The notes beneath the pieces were generated by a model. The model ran no database searches and was not told where the DNA came from. It was given only the letters and a program-made list of their open reading frames with translations. From Chthoniobacterales bacterium (GTDB taxonomy: Bacteria > Verrucomicrobiota > Verrucomicrobiia > Chthoniobacterales > JACTMZ01), in assembly GCA_021463515.1 (NCBI GenBank), contig JAJTYZ010000093.1, forward strand, positions 1 to 43,397: a stretch of DNA of 43,397 nucleotides, written 5' to 3'. Positions 1 through 43,397 of this stretch are shown here, piece after piece (the first letter of the stretch is position 1; each line of letters starts with the position of its first letter). Made by a program: the position numbers and the translations under genes.

Positions 1-1116
1 CTGCACGAAGACCAAATGACGCGAGGAGACCTCGCCAAATACAAGGTGCTTTTCCTGCCGTGGAGTTCGGCCATCAGCGAAGGTGAGGCCCGCGCCATCC
101 GGCAATTCGTGGAGAACGGCGGGACGGTGATTGCGGACTCCTTTTGCGGCATCCGCGACGGGAACGGCGTGGCGCGCCCCATGCTCGATGATTTGTTCGG
201 CCTTCGCCAACCGCTTGCGCCGCCCACCCCCGCGCCCGGCGCCATGGAAATCACCGCCGGACCAATGGCCACGGGCGAGGCGATTCCGGTGACCAAGGGT
301 GTCCGCGGTCTCCAGCTTCATGGCGGAGAGGCTCTCGCCACCGTCGGCGGCGAGCCGGCTCTAATCGTTCACCGCGTCGGCAAGGGGCGCGCCATTTTTC
401 TCAATGCCGGGTTCTCGGGCTATGCGTGGAAAATCGCCGGGGGCATGGCGGGTGAAATCCAGATCGGCGGGGAAAGCGCGTCGGATGCCGTCGTCGCAGT
501 GCAGGGTTTCTTCCATAAACTCCTCGCCGAAGCCGGGGTCTCCAGCCCGGTGCAAGTGTCTGCCGAAAACGGAAACTCTTCCAAGGTGCGCCTCGCGCGG
601 TTCGCCCTCGGGGGCGCAACGCTTCTCGGTGTGCTGCGCGCATCGGGATCCGGACCCGTCAACGCCGCCGATCCCCTCCCCACCCGGATCAGCTTTCCCG
701 AGGCGCAGGTCTATGATTCGCGAGCGGGGGAATATCTTGGAAAAACCAACTCCATCACCCCGCAACTGCTCCGGGGCGTGGCCAAGGCTTATGCCCTGCT
801 CCCCTACAAAGTGGATGCGGTGACGATCCGCCCGCGGCAACCTGTCATCCAACCGGGCCAAGCCGGTGTTTTCCAATTCGGTGTCGAGGCGGCGGGAGCA
901 CCCGTAGGCACGCACGTTTTCCATGTCACGGCCCAGGACCCCACAGGCCGCGCGCGCCCCGAGTACGCCGGAAACCATCGGGCGGAAAACGGCAAAGAAG
1001 AATTCTCGATCCCCTTCGCCTTCAATGATCCTCCCGGCCAATGGAAGATCACCGCCACCGATGCCGCCACCGGCCTGTCCTCGACAACGGCCATTACCTT
1101 GGAGGGCGAAAAATGA
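1..1116 (+). CDS. C-terminal part of a beta-galactosidase-like / GATase-like protein (5' truncated)
   Basis: The reading frame is open from the first base of the window, so the gene starts upstream and the ATG at 16 is probably internal. The first 60 residues (KVLFLPWSSAIS, then VENGGTVIADS) resemble the beta-galactosidase trimerisation domain (Glyco_hydro_42M), a glutamine-amidotransferase-like fold without catalytic role. A middle part follows, then roughly 100 C-terminal residues with a beta-sandwich look (PGQAGVFQFGVEA, GQWKITATDAATG), as in Ig-like or macroglobulin-like modules. A role in carbohydrate breakdown or in a surface protein is inferred from this and from the glycosidase downstream. 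The catalytic domain, if any, lies outside the window. The stop overlaps the next start as ATGA, so the two genes are translationally coupled. Confidence 0.6.
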   Translation: MHEDQMTRGDLAKYKVLFLPWSSAISEGEARAIRQFVENGGTVIADSFCGIRDGNGVARPMLDDLFGLRQPLAPPTPAPGAMEITAGPMATGEAIPVTKGVRGLQLHGGEALATVGGEPALIVHRVGKGRAIFLNAGFSGYAWKIAGGMAGEIQIGGESASDAVVAVQGFFHKLLAEAGVSSPVQVSAENGNSSKVRLARFALGGATLLGVLRASGSGPVNAADPLPTRISFPEAQVYDSRAGEYLGKTNSITPQLLRGVAKAYALLPYKVDAVTIRPRQPVIQPGQAGVFQFGVEAAGAPVGTHVFHVTAQDPTGRARPEYAGNHRAENGKEEFSIPFAFNDPPGQWKITATDAATGLSSTTAITLEGEK

Positions 1117-1883
1117 CGCGCCCGCGGCGGCATCCCATCATCGCGGGGTTCACCCTCGTGGAACTGCTGGTCGTCATCTGCATCGTAGCCATCCTCGCCT
1201 CGATCCTCGCCACTTCAGTTTCCTCCGTGAGCCGAGCAGGAAAAAATGCCCGCTGCATTTCCAATTTGCGCCAATTGCACGCCGCCATTTCGGCCTACAC
1301 TACGGAGCACAATGGGGAGTTCCCTCCATCTTACGCCAGTCCATGGGCGCCGGGAATGACGGGGGAGCGCGACTGGTACCAGTATCTTTTCCATGCGGAC
1401 TTGTCCAAAGCCGACAACAAGGGCGTTCTCCCCAACCCGAATTTTTCGGCGAATGACCCCCGGAAATTGACAGTCTATCAATGCCCGGCGAACCCTGACC
1501 GCATTTGGGACTGGCACACGCCCAACTACGCCTACTCCCAGGCGCTAGGCTACACGTCTGGAAACATCAACACCCGCGCCCGGATGTCCAACCTTGAGCA
1601 GCCCTCAAAAACCATCGTCCTCGTGGATGCCGGCGTCCGCGGCTCCCGGTCGTCAAACTCCGGCCCCCCGCAGTATGTGTGCTTTGTGACCACGTTCGGC
1701 GGCAGCACGTTTTATTGGCAAAAGTCCGTAAATTTCCTCCACGGAAACCATGCCAACTTCCTTCTTGCCGACGGCCATGTCGAATCCCTTACGCGTGATG
1801 AAGTAAATCAACGAGGCAATGACCTAAATCTTCTTTGGTCCCCCGATAATATCTACGGCTCTTACTGGGGGCCAAAAAATTAA
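1113..1883 (+). CDS. Prepilin-like protein with H-X9-DG C-terminal signature (DUF1559-type pseudopilin)
   Basis: The N-terminus carries a type IV prepilin cleavage and methylation site, GFTLVELLVV, followed by one hydrophobic helix, expected to be processed by prepilin peptidase after the Gly. Near the C-terminus, H-GNHANFLLA-DG matches the H-X9-DG signature of the processing-associated prepilin family expanded in Planctomycetes, Verrucomicrobia and Lentisphaerae. A start at 1113 is preferred over upstream in-frame codons because GGAGG lies at 1101-1105 and the ATG overlaps the previous stop (ATGA). About 256 residues, usual for the family. These proteins are predicted to be exported or assembled by a type II secretion/pilus-like machine; their substrates are unknown. 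Position between carbohydrate genes suggests a role in handling polysaccharides at the surface, which is inference. Confidence 0.85.
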   Translation: MTRPRRHPIIAGFTLVELLVVICIVAILASILATSVSSVSRAGKNARCISNLRQLHAAISAYTTEHNGEFPPSYASPWAPGMTGERDWYQYLFHADLSKADNKGVLPNPNFSANDPRKLTVYQCPANPDRIWDWHTPNYAYSQALGYTSGNINTRARMSNLEQPSKTIVLVDAGVRGSRSSNSGPPQYVCFVTTFGGSTFYWQKSVNFLHGNHANFLLADGHVESLTRDEVNQRGNDLNLLWSPDNIYGSYWGPKN

Positions 1884-1896
1884 TATTAAAAAACAT

Positions 1897-1925
1897 TTGA
1901 CCGATAAAAGGTAAAAAGGCATAAG
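1897..1925 (+). promoter_or_regulatory. Possible sigma70 promoter for the GntR-type regulator
   Basis: TTGACC at 1897-1902 is followed after 17 bases by CATAAG at 1920-1925 (5/6 and 4/6 consensus matches). Transcription would start near 1932, just before the ATG at 1938, so the mRNA would be nearly leaderless; no good Shine-Dalgarno lies before that ATG. GCATAAG occurs twice in tandem (1919-1925 and 1927-1933) and could be an operator half-site pair, but this is weak. Confidence 0.3.
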
Positions 1926-1937
1926 TGCATAAGTCCA

Positions 1938-3095
1938 ATGATCTCTTTCGATAATATCCTTAAATCACACCCCGGTAAATTGCTCAGTGAGCAAATCACA
2001 GAGCATTTCCGTAAAGAAATTATGACTGGTGTGCTGACCGAGGGAACCAAGCTACCTACCTGCAAGGAAGCATCGGAAATTTTCGGAGTCGCAGCCCAAA
2101 CCGTCAACCGCGCCTACGATGTTTTGCTTTCCGAGGGACTCGTGCGCCGACGGCGCTCGGTAGGAACCATCGTCTGCCGCAAGGGAACATCCGGTGGCAT
2201 TCACTCCACCCATGCCGCTCGTCAGCGCGTTCTGCCCATCTGCCATGTGGCGCGACTTGAAACCGTATCTACGGACGAAAGCGACCTCATCATGGATTAC
2301 CTGAACGGCTTTACCGACGGTTTTAGCGCATGGAAATGCCGCTTCGAGATTGTTCATCTGCGCGAAGGTCAGTCCGATTTGGACATGATGAAAAAATTTA
2401 TTGAGGCACGGCGTGCGCGGGGATTGATCGTGCAGCAGTTGGATGCCGAAGCCATGAGCTTCCTCGCTCGTCAGGAATTGCCGATGGTTTTTGTTAGTAC
2501 TCATCAATCGTCACCACAAGGTGCCAGCGTGATGGCCGATCATGTCGGAGGCTACCGCGAAGCGTGGAATTTTGCCGGGGGGCTCGGACATCGGGAAGCG
2601 GCTTTCTTAGGATTCCAGAACGGCAATTATGCCATCCGATTGCGGGAATGCTCAGCGGGTCGCGAATTAGCGGAAACGGATTGCCAATTGACAGCAGATG
2701 TCTGCGTCCCCGGACCGTTTCAAGATTCCGATGATCGCCTTTGGATGGCTCTCGAAGAGAAATTCGGATCATGGCGCGATGGACGAGGAAACTGGCCTAC
2801 CCTTATTTTTGCTGCGACTGACGTCTATGCGGCCCGCTTGCTGCGGGTTCTCCGCTCGCGTGGCATCGAGGTTCCGCAGGATATTTCCATTATCGGTTTC
2901 AACGACGCCGCCATCGCCCGCCACACCGATCCGCCATTGACCACTCTGGCCAAACCGCGATTTCAAATGGGCTTGGCCGCCTCTCGCCTCTTGCTGGATT
3001 TGCTGGCAAACCGCCCTGCCGCTCAAGGGACATTGCAAACTTTCCCCGTTCGTCTCCTCGAACGGGAAACCTGCGCCTCACCGCGCCAAAAATAA
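1938..3095 (+). CDS. GntR/LacI-hybrid transcriptional regulator
   Basis: Residues 1-75 form a GntR-type winged helix (KLLSEQITEHFRKEIMTG, then LPTCKEASEIFGVAAQTVNRAY). The rest looks like a LacI-type periplasmic-binding-protein sensor: a DLDMMKKFIEARRARGLIVQQ segment split here only for description, followed later by PTLIFAATDVYAARLLRVLRSRG and PQDISIIGFNDA, which match the effector-domain core of LacI/XylR-like sugar regulators. Such hybrids usually bind a sugar and control neighbouring carbohydrate genes. Downstream, on the same strand, lie a PEP-CTERM protein and a glycosidase; the gap to the next gene is only 22 bases, so the regulator may be co-transcribed with its targets. The effector cannot be read from the sequence. 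Confidence 0.85.
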   Translation: MISFDNILKSHPGKLLSEQITEHFRKEIMTGVLTEGTKLPTCKEASEIFGVAAQTVNRAYDVLLSEGLVRRRRSVGTIVCRKGTSGGIHSTHAARQRVLPICHVARLETVSTDESDLIMDYLNGFTDGFSAWKCRFEIVHLREGQSDLDMMKKFIEARRARGLIVQQLDAEAMSFLARQELPMVFVSTHQSSPQGASVMADHVGGYREAWNFAGGLGHREAAFLGFQNGNYAIRLRECSAGRELAETDCQLTADVCVPGPFQDSDDRLWMALEEKFGSWRDGRGNWPTLIFAATDVYAARLLRVLRSRGIEVPQDISIIGFNDAAIARHTDPPLTTLAKPRFQMGLAASRLLLDLLANRPAAQGTLQTFPVRLLERETCASPRQK

Positions 3096-3117
3096 ACAAC
3101 CAACCCCAATACCAAAT

Positions 3118-3966
3118 ATGAAAACAGTAACACCCAACAAAGTCGGTCGCTTCTTCCGAGTGGCTACCTACTTCCCGACACTCATTGTTGCCTTCATCGT
3201 CTCCGTTGCGGCCACCCATGCCGCCACGAATATTTTCCAAGAAAATTTCGATAATACGCCACCGTATAATGATGGGAGCAATGTCCCCGTAGGTCTGAAC
3301 CAGATTCATTATGGACAATGGAACACTAATACGGGTACAGGCAGTACGATAACTGCCGTCACCAACACGTCGCTTTCCTCCACGCGCTCTGTGGAAATAC
3401 ATAGGGGCACGGGCAATGCCATTTTGAGCGGCTACTTTGGTACGAACAATGCTGGCGTTATCACCACCACGGAATCCATCCGGTTCACTGCCGCGTTTCA
3501 ATTGACGGTCACCAACACCACGGCGGAAGTCTGGATTCGTAACACTGACAGCACTGTCATGGGCTATGTCCAACTACGATCCTTCAACAGTACCGCCTAT
3601 GCGAGGGGGCTTTTCGACAATTCCTACAGCACGAACACCGTCTCGCTAAACCTGAACACTTGGTACTATCTGGACATCCTCATGCCCGCGAATCCAAGTT
3701 CTTCGAGCCAATACACCTATTCCATCTATCAAAGTAATGGAACAACTTATGTGGGGGGAGAAACCGGTGCCTTATTTGCCACCAATTTTTCAGGCAGCAC
3801 TAATTACCGTTACTTTACCCTTCAGACAACGACCGACAACACCAGTATTAATTTTGACAACATCACCACACAAATTATTCCCGAACCTACAACGCTCGGA
3901 TTGTTGGGGGCCGTTGGTGTCGTCGCGTTGTTCCTGCGCCGCCGTCGTCGAAATCACGGCGCCTAG
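3118..3966 (+). CDS. PEP-CTERM sorting-domain protein, surface-associated
   Basis: A basic N-terminus and a hydrophobic stretch (residues about 12-36, ending near ATHAA) form a signal peptide. The C-terminus is a textbook PEP-CTERM anchor: IIPEPTTLG, a hydrophobic helix (LLGAVGVVALFL) and a run of five arginines. Proteins of this class are recognised by an exosortase (EpsH family) and are linked to exopolysaccharide production. The body, about 220 residues rich in Thr, Asn and Ser, looks like a secreted beta-sandwich, possibly laminin-G/concanavalin-like, but no catalytic motif is visible. Base composition is more AT-rich than in neighbouring genes. It sits between the regulator and a glycosidase, so a carbohydrate-binding role is plausible but unproven. 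No exosortase gene is in the window. Confidence 0.85.
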   Translation: MKTVTPNKVGRFFRVATYFPTLIVAFIVSVAATHAATNIFQENFDNTPPYNDGSNVPVGLNQIHYGQWNTNTGTGSTITAVTNTSLSSTRSVEIHRGTGNAILSGYFGTNNAGVITTTESIRFTAAFQLTVTNTTAEVWIRNTDSTVMGYVQLRSFNSTAYARGLFDNSYSTNTVSLNLNTWYYLDILMPANPSSSSQYTYSIYQSNGTTYVGGETGALFATNFSGSTNYRYFTLQTTTDNTSINFDNITTQIIPEPTTLGLLGAVGVVALFLRRRRRNHGA

Positions 3967-3978
3967 GGGCACATTGGA

Positions 3979-5787
3979 GTGAAAGTCACCCGCCCCGCCA
4001 CGGATAAGTGGCAGATTACTTCCGGCTTTTACACGCTGCGTATTGACCGGAAGCTTGGCCTTGCCGAGCTGGACATTACGAAATCCTGTCAGCACCACGT
4101 TTTTTTCCTCGGTGGAGCTTGCAATACCATCGGGCACCGGGATGAAACCACGGCCATCACCCGCGTGTCTCTGCGGCGGAAGCCGGATGCCATTTTTCTG
4201 ACGGTTTCCCAACGCTCGACACTTTGGAAAAAACGCGAGACCGTTTATACCCTCCGTGAACGCTCGCTAGAAATTCATCATCGTATCGAAGGTGACGGGG
4301 TTCTCGATAAGGTGTTCTATCAGCGTGGATTTTTTCAAGGCGAGGAACGGGGAATGTCAGCAGTGATAGATGAGATTTATTCGACGGCTCCGAATTTTCT
4401 TGACAAATCGTATTTCCATCCCGGAGAAACGTTCGCCATCTCCGCTGGGGATAATCCGGGGGCGGCAGCGGGTGGAGCGCAAGCCCTCGCCTCGCCCTGC
4501 GACTGCGCCGGTCTGCGTGAACGAAGCGAGCCTTTTCACCTCTCGGTTGGTCTGGCCGCTACGCCGGGGACATGGACATGGGACGCCTTCGAGTGGAATC
4601 CCCCAGTCTCCCTGCCAACCACGACGGCCCTCTGCGACAACGCTATGGCGGGTGGCTGGGCCGCAGTCTATGACGGCAAACTTAAGGTGGAAGGGCGATG
4701 GGAAAGTCCACGGCTCATCATGACATTTGCCGCCGATCGAGAGCAGGTTTTGCCGGAATACCTGCGGCATTGCCGGAAACACGGATATTTGCCCGGGCCA
4801 GTGCGACGCCGAGTGCCCGCATGGTGGCAGGAACCTATTTATTGCACATGGCACGACCAAATCGGACTGGCCGCCAGTCTGGTCGGAGCGGATCTTGCGG
4901 CTGTCAGTCGCAAAGCCTGGTATCTCTGCACGCAGGAACTTTGCGAGCGTTGGTTGGGGCTGCTGGAGCGGCATCAGTGCCTCCCTGGCATCGTAATCCT
5001 CGACGCCGCCTGGGCAAAAAATCTGAACAGTGGCGAACCCGATCCGTCGAAATGGCCAGACATGCGCGCCTGGGTGGAAAGCTGCCATGATCGAGGCATT
5101 CGGGTATTCGTCTGGGCACTCGCCTGGTCCGCTGAAGCCCTGCCTCTCGAAGAGTGCATTACTCGGCAAGGCCGTACCGTAGCTTGCGATATCACGAATC
5201 CACAATACGTTCAGCGTTTCCGAGAGATGATTCGCCGATGGTTTTCGGATGCTCCGGACGGCCTAAATATGGACGGCGTGAAGCTTGACGGGCAATTGAG
5301 TCTCCCGACCGGCCCGGATTTGCAGAACCATGCAGACGTGTGGGGATTGGAATTGCAGCAGCTCTATTTAAAGACGCTTTACGAGGAAACAAAGCGCCAT
5401 AAAGGCGACGCCTGCGTCAGCACGTTTTCCCTGCATCCCGCGTTGGCGGAATTTACCGACATGGTGCGTCTGGCCGACCTGTACACCCACCAGCCCAGCC
5501 CCGTGAGAGCCATGAAACGCCGGGCGGAGCTTTTTAAAATTTGCCAGCCTCAAGCCGTGATTGATACCGATTTGCAGATGCGCTTCAACATGCTCGACAG
5601 CTATGCCGAGGATTTTGCCCTCCAGTCCGAGGCCGGCATGCCCAGCCTCGGCAACGCGGAGTGGGCCTGCCGTCACCATTTTTTCCAGCCGACACGCTTG
5701 GAGCGGCTCAAGGCGGAGGATTACCGATTCGTGCAAAAAACATTTTCCTTATGGCGAAAACAAAACAAAGCGATCAGCAATCGCTGA
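3979..5787 (+). CDS. Clan GH-D-like glycoside hydrolase (GH36/GH31-like)
   Basis: About 602 residues. The N-terminal half is beta-rich (an aldose-mutarotase-like or N-terminal super-sandwich domain). From about residue 290 a TIM-barrel pattern appears: LPGIVILDAAWAKN, WPDMRAWVESCHDRGIRVFVW, DITNPQYVQRFREMI and GVKLDGQ. In alpha-galactosidase-type enzymes the Asp of a K-x-D motif is the catalytic nucleophile, and VKLDG fits. The enzyme probably cleaves an alpha-glycoside; the family is assigned from pattern only and the substrate is unknown. No signal peptide is seen, so it is probably cytoplasmic. The start is GTG at 3979, 12 bases after the PEP-CTERM gene. The 3' end overlaps the next gene by 37 bases. 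Confidence 0.65.
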   Translation: MKVTRPATDKWQITSGFYTLRIDRKLGLAELDITKSCQHHVFFLGGACNTIGHRDETTAITRVSLRRKPDAIFLTVSQRSTLWKKRETVYTLRERSLEIHHRIEGDGVLDKVFYQRGFFQGEERGMSAVIDEIYSTAPNFLDKSYFHPGETFAISAGDNPGAAAGGAQALASPCDCAGLRERSEPFHLSVGLAATPGTWTWDAFEWNPPVSLPTTTALCDNAMAGGWAAVYDGKLKVEGRWESPRLIMTFAADREQVLPEYLRHCRKHGYLPGPVRRRVPAWWQEPIYCTWHDQIGLAASLVGADLAAVSRKAWYLCTQELCERWLGLLERHQCLPGIVILDAAWAKNLNSGEPDPSKWPDMRAWVESCHDRGIRVFVWALAWSAEALPLEECITRQGRTVACDITNPQYVQRFREMIRRWFSDAPDGLNMDGVKLDGQLSLPTGPDLQNHADVWGLELQQLYLKTLYEETKRHKGDACVSTFSLHPALAEFTDMVRLADLYTHQPSPVRAMKRRAELFKICQPQAVIDTDLQMRFNMLDSYAEDFALQSEAGMPSLGNAEWACRHHFFQPTRLERLKAEDYRFVQKTFSLWRKQNKAISNR

Positions 5788-6989
5788 ACTGGTTCAAGCC
5801 GGGAAGTCGCGTCGGCTATCGTGTCACCATCGCCGCAGATTGGGGGCCGCTCTGGCTTTATGAAGACCTGATGCGACGTGATCCTCTGACGGTCTATGGC
5901 GACCTGCTTCCAGTCTTGCGAGACAGCGATCTGAACATCGTCAATGTCGAATGTGCCCTCGGCGACCGTGGGGCTCCCATCATCAAATGCGGCCCATGCC
6001 TGCGCGGCGATGAGGACGCGGGGATTGCCGCCCTAACCGGAGTTCCCTTCCACGTTGCCTCTCTTTCTAACAACCACATCATGGACTATGGCCCGGAGGG
6101 CCTGGAGCACACGATCCACGCCCTCCGCCGGGCGGGACTCCGCACCGTGGGGGCCGGCATGGACGGGGAGGAAGCCGCCAGGCCCTTGGTCATCGAGGCG
6201 GACGGCTTCCGCCTCGGGATCATCAACTGCGGCGAGGGGGAAGCCTGCGCGTCCCTGGACAACGGCCCCGGGGCCAATGTCTTCGATGTCGAACGCCAGG
6301 AAGCGGAAATCCGCGCCCTGAAAGCGACAACGGATGCGGTGCTGGTGATTTTTCACGGCGGGCGCGAACTGGCCTCCATGCCGCCGCCCTATGTGGTGAA
6401 CGGCTTGCGGCGCCTGGCCGAGGCCGGGGCGGCGGCCGTGATTGCCCACCACCCGCACGTCCCCCAGGGGCTGGAAGTCCACCACGGCGTCCCCATCGCC
6501 TACAGCCAGGGCAACTTTGTTTTCTACAACGAGGGCTTCGCCCGGCGCTATTACGCCAGCACCGGATACCTCGCGCATCTGGACTTTGACGGGAAAAAAC
6601 TGGCCGCGGTCTCCCTCACCCCCTACCGGATAAAAAAAGAAGGCCTTTCCGCCATGGCCGGCGATGAGCGGCGGACTTTTTTGGAGGAATTGCGCGAGTT
6701 GTCAGGCCATCTGGCCGATGCCGGAGACATCGCGGATCTGTGGGACGCCTTTGCCGACGAATACGGCGGCAACGGGGAAAGGGCGCTCCGGCAGCAAATT
6801 GAAGGCGCCGTCGAGGAATATAGAAAATCCCCTGCTCAGGCCTGGGCCCGGTTCCACAATTACGCCTTCGCCCCGGCCCACCGGGAATATTTCCTCCGCT
6901 CCTTCCAACGCCTGCGGCAGGGGACCTTCGGCGATTCGCCCGCGTGGGCCCGCGAGGTGGTCAGGCGCTGGACCACGCGGGAGATTTGA
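5751..6989 (+). CDS. CapA-family protein (poly-gamma-glutamate synthesis-type metallophosphatase fold)
   Basis: About 412 residues. The motifs follow the PGA_cap/CapA pattern: AADWGP near the start, NVECALGD, SLSNNHIMDYG, FHGGRE, and IAHHPHVPQG with YSQGNFVF. These Asp, Asn and His residues are the metal-binding set of a calcineurin-like phosphoesterase fold. CapA in Bacillus takes part in poly-gamma-glutamate capsule export, but most family members are uncharacterised. The start at 5751 lies inside the upstream glycosidase gene (37-base overlap); earlier in-frame ATGs would overlap still more and would lengthen the protein beyond the conserved region. No signal peptide is evident. The gene meets the convergent cysteine-synthase-like gene with only two bases between stops. 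Confidence 0.8.
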   Translation: MAKTKQSDQQSLNWFKPGSRVGYRVTIAADWGPLWLYEDLMRRDPLTVYGDLLPVLRDSDLNIVNVECALGDRGAPIIKCGPCLRGDEDAGIAALTGVPFHVASLSNNHIMDYGPEGLEHTIHALRRAGLRTVGAGMDGEEAARPLVIEADGFRLGIINCGEGEACASLDNGPGANVFDVERQEAEIRALKATTDAVLVIFHGGRELASMPPPYVVNGLRRLAEAGAAAVIAHHPHVPQGLEVHHGVPIAYSQGNFVFYNEGFARRYYASTGYLAHLDFDGKKLAAVSLTPYRIKKEGLSAMAGDERRTFLEELRELSGHLADAGDIADLWDAFADEYGGNGERALRQQIEGAVEEYRKSPAQAWARFHNYAFAPAHREYFLRSFQRLRQGTFGDSPAWAREVVRRWTTREI

Positions 6990-6991
6990 GA

Positions 6992-8002
6992 TCACCGGGC
7001 GGGGCTTCCGTAGTCCCAAAGATCGGTGGACAGGTATTTCAACCCGGAGTCATTCAGCAAAACGAAGACGGTCTTCCCCCGGCACGTGGTCTGCAACAGA
7101 CGCAGGGCTACCGCCACGTTCGCTCCGGAGGAAAACCCGGCAAAAAGCCCTTCCTCTTTGGCCAGCCTCCGCGCCACCGCCATGGACTCCTCATCGGTGA
7201 CGGTTAAAAACCCGTCAATATCACCCGGGCGCAGGAACGGCAGGCTCGGCATGGAATAGCCGCCTCCTTGAATGCGGTGGCCCGGCCGGGAAGTGTCCCC
7301 TCCCGACAAAGCCTCCGCTCCGGCCGGCTCGATCAAATAGCACTGGATGCGCGGGTTGTATTCTTTGAAAGCCGCCGCACACCCGGCAAAAGAACCGCCC
7401 GTCCCGGCAAAATCACAAAAAACCTCCAGCGCGCCCTCCGATTGCCGGATCGCTTCCGGTCCGGTGTGAAGGTAATGCGCGCGCATGCCGCCCATAAGTT
7501 TGAACTGGTCGGCCCGGAAGGCGCGCCGTTCGGCGGTGATTTGCCGGGCGGCCGCTTCGACCCTTTCGAGGTCATGCCCCGAAACTCTGCCCGGCACGGA
7601 ATCGAGCCCTTGCTCCACAAGAACAACCTCCGCCCCCAAGGCCCCCATCATGGCTGCACGCTCGCGAGAATTGCCTTTCGACATCACGGCCACAAAGGGA
7701 TATCCTTTCACAGCGCAGACAATAGCAAGTCCGGTTCCGGTATTGCCGCTGGTCAGTTCCACCACCGTCTGCCCGGGCTGCAATGAGCCGTCGGCTTCCG
7801 CATCCTCGATGATCTGCCTCGCGATACGGTCTTTTTTGGAAAGCCCAGGGTTGAGAAACTCCAGCTTCGCCAGAATCCGGCCCTCCAAACCCCGCGTTAT
7901 CCGGGAGAGCTCCACCATCTTGGTCTCGCCGATAGCCTCGACGGCAGAGGGGAGAACCGTCGGTGCCTTGGTGAAGCCATGCATAGGCGAAGGATGACTC
8001 AT
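6992..8002 (-). CDS. Cysteine synthase-like PLP-dependent enzyme (CysK/CBS family)
   Basis: About 336 residues from the ATG at 8002. This is a fold-type II PLP enzyme: NPGLSKKDR around residues 51-59 provides the PLP-binding Lys (K57 at the usual KDR position), TSGNTG (84-89) binds the substrate carboxylate, and GTGGSFAG (in FAGTGGSFAGCAAAF) binds the PLP phosphate. O-acetylserine sulfhydrylases usually read NP-x-GS-x-KDR; here the loop is GLSKK, so the exact substrate is uncertain (O-acetylserine, O-phosphoserine, or a cystathionine beta-synthase-type reaction). The ATG overlaps the stop of a small upstream ORF (ATGA); a TTG at 8029 would give nine extra residues. Confidence 0.85.
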   Translation of the reverse strand: MSHPSPMHGFTKAPTVLPSAVEAIGETKMVELSRITRGLEGRILAKLEFLNPGLSKKDRIARQIIEDAEADGSLQPGQTVVELTSGNTGTGLAIVCAVKGYPFVAVMSKGNSRERAAMMGALGAEVVLVEQGLDSVPGRVSGHDLERVEAAARQITAERRAFRADQFKLMGGMRAHYLHTGPEAIRQSEGALEVFCDFAGTGGSFAGCAAAFKEYNPRIQCYLIEPAGAEALSGGDTSRPGHRIQGGGYSMPSLPFLRPGDIDGFLTVTDEESMAVARRLAKEEGLFAGFSSGANVAVALRLLQTTCRGKTVFVLLNDSGLKYLSTDLWDYGSPAR

Positions 8003-8205
8003 GTTTCTGTCAGTTGTTCGATTCCCCAAAATACGTTGGGAGAATCCAGCCCGATTTGCCAGCGTTGCGAGAGACCTGCGATGCCGACGAGTTCTTTAGC
8101 ATAGGCTGTTGCCTTTTTGTCCGTTATAAGCGAGGGGAAAGTCCTCTGCTCGCACATTCCGACCCCGCGTGCAGAAGTCGCCAACCTTATCGCACGCACA
8201 GGCAT
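7999..8205 (-). CDS. Possible small protein (68 aa) coupled to the cysteine-synthase-like gene
   Basis: I do not recognise this product. The ORF starts at ATG 8205 with a GGGGA Shine-Dalgarno-like element at 8212-8216 and ends in an ATGA overlap with the downstream PLP-enzyme gene. A near-consensus promoter lies just upstream and predicts a start site near 8233, so a leader of about 28 bases. The deduced peptide has an ordinary amino-acid composition, with a mixed basic N-terminal half and a C-terminal half (AKELVGIAGLSQRWQIG) that could form a helix. It has no signal peptide or known motif. It could equally be a non-conserved leader ORF. Confidence 0.42.
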   Translation of the reverse strand: MPVRAIRLATSARGVGMCEQRTFPSLITDKKATAYAKELVGIAGLSQRWQIGLDSPNVFWGIEQLTET

Positions 8206-8239
8206 CACGCTTCCCCAAGTCCGTAAATACATAAAAGCA

Positions 8240-8267
8240 AATATAGCCATAAAAGGGAAGTTGTCAA
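8240..8267 (-). promoter_or_regulatory. Near-consensus sigma70 promoter, leftward
   Basis: Read on the minus strand, TTGACA (8267-8262) is followed after 16 bases by TATATT (8245-8240): 6/6 and 5/6 matches. Transcription would start near 8233 and run into the 68-residue ORF and the cysteine-synthase-like gene. It is the best promoter match I found in the window. Confidence 0.55.
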
Positions 8268-8396
8268 AGTCACGTATGAAAAGCTGATTCTCAATATATT
8301 ATGCGTAAATTCCATGCAGAATTATCAAGGAACTTCCGTTAACAAAGGATGCTCGGGAGAATGCGGCGGCAAAGTGCCGTACCGGCATTTTGCGGA

Positions 8397-8648
8397 TCAG
8401 CAATCCACGCTTTCCCAGGCTTCGTCCACGCGATCAGCGGCGGCTTCTAATTGCTCTTTAATGTCGTGGAGCGAAGTCCATGACTCTGCAATTTCTTCTC
8501 CTACTTCCTCCTCAAGATACTCAACTTTTGCATTCGGCGAAGGGTGCATGGCCAGAACATCGTCAATCATGCACACAATCATACGCAGGGCGGCACCGTG
8601 ATAAGGAAGATTGAGATCGAGCCGATGGGAAATAGACGGAGCTTTCAA
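8397..8648 (-). CDS. Small acidic protein, hypothetical (83 aa)
   Basis: Not recognised. It follows the HAD phosphatase gene by seven bases on the same strand, so it is probably co-transcribed with ilvD and the phosphatase. The C-terminal half is acidic and helical (EYLEEEVGEEIAESW, then a heptad-like stretch LHDIKEQLEAAADRVDEAW), which suggests a short coiled coil. The start given here is TTG at 8648; an ATG at 8585 would give 62 residues. Neither has a clear ribosome binding site. Confidence 0.45.
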   Translation of the reverse strand: MKAPSISHRLDLNLPYHGAALRMIVCMIDDVLAMHPSPNAKVEYLEEEVGEEIAESWTSLHDIKEQLEAAADRVDEAWESVDC

Positions 8649-8655
8649 AGTGATT

Positions 8656-9357
8656 TCAACTATTCACGATTTTGGACGAAGCGCAAGTGACGGACTCGCG
8701 CGCGGCACTTGTGAAAACTTCGCGCAACTTCATGGGAGTGACATCCACGAGCGAAGAAACAGCGACATCCGCATCGGTAAGTTCATCCAATGGATGCGTC
8801 GTCGCTACCGCCAGTACCCGCATCGCGGCTCGATGGGCCGCTTCAATCCCCACGTGAGCATCTTCGATCACAAGGCAGTCCGCAGGTGCAACCCCAAGCT
8901 TTTGAGCCGCGAGGAGAAAAATCCCAGGGTCGGGTTTTCCATTTTTCACATCATCGCCGGAAACGATGGCACGAAAAAACGGGCGTAAATTCATAAGGTC
9001 GAGCAAGAGGTCTAAGTTTGCCCTCTCCGTAGAAGAACCAATGGCCGTAGGAATTCCCGCATTTTGGAGTGTTTCAAGCAACGCACGTACCCCGAGCAGT
9101 GGTTCGATCCCGTGTTGGCGAACAAGGGCACGATAAATTTCTTCTTTCTCCCGCGCCAACTCTTCGACTTTCGCCGAATCAGAGGCCCATCCCAAATCGG
9201 GAATGATGATGTTGTTCTTTTTCCCGAATCCGCGCTGAAAATGTCCGGCGGGCAACGGGAGATTCCGCTTCGTGGCGAGAATCTCCCAACTGCGTTCGTG
9301 ATGCGCCGAAGAATCTACAACGACACCATCCCAATCGAAAATGACGGCATGGAACAT
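8656..9357 (-). CDS. HAD-superfamily phosphatase, beta-phosphoglucomutase-like
   Basis: About 233 residues with the four HAD motifs: DWDGVVVDS (D8 nucleophile, D10 acid/base), Ser/Thr in AIGSSTE, the Lys in KNGKPDPGIF, and the acidic loop VIEDAHVGIEAA. The helical cap between motifs I and II (class C1) fits the beta-phosphoglucomutase / phosphoglycolate phosphatase / sugar-phosphatase group, which acts on small phosphorylated metabolites in the cytoplasm. The substrate cannot be assigned from sequence. Its start codon directly abuts the stop of ilvD, with no spacer, so the two are translationally coupled. Confidence 0.85.
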   Translation of the reverse strand: MFHAVIFDWDGVVVDSSAHHERSWEILATKRNLPLPAGHFQRGFGKKNNIIIPDLGWASDSAKVEELAREKEEIYRALVRQHGIEPLLGVRALLETLQNAGIPTAIGSSTERANLDLLLDLMNLRPFFRAIVSGDDVKNGKPDPGIFLLAAQKLGVAPADCLVIEDAHVGIEAAHRAAMRVLAVATTHPLDELTDADVAVSSLVDVTPMKLREVFTSAARESVTCASSKIVNS

Positions 9358-11061
<1,704 letters not shown>

Positions 11062-11111
11062 ACAAGCACGTTATCGTGACACACTCGGGACGTTAAAGCA
11101 CAAAGCACTTT

Positions 11112-13070
11112 TCAGTAATTGGGAGCGGCCCGAATGGACGCCTTCACCTCCTCAATTTCCCGACGCTGTCCTTCCGAAAGTCCGGGTGCTGCGGCAGCTT
11201 CGCTTAAAGCATTTAAGGCCGGTCGCGCCAATCCTGCCTTGGCGTAAGCCTGCCCAAGATAAAATAGATAAAATCCGGCATCTCCGCCGCGTCCTTGTGT
11301 GAGCGCGATTAGCTTTTCTAAAATTTCCGCTTCCTCGCCGAACGCTCGCGACGCATTTGACGCACGTGCAGCCAACCACAAAGCACCCGTATCGTCGGGA
11401 GCCAAGCGCCTACCACGCTGCGCTGCGGCACCGGCTTCATCCACACGCCCTGCATGCAACAGCACTTCGGCACGCACCTGCCATGCCTCGGAAGAACGAG
11501 ATTGAAGCTGAATCGCCCTGTCGCTTTCTTCCAACGCTGCTTGCACATCACCCGAGAGCATAAGGGCCCGCGCACGCACGATGGCAGCACGTGTGGAGTC
11601 GTGAGACTGACGTACCGCAAGGCGTGAAACTTCATCCGCTTCGGGAATAGCGTTCGCCGCAAGGCATGAGACGGCACAGGCTGCCATAAAATTGGCACGG
11701 CTCGCGGCAGCACCTTGTTCCCTTGCAAATTGTAAAGCGGGTTCCGTGGCAAAAGCATCCCCACGAGGTTCCCTCACAAAAAGCATCCCCACCGCATCCA
11801 CGGCCGCCAAACGCCAATCGGGCGACTCCCCCAAATGCCGCGCCAACGGCGCATAGCCTGCGGGTTCACCTAACAACCACACCGCCTGATAACGCTTTTG
11901 ACGATCCTGCTCACGCCACAGCGACGGCTCGCGTGGCCGTTGCCGCGATGTCTCCTCGACCACCCGCTGCATCAGCGGTCCTCCAAAACGTGCAAGAGGA
12001 CGACCGGCGGGATTCAGGTAAATAAGCCCGCTTTTCGGAAGCGCATCCCGCGTCAAAGTTGGCCGCACCATCGAAGCGGACATCGCTAAATCATACCAAC
12101 GCGGCAAAGCCGCCATCCCCGGGAAATAGAGCAGTACGACCGAGGCAATAATCACGGAAAGCCGAAACCACCATCGGATATTAAACCCCGTCGTGCGGGC
12201 TTTATCCTCCGCATAACTCCACACGGGAATCATCATCAAACCCGCCGGCCACAAGTAACCGGTCTGACCACGCCATGCCGTACAAAATAATAATGCGGCG
12301 GCTACCGAGGGACCCCGTGGGCCACGTGGAAAACAAGCCCGTAATGCCATGATGAGCACCAGTAAATTGGCACACAATGCAATCACCCCCGTTGCGTCCA
12401 TCATCGGCTGCGGAGACCACGCAAGAAACACCCATGCCTCCGGCCAAATCGTCGTCCCATACGGCGTAAAATTAACGGCGACCAACATCAAAATCAGCGT
12501 GGCAACGGTACGTTTTAGCGACACACGCGATGACGTTTCGAGCACGAGCGCGACGGCAACCGGCAAACTCCCGGGTGAAAACCATGCCGCCAACCACGCA
12601 GTCAACGGCAAAGTGAACCACGCCGCCTCCGGGTCTTTTCCATGAATCGCTCGCCAAGCGGAGAGAATAAAAACAGACAATCCAAAAGCAGAAAGTCCAC
12701 TTTGCACATCGCTTAAAGCCACCGCTAAAAGTGCCGGTGCGAGCGGAGTGAGTCCACGCCAGCTCTTTGGAGGTATCGTCCAAAGCCAACACGCAGCCGT
12801 CACCCATGCCACGAGTACGTGCGTGATTTGCCAGCCGCGCATCTCAAGTCCCCAAAGCGAATAAGGAATCCCGCCTAATGCTCCAAACGGAGCCTGCAAA
12901 TGCCAAAGCGCAAAATCCATCAAGCGCCATTCCCCCACCGCCCGCGCCAAAGACAACCCAATAGCATCTGGCCCACGTAGAGCAATCAGGCCTGCAAGTA
13001 CCATGGCGGATGACACCCCCAACGCGATCCAGTGGCGCCACGAAGTGCCGTTAAAACGGAGATTAGCCAT
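11112..13070 (-). CDS. Polytopic membrane protein with C-terminal TPR domain
   Basis: About 652 residues. The first about 340 residues contain roughly nine to eleven hydrophobic helices (for example WIALGVSSAMVLAGLIALR and ALLAVALSDVQSGLSAFGLS), separated by short loops. Residues about 430-650 are soluble and consist of helical repeats of the TPR type (AALEESDRAIQLQ, AWQVRAEVLLHAGRVDEAG, FYLFYLGQAYAKAGLARPA). The layout resembles glycosyltransferase-like or O-antigen-polymerase-like membrane proteins with TPR tails, but no catalytic residue can be named. The final gene of this leftward group; it lies 50 bases upstream of ilvD, with tRNA-Lys 21 bases before its start. Confidence 0.65.
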   Translation of the reverse strand: MANLRFNGTSWRHWIALGVSSAMVLAGLIALRGPDAIGLSLARAVGEWRLMDFALWHLQAPFGALGGIPYSLWGLEMRGWQITHVLVAWVTAACWLWTIPPKSWRGLTPLAPALLAVALSDVQSGLSAFGLSVFILSAWRAIHGKDPEAAWFTLPLTAWLAAWFSPGSLPVAVALVLETSSRVSLKRTVATLILMLVAVNFTPYGTTIWPEAWVFLAWSPQPMMDATGVIALCANLLVLIMALRACFPRGPRGPSVAAALLFCTAWRGQTGYLWPAGLMMIPVWSYAEDKARTTGFNIRWWFRLSVIIASVVLLYFPGMAALPRWYDLAMSASMVRPTLTRDALPKSGLIYLNPAGRPLARFGGPLMQRVVEETSRQRPREPSLWREQDRQKRYQAVWLLGEPAGYAPLARHLGESPDWRLAAVDAVGMLFVREPRGDAFATEPALQFAREQGAAASRANFMAACAVSCLAANAIPEADEVSRLAVRQSHDSTRAAIVRARALMLSGDVQAALEESDRAIQLQSRSSEAWQVRAEVLLHAGRVDEAGAAAQRGRRLAPDDTGALWLAARASNASRAFGEEAEILEKLIALTQGRGGDAGFYLFYLGQAYAKAGLARPALNALSEAAAAPGLSEGQRREIEEVKASIRAAPNY

Positions 13071-13091
13071 CGTGAAAGTTTGACACGACTT

Positions 13092-13163
13092 TGGGTCGGG
13101 TGGGATTCGAACCCACAGCCAATGCCTTAAAAGGGCACTGCTCTACCATTGAGCTACCGACCC
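13092..13163 (-). tRNA. tRNA-Lys (anticodon UUU)
   Basis: The reverse complement folds as a full cloverleaf: acceptor GGGTCGG/CCGACCC, D arm GCTC/GAGC, anticodon stem GTGCC/GGCAT with loop CTTTTAA (anticodon TTT), T arm GTGGG-TTCGAAT-CCCAC, discriminator A. The 3' CCA is not encoded. Confidence 0.95.
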
Positions 13164-13320
13164 TCGCGCCGAACGTTTTAATCTAGCCAACGAAGAATAC
13201 CGCTCAAGATTTTTCTCAAATCAAAACGTCAAAAGTCGTCACGTCATCATCCTGGTAGCAAACTCAAGCACAAGCTCCGTCAAATTTTTCAAGTTGTAGC
13301 CGCGTCATTCGGCCCGTGAT

Positions 13321-13809
13321 TTAATCTCGGAAATTCGTGAAATTGAGGGCGACGCCGAAATCTTTCCCGCGGAGGGCGGCAATGGCAGCTTGTAAGTCGT
13401 CACGCTTTTTTCCCGTCACACGAATTTGACGATCTTGCAGGGTGGATTGAATTTTTAGTCCAGCGACTTTGAGGAATTTTGAAATTTCTTTTGCTTTGTC
13501 GCCTTCGAGTCCTTGCTTAAAAACAAACAATTGCCGCGCATGACCCAGCGGCGAAATCTCCGCATCTTTTTGCTCCACATTGCGCAAATCAAGATTGCGT
13601 TTTGCGAGTTTCGCCACCGCAATTTCACGCAATCCTTTTAACCGCGACGCATCCTCTGCCGTGAGGCGCAAATTGCCATCCTTCTCAATTTCCAGTGCGG
13701 CTTTGGACCCCTTGAAATCAAAACGCGTGGCAAGTTCTCGTCGCGCCTGATCCACGGCGTTGAGGATTTCTTGGCGATCAAGTTCGGAAACGATGTCAAA
13801 GGAAGGCAT
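13321..13809 (-). CDS. yajQ: YajQ-family nucleotide-binding protein (DUF520)
   Basis: About 162 residues, the usual YajQ length. Family landmarks are PSFDIVSELDRQEI at the N-terminus, RFDFKGSKAALE, and the end FGVALNFTNFRD. YajQ proteins have two ferredoxin-like domains; some bind cyclic di-GMP and modulate transcription factors in Xanthomonas and Pseudomonas. The start is set at 13809 (MPSFD) because the upstream in-frame extension runs into the tRNA-Ile gene and is not conserved. The tRNA ends 26 bases before the start codon, so both may be on one transcript. Confidence 0.92.
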   Translation of the reverse strand: MPSFDIVSELDRQEILNAVDQARRELATRFDFKGSKAALEIEKDGNLRLTAEDASRLKGLREIAVAKLAKRNLDLRNVEQKDAEISPLGHARQLFVFKQGLEGDKAKEISKFLKVAGLKIQSTLQDRQIRVTGKKRDDLQAAIAALRGKDFGVALNFTNFRD

Positions 13810-13835
13810 GATATAATATGTGGGTGAAAATGGTG

Positions 13836-13908
13836 TGGGGGTGCACGGATTCGAACCGTGAACCAAGCGATTATGAGCCGCCTGCTCTAACCGTTGAGCT
13901 ACACCCCC
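13836..13908 (-). tRNA. tRNA-Ile2 (CAU anticodon, lysidine-modified)
   Basis: The reverse complement gives a cloverleaf with acceptor GGGGGTG/CACCCCC, D arm GCTC/GAGC, anticodon loop CTCATAA, T arm CACGG/CCGTG and discriminator A; no encoded CCA. The anticodon is CAT, but the anticodon arm GGCGGCTCATAATCGCT closely matches bacterial tRNA-Ile2, whose C34 is changed to lysidine by TilS, rather than elongator tRNA-Met. Confidence 0.88.
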
Positions 13909-14063
13909 GATCAGTCGGTAAGGATGAAGGCAAAAACGAAAAACTTGAAGTAAAATACAACGCGCCCAACCGCGCCCTCGCCGCCTTCATTATTTTTCGA
14001 GACTCGCCGAACAACCCGTGCCTCCCCTAACCTCTCCGCGTCGCTCGACTGGCAGCGATTTTC

Positions 14064-15164
14064 ATGAACACTCAAAAAGTTCTTATTTTCACTACAGGGT
14101 TTGGCGATGGACACAACTCCGCTGCCCGCAATGTCCGTGATGCATTCGCGAGTCACGACGCCATTTCTCCCGAGGTGCATGATACCTATGCGGAGGTGAG
14201 TCCGCGAACCGCCAAGGTGCTACAATTTGGCTACAATCTTTCCATTCAGCGCGTACCCATTTCGTGGAAAGCTATTTTTTGGATTTATGACAAAACGCCG
14301 CTCTTTGACTGGATGATGCCGACGCTGGGCAAGTTGGAAGCGGCACTGCAACGTCTGCTGGACGAAAAAAAGCCATCCGCTGTCGTGACGACCTATCCGG
14401 TTTACAATTACTTAATTCATCGGCTCATGGAGCAGGGCAAAGTTCCGCGTTGTCCGAGTTTCATGGTTGTCACGGATTCCATCGTCATCAATCGCGTGTG
14501 GAATCGCGCTCCCGCAGATTGGGTTCTTGTCGCCAACGATTCCACCCGCGATGCCATGGTACGTGGCGGTGTCGAGCCGACGAAAATCCGAGTACTCGGC
14601 TTTCCTGTGAGCCCACGTTTCGAGACATTAGCCCAACAGCCCTTACCGGCAGGTCCCCCATGGAAAATTCTCTATCTCCCCTCGGGAAGCCGGCATGGAG
14701 TGGCGTCTGTCGTGCGCGGCTTAACCTCCTTGCCCGGCATCCAGCTTACCGTCGTCACGGGGCGTCACCAGCACCTACACGCATTTTTGAAACGCCTTGA
14801 TGTTCCGGTGGGGGCGTTTCGTTTGCTGGGATGGGTGGACAACATGCCGGAGCTTCTCACGGAAAATCACTTATTCATTGGCAAAGCCGGTGGTGCGATC
14901 GTGCAGGAAACTCTCGCGATTGCCCGCCCGATGATTATCAGCCATGTGGTCGCAGGTCAGGAAGAAGGCAATGTGAAATTGCTGGCCAATTTACAAGCCG
15001 GCACGCTCGCCACCACGCCCGAGGCCATCCTTGGTGCTGTCAAACATGCCATGCTCGATCAAGGGGGAGCCGAGTGGAAGCGTTGGCGAGAAAATCTTCT
15101 GCGGGTGAGCCATCCCGCCGCTGCACGCGAAACGGCGGAGTTTATTGTGAACAAAGTAAAATAG
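14064..15164 (+). CDS. MGDG-synthase/MurG-like glycosyltransferase (GT28)
   Basis: About 366 residues. The N-terminus (FTTGFGDGHNSAARNVRDAF) is the nucleotide-sugar-independent lipid-binding half of monogalactosyldiacylglycerol synthase-type enzymes. The C-terminal half has the GT28 donor site, FIGKAGGAIVQETLAIARP followed by GQEEGN. Such enzymes use a UDP-sugar to glycosylate diacylglycerol or a similar lipid at the cytoplasmic face of the membrane (bacterial UgtP, plant MGD1). The acceptor and sugar are not determined by sequence. It stands alone before the antiporter gene, 16 bases away, and just outside the lipid-pigment-like cluster, to which it might contribute a glycolipid; that is inference. 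Confidence 0.82.
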   Translation: MNTQKVLIFTTGFGDGHNSAARNVRDAFASHDAISPEVHDTYAEVSPRTAKVLQFGYNLSIQRVPISWKAIFWIYDKTPLFDWMMPTLGKLEAALQRLLDEKKPSAVVTTYPVYNYLIHRLMEQGKVPRCPSFMVVTDSIVINRVWNRAPADWVLVANDSTRDAMVRGGVEPTKIRVLGFPVSPRFETLAQQPLPAGPPWKILYLPSGSRHGVASVVRGLTSLPGIQLTVVTGRHQHLHAFLKRLDVPVGAFRLLGWVDNMPELLTENHLFIGKAGGAIVQETLAIARPMIISHVVAGQEEGNVKLLANLQAGTLATTPEAILGAVKHAMLDQGGAEWKRWRENLLRVSHPAAARETAEFIVNKVK

Positions 15165-15180
15165 CCCCTTTTTTTTCTCC

Positions 15181-16446
15181 GTGAACAACGTCCAGCTCGC
15201 TGTCCAATTTTTTCTACAAATCGCCGTTATCTTACTGTTTTGCCGACTCGTCGGCGCGGTGGCGTTGCGTTTCGGGCAACCGCAAGTAGTTGCCGAAATG
15301 ATTGCGGGAGTCTTCCTCGGCCCTTCATTATTTGGATTACTCGCACCCGAAGCGCAGACATGGTTATTCCCGTGGGATAACACCCAAGCCACCCGCGACA
15401 CGCAAAGTTATCTATTCCCTGCATCCCAGCTGGGATTGGCTCTGTACATGTTTGTCGTTGGCCTAGAGTTTCGCACGGATATCGTTCGCAAGCGCATCGC
15501 TTGTTCGGTCGCCGTTTCTGCGGCGGGCATGATCACACCCTTCCTCTTGGGTGGAGGATTGGCGTGGGTACTTTTTCATCATACCGAATTATTCCCTCAA
15601 AGAACCCAACTAAGCGAAGCGATACTCTTTCTCGGAGCCTCCATGTGCATCACCGCATTTCCCATGCTCGCCCGTATCATTCATTTTAAGGGGCTTGCCA
15701 GTACGACAATGGGAACTGTGGCACTGGGGGCGGGAGCGATGGATGATGCTGCGGCTTGGTGCCTTTTGGCGGTGGTCGTCGCCAGCTTCAATCATGATAT
15801 CGGCCACTCACTCATCAACATCGGTGCTGGGTTAAGCTATGTGGCGATTGTGCTATTGATTATCAAGCCGCTGTTGAAATCTTTCGAATCAAAGCTCATA
15901 AGAAATGGAGCACTCGTTGAGGCAGGCATGGTGCTTTATTTGGCCTTAATGGCACTGGGGGCGTGGTTCACAGACTTGATCGGACTTCATGCCGTCTTTG
16001 GTGCTTTCATCATGGGAGCCGCGATTCCGCGTGGTGTAATTACCGACAATTTAATCCAGCGCATCCAACCGCTGACTGTGGCACTTTTGCTGCCGCTATT
16101 TTTTACCTACACGGGATTAAACACCAAGATTACCCTGCTAAACACCGGATTCCTCTGGGCAATGTGTGCCGCCGTCATCGTGGCAGCGATTGTCGGAAAG
16201 GGTGTGGCCTGCTGGGCGGCGGCACGAGTCACGGGACTTTCCCAGCATGACGCCATCGGCATTGGTGTCTTGATGAACTCGCGGGGCTTGATGGAGCTCA
16301 TCATCATCAACATCGGCTTACAACGCGGCATTATCTCCGAGGGACTCTTTGCGATTCTTGTCATCATGGCTGTGACAACAACATTGATGGCGAGCCCCAT
16401 TTTTGACCGACTCAATGCGGATCATGCTCCAGTCCGTAATGTATGA
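15181..16446 (+). CDS. CPA2-family cation/proton antiporter (KefB/NapA-like)
   Basis: About 421 residues and about 12 to 13 hydrophobic helices, the size of a Na_H_exchanger domain without a C-terminal regulatory TrkA-N part. Typical segments are GQPQVVAEMIAGVFLGPSLFG near the N-terminus, a GLEFRTDIVRKR loop, and GAGAMDDAAAW in the middle, where the adjacent Asp residues correspond to the electrogenic ion-binding DD motif of CPA2 antiporters. It exchanges Na+ or K+ for H+ across the inner membrane. The start is GTG at 15181, with no obvious Shine-Dalgarno (the bases before it are a T-run). The next gene starts 61 bases later. Confidence 0.85.
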   Translation: MNNVQLAVQFFLQIAVILLFCRLVGAVALRFGQPQVVAEMIAGVFLGPSLFGLLAPEAQTWLFPWDNTQATRDTQSYLFPASQLGLALYMFVVGLEFRTDIVRKRIACSVAVSAAGMITPFLLGGGLAWVLFHHTELFPQRTQLSEAILFLGASMCITAFPMLARIIHFKGLASTTMGTVALGAGAMDDAAAWCLLAVVVASFNHDIGHSLINIGAGLSYVAIVLLIIKPLLKSFESKLIRNGALVEAGMVLYLALMALGAWFTDLIGLHAVFGAFIMGAAIPRGVITDNLIQRIQPLTVALLLPLFFTYTGLNTKITLLNTGFLWAMCAAVIVAAIVGKGVACWAAARVTGLSQHDAIGIGVLMNSRGLMELIIINIGLQRGIISEGLFAILVIMAVTTTLMASPIFDRLNADHAPVRNV

Positions 16447-16507
16447 CGATGCCAAAGCCGCCCTTTTACCTCGTAACTGAACCCTACGATGGTATAAGAA
16501 AGGTTCC

Positions 16508-18175
16508 ATGAGCGAGAAGGCGACAGATGGTTTGGAGGCTCTGGAAAACCGCCTCATCAAGGCGATTGGAGAACGTGTACTAAGTCTGCCTTCATCCTTC
16601 GGGCCTGATAACGATCTTTACGAAGCGGGATTGGATTCGATGGCGATCATGCAGTTATTGCTCATGGTGGAAGAGGAGTTCGGCGTTACTATTCCCGTAG
16701 AATCTGTCTCACGCGAAAACCTCGCGAGTGCCCGTGCCCTAGCGACAATGCTCCGTAAAAGGCAGGTGAAGCCACCCGCGCCCAAAGAAATAACGACCTC
16801 ATCATCCTCTCTCGCATCACCGCCACCTCCCAAATTTCAAAACCTTCCCATGCAAGGTTCGGATTACTTTGTTCTAGGTTTCGACCGGCTCTTGCACAAA
16901 ACAGGGCAAGGCGGACATAAAGCACATTCCTTCCTCTTGCTCGAAAAACTTCCCGATGTGAGTCGGCTAAAGAAAGCACTTTCGCAATGCGGCAGACTGT
17001 ATCCCATGCTCAATGCCCAGTTGAAACGTCGTTGGCTGTTCAGCATCCCCTACTGGACCCCCGCGTCACAACCAGAGCCTCCGGATATATTTTTTTATAG
17101 TCAGGAAGGGTCTTCCAAAATTTTGAAATCCTCCGGTGCCACCGTCTTCAGCGATGCCCATGCACTGATGGAAAACATCACTAATTCTCCTATGCCGAAA
17201 AGTGGAAAAACTTCTTGGCCCAAAGTGCGTTTCAGCCTCTTGGAAATGAAAGACGGCAGTGCTGTTTTTATTTTTTCATGGAGTCACCTCATCCTCGACG
17301 GTGTGGGGGCGGAATTGTTTATTCAGGAACTTGTAAAATTAGAGGCAGCGCAAGAAGCAACGTCACCGTATATCCAATCCTCCGTCAATCGGCACTCCGG
17401 CAACCTCGCCAATGCGTGGCGCAAGGCGTATCCGATGGCCGACTTTTTTAGCAAGTTATCGCGAACTCCCATTACGAGCCTAGGGCCAGTGCGGCCAACG
17501 TCCGGCGTGACGCATTTTCTCATCCATGAACTTTCGGAGAAACAAACAAAGGTCGTCAACGCACGCTGTGCCGCCCTCTGCGGCGATTTGGTCAGTATGC
17601 CTTTTTTCCTTGCTTGCGCCATGCGTGCTCATGAATCCGTCTTTGCTCGACGTGGCACATCACCTGCCTCACAGACCTGCGGCGTCCCTACGCAAACTCG
17701 GAAAAAAGGCGAACACGGCCCACTTTTTCTGAACCATATTGCGATGTTTTTCGGAACGCTCAAGCGTGAAGACGCTGTTTCACTCGAACGCGCAACGGCG
17801 GTGCTCATGACGCAACATGCCACATTCCTCAAAAATCGCATGGGAGAATCTCTCGACGAACTCATGCACCTCATGAGTTTCATTCCCCCAAGCCTGTACA
17901 TGTCATTCATGAAATGGCAGATGCGCGGGCCATTTTCCTCGTTCTTTCATTCGCACACCGGAGAGTTCGCTGCGGGTTTGAATAGCTTCTATGGAGTAAA
18001 CATCCAAAATGCCTTTCACGTTCCGGGCATCGGGACGCCCCCGGGAACAGGGATTTTTTGTAACGAGAAAAATGGACGCATAGTTGTCACACTTTGCTGG
18101 CATGAAGCCGCTTTAACGGAACCCGAACGACAGCTTCTGCTCGATAGTTTTCTATCGGATCTGGGCGTGGCATGA
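16508..18175 (+). CDS. Acyl carrier protein fused to a condensation/acyltransferase-like domain
   Basis: Residues 1-85 form an ACP with the phosphopantetheine Ser in GLDSM (S44). After a Pro/Ser-rich linker (residues about 92-115), residues 120-555 look like the chloramphenicol-acetyltransferase/condensation superfamily: the HxxxDG motif is intact as HLILDG (H260, D264, G265). Members include peptide-synthetase condensation domains and alcohol O-acyltransferases, which transfer an acyl group from a thioester to an alcohol or amine. With the ACP attached in cis, the protein probably carries and then transfers the cluster's own acyl chain. GAAAGG lies just upstream of ATG 16508. First gene of a four-gene rightward block; its stop overlaps the next start (ATGA). 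Confidence 0.72.
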   Translation: MSEKATDGLEALENRLIKAIGERVLSLPSSFGPDNDLYEAGLDSMAIMQLLLMVEEEFGVTIPVESVSRENLASARALATMLRKRQVKPPAPKEITTSSSSLASPPPPKFQNLPMQGSDYFVLGFDRLLHKTGQGGHKAHSFLLLEKLPDVSRLKKALSQCGRLYPMLNAQLKRRWLFSIPYWTPASQPEPPDIFFYSQEGSSKILKSSGATVFSDAHALMENITNSPMPKSGKTSWPKVRFSLLEMKDGSAVFIFSWSHLILDGVGAELFIQELVKLEAAQEATSPYIQSSVNRHSGNLANAWRKAYPMADFFSKLSRTPITSLGPVRPTSGVTHFLIHELSEKQTKVVNARCAALCGDLVSMPFFLACAMRAHESVFARRGTSPASQTCGVPTQTRKKGEHGPLFLNHIAMFFGTLKREDAVSLERATAVLMTQHATFLKNRMGESLDELMHLMSFIPPSLYMSFMKWQMRGPFSSFFHSHTGEFAAGLNSFYGVNIQNAFHVPGIGTPPGTGIFCNEKNGRIVVTLCWHEAALTEPERQLLLDSFLSDLGVA

Positions 18176-19449
18176 CAAAATTCGATGTTATTGTAGCTGG
18201 TGGGGGAAGCGCAGGCATTGCGTCCGCCGTGAGTGCCGCCAAAATCGGAGCGCATACCTTACTCGTGGAACGTAATGAAATGCTGGGCGGCATGGGAACG
18301 TCAGCTCTTGTGCATACCATATGCGGGCTCTTCGCCTTTCGTGAAGACAAGCAGCATATCTGGGCAAATAATGGGTTTGCTCGCACATTCGCCACCCGAT
18401 TACTCGACACAGGAGGAGCGCAGCCACCACGCCACATGGGGCGCATGGTCGTGATGCCCCACAATCCTGTAGCGTTCGCATCTCTCGCTGATGCCATGAT
18501 GGAAGAGACGCCTCATCTGGAAGTCTGGATGGGAGCGGAGATCGTCGCTGCACACCCTCAGTTGGAGGAGGTGGATATTATTTGCCGCGGCGTCCGAAAT
18601 ACTGTCTCGGCCTCGACCTATGTGGATGCAACGGGCGATGCAACATTAACGATGTTGGCTGGAGGAGATTTCTCCATGAGCGAATCAAAAAGCCTCCAGC
18701 GCCCCGCTTACATCGTCGGGATGCGCGGATTTCCCACATCATTTTTTGAAGACGACCACAAACTGCAACTGGCCTACAGGCTCGTCGCAGCCGTGAACGC
18801 CGGACATCTTCCACGGGAGGTTCTGGGAGCGGGATTTCGTCAGGGCCTCGTAAGCGATGAAGCGTTCCTCACCCTGGATCTCGCTGCAGAAAAATCTGAC
18901 AGCACTTGGGATCCTACATCAGCTCGCTGTCTGGCCGATGTGGTAAGTCAAGGGCGAAGAGTGGCGACTATGATGACACATTACCTGCGTAAAAACTTGG
19001 AGGGTTGCGAAAATTGTCGCATTACACATTGGCCATCCCGAGCCGGCATTCGAGAGAGTCGCCGTGCGTGCGGCTTTCATGAACTGACCAAACAGGAAAT
19101 CCTGAACGGAGTTTCATTTAACGATGCCATTGCCAATATAGGATGGCCTCTCGAACTTCGTGAAAAAGCCACCGGTGCCCAATGGCATTTCCCCGAGAGC
19201 GATTCTCCAGCACAGATTCCTTTGCGCTGTTTGCGGCATCGTGACATCAGGAAACTCTGGATTGCAGGACGCTGCCTTTCCTGCACTCACGAAGCCCAAG
19301 CATCCATTCGCGTGATGGGAACGTGCATGGCCACGGGAGAAGCGGCAGGACTGGCTGCGGCCATTGATGATGGACGCGGGGAAAATGATTGGAAACGCGT
19401 CGCCTCCAACATCAAGCAACATCGTGAAAAAATATGGAGTCACCCATGA
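18172..19449 (+). CDS. FAD-dependent oxidoreductase (FAD_oxidored type)
   Basis: About 425 residues. The Rossmann motif VAGGGSAGIASAVSAA starts at residue 8, followed by VERNEMLGGMGTSA, typical of the FAD_oxidored (PF12831-like) group. The C-terminal FAD-binding segment IRVMGTCMATGEAAGLAAAI is also intact. Such enzymes often oxidise or desaturate small substrates; the reaction here is unknown. It lacks the WxWxI halogenase motif of three other flavoproteins in this cluster, so it belongs to a different branch. It overlaps both neighbours by ATGA, which implies coordinated translation with the ACP fusion and the AMP ligase. Confidence 0.8.
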   Translation: MTKFDVIVAGGGSAGIASAVSAAKIGAHTLLVERNEMLGGMGTSALVHTICGLFAFREDKQHIWANNGFARTFATRLLDTGGAQPPRHMGRMVVMPHNPVAFASLADAMMEETPHLEVWMGAEIVAAHPQLEEVDIICRGVRNTVSASTYVDATGDATLTMLAGGDFSMSESKSLQRPAYIVGMRGFPTSFFEDDHKLQLAYRLVAAVNAGHLPREVLGAGFRQGLVSDEAFLTLDLAAEKSDSTWDPTSARCLADVVSQGRRVATMMTHYLRKNLEGCENCRITHWPSRAGIRESRRACGFHELTKQEILNGVSFNDAIANIGWPLELREKATGAQWHFPESDSPAQIPLRCLRHRDIRKLWIAGRCLSCTHEAQASIRVMGTCMATGEAAGLAAAIDDGRGENDWKRVASNIKQHREKIWSHP

Positions 19450-20882
19450 ATATCGTCGAAGAAGTTTTTTGCCATGCGGATCCGAAAGCTACCGCACTCA
19501 TCGCCGGAGAGCGTCAGCTGACATTCGGTCAACTCGAACAATTAACAAATGCAGCCTCCCAAGTACTAAAGAATGTCGCAGGGAAACGGGTGGGATTAAA
19601 TTGTCCCAATGGCGTAGATCACATTGTATGGTCTCTGGCGATCCTTCGAAGCCATGCCGTTCTCCTGCCAATAGCACCCGAGCTCAGCCTCATCGAACGT
19701 GAGGAACAAATGAGAACAACGGCTACCGACATCGTGTTATGTGCAGGAGGTCGCCATTGGCATCGGGAAGCACCTGTTAGACACTCTCTCCACGTGGACG
19801 GCTTACAATCGTCCGAAATTTTATACGGACTCTGCACAGAACCGAGCCTGTTTGACGATGAGGTATTGCGCCGGATAAATCCGGCACTCATCCGCTTTAG
19901 CTCGGGAACAACCGGAGCGCGTAAAGGTGTCGTTCTATCACACGAAACCCTTTTAGAACGCGTCCTAGCTAGCAACACGCATCTGGGATTGGGAGTCGGT
20001 GATCGCGTTATCTGGGTTCTCCCCATGTCACATCATTTTGCCGTATCCATTATCCTGTATTTACGGCACGGTGTAACCACCATTCTGGGAGATTCTCACT
20101 TGGGGCAGGATATTTTTAACCTTCTGAAAGAACATAAAGGAACAGCCCTTTACATGTCGCCGTTCCATTACGCATTGCTTGCTTCCTGTGAAAGTGCTCA
20201 TCCCGTGCCGGATTTACGACTTGCGGTTTCCACTGCGGCTGCACTGCCGACCGAAACCAGCCGGCGTTTCCATGAGCGTTTTAACATCCCCTTGCGTCAA
20301 GCCTTGGGCATTATCGAATGTGGACTTCCGCTTCTCAATGACCAATGGCCCGTAAACAAACCAACTTCTGTGGGGCGCCCGCAAAGAGGATACGACGTTT
20401 CTTTACGATGTGAGCGGGGAGAACCAGTTCCCACCGGTCATGTTGGGGAGCTTTTTATTCGAGGACCGGGATTGGTGGATGCTTACCTCTCACCGTGGAT
20501 GCATCGAGAACAAATCCTGCAAGATGGATGGTTTCGCACGGGAGATATGGCCAAGCAGGATGAGGAAGGTGCACTTTTTTTGACGGGACGCACCCATGCT
20601 GTCATCAACGTGGGCGGCATGAAATGTTTTCCCGAGGAAGTAGAAACCATACTCTGCTCTCATCCATCCGTAAAAGAAGCACGCGTCAGTGCTATCAGCC
20701 ATCCGACCTTTGGAAACGTTCCAATTGCAGAAATTGTACTAGCTGAAGGCATCACCGAATCTCCCAAGCCCTCCGAGTTGATGAGCTGGTGCCGCATACG
20801 TCTCTCGAGTTATAAGCTTCCTGTTAAAATTTCCTTCGTATCTGCCATTCCTAAAACAGCGAGTGGAAAAATTAAAAGGTGA
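19446..20882 (+). CDS. AMP-dependent acyl/aryl-CoA or ACP ligase
   Basis: About 478 residues. Adenylation motifs are intact: FSSGTTGARKG at about residue 151 (A3), GWFRTGD (A7), LTGRTHAVINVGG with KCFPEEVE (A8-A9) and PKTASGKIKR at the very end (A10, catalytic Lys). It activates a carboxylic acid as an adenylate and loads it on CoA or the ACP phosphopantetheine. In aryl polyene and related clusters the equivalent ligase activates an aromatic starter acid, so that is the likely role; the acid cannot be read from sequence. The ATG at 19446 overlaps the previous stop; an ATG four codons earlier is possible. Confidence 0.85.
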   Translation: MNIVEEVFCHADPKATALIAGERQLTFGQLEQLTNAASQVLKNVAGKRVGLNCPNGVDHIVWSLAILRSHAVLLPIAPELSLIEREEQMRTTATDIVLCAGGRHWHREAPVRHSLHVDGLQSSEILYGLCTEPSLFDDEVLRRINPALIRFSSGTTGARKGVVLSHETLLERVLASNTHLGLGVGDRVIWVLPMSHHFAVSIILYLRHGVTTILGDSHLGQDIFNLLKEHKGTALYMSPFHYALLASCESAHPVPDLRLAVSTAAALPTETSRRFHERFNIPLRQALGIIECGLPLLNDQWPVNKPTSVGRPQRGYDVSLRCERGEPVPTGHVGELFIRGPGLVDAYLSPWMHREQILQDGWFRTGDMAKQDEEGALFLTGRTHAVINVGGMKCFPEEVETILCSHPSVKEARVSAISHPTFGNVPIAEIVLAEGITESPKPSELMSWCRIRLSSYKLPVKISFVSAIPKTASGKIKR

Positions 20883-20888
20883 TCCTCT

Positions 20889-22196
20889 ATGAGTCGTTTG
20901 CACCCCACAAACTCCGTCATGAAAGTCGCGATCGTTGGTGCCGGCCCTGCAGGCTCTACCCTTGGTGCTTTCCTTGCCCGCAAAGGCATTTCTACGGTGA
21001 TGTTCGATGACGGAGCACGTCCGCCTCTCATAGTTGGCGAGTCACTGGTGCCGCAAATGATTCCCGTTTTTCGCCGGCTCGGTATTGAAGATCAGGTGGC
21101 GGCTCTCGGTGTCTATAAGCCAGGCGTGATGTTCACGTTTAGCGAAAAGGACACATTGCTCCTCAGTTTCACGGCCGCTCGCGGAGTTTTGCCGACTTAC
21201 GCTTACAATGTGCCGCGCAAAGAGTTCGACAGTTTGATTCTTAATACTGCCATCACTTCGGGCCTACGCTATATCGAAACGGCAGCCAAAATCGAAGTGG
21301 ACAAAAGCGCAACACACGGAGAATCCCGCATGAAACTGTCGCCGGAGACGCTTGCACAAATACCGGAATGGAATGGAAAGCAGCCTGATTTGTTGATTGA
21401 TGCCAGTGGCCGACGACGGTTGTTCGCCAAAGCACTCGACATCAAAGCAGCTGTGGGGCGACGCAAAGACATTTCGCATTTCGCCCACTTCGAGGATTGC
21501 CCATGGCCGGAGCCTCCGGGGACCGTCATGATTATTCGCTTGGCCCACGGCTGGGCTTGGCGCATCCCGCTGCCCGATTCCAAACTCTCGATGGGCGTCG
21601 TACTCAACAAGGAAATTGCCAAAAAATTCGGGGCTACTCCGGAGGAACAATTGGAGAACCTCATTGAAAGCGAGCCCCATCTTGGAAAAGCCTGCCCAAA
21701 TCGTCGCCGAGTTTCGCCCGTGGCCACCTTTGCCAATTACCAGCTGATTTCAGAATGTGGCTCCGGTAAAAATTGGGCGATGGTGGGCGACGCCTTTGGC
21801 TTTGTGGATCCCATGCTCTCCCCGGGTCTGTGCATGGCGATGGTCTCTGCAGAAAAATTAGCCGCAACTATTCCTGCCACCACGAAAACACTCGCCCACA
21901 TACCGGCAAAACTCACCAAGTATTGGCATTGGTATCGCGAAACTCTCGGAGCATGGCAACATCTTGTGGACCACTTTTACGACGGACGAATTTTCGCAAT
22001 ACAACGCAGCGGAATGGATATGTCGCAACGTTACCCCGGCCTCATCAGCAATGTCATGGAACGCCATATCGGAAAAAATCTGAGCGGCATGGCCGCAGGT
22101 GCCTTTATCAACCGACCCTATAGCCGTTGGCTTTTACACATGTTGAGCCAATATGGAATCCGTGGGCATAAACCCGAAGACTTCGCCATCCAATGA
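20889..22196 (+). CDS. Flavin-dependent halogenase-like monooxygenase A
   Basis: About 435 residues. FAD site GAGPAGS near residues 17-23 and IVGESLVPQM, then K77 in the segment VYKPGVMFTF, aligned with the catalytic Lys of flavin halogenases (K79 in PrnA). GWAWRIP (residues 221-227) matches the WxWxIP motif that blocks monooxygenase chemistry in FAD halogenases, and GDAFGFVDPMLSPG is the second FAD motif. Typical members use FADH2, O2 and chloride or bromide to halogenate an aromatic ring, often on a carrier protein. Not every protein with this motif halogenates. A Shine-Dalgarno-like AGGTGA lies eight bases before ATG 20889. It ends nine bases before the convergent LPG-synthase-like gene. 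Confidence 0.75.
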   Translation: MSRLHPTNSVMKVAIVGAGPAGSTLGAFLARKGISTVMFDDGARPPLIVGESLVPQMIPVFRRLGIEDQVAALGVYKPGVMFTFSEKDTLLLSFTAARGVLPTYAYNVPRKEFDSLILNTAITSGLRYIETAAKIEVDKSATHGESRMKLSPETLAQIPEWNGKQPDLLIDASGRRRLFAKALDIKAAVGRRKDISHFAHFEDCPWPEPPGTVMIIRLAHGWAWRIPLPDSKLSMGVVLNKEIAKKFGATPEEQLENLIESEPHLGKACPNRRRVSPVATFANYQLISECGSGKNWAMVGDAFGFVDPMLSPGLCMAMVSAEKLAATIPATTKTLAHIPAKLTKYWHWYRETLGAWQHLVDHFYDGRIFAIQRSGMDMSQRYPGLISNVMERHIGKNLSGMAAGAFINRPYSRWLLHMLSQYGIRGHKPEDFAIQ

Positions 22197-22205
22197 ATCT
22201 GCCTC

Positions 22206-23252
22206 CTAAGGCATCTCAACTATCGCCTGACTCTTTGTTTGAGATAGAGATTCTTCCGCCTTTTCAACCCGACGAGGAAGAGTAAATGGAAGCAACAATC
22301 CGCCCACCAGCGCCACAGCCGCTTGAAGCCCGAAGCCGGTCAACGACGCTATAGTTGCCGCCGCACCGGACACTCCAAAAAGGCTACCCATGAGATGCTG
22401 CAGCAATGTCTCGCGAAGACCGACTCCGTAAAAGGTAATCGGCAGCATAATGAGCGCATCCACGATCGGCATAATTGCAAAAATGCCGCTTAATGAGACA
22501 GGAAGCTCAAACGCCCGCGCACTAAAAAAATACGTGGCGAAATGTACAGCGAAAGCAATGCAGGAAACCGCAATCGCCAATAGGATTTCACGGGGATGTT
22601 CCAAAATTTCCCAGAAGCCATCTCCCACCGCCAACAATCGCGCACGCAGCTTCGGTGGCATTCTGTGTGCTCCTATTTGACGGATCATGGGAAATGTTGT
22701 GAGCCACCATAGGAAAATGACAATCACTGGCCCACTTAAAATGAAGGTACTGACTTTCAAAATACTTCGAGACGAAACATCCAACGGAAGTGTATCGGAG
22801 CGAATAAGCGTGATTCCTAAGGCAATCACTAGTGCAACCATTCCGCACAATCTGTCGGCGATAACCGAAGCAACAACTTGAATTTTTTTCCCGGGATGAA
22901 GTCGAATCACATAAAGAATCCGAAAAATATCTCCCCCACCTGCCCCCGGCAGAATGAAAGAATAAAATAACCCCGCGAGCGTAAAGACGCATGTTCGCGT
23001 CATGCTCACCGGCACCTTGAAAACCCGCAACATCAACCACCAGCGGACAGCACAAAGCAATTCGGTAATCAAGGCACTCAGCAACCCAACGCCAAGCCAT
23101 CGCCCATCAGCAACCCAAAGGAGCCGCTGAATTTCTTCCCGAAGAGCCGCATCACCAAAGATGCGCGACAGGAAAATGAATGAAAGAGCGATCTGCAACA
23201 TCGTGAGCCAATGCCTGCGTCCCCATCCCAAAAAGTTTGTAAAAAAGTGCAT
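22206..23252 (-). CDS. Lysylphosphatidylglycerol synthase TM-region protein (UPF0104, AglD/MprF N-domain type)
   Basis: About 348 residues and about eight hydrophobic helices. The segment SFILPGAGGGDIFRILYVIR fits the signature region of the LPG_synthase_TM family, a family of flippase-like or glycosyl-lipid associated membrane proteins found with glycolipid synthesis genes. It lacks the cytosolic lysyl-transferase domain of true MprF. A role in moving or presenting a lipid-linked product of the cluster is inference. The start at 23252 (MHFFTNFLG) is preferred: the upstream in-frame part runs back through the divergent gene's 5' end and looks non-coding. It is divergent from the flavoprotein at 23290 and shares a short regulatory gap. 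Confidence 0.75.
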   Translation of the reverse strand: MHFFTNFLGWGRRHWLTMLQIALSFIFLSRIFGDAALREEIQRLLWVADGRWLGVGLLSALITELLCAVRWWLMLRVFKVPVSMTRTCVFTLAGLFYSFILPGAGGGDIFRILYVIRLHPGKKIQVVASVIADRLCGMVALVIALGITLIRSDTLPLDVSSRSILKVSTFILSGPVIVIFLWWLTTFPMIRQIGAHRMPPKLRARLLAVGDGFWEILEHPREILLAIAVSCIAFAVHFATYFFSARAFELPVSLSGIFAIMPIVDALIMLPITFYGVGLRETLLQHLMGSLFGVSGAAATIASLTGFGLQAAVALVGGLLLPFTLPRRVEKAEESLSQTKSQAIVEMP

Positions 23253-23266
23253 GATTGCCCACGTGT

Positions 23267-23282
23267 GGCTACGTCCGTAGCC
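23267..23282. promoter_or_regulatory. 16-bp inverted repeat in a 37-bp divergent gap
   Basis: GGCTACG-TC-CGTAGCC is a perfect inverted repeat with 7-base arms and a 2-base spacer. It sits between the two divergent start codons at 23252 and 23290 and could be an operator for the pair or a hairpin at the start of the rightward mRNA. No promoter boxes were identified beside it. Confidence 0.35.
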
Positions 23283-23289
23283 TAAGACT

Positions 23290-24852
23290 ATGAATAAATC
23301 GCCGAGACACTGCGAGTGTGATATCGCTGTGATCGGTGGAGCTTTAAGCGGAGCTGCGACCGCCCTAATGCTCAAACAACGTGATCCTTCCCTCAAGGTC
23401 ATTGTGATCGAAAAGGAAGTCGCCTTTAAGCGCCGAGTTGGAGAAGCCACGGTGGAAGTTGCCGCCTACTTTTTTTGTCGTGTGCTGGGGCTCACTCAAT
23501 TCTTGACCCAAACTCAGCTGGCAAAAAATGGCCTTCGTTTCTGGTTTTCCAACGAAGCTTGTAAGAGTGTTGGCGACTGTTCTGAAATCGGTGGGAAGTA
23601 CCTCTCAACCGTTCCTTCATTCCTCGTGGATCGCGCGGTCATGGACGAAGAAGTACTCCTTCGTGCCATTGAAATCGGCGTCGAAGTGTGGCGTCCGGCA
23701 TCGGTATCGTCGGTACAACTGACACCCGGAAACTGGCAACAATTACAGGTAGACCACGCCGGAGAGGACGTCTCCCTACGGGCACGCTGGGTCGTGGATG
23801 CCTCCGGGATCAAGTGCATGTTGTCGAGAACCAATGGTTGGTGGCAGCGTTTCGAAGAACACCCCACCCTCTCCGCATGGTCACGCTGGCGTAACGTTGA
23901 AGATTGGGATGCCAAGAAACTTACAGACCTTCATCCGGAATTAGGGCGTGACTATGTGGGCATTCGCGGAACGGCAACCAACCATTTAGTCGGCGACGGA
24001 TGGTGGGCTTGGTGGATTCAGCTAAAAGGCGGCGACACCAGCATTGGTGTCGTCGTTGATCCTCGCAAAACAGAATGGCCCTCGGGCAATGATTCCATTG
24101 GAGAAAAACTCCGCACATTTCTTTCGCGTCACGCCGCAGCGAAAGAGATGCTGCGTGATGCTGAGTTTGTTTCGGGCGATGTCCACTACCGACGTAACAT
24201 GCCCTACCGTTCGACGGTTTTTGCGGGTGATGGTTTCGTACTGGTCGGTGATGCCGCCGCGTTCCTTGATCCATTCTACAGCCCAGGTATGGATTGGATC
24301 GCCTTTTCCTCCTCGGCCGCCGTGCGAACCATCATGACATGGCGTAAAAATAAAGACCTAACTTCCGTTTTGAAGGCGCATAATCGCGACTTTACGAAAA
24401 GCTTTCGCTGTATGTTCGAGGGGCTTTACGAGGATAAATATGACTATCTCGGAGACTATGAATTGATGCGAGTTGCCTTCCATCTCGATCTCGCATTCTA
24501 TTACCTCTTCGTGGCTCGCCCCATTTTTGCAGAAGGCCCGGAGCTTCTTGTCTTCCCGCCCTATTCCGTCAAAGAAGCCGCCCCAATCCTTGCCGTCATG
24601 CGGCTTTACAATCGTCGTTTAGCAGCGATGGGACGCCATCGCCGCAAGCGCGGGTGTTTCGGGCGGCACAACAACGGACATCGCGACTTATTTTCGGGAT
24701 TAAATTTCAAGGTGACTCACCTGCTAAAAATTATCTCCTCGGGATTGATCTTGTGGACATGCCTAGAAATAACTGAGGGCTGGAAATCATGGCTCCATCG
24801 TAAGCGTCCTTCTCCGAATTCACCGGACGATGGTGAAAAAGCAATCGGCTAA
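23290..24852 (+). CDS. Flavin-dependent halogenase-like protein B
   Basis: About 520 residues. FAD motif VIGGALSGAATALML near residue 14 (Gly pattern altered from GxGxxG to GGALSG), RVGEATVE, K79 in the segment LAKNGLRFWF at the same offset as the catalytic Lys of PrnA-type halogenases, WAWWIQL (residues 239-245) in place of WxWxIP, and GDAAAFLDPFYSPGMDW. The Pro of WxWxIP is Gln here. It is larger than its two relatives in this cluster; the C-terminal 130 residues (after about 390) are of unknown function. The last residues converge on the ketosynthase-like gene with a seven-base gap. Halogenation or hydroxylation of an aromatic ring are both possible. Confidence 0.68.
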   Translation: MNKSPRHCECDIAVIGGALSGAATALMLKQRDPSLKVIVIEKEVAFKRRVGEATVEVAAYFFCRVLGLTQFLTQTQLAKNGLRFWFSNEACKSVGDCSEIGGKYLSTVPSFLVDRAVMDEEVLLRAIEIGVEVWRPASVSSVQLTPGNWQQLQVDHAGEDVSLRARWVVDASGIKCMLSRTNGWWQRFEEHPTLSAWSRWRNVEDWDAKKLTDLHPELGRDYVGIRGTATNHLVGDGWWAWWIQLKGGDTSIGVVVDPRKTEWPSGNDSIGEKLRTFLSRHAAAKEMLRDAEFVSGDVHYRRNMPYRSTVFAGDGFVLVGDAAAFLDPFYSPGMDWIAFSSSAAVRTIMTWRKNKDLTSVLKAHNRDFTKSFRCMFEGLYEDKYDYLGDYELMRVAFHLDLAFYYLFVARPIFAEGPELLVFPPYSVKEAAPILAVMRLYNRRLAAMGRHRRKRGCFGRHNNGHRDLFSGLNFKVTHLLKIISSGLILWTCLEITEGWKSWLHRKRPSPNSPDDGEKAIG

Positions 24853-24859
24853 TTTCCTG

Positions 24860-25846
24860 TCACCTTCCACAAAGTGCTATCCCACATTGCTGCGAAAGCC
24901 CCCAAAATGGTACGGCGATCTTCTCCTCATCTCCCTTTGCAAGCATGATTGCTGCGCGAATGGTATTCCACGCACAAGAAGCCGTGGATGCTTCGACACT
25001 CAGACCTTCGACGTGCAGTAAAATCCTTCGATTCCCGATGGCGTGCGCCGCAAGGGGCCTCATCCAACCCGAGGCTGTATCCATCACTGCACAATCCAAC
25101 GGAACGTTTTCCATGCACCTTTGCACTGCGCGTGCCGCTTGCTTTTTATCTCCGAAAGAAAATCCATCATTCACTTCCAGCAAGCTCGCGCCACCCTCGA
25201 CCTCTTCACGTCCGAGAAGAATGGCACCAGCACCTTCACCAACACACAGCGATTGACGAAATAAACCTCCTGCATGGAAGGCATCGAGTTGATGAGGATC
25301 AAATTCCTCCGCACCGAGCACCAACACGTGATCCGCAGTCCCCCGCATCAACCAGACTTGCGCCGTACGAAGCGCGTTCGACCAACACGATGTGTCTCCC
25401 ACTTGAGAGTATACCGGCCCCCCGATGCCCAATGCCGAAACCACATGACTTAGCGGACTATTGAAAACTGTTTCCGGAAAAATAATGGGGCTTGCCGATC
25501 GGCGACCTTCCTCGGTGATCTGATGAAAAAAGCGAATCGTATAAACAAGGCAGCCGAGAAAAAATGCACTGACCACCCCCACGCGTTTCCGATCCAGATG
25601 GGGAACCTGTTCCAGTGCTTGGTTTGCCGCCTCGATAAGATAATAGGAAATCGGACTGGCACGCCGTAAGCGCGCTTCTTTTTCCCAACGACGAAGCTCT
25701 CCTGCCTCTCGGTTTACCAAAAAGACTCGATGCTCCCTATTTCCCGTTGCATTCGAAACATTCGCCTCTGCCCATTTGCCAAACAACGCATCGGACCCGA
25801 AGCCGCCCGAGCAAACTACGCCACTGGAAACAATCGAGAGCTTCAT
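24860..25846 (-). CDS. Degenerate ketosynthase-like protein (chain-length-factor candidate)
   Basis: About 328 residues, shorter than FabF (about 410). The thiolase-fold landmarks are recognisable: GDTSCWSN around C154 corresponds to the active-site Cys, and VLVLGAEEFDP and CVGEGAGAILLG resemble KS core segments. The two catalytic His motifs are missing: DTASGWMRPL replaces HGTGT, and the GHT segment is not found. It follows the complete FabF-like gene with an ATGA overlap, so a KS-alpha / KS-beta-like pair is probable, with this protein acting as a chain-length factor or inactive partner. Retaining the Cys while losing both His is unusual for a chain-length factor. Confidence 0.7.
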   Translation of the reverse strand: MKLSIVSSGVVCSGGFGSDALFGKWAEANVSNATGNREHRVFLVNREAGELRRWEKEARLRRASPISYYLIEAANQALEQVPHLDRKRVGVVSAFFLGCLVYTIRFFHQITEEGRRSASPIIFPETVFNSPLSHVVSALGIGGPVYSQVGDTSCWSNALRTAQVWLMRGTADHVLVLGAEEFDPHQLDAFHAGGLFRQSLCVGEGAGAILLGREEVEGGASLLEVNDGFSFGDKKQAARAVQRCMENVPLDCAVMDTASGWMRPLAAHAIGNRRILLHVEGLSVEASTASCAWNTIRAAIMLAKGDEEKIAVPFWGLSQQCGIALCGR

Positions 25847-27060
25847 GATCGCGAAATTATAAGAGCCGCATTGGAGCCGCCGAAGCCGAGATTGACGCTC
25901 ATCGCCGCTTCCATTTCGATGAGTTCATTTCGCGTCGCCAAGAAATTTGCCACAAGCGGTTCGGGATTCTGCAAATTAATTTGCGGGGGAATTTGACCAC
26001 TCTGCAATGCCTGTAAACACAAGATCGCCTCGATCGCTCCTGCTGCTCCCAACGTGTGGCCGAGGGCCGCTTTCGTCGAGCTAAGCCGCGTCATGGTTTC
26101 ACCAAAGACACGGGTAAACGCCGCTGCCTCAGCACTGTCATTCAAGGGCGTCCCCGTACCATGCGCATTCACATAACCAATGCAGTCCGCGGACATCGCC
26201 GCATCCTGCAACGCCATTTGCATCGCCCTCTCCAACATCTCTCCATTCTGCGTCGGCTGTGTGAGATGCCTCACGTCCGTACAATGTCCATAGCCCGCAA
26301 GAAATCCTGCTATTTTCACGCCACGTCGCACCGCACTTTCTTCACTCTCCAAAACCAAAAACCCCGCTCCCTCACCAAGCATAAGTCCGGAACGCCCTTG
26401 GTCGAACGGACGACAAGCTTCCGGCGCAAGCGAAAGCAGACAGTCAAAGCCCGTGAACACCAACCCGCAAAGAGCCTCATATCCACCGGTGAGCACGATA
26501 TCCGCCAACCCAGAACGGATCAAATCGCTTGCATGGCCAATCGCATTGCCGCCTCCTGCACATGCATTGGCAACAATCATCGAAGGCCCCACAAAGCCAA
26601 AATACTGCTGTATTTCGCGAATTTGGTGTTGAGCCTGATAATGACGAACACGAGCAGCCTGTCCCTCACGTTGCCCTGACCACACTCCCCGCAAAAACTC
26701 CTCGCCCTTTTCCATGCCACACGCGGTCGTGCTCACACACATTTCCAGTCTCGGTAGCTTAGAGCGTCCGTCCAAATCTAAGAGATTTGCTTGCTCCAGT
26801 GCATCGCCAACAGCAGGCAAGCCAAGCCGCGAAGCACGACTAAGTCGCCTCAGCTCCTTCTCGATTAAATTTTTTAAATTTGGAAGTTCAGCCTGTGCCC
26901 CTTCTCTTACGCGGCAACCTTCAGTCTCGATGACGGTCAACGGTACACGTGCGGAATGTCCTTGGTAGAGGCGATCCCATGTCTCGGTAAGATTTTTCCC
27001 CAGAGCAGTAACACATCCAAAACCCGTAATAGCCACCTTCCTCTGAGATTTCACACTCAT
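25843..27060 (-). CDS. FabF-like 3-oxoacyl-ACP synthase
   Basis: About 405 residues with the full Cys-His-His set: C167 in NACAGGGNA, H300 in NAHGTGTPLNDS and H335 in KAALGHTLGAAGA (K330 also present). It performs decarboxylative Claisen condensation of an acyl starter with malonyl-ACP and is probably the elongating enzyme of the cluster. A dedicated paralogue rather than housekeeping FabF is inferred from the neighbours. It overlaps the ketosynthase-like gene downstream (ATGA) and its start overlaps the 3' end of the dehydratase gene. Confidence 0.88.
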   Translation of the reverse strand: MSVKSQRKVAITGFGCVTALGKNLTETWDRLYQGHSARVPLTVIETEGCRVREGAQAELPNLKNLIEKELRRLSRASRLGLPAVGDALEQANLLDLDGRSKLPRLEMCVSTTACGMEKGEEFLRGVWSGQREGQAARVRHYQAQHQIREIQQYFGFVGPSMIVANACAGGGNAIGHASDLIRSGLADIVLTGGYEALCGLVFTGFDCLLSLAPEACRPFDQGRSGLMLGEGAGFLVLESEESAVRRGVKIAGFLAGYGHCTDVRHLTQPTQNGEMLERAMQMALQDAAMSADCIGYVNAHGTGTPLNDSAEAAAFTRVFGETMTRLSSTKAALGHTLGAAGAIEAILCLQALQSGQIPPQINLQNPEPLVANFLATRNELIEMEAAMSVNLGFGGSNAALIISRS

Positions 27061-27517
27061 GATTGTCCGCCCCTATCCGGAGGTTTGTTGCTTGTGTTTT
27101 GAGGGGAATCAACACCTAAGCTCAAAGTAAGATGCCCCTCGGCAACCACCATTTCATCAACCACACATCGAACCGAAAATTGAGCCAGAGTCCCCATTTC
27201 GCGCATCATCTCAACTTCGGTTCGCACCGTCGCCCCCGGAGCCACAACATTCCTAATTCGAAAGCGATCAATAGACGCAAGAAATAAGAAGGTTCCGGGT
27301 TCGCAATGTGAGCCGTACATCCATGCGGTTCCCGCTGCCTGCGCCGCACATTCGGTCAACAAAACAGCGGGCATCATTGGACGCCCCGGAAAATGATCAG
27401 CAAAAAAAAGCTCTCAGGATCTAAAAATTTCCACGCTATCCCTCCGCCTTTTGAAGTGAGTTCAAAGCGATCAATAAATCGAAATCCGGGGCCGTGTGGT
27501 GTCAGGGATTCGCTCAT
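27057..27517 (-). CDS. FabZ/ApeI-like 3-hydroxyacyl-ACP dehydratase with apparent frameshift
   Basis: From ATG 27517, which overlaps the LolA stop (ATGA), the frame encodes an N-terminal hot-dog half (FRFIDRFEL, AWKFLDPES) and then meets a run of eight T (A8 at 27402-27409 on the plus strand). After it the frame ends at TGA 27376-27374 after 47 codons. Adding one T gives S-FFF-ADHFPGRPMMPAV and then LLTECAAQAAG, the FabZ catalytic His and Glu motifs, in one open frame of 153 residues that runs to 27057. So the gene is intact except for one base. Downstream of the break the only start is ATG 27377, which loses the catalytic His. It could be a sequencing error, a real mutation or a slippage-corrected gene. 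Confidence 0.75.
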
Positions 27518-28140
27518 GGCGATGAAAAAAGAGATTCGTCAATCTTGGCATTGCGCTCCCAATCGGAAAACCTGAATTCCATGCTCGTTCCCCGCGGAAG
27601 TTGAATCGTCATTTTTTCCAACAGCAAAGACTCAGCATTGATTCGATTCTCAATTTTTTCGGGAAGCTCTCGTGACGGATTTTTCGGCGTGAGTGTGACG
27701 ATATATTCATCATCCTCGCGAGACACCTTGCTAACCATCTCACCTTCGGGATCGGAACGACCTTCCATCATACGGCGCAGTGCCACCAACATTCGGGCTT
27801 CTCGATCCGAGGCGGAATAACTTCGTGGCACCCCACGACGACGAACTACGTAAAACTTTTCTCCCTGCAAAAGAAAAAAATCTCCGGCAGGCTTCGAGTA
27901 ATCAATGCGTACGCCATCCGGTGCTCGATAAAAAAAAGTTCCTTTGCTTACAGAAGGGCTGCGCAACCCCGGCAAAGATACCGTCTGTTCAAATTCTGCC
28001 CGCAAAGTGCGCAACGCACGCTGAGTTTTGACAAATCGCTGGAACAAGTTCGCCGCCTCCGCTGGAGAAAGCTCATTTCCCGATGCAGAAAAGATGGCAG
28101 CCACCATCATCAGAATCGCCACCATAGTCCGCATGTGCAT
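27514..28140 (-). CDS. LolA-like outer-membrane lipoprotein carrier family protein
   Basis: About 208 residues from ATG 28140, four bases after the MMPL stop. A short signal peptide (MRTMVAILMMVAAIFSASG) precedes a beta-rich domain of LolA size: LRTLRAEFEQTVSLPG, SKGTFFYRAPDGVRIDYSKP and EYIVTLTPKN. LolA carries lipidated cargo through the periplasm; cluster-specific LolA homologues accompany aryl polyene and xanthomonadin genes, where they are thought to carry the lipid product. This association is an inference from those clusters. The start is the first ATG clear of the upstream stop. Its own stop overlaps the dehydratase ATG. Confidence 0.78.
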   Translation of the reverse strand: MHMRTMVAILMMVAAIFSASGNELSPAEAANLFQRFVKTQRALRTLRAEFEQTVSLPGLRSPSVSKGTFFYRAPDGVRIDYSKPAGDFFLLQGEKFYVVRRRGVPRSYSASDREARMLVALRRMMEGRSDPEGEMVSKVSREDDEYIVTLTPKNPSRELPEKIENRINAESLLLEKMTIQLPRGTSMEFRFSDWERNAKIDESLFSSP

Positions 28141-28144
28141 AAGC

Positions 28145-31100
28145 CTAGACACGTTTATTACCTCGGACAACAGGCGCGGCGTCAACCGGTGAGAACTGAA
28201 ACCATTGCTCCGGCCATTTGATAAAAATAGGCACTAAACTGGCAGCAATCTTTTCAGTATAATGCCGCAGCGTTTCCTCACGACCTTCAGGCAGCCAAGT
28301 TGGTTCAATATAATCACAGGCATCCATCCGGTAAGTTCCATGAGGATCGCGGAGGATCGCTACAGGGATGATCGGGCATCCAGCTAGGAGTGCCAGCAAT
28401 ACCGAACCCGTGGCAAATTTCATACCCCCATGAGGCAACGCAATATCAACGCTGTTGTCGTCATAAGGACGATCCGCAAGAGATGCCACTAAGGTTCCTT
28501 CCTGCAAGGCTCGCACCGCATCGAGAAAGGCGAATGTTTCTTGCCCAATCACAATCGTACGCACTCCCCATCGTGCGCGAAAATCCGCACGCCATTCGGT
28601 AAGACCATCCCCGGGTTCCGGCAGTGTGAGAGCTGCCATCGTAAATCCCATTTGCGCCAACACCAATCCGCCCAACTCAAAAAATCCCAAGTGCCCTGTC
28701 ACCAACACGCACCCGCGTCCTTCCTTCCTTGCTCGCTCCAAATACTCAAAGCCCCTCGCCTCACCAATCATCTGCAACACCGCTTGCGGCTCTTCACGCG
28801 CCAAGCGACCATACGAGGAAAAGTTTTCTCCTTGATTGATAAAAAGCCGACACGCTGCTGCGTAAGTTGCTTTTTGCGGATCAAGCATGGCCATGTTACG
28901 CCGCACCGTCCGAACAGTTGCAAAGTGGGTCAAGGCATAACCTAGCCCGAAAGTACGGGAGATCAGCCACGCCCCTGTTTTCCCAAGCAGCCTCCATCCA
29001 AATAAAATGAGCTCAAAACTTCGACGACGATACAAGACGCGGTAAAATTTTCGCTGACGATAATCCTTACCCACACCCCAAAGATAAAGCACGGGCAGAA
29101 ACAAAAGACATGCGACAACGGCGGAAATAATACCAATATCCATGACTAAACCGAAATTGGTGAGAGCGGGTTGGCCAGTCAAAGCCGGAACACCAAATCC
29201 GATACAACCGCTCAACCCCGTCAGCACCACCGGCGCTGCTAAATACCTATAGGTTTTATGCAAATCCCCACGTTGTTCTTCCAACGTCATCAAAATATGC
29301 AGGCTGTAATCAATCACAAGCCCCACGAGCAACGGGATACTGATGAGCGATAAAGGTGTGAGCGACAAACCCACGATTCGAAGAAGGCCAATAAACAGAC
29401 AAAGTGCCAACACCAACGCCGTGAGATTCAGCAACACCATGCGCCACGATCGTTGCGCCACGGTACAGAGCACGATGATCGCGATGAGCATGGCAATGCC
29501 CAGATATTCAAAATCATGCTGTGCAAGTTCCATCAGTTCCTTGGTGAGCGACACCCAACTGACCGGATAGACTTCTACGTCGGGCGCAATGCCCGCAAGG
29601 CCTCCGGCGGGGATCGGATGATTCGCCGCGTGTGGAACTCGCAAAAATGCAAACTTTCCGCGTTCATCGGAACCCGCTAACGCACGCAAAATAGAATTCA
29701 CTTGGGAAAATGCGTCGGCGTCTCCCCGCTTGGTAGCATCCAATACCCGCGCTAATTGCAAGGTGATCTCCGACCAATCTTCCCCAACTCCCGCACGCTC
29801 GAAGGCCTCTTGTAAACGAGCAGAGGTATTTTCCGACCATGAAGACAAGTTGGCTGCAACATTCGATTCGCTCGGAACGAGCCATGCCGCACTTCCTTTT
29901 TGTCCCGGACGAACCGCCTGTTCGAGCGGAACCACCGCTGCGCGAATGGCATCATGCGTGGCACCACGAAGGACATAAATGGCGTCGCCACTCGACGGAT
30001 CAAGCTGACCCAACCATTCCTGCGCACGAAAAGCCATACTACCAATCGGACGCATATCCTCTAAACTCGGGCTATAAAGCGGCTTGGTGTAGGTCCACGG
30101 ACGACTCAAAATCAAGGTCACGGCGAGTGCCACGGCAATTCCTGTGAGGAGTCCCTTATGGCGCATCACCCAAGAAGCCGTTCCGTTGCTTGCAATCGAA
30201 AGGACACGCGGCGCACGGGGTGGATAATCTCTTAGTACCGCCCGCAGCAACCACGTAGCCATGAGTGCCGTACTTAGAAGACCAACGCCCACAAGCACTG
30301 CGAGCTGACGCAGAGCCGGGAAGGAGGAAAATCCCAGCATAAAAAAAGAACTAGCCGTTACTAATGCACTGAACCAAATCCCGCGCCGCAAAGTGTACCA
30401 GACGGCGGCGTTATTTCGATCAGATGATGCGTAGTAATGATAAACCAAGACACTGTAATCCATGCCTACACCAAGCAAAATGGAAGCGAAGCCGATGCTG
30501 ATGACATTGAGTTCTCCATAAAGAATTCGCGCCGCAACAATGCCGCAAAGCATGGCCAGAATTTGAAAAAATAAAATCCATCCCAAAGGGCGCCACGTGC
30601 GATAAAAAGCGTAAAATGACGCGATCAGCAAAATAAGAGCCGCTCCCACCATAATCCCCACATCCCGCTGCATCTGCCGCGATATCTCCGCGTTGAAAAC
30701 AGGATTTCCCGTGAGAAGAACTTTGCCACGCTCGTGCTCACTGAAAGCTTGATCCAAAGCAGAACGCAACACCTCGGTCATCGCCGTATCCTGCGCGGTA
30801 TTCTCCAGATAATGATCCGGCGTGATGATGAGGAATCCGGCGTCCATTCCCATCGAGCCGAATGCAGATTGATCGCCCCTTTCTCCGCCCAGACTTTCCA
30901 ACACTCCCAAAGGATCAAATTGCATTTGCACGATTTGTGCAGGATCAATGGCACCCGCTAAGCGCTCCGGAATTTCCTCGAGTCTCTTCGCCATCACATC
31001 GGGCGAAAATGCACCTGTCGCTCGTGCAAAAATTTCGGGCGGCGAATTGAGTAGAATCCATGCACCAAGAGCCCCTGCGTAATTTTCTGCAATTTCTCCC

Positions 31101-31411
31101 GGCGCAACAACTCGCTCGACACCTGGGGCGGCGGAGAGTGCCGTTCGTGCGGTGGCAAGCAATTCCTGACGCTCTGTGCCCTGCACCATCGGATCAACGA
31201 CGGCATAAATTTCATCTTTGCCTGCAGCACCCAGCGCAAAATCTGTGAGCCCTTGTACACTCGGTAATGACGCCGGAAGAATGGGAAGAAATTCCGTCCC
31301 AAAACGAATCGTCAATATAGCCCATAGCCCACTCCCGATAACGACGGCGAGAAATGCGGCATAAATTGGTGCGCGGAAGAAAACCATAGTCGGCAATCTG
31401 CAAAGGAGCAC
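28145..31411 (-). CDS. MMPL/RND exporter fused to LpxL/HtrB-type lysophospholipid acyltransferase
   Basis: About 1088 residues. Residues 10-760 show two RND-like halves, each with a transmembrane helix, a large periplasmic loop and a group of five helices (SISFASILLGVGMDYSVL and SLISIPLLVGLVIDYSLHILM), as in MMPL polyketide/lipid exporters. Residues about 790-1080 are a separate LPLAT domain: GHLGFFE gives H907 and E912 of the Hx4E/D motif, followed by SLADRPYDDNSV and RDPHGTYR. MMPL proteins of about 780 residues and LpxL-type enzymes of about 300 are usually separate, so this fusion couples acylation and export in one polypeptide. Start is GTG at 31411, adjacent to the flavoprotein stop. 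Confidence 0.8.
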   Translation of the reverse strand: MLLCRLPTMVFFRAPIYAAFLAVVIGSGLWAILTIRFGTEFLPILPASLPSVQGLTDFALGAAGKDEIYAVVDPMVQGTERQELLATARTALSAAPGVERVVAPGEIAENYAGALGAWILLNSPPEIFARATGAFSPDVMAKRLEEIPERLAGAIDPAQIVQMQFDPLGVLESLGGERGDQSAFGSMGMDAGFLIITPDHYLENTAQDTAMTEVLRSALDQAFSEHERGKVLLTGNPVFNAEISRQMQRDVGIMVGAALILLIASFYAFYRTWRPLGWILFFQILAMLCGIVAARILYGELNVISIGFASILLGVGMDYSVLVYHYYASSDRNNAAVWYTLRRGIWFSALVTASSFFMLGFSSFPALRQLAVLVGVGLLSTALMATWLLRAVLRDYPPRAPRVLSIASNGTASWVMRHKGLLTGIAVALAVTLILSRPWTYTKPLYSPSLEDMRPIGSMAFRAQEWLGQLDPSSGDAIYVLRGATHDAIRAAVVPLEQAVRPGQKGSAAWLVPSESNVAANLSSWSENTSARLQEAFERAGVGEDWSEITLQLARVLDATKRGDADAFSQVNSILRALAGSDERGKFAFLRVPHAANHPIPAGGLAGIAPDVEVYPVSWVSLTKELMELAQHDFEYLGIAMLIAIIVLCTVAQRSWRMVLLNLTALVLALCLFIGLLRIVGLSLTPLSLISIPLLVGLVIDYSLHILMTLEEQRGDLHKTYRYLAAPVVLTGLSGCIGFGVPALTGQPALTNFGLVMDIGIISAVVACLLFLPVLYLWGVGKDYRQRKFYRVLYRRRSFELILFGWRLLGKTGAWLISRTFGLGYALTHFATVRTVRRNMAMLDPQKATYAAACRLFINQGENFSSYGRLAREEPQAVLQMIGEARGFEYLERARKEGRGCVLVTGHLGFFELGGLVLAQMGFTMAALTLPEPGDGLTEWRADFRARWGVRTIVIGQETFAFLDAVRALQEGTLVASLADRPYDDNSVDIALPHGGMKFATGSVLLALLAGCPIIPVAILRDPHGTYRMDACDYIEPTWLPEGREETLRHYTEKIAASLVPIFIKWPEQWFQFSPVDAAPVVRGNKRV

Positions 31412-32677
31412 TTAACGCAAGGATGGAATTGAAGGCGCGACAGGCAGAATGCGCTGAATGCGACAAATGATGAGAAACATAACGAGGCGAAGCCGATCGA
31501 AAAACCTTAGATCGGTATCTCCTCCCACAAGTCGTCCGATGCTTGAAGGAATATTCAAAAATGCTGCGGGATTCATAAAAACTTCAAAGCCTGCCCGATC
31601 ATAAAACATGTCCACAATCTGTACGTATTGTTCCATCCATCGCGTAACTTCACGCGTGTAAGCTCGGCGTTCCCAAAAGCTCAATCCACGCCCTGCCGCA
31701 TTTGCCTTAATGATCATTTGAGCCGCCTTCATGCCCGATTTGAGCGCAAGGAGCACTCCCGAGGAAAACACCGGGTCCACAAAACCCGCAGCATCACCCG
31801 TGAGAATAATCCGACGTTTTGCAAACGATGAAAATTTCCAGCTGTAATCCCCCGTTGCACGCAAGGGCGTCACCTCCGTTGCCCGACACATCCGTTCCGC
31901 AACATCCGGCGCGGCCTGTACAGACGCTGCAAAAACCTCATTCAATTTCGCGCCATTTCCCACGCAGTCCGACGGCAACACCAAGCCAACCGATGTGCGC
32001 CCTCCTGACAAAGGGATAAACCAAAACCACCGATCGGACGAACGTACGATGGTGACATGCCCAGCGGCTTTCCCGGAATTCCGAAATACGCCGTCGAAGT
32101 GCCCGTAGATGGCCACACGGCGTTTCCTTTGGGTCGGACTTCGGCGCAATCCAACACGCGAACCGGTGAAAGCACAGCGGCCACTGGCATCAATCACCCA
32201 ACGCACATGCAAATCACCCCTGCCTTCCACTCTTTCGTAAAAAACCGTCATGGCTTCGGAATCTGGATTCTCCAAATTCAAAACCCGAGTTTGTTCATGC
32301 ACTTCACATCCACACTCACGCGCATGATCCAGTAGTAATTTGTCAAACGTCGCACGTTCTACTTGGTAAGTATGTTCACGGTCCGCATCGAATTTGTTCT
32401 TAAACCAAAACCGCTGCATTCGCGTTTTATCCCCTGTGACAAATTCCGCGCCGTATTTTCGAAGAAATCCCGCCTGATCAATTTTATCCAACACGCCCAA
32501 CTCGCGCAGGATGCCATTGCCTTGCGGCAGCAGGGATTCACCAATGCAAAATCGCGGAAACTTTTCTTTCTCCAAAATTACCACCCGCAAGCCGGCCCGT
32601 GCCAACTCCGTGCCTGCAGCTACGCCGGAGGGGCCTCCTCCAATAATGGCAACGTCAGCTGTCGAGCTTACTTTCAT
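31412..32677 (-). CDS. Flavin-dependent halogenase-like protein C
   Basis: About 421 residues. FAD motif VAIIGGGPSGVAAG near residue 9, FCIGESLLPQ, K74 in FLRKYGAEF (catalytic Lys position), WFWFIP (217-222, a full WxWxIP) and GDAAGFVDPVFSSG. This is the closest of the three cluster flavoproteins to the phenolic/carrier-bound halogenase pattern, but related geranylgeranyl-reductase-like enzymes share the overall fold. The start at 32677 (MKVSSTADV) is preferred; ATG 32689 or TTG 32704 are possible. The gene overlaps the end of the ACP gene by 23 bases. Confidence 0.75.
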   Translation of the reverse strand: MKVSSTADVAIIGGGPSGVAAGTELARAGLRVVILEKEKFPRFCIGESLLPQGNGILRELGVLDKIDQAGFLRKYGAEFVTGDKTRMQRFWFKNKFDADREHTYQVERATFDKLLLDHARECGCEVHEQTRVLNLENPDSEAMTVFYERVEGRGDLHVRWVIDASGRCAFTGSRVGLRRSPTQRKRRVAIYGHFDGVFRNSGKAAGHVTIVRSSDRWFWFIPLSGGRTSVGLVLPSDCVGNGAKLNEVFAASVQAAPDVAERMCRATEVTPLRATGDYSWKFSSFAKRRIILTGDAAGFVDPVFSSGVLLALKSGMKAAQMIIKANAAGRGLSFWERRAYTREVTRWMEQYVQIVDMFYDRAGFEVFMNPAAFLNIPSSIGRLVGGDTDLRFFDRLRLVMFLIICRIQRILPVAPSIPSLR

Positions 32678-32954
32678 GCACCCGTGCATCACCTCGAGCC
32701 ACAATTTTTCTCTCCAAATAGTCTTTCAACACCCCCAAACTCTGCAGCGCATCCTTTGCGGAAGCAGGATCACCGATGACCACTTTGTATTCCCGTTCTA
32801 CGGCAATCACCATCTGCAACGCATCCAAGGAATCCAACCCAAGGCTGTCGGGCCCGAAAAGCGGCGTGTCTTCAAGAATCGTCTCCGGTGCGAGTTTAAC
32901 CATACAGTTTTCGACGAGCATTGCTTTGAGGCGAGCGATAGTAACCTGTTCCAT
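32655..32954 (-). CDS. Acyl carrier protein
   Basis: About 99 residues, a usual ACP length with a short C-terminal tail. The phosphopantetheine attachment Ser is S42 in LGLDSLDALQ, and the flanking helices (MVIAVEREYKVVI) fit the acidic ACP helix II/III pattern. A Shine-Dalgarno AGGAG lies about ten bases upstream of the ATG. The cluster thus has two ACPs, this free one and the fused one at 16508. A 54-base gap precedes it after the deacetylase, the largest inside the operon; a promoter there is possible but not visible. Confidence 0.9.
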   Translation of the reverse strand: MEQVTIARLKAMLVENCMVKLAPETILEDTPLFGPDSLGLDSLDALQMVIAVEREYKVVIGDPASAKDALQSLGVLKDYLERKIVARGDARVHESKLDS

Positions 32955-33008
32955 AATGGAACTCTCCTGTTTAACAGTGCTTCCTACGTACGTAAAACAA
33001 AATGCAAC

Positions 33009-33782
33009 TCACAATTCCGGAATTATCGTGCGCAACTGACATTGCTCGAAGCCCATCAATAACTTTTCCAAAGTCTTCGCCCGTTGCCCTACGGGCATCC
33101 CGAGCAGTCGATTTTCATGCAAAAGAATAATGTCACCCGATTGCACCCTTCGAAGAATACGTCGCAGCACACGATTCGGATCATGAGAAATTCCATCATG
33201 TCCGCCTACGGACCAGCCTACCATGCGGAGTTTCATGCACGTGGCCACTTCATGAACAAAAGCATTCGCTAAGCCCGCAGGTGCCCGAAACAAAGTGGGA
33301 ATGCGGCCCGTTACCGCTCGAAGCACTTCCGAGCCACGCCACATTTCTTCACGAACACGGCGTGGTGTCGCAGCCCAAAAGCTGAATGCAGGATGTGAGA
33401 ATGTGTGATTTTGCACATCATGCCCCGCCTCTATCATCGCTCGCACCAACTCCGGTCTCTCCACCACGCGCTGCCCAATACAAAAGAACGTGGCGCGTGC
33501 TTGAAATGCGTGCAACACATCTAAAATTCTCGGCGTTTCTTCCGCATCAGGCCCATCATCGAGGGTGAGCCAAACCTCTTTTTTTGAAGTCGTAAAAGTC
33601 TTTATTACCGGCCCCCACCATGACGCATTGCGTGTGAGTGTCGGAATAAGAAATGCCGCAGCGGATACCATGCTCCACCGCTGTGCCTCTCGCCCTTCCC
33701 GTCGCGCCAACTTCATCATCGAAACAGCCGTAAAGAAAGCGGAGACACCCAAACCCAGCCGGCGGCGCATCGCAGGTTTCAC
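33009..33782 (-). CDS. Polysaccharide deacetylase (NodB homology domain)
   Basis: About 257 residues. After an N-terminal hydrophobic segment (LGVSAFFTAVSMM), residues 70-250 hold the NodB fold: TLDDGPD (D75, D76), NHTFSHP with H126 and H130 as metal ligands, FRAPAG and IILLHE with the late His. These enzymes remove acetyl groups from N-acetyl sugars or related glycans using a divalent metal. In polyene-pigment clusters homologues are present but their substrate is not settled. The start is GTG at 33782, overlapping the stop of the GT2 gene (GTGA). Confidence 0.85.
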   Translation of the reverse strand: MKPAMRRRLGLGVSAFFTAVSMMKLARREGREAQRWSMVSAAAFLIPTLTRNASWWGPVIKTFTTSKKEVWLTLDDGPDAEETPRILDVLHAFQARATFFCIGQRVVERPELVRAMIEAGHDVQNHTFSHPAFSFWAATPRRVREEMWRGSEVLRAVTGRIPTLFRAPAGLANAFVHEVATCMKLRMVGWSVGGHDGISHDPNRVLRRILRRVQSGDIILLHENRLLGMPVGQRAKTLEKLLMGFEQCQLRTIIPEL

Positions 33783-34558
33783 AGCGCATTTTCCTCCAGT
33801 CGCCCCCTGCGGCGATAGCGGTAAAGGGACGGAAAAAGTATTAAGGATCGAAGAAAAAGGCGAACGTGTACCAATGCCAGCAGAAGATTATCTCGTACGT
33901 ACCGAAAATGGCTCACACCCCCCACTTCTCGCTCGAGATAATGTACGGGCGTTTGCAAATTCAACGGTGGCACCCCTGCCCAATAAAGTCTTACGGCCAA
34001 CTGCGTGTCGAAATCAAAACGTCGCCCGCCGCGCATTTGTCGAAGGATGCGCAGCGAAGGTTCGATTGGATAAACGCGAAAACCAAACAACGAGTCATCA
34101 ATACCGCCCCACCACGTTTCGAGATTAGTCCACCAATTACCAACACGCCGACCTTTCACCCGCAACGACGGTGCATCAGCACCGAAAATTGGTACGCCGA
34201 GAATCATGGCTTCGGGATGTTTGCGGGATGCCGCCATAAAGCGCGGTATTTCGGAAGCCACATGTTGCCCATCCGCATCGAATACCGCAGCGTGAGTCAT
34301 TCCCAACGTCGCCGCATGTTCTAGTGCCGTCAGCACAGCGGCACCCTTTCCCAGATTGAGTGGATGAACCAACACATAAAGGCCGCTCCATTCGTTCGCT
34401 AACTCATGTGCATATTGAGCACTTCCATCGGTCGAGCCATCGAGGACAACAATCACTGGCTCCCAAATTTTCAGCAAAGAGCGCAGCGTTTCTTCTAAGA
34501 GACGTCCCGAATTGTAGCTCGGAACAATGACGCACTGTCCGTGACTTTCCTTGCTCAT
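33779..34558 (-). CDS. Family 2 glycosyltransferase
   Basis: About 259 residues. The GT-A fold is evident: IVPSYNSGRLLEETL, VIVVLDGSTDGSAQ, GKGAAVLTAL and the metal-binding FDADGQH. The pattern is like dolichyl-phosphate mannose synthase and related inverting transferases that use an activated sugar and a lipid or lipid-phosphate acceptor at the inner membrane. In aryl-polyene and flexirubin clusters a similar enzyme is present, with an unclear acceptor. It overlaps both neighbours by four bases. Confidence 0.85.
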   Translation of the reverse strand: MSKESHGQCVIVPSYNSGRLLEETLRSLLKIWEPVIVVLDGSTDGSAQYAHELANEWSGLYVLVHPLNLGKGAAVLTALEHAATLGMTHAAVFDADGQHVASEIPRFMAASRKHPEAMILGVPIFGADAPSLRVKGRRVGNWWTNLETWWGGIDDSLFGFRVYPIEPSLRILRQMRGGRRFDFDTQLAVRLYWAGVPPLNLQTPVHYLEREVGGVSHFRYVRDNLLLALVHVRLFLRSLILFPSLYRYRRRGRLEENAL

Positions 34559-35502
34559 GCTGTTCGACGAATAATGCTATGACCATCGCTCATTAATTGA
34601 CTGCTAAAATAATTCTCAATTTCCGCCGAAAGTGTACGTGGGTTATCATCGGGTGATGTCGGAAACACGCGTGCCGCAGTTAGGTGAAATGACATGGGGC
34701 AGCAAGCGGGGCGAAAGAACGAAAAATTCCTACCAAAATAAAGGGAATCACATTCGATAAAAATTGTACGAATGGGTGCGCCGGCCTTGATGGCGGCCAA
34801 GGCAAAGCCCTGATGAAAAGGGCCGAGAGGTGGCGTCAAGGTTCTCGTTGCCTCCGGAAAAATCAAAATATTTGATCCTGCCGTCAAACGATTCTGGCAG
34901 CTTCGAAGCATCCTCACCGGAGCACTGTTGCAAACATAATCGCACAGCTTTGCAGCTCCTCCCATCACCGGATCACGCAATAATTTCGAGTTCATGACGC
35001 AATCCAATTCAGGAACTCGCGAGATCAAAGCCACCGCGTCCATGAGGGAAGGATGATTTGGAGCCAGAACATTTCCACGCCAATGCTGGCAGTCTTCAAA
35101 TCCATGAAACGTGACTTCAAGCATGTTCCATTGACGCAGCAACATGAGATAGCGCGAAAATCGGCGTTGTAAGCCGCGTCGTTCTTTTATTGCATCGGGA
35201 GAGCTTTTTGTAAGCGCACGTCGGCTCATCCAACGTGTCGTGAGCCAAAGTCCGGAGGCAATAAAGTACAAATGAGCAGCTGCCTGTATCATGGCACCGC
35301 GTCCGCGAGGTCTGCTCGTATCCAATCCCGTGACAACTCCATCTTGTTGCTTGGTGGTAAGCGTGGGGGGAAAGTTCATAACCACGGGCACATCAACGGA
35401 AGCCTGCCACGGATTACGACGGGAGCCAAGTTCACGATTTGTGCCGTGAATCTTGACAGTTTCCTCAACAGATCCGACGGAAGTCGGCAAGGTTCTCTTC
35501 AT
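34555..35502 (-). CDS. PlsC-type 1-acyl-glycerol-3-phosphate acyltransferase-like protein
   Basis: About 315 residues. The acyltransferase motifs are NHPSLMD (Hx4D: H150, D155) and FPEATR (residues 215-220), where family members usually have FPEGTR, so the Gly is Ala. A helix AHLYFIASGLWL lies near residue 77. Such enzymes transfer acyl chains from acyl-ACP or acyl-CoA to glycerol-phosphate lipids. The first 70 residues are not conserved and a later start is possible. It is the first gene of the leftward operon, and thus likely provides or modifies the lipid anchor of the product. Confidence 0.75.
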   Translation of the reverse strand: MKRTLPTSVGSVEETVKIHGTNRELGSRRNPWQASVDVPVVMNFPPTLTTKQQDGVVTGLDTSRPRGRGAMIQAAAHLYFIASGLWLTTRWMSRRALTKSSPDAIKERRGLQRRFSRYLMLLRQWNMLEVTFHGFEDCQHWRGNVLAPNHPSLMDAVALISRVPELDCVMNSKLLRDPVMGGAAKLCDYVCNSAPVRMLRSCQNRLTAGSNILIFPEATRTLTPPLGPFHQGFALAAIKAGAPIRTIFIECDSLYFGRNFSFFRPACCPMSFHLTAARVFPTSPDDNPRTLSAEIENYFSSQLMSDGHSIIRRTA

Positions 35503-35696
35503 GTGCTGGCGATGACTGGCTTCGTATAAATAATATCCGTGTCAAGGATGCCGATAGAATTTCTAAGCTGATATTTCACAATAGATGTTGTTAATAACGC
35601 CCTAAATTCTGAGTGTACCGCTATCGAATATTGACAAGACACCATTTGTTATCGCGCCAATTTATCATGCTCCATTTGCATCCCTCACCCCGTGAA
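35503..35696 (-). promoter_or_regulatory. Promoter region of the leftward lipid-pigment operon (no boxes assigned)
   Basis: This 194-base AT-rich gap is the only sizeable non-coding stretch upstream of the ten-gene leftward operon, so it probably holds its promoter. The short inverted repeat TAGAA-T-TTCTA at 35555-35565 could be an operator. TTGACA occurs on the minus strand (35545-35540), but no properly spaced -10 box follows. Confidence 0.35.
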
Positions 35697-37013
35697 CTAC
35701 GGGGCGACAAATAATAAGGAAATCTCAAAATTATCCAGTAAGAGCGCCTTTCCCGGCACTTCCACCCAAGAGGCTTGGGGAAGGGCTTCAAACCACGGCT
35801 TCAGCCTGCGGGGGTTGGCATCCGTACGGAGTTCGCCCCAGACAATCCACTTGCGGTTCGCCGCTTCCACGATCGTCTTTTGGGCTGTCTCCATTTTGGA
35901 CGGAGGATTCAGCCAGACCAGATCGTAGGGAGGCACAAGAACACCGCCGGAGGGAAACCCCGCGTTTCCAGACAGGGCGATTTTCCGGGGAGACTGCTCG
36001 CGAATAACTTCGGCATCCCCCACAACTGCCTCCCAGGAGAACTGACGCACCATCTTCCCGTAGTCTTCTCCCATCACGGCTTTGTCCGGCGCGGGAAACC
36101 AAAGGCGGTCTGCCCCTTCGCCTACCCAAACGGCTCCGCCATCGTAAAATATTTTCCCCGACGCATGGGTCATGCTCCCGAAAAATGCTAGGAGGCTGAC
36201 GAAAAAAAATGCGCCGCAGACGAGGAGGAATCCCATCGCCGGCTGGGGCCAACATCTCGTCACGGTGCGACGCCACACCGATAAACCCAAGGCCAGTCCG
36301 GGAACAATCCCAAGAGGCCAACTGGCCCCGACATGGCTAAAAACGCCCGCGATTCCCCAACACACGAGCACACCGAAGGCGACCGGACAATAGAAGCCAA
36401 GAACGAGAGCGGCCAGCCCGCCGAAAATGTACGCCACGCGAAACCCCCAGCCTCTTTCGACCATCCAGATCGCGTGAGTGGAAATAAGGTGTTTGTAATT
36501 CCGGGTGTCATTCGCATCCTGAAACCAATTCTCATAGGCAGCCGCCGAACGCCCCGATCCCCAACCACCGGGCGCAGCGGAGATCATGGCCGGAACCGCG
36601 CCGTAGATAGCAGTCCGGCTCCCGATGGAACCTTCCTCGGGCGATGATTCCGCAACGCGCATCCCTAGACGGCCAACCCCGGCGAAGAGCACGATCCCTG
36701 CCACAACAAGGGCCAAAGCCACCGTTTTCGCCGTGCTGGGCCATGGCCGCCCTGCAGCCAGCCAGGCGGCGAGGCTCCCGCACGCCAGACTGACCACCGC
36801 CCCGCGGGAGGCGGTCATCACGAGCAATGCAACAAACAGGCCGGAGGTCACCAGACAAAACCAGAAGGCAGCACTCGGCCTTGGGCCGCGATGCCCTCGT
36901 TCCGGAGGCCAATACAGTACCCAAACGGCGAGAGCGAGCATGGCAAAAAGGGCTCCGGCCAAATTTGGATTGCCGAAACCGAAGGACGTGCGAGTCGTAA
37001 AAATCCAGTCCAT
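35697..37013 (-). CDS. O-antigen-ligase/Wzy-like membrane protein, short form
   Basis: About 438 residues. FGFGNPNLAGALFAM near residue 12 resembles the conserved GNPN region of the O-antigen ligase/polymerase family (Wzy_C), and six or seven further hydrophobic helices follow, with periplasmic segments containing SRTAIYGA and an ENWFQDAN region. In usual members that GNPN motif lies after about five N-terminal helices, so this protein starts where the family is already in mid-sequence. A C-terminal globular region (residues about 300-438) has no known motif. It begins three bases after the hydrolase stop and ends the five-gene operon. Confidence 0.6.
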   Translation of the reverse strand: MDWIFTTRTSFGFGNPNLAGALFAMLALAVWVLYWPPERGHRGPRPSAAFWFCLVTSGLFVALLVMTASRGAVVSLACGSLAAWLAAGRPWPSTAKTVALALVVAGIVLFAGVGRLGMRVAESSPEEGSIGSRTAIYGAVPAMISAAPGGWGSGRSAAAYENWFQDANDTRNYKHLISTHAIWMVERGWGFRVAYIFGGLAALVLGFYCPVAFGVLVCWGIAGVFSHVGASWPLGIVPGLALGLSVWRRTVTRCWPQPAMGFLLVCGAFFFVSLLAFFGSMTHASGKIFYDGGAVWVGEGADRLWFPAPDKAVMGEDYGKMVRQFSWEAVVGDAEVIREQSPRKIALSGNAGFPSGGVLVPPYDLVWLNPPSKMETAQKTIVEAANRKWIVWGELRTDANPRRLKPWFEALPQASWVEVPGKALLLDNFEISLLFVAP

Positions 37014-37016
37014 GTG

Positions 37017-38045
37017 TTATTTTCGCAGATAGCCCCAAATGCGTGCGAGATCTTCGCTGACGAGTGGCACGCGCTGCGCCTCGGGAATCTTTGAAAACTC
37101 GTCCCTGCGGTAACCCTCCTGTGAAAGCAGATCGCCAGTCAGCCGCGCCGCCGCCATATCCTCCTGCATGACTTGGGCGGAAGTCTGGCCGGTGGCCGCC
37201 GCCCTCTCCCTAGCCTGCAAAGCGTAGTCAAAAAAGGCGATCCATAGCTTGATGTTGTCCGGATGATCCGCGTGACCCAAGCCGTTGATGATCTTCAACA
37301 TCATCGGAAACCCCTTTCTGCGGCACTCTTGATAGAAACTGATCGCGTTGTTTCGCCCAACATCCAGATCCCCCGAACAAATCATCCACAAGACCTGCCC
37401 TCCCGCGCCTTGCGGCTTATCATAGCTGTTGGCCACATGGAGATGAACCGCCAGAAGCTTGTCCGAAGCCCGAAGGGCAAGGCGCCCGCTCCAATGTGCC
37501 CCGCGCGAGATGCCATAAAGGAGAAACCCGTCTTCAGGCAGAGCCTGCTCCCGGCACAATTTGGACACCCCGTGTTTCCACGCCCGCGCCACCCGGTCAA
37601 AATCAGAGTCCTGTTCCCGCAGTTCTCGGCGATCAATCTGGTTGTAGCTCCGTCCGGTCTTCCAAAGCGTGGCCGTGTTCCACGTAATCAAGGCAAGGCC
37701 ACGCTTTTTAGCATATTGCACGAGGGGATCCGTGTCGGAGGCCAGTCTTTTCCTGATGGAATCAGATTCCCCCTGCCAAGTACAGAACGCCAGCACTCCC
37801 TTGGCCGTGGGTTGTTCAGGAGTATGGCCCTCGGGCAAACGCAGGAAGAGGTTAATCTCGGGCTGGCCGGGCACCCCGGTGGGCACGGTTCTTTCCAACA
37901 GGCGCACCCCGTAGGAGATATTCGTCTTGGAGCCTTGAGCGAAAGCAGAGGAGATGCAGATCCAGAGGAACATCAGAGCCGCCCACCGCCCCAAGGTCGG
38001 ACCAGCTGGGAAGAGGCTGCGTGATCTTTGAAGAGAAGGTTTCAT
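37017..38045 (-). CDS. Secreted alpha/beta hydrolase 1
   Basis: About 342 residues. A basic N-terminus and hydrophobic stretch (ALMFLWICISSAFAQG) form a signal peptide with cleavage near AFAQ. The alpha/beta-hydrolase core shows a nucleophile elbow LYGISRGAH (G-x-S-x-G), an acidic turn SGDLDVG and a His near GLGHADHPD, a plausible Ser-Asp-His triad. The fold is like poly(3-hydroxybutyrate) depolymerase, feruloyl esterase or dienelactone-hydrolase relatives; the substrate is not known. The start overlaps the stop of the upstream hydrolase gene (ATGA). Confidence 0.72.
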   Translation of the reverse strand: MKPSLQRSRSLFPAGPTLGRWAALMFLWICISSAFAQGSKTNISYGVRLLERTVPTGVPGQPEINLFLRLPEGHTPEQPTAKGVLAFCTWQGESDSIRKRLASDTDPLVQYAKKRGLALITWNTATLWKTGRSYNQIDRRELREQDSDFDRVARAWKHGVSKLCREQALPEDGFLLYGISRGAHWSGRLALRASDKLLAVHLHVANSYDKPQGAGGQVLWMICSGDLDVGRNNAISFYQECRRKGFPMMLKIINGLGHADHPDNIKLWIAFFDYALQARERAAATGQTSAQVMQEDMAAARLTGDLLSQEGYRRDEFSKIPEAQRVPLVSEDLARIWGYLRK

Positions 38046-38863
38046 GGATAATGAATATCACGCCACGCCGGCAGAAGGTCGCGGCGGGGAAGTACCGACG
38101 TGGACAATTCGCTGCTCTCCTGGGCGTCCATCACGCGTTTGGTTAGGTTATTGACGATCACCCGTTCCGGCGGCGAGGCCAGCAGGCATTCGATATAGCT
38201 CCGGACAAAGTGCTCGAGTTTTCCACTGGGCGCGTGCGGGGTGGCCTCCAGGCTAACCCAGGCCCAAGGCTTGCCCTGCCGTCGACCTGCTTGGAAGTAG
38301 GCAAATGTCGCCCCATAGCGGGCCCCGTCGGCTTGCCCACAAACGATAAGTGCCGGAGAGGATAGCCCGGCGGGCGGCGCCTTCCACCACCCGAACGAAT
38401 AAGCGCAAAAGCCCAACACCTTTTCCGGATGCCAGGCCGCGTAGGATGCGGCGAAATGAGCGCCGCCGCTGAATCCGTAGAGAAAGATCGGCAGATGCCC
38501 AAGCCCCGCCCGGGACAGGGCCTCCTCAAGCAGTTTTCCCGCACCCCGCGAAGCCACAAAATAGCCCCGGCCGTTTTGCAAATCTTCGTCCCGGGACTGA
38601 AAATAAAGCCCGGCCAGAGCCAGATTATGCCGCTCCGCAAAAGCCTGCCAGTCCGGCTGGCGCAGCCAGTCCTCCGCGCTGCCGTTCTGGCCGGGGCAGA
38701 GCACGACCACGGCGGAGGGAGCTTTTTTCCCGGCCGGACGGATAAAAACCTCGGCATGGGTTATTTCGCCCTGCGCCGGCAGGCGGAAGACATCGGCCGC
38801 GCCGGGTGACGGCGGCCAGATCAGAGCAAGGCCCAGAACAGTCAGCCTATGCCGCACTCTCAT
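38042..38863 (-). CDS. Secreted alpha/beta hydrolase 2
   Basis: About 273 residues from ATG 38863. The N-terminus (RHRLTVLGLALIWPPSPGAAD) looks like a signal peptide, but only after choosing this start, which overlaps the stop of the rhodanese gene (ATGA); the upstream extension overlaps that gene and is not conserved. The nucleophile elbow is LYGFSGGAHF, followed by VCGQADGAR (acidic residue) and ATPHAPSGK (His). It resembles hydrolase 1 in layout, so the two may act on the same or a related extracellular ester or polymer. The exact family is undecided. Confidence 0.7.
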   Translation of the reverse strand: MRVRHRLTVLGLALIWPPSPGAADVFRLPAQGEITHAEVFIRPAGKKAPSAVVVLCPGQNGSAEDWLRQPDWQAFAERHNLALAGLYFQSRDEDLQNGRGYFVASRGAGKLLEEALSRAGLGHLPIFLYGFSGGAHFAASYAAWHPEKVLGFCAYSFGWWKAPPAGLSSPALIVCGQADGARYGATFAYFQAGRRQGKPWAWVSLEATPHAPSGKLEHFVRSYIECLLASPPERVIVNNLTKRVMDAQESSELSTSVLPRRDLLPAWRDIHYP

Positions 38864-40296
38864 CGGTTCCCCTCCCCCCACTCCTCCCAGCCGCCCTCGA
38901 AAACCAGAATGCGGCGGAAACCCCGCTGCCAGAGCTGCGCGGCCACGATGCCGCTGTCTTCGCATTGCCGGCTCGCGCAGTAAACCACCAGCGTCACCGC
39001 GGCCTTGAGTTCACGTTCCAGAGAGGCCAAGTCCGTCTCGAATGGGTCGCGGCCCAGGCGGACGGCGCCGGGAATATGGCCGCGGGAGTATTCCACGGAC
39101 GCCCGCGCATCAACGAACAGAACATCCCGCTGCCGGTGGAGACGTTCCGCCTCCTCAAGCCCGATGTAGCGGAGGCCATCCGGATTTTCCGGCAGGGCTT
39201 CCCCCGGTTCCGTCCATGCTTTGCGGATATTGCCCCCGGCGTCGTAGGCCAGCCTTCGCGAAGAAACCAGCCGTTGGTCTTCGGTCAGGCTGTCCATCCG
39301 AAAAGCCTTCATGTAGGTGGGCCCCGGTTGCACATGGTACCAACTCACGACCCGGCTGCCATCCTGCCGCTTGTAAACAGACCGCCCCTTGACCGTGTCG
39401 AACGTGTACCATTCCGTCCTGCCCTCCCGGTCAATGCGGTGCAGCAGGGAAAGCCCCGTGTCGGCCGGACGCATCTCGTAAGTGAAATCGCCGTCGGAAA
39501 GCAGGGCCCCCGAACCGGCTTGCCAGCGGTACACGCGTGCCGCGCCTCCCGGAAAAACCCTGTCCAACCGGATGACATCAGCTCCTTCCGGCGTGAGCGC
39601 CATCGTCTCCTCGCGCCCGCCCTGAAAAGACAGCCGCCAGCGCGAGACGCCCGCCGCATCGGGGCCTTCACCCCGAAATTGGAATTTCCCCAGCTTGCCG
39701 TTTAGCGTCACGCCGTCCTCCGTTCGGGTGACGGAAAGCAGCGTCTCGCCATCCGATCCCGTGAGACCCGCAATGCGGCCATCCTGATAAGTCCAGACGA
39801 CAGACGCCCCGTCCGGGGAAACCGCCTCGCGAATCTTCCCGCCCGAATAACGATAGCGCCAGCCCTGGGAGCGGACTTCCACCGTGTTCTCGTCGAGATG
39901 AGCCGAGGAACGGCCGTTGAGCGAAACAAAATCGCCGTCCGGGGCTCGTGACAGGAAGCGAAGGCCGCCGCCCAGAGTCGTGAACTCAAGATAATGCGCC
40001 TTGGGACGCGACAGGGTGCTCTCAAGAACCGGGCACCAAAACAGCGAACCGAACAACGCCTCCGGACGCGAAGGAGCGCTGGCCAGCCTCAGACGCACGG
40101 GCAGGCTGACCCCCGGCCCGACAGGCAATTCCCCGATCTCCATCCATAATTCAAGCGCCGCATTCCACCCGGCGTTGCCAAGGTAGGAATTGGGGTGATC
40201 GAAATCCTGCGCCTGCTCAGCCCGCGAAATAGAGACACCAAGCCCCACACCGCAACACACCAGCCAGACGTAGAAGGCGGAGGCTCCCAGATTCAT
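38860..40296 (-). CDS. Secreted Rhs-like protein with C-terminal rhodanese domain
   Basis: About 478 residues. A signal-peptide-like N-terminus (FYVWLVCCGVGLGVSISRAEQ). Residues about 60-380 resemble the N-terminal and YD-repeat regions of Rhs proteins (SVYKRQDGSRVVSWY and AYDAGGNIRKAW). The last 95 residues are a rhodanese domain: VLFVDARASVEYSRGHIPGA, VVYCASRQCEDSG with C440 as the likely active-site Cys, and FEGGWEEW. Rhodaneses move sulfane sulfur; here the domain occupies the place where Rhs proteins normally carry a toxin. A bare rhodanese in the periplasm or outside would be unusual. It overlaps the small membrane protein gene upstream and hydrolase 2 downstream. Confidence 0.6.
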   Translation of the reverse strand: MNLGASAFYVWLVCCGVGLGVSISRAEQAQDFDHPNSYLGNAGWNAALELWMEIGELPVGPGVSLPVRLRLASAPSRPEALFGSLFWCPVLESTLSRPKAHYLEFTTLGGGLRFLSRAPDGDFVSLNGRSSAHLDENTVEVRSQGWRYRYSGGKIREAVSPDGASVVWTYQDGRIAGLTGSDGETLLSVTRTEDGVTLNGKLGKFQFRGEGPDAAGVSRWRLSFQGGREETMALTPEGADVIRLDRVFPGGAARVYRWQAGSGALLSDGDFTYEMRPADTGLSLLHRIDREGRTEWYTFDTVKGRSVYKRQDGSRVVSWYHVQPGPTYMKAFRMDSLTEDQRLVSSRRLAYDAGGNIRKAWTEPGEALPENPDGLRYIGLEEAERLHRQRDVLFVDARASVEYSRGHIPGAVRLGRDPFETDLASLERELKAAVTLVVYCASRQCEDSGIVAAQLWQRGFRRILVFEGGWEEWGEGNR

Positions 40297-40514
40297 CGGA
40301 TGGTGATATCCCTCTTAAAGATCATGAGAATCAGGATGACATCCAATATACCGAGAACCGCCGCGTAAGCAACCAAGGGGAGCCAAAGCAGATAGAAACC
40401 GTACAGAGAGGCGGTAGCGACTCCGAGGAAAAGGGCGATCTGCCGCCAAGACAGTTCCTGCAAAACCAAACCGATAATCAGGAGCACAATAAAAACGATC
40501 ATCACAAGAAACAT
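40293..40514 (-). CDS. Small membrane protein (73 aa), hypothetical
   Basis: Not recognised. Two hydrophobic helices, an N-terminal one (VMIVFIVLLIIGLVL) and a central one (LVAYAAVLGILDVILILMIF), with a short basic C-terminus (KRDITIR). The ATGA overlap with the Rhs-rhodanese gene supports it as a real gene and first member of that operon. It lies 86 bases downstream of the immunity-like gene. Confidence 0.6.
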   Translation of the reverse strand: MFLVMIVFIVLLIIGLVLQELSWRQIALFLGVATASLYGFYLLWLPLVAYAAVLGILDVILILMIFKRDITIR

Positions 40515-40600
40515 ACAGACAAATCCTATTGGAATTGAAAGCCAGCAGACCTACGCCAAAATATCAATAACCCATGACTGACTCCTATGTCCAGACACTG

Positions 40601-40879
40601 CTATTGCCGCTCGTCACTACTCGAGCCAAGGGCTACAGAATATCTTGCGAAAAAAATAAATTCAACGACTAAGACGGCCAGTAATCCTAGAAACCAAAAA
40701 GGTAATTGAAAGATTAAAAAAACAACAAATTGATAGCCCCAAGTGTGTGCGTAAAGGTCGCTATCCTTCGGGTTAGCAAGGTAGGATGAAATCAACCACG
40801 CATTGGCCCCAGCGCATGCCACGAACCAAGCTAATACTGTAATCGCATACACCTTGATTCTCGAACGATCAATTTTCAT
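40601..40879 (-). CDS. Small membrane protein, candidate immunity protein for the adjacent Rhs toxin
   Basis: About 92 residues and three hydrophobic segments (AITVLAWFVACAGANAWLI, then FVVFLIFQLPFWFLG and LLAVLVVEFIFFA). It overlaps the Rhs stop codon (ATGA at 40879-40876), the position usually taken by the immunity gene of Rhs effectors. Membrane immunity proteins protect against periplasmic toxins, which fits the predicted peptidase/amidase tip. The family is not recognised. Confidence 0.55.
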   Translation of the reverse strand: MKIDRSRIKVYAITVLAWFVACAGANAWLISSYLANPKDSDLYAHTWGYQFVVFLIFQLPFWFLGLLAVLVVEFIFFARYSVALGSSSDERQ

Positions 40880-43397
40880 TTGGGATCAAACGTCTGCCAT
40901 GCTTCACTTGGCGTCGATCCCTTAGGAACGGAAAAATGAAGGGCGTTACTGTCCTTAACCATCTTCTCCAAAGCCCGCTGCAATTCCGCTGGTGTGCCAT
41001 TCTCTCCCACGTCTAATCCCGCCTCCTTTAGAGCTTCATTTACTCGAGAAGCACAGTTATCACTACTATCTTTTCCAGGAACGTGAGGAAGCTCGTCAGG
41101 AAGATCGTTGAGGTAGTCGTTTATCGCCTTTTCTTGTTCAGGCGTAGTCGGTAGAACATATACCATGCTATCACGATAAGCAGCTTGACTATTCATGTAA
41201 TCCGAGAAACAGGAACCTCGTGGCGTCCCCGTTCCGAAGCTGTGAACACCTTGGCCAGATGTTGCGGCTGCAGCATGTCCAAACGGATTTCCTTTAATAC
41301 CCGTCCCCATTCCAATCTGGACAGCGGTTTCTAAACCAAATGGATCAACCCAATTAATGGGATTATTGAAGACATACCGAAATAAATTTCCATCCCCGCC
41401 GCTAAAATCAATGGGATCAGGTTGGAGAAAGCGTCCGAACGTAGGGGCGTAGGCTCGGGCGCGGTAGTGGTAGAGACTGGTTTCTTGGTCGTATTCGCGT
41501 CCGGTGTAGAGGAAGCGGGAAGAGATGCTTGAAATTGGAATACTGATATCTGAAGCGTCGAACCCGCTCGGCACGCCCCACGCATCATAGGTATAGCTTT
41601 GAACTTTCGCCCCACTCTCGTCGGTGAGGAGAACCACACTGCCAAGCCAGTCCTGATGGTAGAAGGTCACTGTCCCATCGTCGCTCACTTCCGCCAGCGG
41701 GCGGTCAATGCCGAGCCCGTAGATCGTGCTGCTCACGGTGTCGGCAGTCACATCGTAGGCTTCAAGTTGATCGGTGCCGAGGTTGAAAAAGACCGTTTTA
41801 CTACCGTCTACGTCCTTGACGGCGCGGCGGCCGGTGGCATCCCGCCAGTATTTCGCCAAGGCGTCGGTATCCGTGTTGTGGGCGCGGAGTAAGTTACCGT
41901 AGGCGTCGTAGGTGAGCGTCCAGTTGCCAACCTGCGTCAGGTCGCCCCGCGCGGAATAGCCGAGCGTTCCGGTGCCCGTGATGGCGGTGTATTGGTTGAT
42001 GGCGTTGGCCGTGTAGTTGACCATCCCCGCGCTACCGGTCTCCTGCAGCCGGTTGCCAGCCGCGTCGTAGCTCCACTCGGAATACGTGCCGGCGGTTATC
42101 CCGGCATACGCGCCCGTCGCATCAGCCACCCCGTATTTGACTCCCCTCAACTGGCTGGCCGCGTCCAGCCAGTAGGCATCGCCGAGTGTCCCCGTGGTGC
42201 CTCGAAGCGTGTGGATGCGCTCGCCATCGGCATTGTAGCCGTAACGCTCCGCCCAGAGCACTGTCCCGCTCTTGCTCACCGTGATCGAATCCAAACGCTC
42301 CGCCCCATCGTAGGTGTAGCTTGTCATCACCCCGTTGGAGAGCGTCCTCGTCGCGAGCCGTCCACCGGCATCATACGCATAGCTGGCCAGGGTCGTACTG
42401 CCCAACCGGATCGTCTCGATTTGCCCGTCTTTGTTGTAATCGTAGCTGACGGCAAACCCGGCCGGATAGGTCAGGGTGCTGACCCGCCCCTCAAGATCGT
42501 AGGTGACACCTGTCGTGCGGGTCACGGCCCCGACGGTCTGCCCGAGGGTCGCCAGCCGTCCCTCCGCGTCGTAGCTCATGCTCTGGTCAACGCTCAGGCT
42601 CATGGTCGAGGCGGACGCGCCGGTGACCTGCCCCGCCGCGTTGCGCGTGAAGGACGTGCTCCCGCTCTCAGCACCCGCTGTCCAAGTGACGCCGCTGATT
42701 TCTTGGGCCGCGTTCCGTGCGATGCTCACCGTCGCGAAATCCCCCCGAGATTTCCACTGCGCGAGGTTTCCATTGGTGTCAAAGGTGCTGGTCTGCGCAC
42801 CGCCGTCCGGCCAATCGAGCGATTTACGCGTGCCGCCACTCTCCCATACCTGCGTGTATTCTTTGCTGCGGGCATCAGTCAGCTTGACCATGTCTCCATG
42901 GGCGTTGTTTTGGATGGCGGTCACGTGATTCAGGGCATCAGTCACTTCGGCAGGCAAATCGAGGTCGTCATAGACAGACTCAATGGTGCGGCTCAGCGCA
43001 TCAGTCCTCCGAATCCGATTAAGCCGGGCGTCATAGGCGTAGCTGGTTTCCTGATCCAGCGGGTCAAGGACGCTTTCAAGGGCCTCCCCATCGCCCACAT
43101 AAGCGAATTCCCACTCGGCTGTCGCGGGCGTCCGCAATTGGACCATCCTCCCCTTCGCATCCCGCGTGAAGATGCGCACGCGCCCCTCGGGCGTGGTCGC
43201 CTTCTTGAGCAGCGCTTTCCCAAGGTGAAGATCATACTCGAAGGAGGTCTTGTTTTGGGACGCATCGTAAATCTCGAGAACCTGATCCTGTTCGCCATAG
43301 ACCAAGCGCGCCAGCAGGTCGTTATTCGCATTCTTAATGCGCTTCAGCCGATGGCGTCTGTCATATTCCAGCTTGCGCTTGACCCCCGCCGCATTCA
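40876..43397 (-). CDS. Rhs/YD-repeat protein with variable C-terminal toxin-like domain (5' truncated)
   Basis: The frame is open to the end of the window, so the N-terminal part is missing. Repeats with YDxxG patterns fill 41500-43390. The Rhs core junction is YRARAYAPTFGRFLQPDPI, NLFRYVFNNPINWVDPFGL. After it (41340-40876) comes a visibly more AT-rich tip of about 155 residues. This has the pattern of a permuted papain/NlpC-like cysteine hydrolase: NPFGHAAAATSGQGV (His codon 41277-41275), then SDNCASRVNEALKEAG (Cys codon 41055-41053). Rhs proteins are large shell-like proteins that release such tips into competitors. The overlapping gene may encode the immunity protein. Confidence 0.82.
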   Translation of the reverse strand, partial: NAAGVKRKLEYDRRHRLKRIKNANNDLLARLVYGEQDQVLEIYDASQNKTSFEYDLHLGKALLKKATTPEGRVRIFTRDAKGRMVQLRTPATAEWEFAYVGDGEALESVLDPLDQETSYAYDARLNRIRRTDALSRTIESVYDDLDLPAEVTDALNHVTAIQNNAHGDMVKLTDARSKEYTQVWESGGTRKSLDWPDGGAQTSTFDTNGNLAQWKSRGDFATVSIARNAAQEISGVTWTAGAESGSTSFTRNAAGQVTGASASTMSLSVDQSMSYDAEGRLATLGQTVGAVTRTTGVTYDLEGRVSTLTYPAGFAVSYDYNKDGQIETIRLGSTTLASYAYDAGGRLATRTLSNGVMTSYTYDGAERLDSITVSKSGTVLWAERYGYNADGERIHTLRGTTGTLGDAYWLDAASQLRGVKYGVADATGAYAGITAGTYSEWSYDAAGNRLQETGSAGMVNYTANAINQYTAITGTGTLGYSARGDLTQVGNWTLTYDAYGNLLRAHNTDTDALAKYWRDATGRRAVKDVDGSKTVFFNLGTDQLEAYDVTADTVSSTIYGLGIDRPLAEVSDDGTVTFYHQDWLGSVVLLTDESGAKVQSYTYDAWGVPSGFDASDISIPISSISSRFLYTGREYDQETSLYHYRARAYAPTFGRFLQPDPIDFSGGDGNLFRYVFNNPINWVDPFGLETAVQIGMGTGIKGNPFGHAAAATSGQGVHSFGTGTPRGSCFSDYMNSQAAYRDSMVYVLPTTPEQEKAINDYLNDLPDELPHVPGKDSSDNCASRVNEALKEAGLDVGENGTPAELQRALEKMVKDSNALHFSVPKGSTPSEAWQTFDPK

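What the first reader, a model, noticed from the sequence alone, without database searches (positions are those of the whole stretch)
16508..35502. Aryl-polyene/xanthomonadin-like cluster with an unusual enzyme set
The cluster has AMP ligase, two ACPs, a FabF-like KS with a KS-like partner, a FabZ-like dehydratase, LolA-like carrier, MMPL exporter, GT2, deacetylase and lipid acyltransferases, the set known from aryl polyene, flexirubin and xanthomonadin clusters. Missing from the window are a ketoreductase, a thioesterase and an ammonia lyase or chorismatase for the starter acid. It adds three halogenase-like flavoproteins, a fourth flavoenzyme and an LPG-synthase-type membrane protein. A ketoreductase borrowed from fatty-acid synthesis, or a product with retained keto groups, is possible. 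The product could be a halogenated polyene or resorcinol lipid; this is inference.
Basis: partly seen in the sequence, partly recalled or inferred. Interest (0 to 1): 0.78.

Follow-up and report, generated by a model that had tools for sequence, protein, structure and literature searches.

The report
Halogenase-rich polyene-type lipid gene cluster
A verrucomicrobial genome carries a conserved gene cluster that resembles those for yellow polyene pigments, but it has no ketone-reducing enzyme and its usual starter-loading enzyme seems to be replaced by a halogenation-type module; what it makes is unknown.

Summary
The gene set is real. The window is one whole contig and the cluster lies inside it, so the missing genes are not beside it. 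Corrections: the first ACP is the N-terminus of an ACP-acyltransferase (condensation-type fold, weak model); the FabZ-like ORF is the C-terminal half of a gene broken in frame; the exporter is fused to an LpxL-like acyltransferase; an antiporter extends the cluster to 15181.

In Chthoniobacterales, 26 of 213 genomes carry the close KS partner. An SDR profile that finds E. coli ApeQ finds no SDR in 24 of 25 such regions. Thirteen of these genomes show only a phenylalanine-gated FabG as best match; FabG could not replace ApeQ in Acinetobacter (PMC8041823). Ammonia lyase is in 1 of 13 such genomes, UbiC in none of 18 searched. An ApeH-scoring ligase is absent here and in 19 of 21 such regions; a ligase-carrier-flavoenzyme-halogenase-condensation module is present in most and also occurs without the polyketide core.

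Best reading: a variant aryl-polyene-type lipid pathway, ketoreduction in trans, with a carrier-bound acyl module. Product, halogenation and aryl nature are not shown.

The parts
15181..16446 (+). CPA2-type Na+/H+ antiporter, probably part of the cluster
   Evidence: PF00999 2e-52; 47-73% homologues in 7 of 28 related regions; arcuflavin cluster has antiporter arcG (PMC3949708, table passage)
16508..18175 (+). ACP (aa 17-81) fused to a condensation-type acyltransferase domain (aa ~96-555), HxxxD motif
   Evidence: PF00550; H and D invariant in 7 aligned sequences; fold search of a low-confidence model; relatives with separate ACP and AT genes
18172..19449 (+). PF12831 FAD-dependent oxidoreductase, substrate unknown
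   Evidence: only short N-terminal matches in the PDB
19434..20882 (+). AMP-forming acyl ligase of module i, not ApeH-like
   Evidence: no hit to E. coli ApeH at E 0.01
20889..22196 (+). halogenase-like flavoprotein Hal1 (GWAWRIP, FVDPMLSPG, KPG)
22206..23252 (-). LPG_synthase_TM / flippase-like membrane protein (ORF runs to 23450; start at 23252 is inferred)
   Evidence: whole ORF; piece 22209-23102
23290..24852 (+). halogenase-like flavoprotein Hal2 (WWAWWIQ, FLDPFYSPG)
24860..25846 (-). KS-like partner (chain-length-factor-like, N-terminal KS domain only)
25843..27060 (-). ketosynthase with Cys-His-His motifs
27057..27517 (-). FabZ-like dehydratase gene, broken in frame at the T run 27402-27409
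27514..28185 (-). LolA-like carrier (best NCBIfam model LolA2_flexi, 72 bits, below its cut-off of 125)
28145..31411 (-). MMPL exporter fused to LpxL-like acyltransferase
   Evidence: fused in G053 and G058 as 1057 aa
31412..32704 (-). halogenase-like flavoprotein Hal3 (RKYG, WFWFIP, FVDPVFSSG)
32655..32954 (-). acyl carrier protein ACP2 (DSLD), ApeE-like
33009..33782 (-). polysaccharide deacetylase (NodB/PdaB-like)
33779..34558 (-). GT2, like the N-half of ApeJ (40%)
34555..35502 (-). PlsC-type acyltransferase, ApeD-like (34%)

Best explanation
It is a member of a Chthoniobacterales family of aryl-polyene-type type II polyketide lipid clusters. Shown by sequence: a KS with its half-length partner, an ACP, a FabZ-like dehydratase, and a GT2/acyltransferase/MMPL/LolA set like the one that in known clusters is thought to put a polyene acyl group on a lipid and move it to the outer membrane. 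Inferred: the chain is elongated by KS and partner on ACP2, the keto group is reduced by the cell's unlinked FabG, and the dehydratase makes the double bonds. Inferred: the classical ApeH ligase step is replaced or supplemented by module i (16508-22196), in which the AMP ligase loads an acid on the ACP domain, the PF12831 flavoenzyme and Hal1 oxidise or halogenate it while carrier-bound (Hal1 resembles CmlS and PltA), and the condensation-type domain transfers it, either as starter of the chain or as an ester on the finished lipid. The flippase-like protein and MMPL/LolA export the product.
For: Homology of KS, ACP2, GT2, LpxL part, PlsC and MMPL to E. coli Ape proteins. Shared gene set in the 25 window-type regions mapped, not each complete. 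No SDR in 24 of 25; the one in G091 lies 2.7 kb past the partner gene and stays under 60 bits against ApeQ. The SDR profile finds ApeQ at 4e-56; L130 and L140, also found, were among its seeds. Dehydratase motif kept in 7 of 9 relatives' ORFs, which implies a 3-hydroxyacyl substrate and so some ketoreduction. Over 35 regions (34 distinct) the module-i ligase is in 15, an ApeH-scoring ligase in 10 (9 distinct), both in one, neither in 11. Module-i acyltransferase in 37 and close KS partner in 26 of 213 genomes, 22 shared (lists; Fisher 2e-16; genomes are related, so the p-value is too good).
Against: A. baumannii FabG could not replace ApeQ in vitro (PMC8041823, abstract passage and section 9), and KR deletion in Lysobacter abolished pigment (PMC3691225, abstract passage). 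Module i occurs in 15 of 37 genomes without a close partner (10 of these have a more distant or partial partner, 5 none), so it may serve another product. Two window-type regions, G047 and G076, do have an ApeH-scoring ligase. The window KS is closer to its own genome's FabF (208 bits) than to ApeR (187) or ApeO (166); partner and dehydratase half match E. coli Ape weakly or not. The dehydratase ORF of this window is broken. No product is known; the condensation fold rests on a model of pLDDT 55.7, whose best match (AzeD) is labelled a dehydratase.
Confidence: 0.5

Rival explanations
1. Ordinary aryl polyene pathway with a dedicated but unlinked ketoreductase and an unlinked or external aryl starter.
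For: Linked KRs exist in Verrucomicrobiales relatives L130 and L140; the window's genome is 66% complete; many SDRs exist per genome.
Against: In the 16 genomes whose best match to the L130 KR I read (13 window-type), it is an APGF-type FabG at 37-41%. The own-genome SDR on C122 has close orthologues only in G050 (82%) and G018 (56%) of 19 other genomes searched. Ammonia lyase in 1 of 13 window-type genomes, UbiC in 0 of 18 with the E. coli control positive.
Confidence: 0.2
2. The chain is not a fully reduced and dehydrated polyene: without a KR in every round keto groups are retained or the chain stays short, giving a halogenated, possibly non-aryl polyketide lipid.
For: KR absent in nearly all regions; FabG failed in A. 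baumannii (PMC8041823); no aryl-starter enzyme found in most genomes searched; three halogenase-like proteins.
Against: A dehydratase with its motif is kept in 7 of 9 relatives' ORFs, pointless without hydroxyacyl groups; the export genes fit a polyene lipid.
Confidence: 0.2
3. Two pathways that sit together: module i makes its own acyl lipid, and the KS core makes another.
For: Module-i genes stand without KS in the fetched regions of G043, G049, G046, G071, G073, G048 and G019, with Hal2, LolA and MMPL also in G049, G046, G073 and G019; G071, G072 and G073 have no partner match at E 1e-20.
Against: 22 of 26 genomes with the close partner carry the module-i acyltransferase; where the module-i ligase is present, no ApeH-scoring ligase is seen in 14 of 15 regions. 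G049 has its close partner on another contig.
Confidence: 0.3
4. The cluster is inactive in this genome, because the dehydratase gene is broken.
For: Frame change in a T run.
Against: The other 15 genes of 16508-35502 and the antiporter are open reading frames; a homopolymer in a draft assembly is a likely place for an error (general knowledge).
Confidence: 0.1

Closest known systems
E. coli CFT073 aryl polyene cluster (apeA-R)
   Same: KS, ACP, PlsC-type AT, GT2, LpxL-type AT and MMPL by BLAST, LolA weakly (0.009), KS partner weakly and to ApeO; a FabZ-like dehydratase as a class only (PMC8253772 Table 1 passage)
   Different: No BLAST counterpart of ApeQ KR, ApeK thioesterase, ApeH ligase, ApeB, ApeG, ApeN, nor of ApeI/ApeP by the window's dehydratase half; GT2 and LpxL parts separate, LpxL fused to MMPL; halogenase-like and module-i genes added. 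ApeK deletion in E. coli costs only part of the pigment (PMC8253772 passage)
Arcuflavin/xanthomonadin clusters (Azoarcus, Xanthomonas, Lysobacter)
   Same: Partner with an N-terminal KS domain only, halogenase-like gene (not in Lysobacter), antiporter, deacetylase, LolA, exporter, AMP ligase (PMC3949708 table passage; PMC3691225 passages)
   Different: They have a KR; Azoarcus and Xanthomonas a XanB2-type chorismatase; sequences not compared here
Flexirubin clusters
   Same: LolA, exporter, deacetylase, GT, acyltransferase (PMC3992019 passages); LolA2_flexi is the best LolA model, below cut-off
   Different: Tyrosine ammonia-lyase, reductases FlxB/FlxV and DarA/DarB have no counterpart in this cluster
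C-1027 beta-tyrosine module (SgcC1-C5, recalled; SgcC5 ester formation cited in a PMC10051162 passage)
   Same: Works alike if the reading is right: ligase, free carrier, carrier-bound flavin halogenase, free condensation enzyme; SgcC5 is rank 46 of the fold hits
   Different: Only fold-level similarity tested, 13% sequence identity; no halogenation shown here

Membership tests
Aryl polyene cluster | KS plus KS-like partner | tested here: met
   partner only weakly similar to E. coli (ApeO 2.6e-5, no ApeC hit)
Aryl polyene cluster | dedicated ketoreductase | tested here: not met
   no SDR found in the window; none in 24 of 25 window-type regions
Aryl polyene cluster | FabZ/FabA-like dehydratase | tested here: met
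   gene broken in this window, no BLAST hit of its half to ApeI/ApeP
Aryl polyene cluster | ApeH-type aryl-acid:ACP ligase | tested here: not met
   window ligase has no ApeH hit; 2 of 21 window-type regions have one (G047, G076)
Aryl polyene cluster | source of the aryl starter (ammonia lyase, UbiC, XanB2) | tested here: inconclusive
   lyase 1 of 13 window-type genomes, UbiC 0 of 18; PF21168 0 of 18 but no control rang; own genome 66% complete
Aryl polyene cluster | lipid anchoring and export genes (GT2, ATs, LolA, MMPL) | tested here: met
   (LolA weakly)
Aryl polyene cluster | aryl-polyene product | not testable with these tools
   no culture
Flexirubin / dialkylresorcinol | DarA/DarB | tested here: not met
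   none among the Pfam-assigned genes of 15181-35502; the KS partner has a sub-cut-off ACP_syn_III match (21.8 bits); rest of the genome not searched
Flavin-dependent halogenase (Hal1, Hal2, Hal3) | WxWxIP motif (recalled) | tested here: met
   Hal1 14 of 14, Hal3 12 of 12; Hal2 WxWxI in 13 of 13 but P in 6 of 13, the window's Hal2 having Q
Flavin-dependent halogenase (Hal1, Hal2, Hal3) | halogenation activity | not testable with these tools
   121, 101 and 197 bits to the CmlS model, cut-off 900; non-halogenating flavoproteins of the same fold also match

The most novel reading that the evidence does not exclude
A KR-less type II polyketide pathway, conserved in an order of Verrucomicrobiota, in which a carrier-bound halogenated acid made by a ligase/flavoenzyme/halogenase/condensation module takes the place of the hydroxyaryl starter, giving a halogenated polyene or keto-polyene outer-membrane lipid of a kind not yet described.
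Probability: 0.3. Interest if true: 0.7.

Novelty: new variant of a known kind. Interest (0 to 1): 0.5.

Why it matters
[quoted passage not shown] In Lysobacter the ketoreductase is needed for pigment, and in A. baumannii FabG could not replace it. A family spread over an order that lacks a linked ketoreductase makes a direct test possible: can verrucomicrobial FabG serve a polyene synthase, or is the product different? The apparent exchange of the priming ligase for module i also offers a way to study how a starter unit is replaced in these pathways.

Tried and rejected
Missing genes just outside the window: rejected, the window is the whole contig and the cluster lies 15 kb and 8 kb from its ends. 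Own-genome SDR on C122 as a dedicated enzyme: not supported, close orthologues only in G050 and G018 of 19 other genomes. ApeQ-type Leu gate as a marker of a dedicated KR: 0 of the 16 FabG read; L130 has Tyr and L140 Phe at that place, so the marker is not general. The low-scoring partner class (84-209 bits, 116 of the 142 matching genomes) as the same cluster: not accepted; in one of them (L182) the neighbours are an LptD_N-like protein, UDP-glucose dehydrogenase and an rRNA methyltransferase; only this one was read by Pfam. Plasmid records as a source of annotated relatives: in the rows listed KS at most 37.6% identity; partner in 24 records, the rows listed at 23.8-30.3%. PF21168: no control rang, not used. 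Papers: nothing on a Chthoniobacterales or KR-less cluster of this kind was seen in the listings (open-access library only). An antiSMASH-predicted aryl polyene cluster in another verrucomicrobial isolate is in print (PMC9865893, passages). Passages only were read of PMC3949708, PMC3691225, PMC3992019, PMC8253772, PMC5826242, PMC9865893, PMC10051162, PMC12144888; of PMC8041823 passages and section 9.

The SDR seeds were mostly wrongly chosen ORFs; its SDR column was dropped and redone. LPGtm in my BLAST scans was a truncated piece (22206-23102), so its counts may be low. G040 (partial acyltransferase hit, 52 bits) was left out of the 37; G049's partner contig was not fetched, so 25 of 26 regions were examined, and for G193 the contig with the KS, not the one with the partner.
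Full report
What is there. The window is the whole of contig C134 of a 2.1-Mb, 66%-complete genome. Residues ~96-555 of the 16508 ORF have no Pfam or PDB sequence match. An AlphaFold model (pLDDT 55.7, pTM 0.58) gives 250 Foldseek matches at E <= 0.001; the 50 listed are NRPS condensation, cyclization or epimerization domains, BAHD and similar acyltransferases, wax ester synthase and PapA5, with AzeD, labelled a dehydratase, at rank 1. With H and D of HxxxD invariant in 7 aligned sequences this points to a condensation-type acyltransferase, but the model is weak.

The family. With the KS-partner alignment A1, 142 of 213 genomes of the order match at E <= 1e-20: 26 at 276 bits or more, the rest at 84-209 bits (G012 at 209 is partial). 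I treat the 26 as window-type. Regions of 25 of them were examined. They share, in varying order, PlsC, GT2, deacetylase, ACP2, Hal3, LpxL, dehydratase, LolA, MMPL, KS, partner, Hal2 and the flippase-like protein, plus module i (ACP, acyltransferase, PF12831 flavoenzyme, ligase, often Hal1). Not every region has all of them, and several are short contigs (G099 4.7 kb, G102 3.5 kb, G095 8.5 kb, G093 8.6 kb). The MMPL-LpxL fusion is also in G053 and G058.

Ketoreductase. A profile of own-genome SDRs plus the L130 and L140 enzymes finds nothing in the window and nothing in 24 of 25 window-type regions; G091 has an SDR 2.7 kb beyond the partner gene. The same profile gives ApeQ 4e-56. The absence is wider than the window type: no SDR in the five low-class regions fetched, and in 13 further named loci (the 19 less six that are the same contigs as G regions) an SDR is seen in four, next to the partner gene in two, L130 and L140. 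In 18 genomes searched with the L130 KR every one has SDRs. In the 16 whose best hit I read as FabG (13 window-type, 3 low-class) the gate residue is phenylalanine. Own genome: best hit on C122, valine there. G103: best hit 32%. PMC8041823 reports that A. baumannii FabG cannot replace ApeQ and links this to Leu185 versus Phe183; E. coli ApeQ has Leu there too. PMC3691225 reports loss of pigment on KR deletion. So 'FabG does it' needs a test, and retained keto groups stay open. The dehydratase motif, kept in 7 of 9 relatives' ORFs, favours some reduction.

Starter. PF00221 (aromatic ammonia lyase) is in 1 of 13 window-type genomes searched (G008) and 2 of 5 others (G071, G073) (controls ring in 5 of 14). 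PF04345 (UbiC) is in 0 of 18, E. coli ringing. PF21168 is in 0 of 18 but no control rang. The window ligase has no ApeH hit. Over 35 regions (34 distinct; G076 and L101 are one contig) the module-i ligase (358 bits or more) is in 15, a ligase of 47-67 bits to ApeH in 10, both in one (G047), neither in 11. Of the 21 window-type regions in that scan, 14 have the module-i ligase and 2 an ApeH-scoring one (G047, G076). This looks like an exchange of the priming ligase, though the regions are related by descent and differ in length.

Module i. Its acyltransferase domain is in 37 of 213 genomes, 22 of them among the 26 with the close partner (Fisher 2e-16, not corrected for relatedness). Of the 15 others, 10 have a more distant or partial partner match and 5 none. 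In G043, G049, G046, G071, G073, G048 and G019 module-i genes stand without KS in the fetched region, so they may have a product of their own; G049 has its close partner on another contig. The window's module-i genes resemble those of another family (G080: 61-68%) more than those of its own genus (G053, G058: 29-44%), while the KS is 65-66% to both: module i may have been exchanged as a unit (inference).

Halogenase-like proteins. The best solved matches are annotated halogenases, among them 8zop, CmlS, PltA, ChlB4 and 3e1t. Motifs: Hal1 14 of 14 for WxWxIP and FxxPxxSxG, Lys 13 of 14 by a strict pattern; Hal3 12 of 12, 11 of 12 and 12 of 12; Hal2 FxxPxxSxG 13 of 13, the P of WxWxIP 6 of 13, Lys 3 of 13 by the strict pattern. 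The meaning of these motifs is recalled. None reaches the CmlS cut-off.

Core motifs. All three KS motifs are seen in 11 of 15 KS rows; the other four are a second KS-like gene in G018, partial ORFs in G008 and G050, and G036, where the third differs. The partner has Cys at the KS-Cys place in 7 of 13 rows scored, otherwise other residues.

Comparison. The envelope part resembles that of E. coli ape: GT2 40% to the N-half and LpxL 25% to the C-half of ApeJ, PlsC 34% to ApeD, ACP2 to ApeE, MMPL 23% to ApeM, LolA weakly to ApeL; the partner matches only ApeO weakly, the dehydratase half not at all, and the KS is closer to its own FabF than to ApeO or ApeR. Antiporter, deacetylase, LolA, exporter and halogenase-like gene also appear in the arcuflavin table (PMC3949708). 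KR and ApeH-type ligase were tested and not met. I therefore say it works like an aryl polyene cluster and do not file it as a standard member.

Verdict. Real, conserved, and a new variant of a known kind. Product, halogenation and aryl nature are not shown. Interest 0.5.

Noticed in passing
L182 (G141:C9) 8262-15623, and the low-scoring class: A second, more distant KS/partner pair is widespread in the order and also found in Haloferula, Luteolibacter and Verrucomicrobium records; in L182 it sits beside an LptD_N-like protein and UDP-glucose dehydrogenase.
   Followed up: partly
L084 1-3396: A short contig binned as Bradyrhizobium encodes the closest KS (73%), partner (67%) and Hal2 (73%); probably a misbinned verrucomicrobial contig.
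   Followed up: no
window 13092-13163 and 13835-13908: tRNA-Lys and tRNA-Met genes lie just left of the cluster; no search for an integrase was made.
   Followed up: no
window 14064-15164: MGDG-synthase-like glycosyltransferase directly upstream of the antiporter, same strand; no homologue in the 28 related regions scanned.
   Followed up: partly
window 40876-43305: RHS/YD-repeat-like protein on the minus strand (by eye, no family search).
   Followed up: no
joined L074+L075 5285-6565 (G018): A second KS-like gene (29% to the window KS) near the window-type cluster; it lacks the three catalytic motifs in G018. Similar 29% KS-like hits stand in G007 and G017, motifs not checked there.
   Followed up: no
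L099 11045-13349: A methyltransferase and a radical SAM protein follow the KS and partner genes in a subdivision 6 relative.
   Followed up: no
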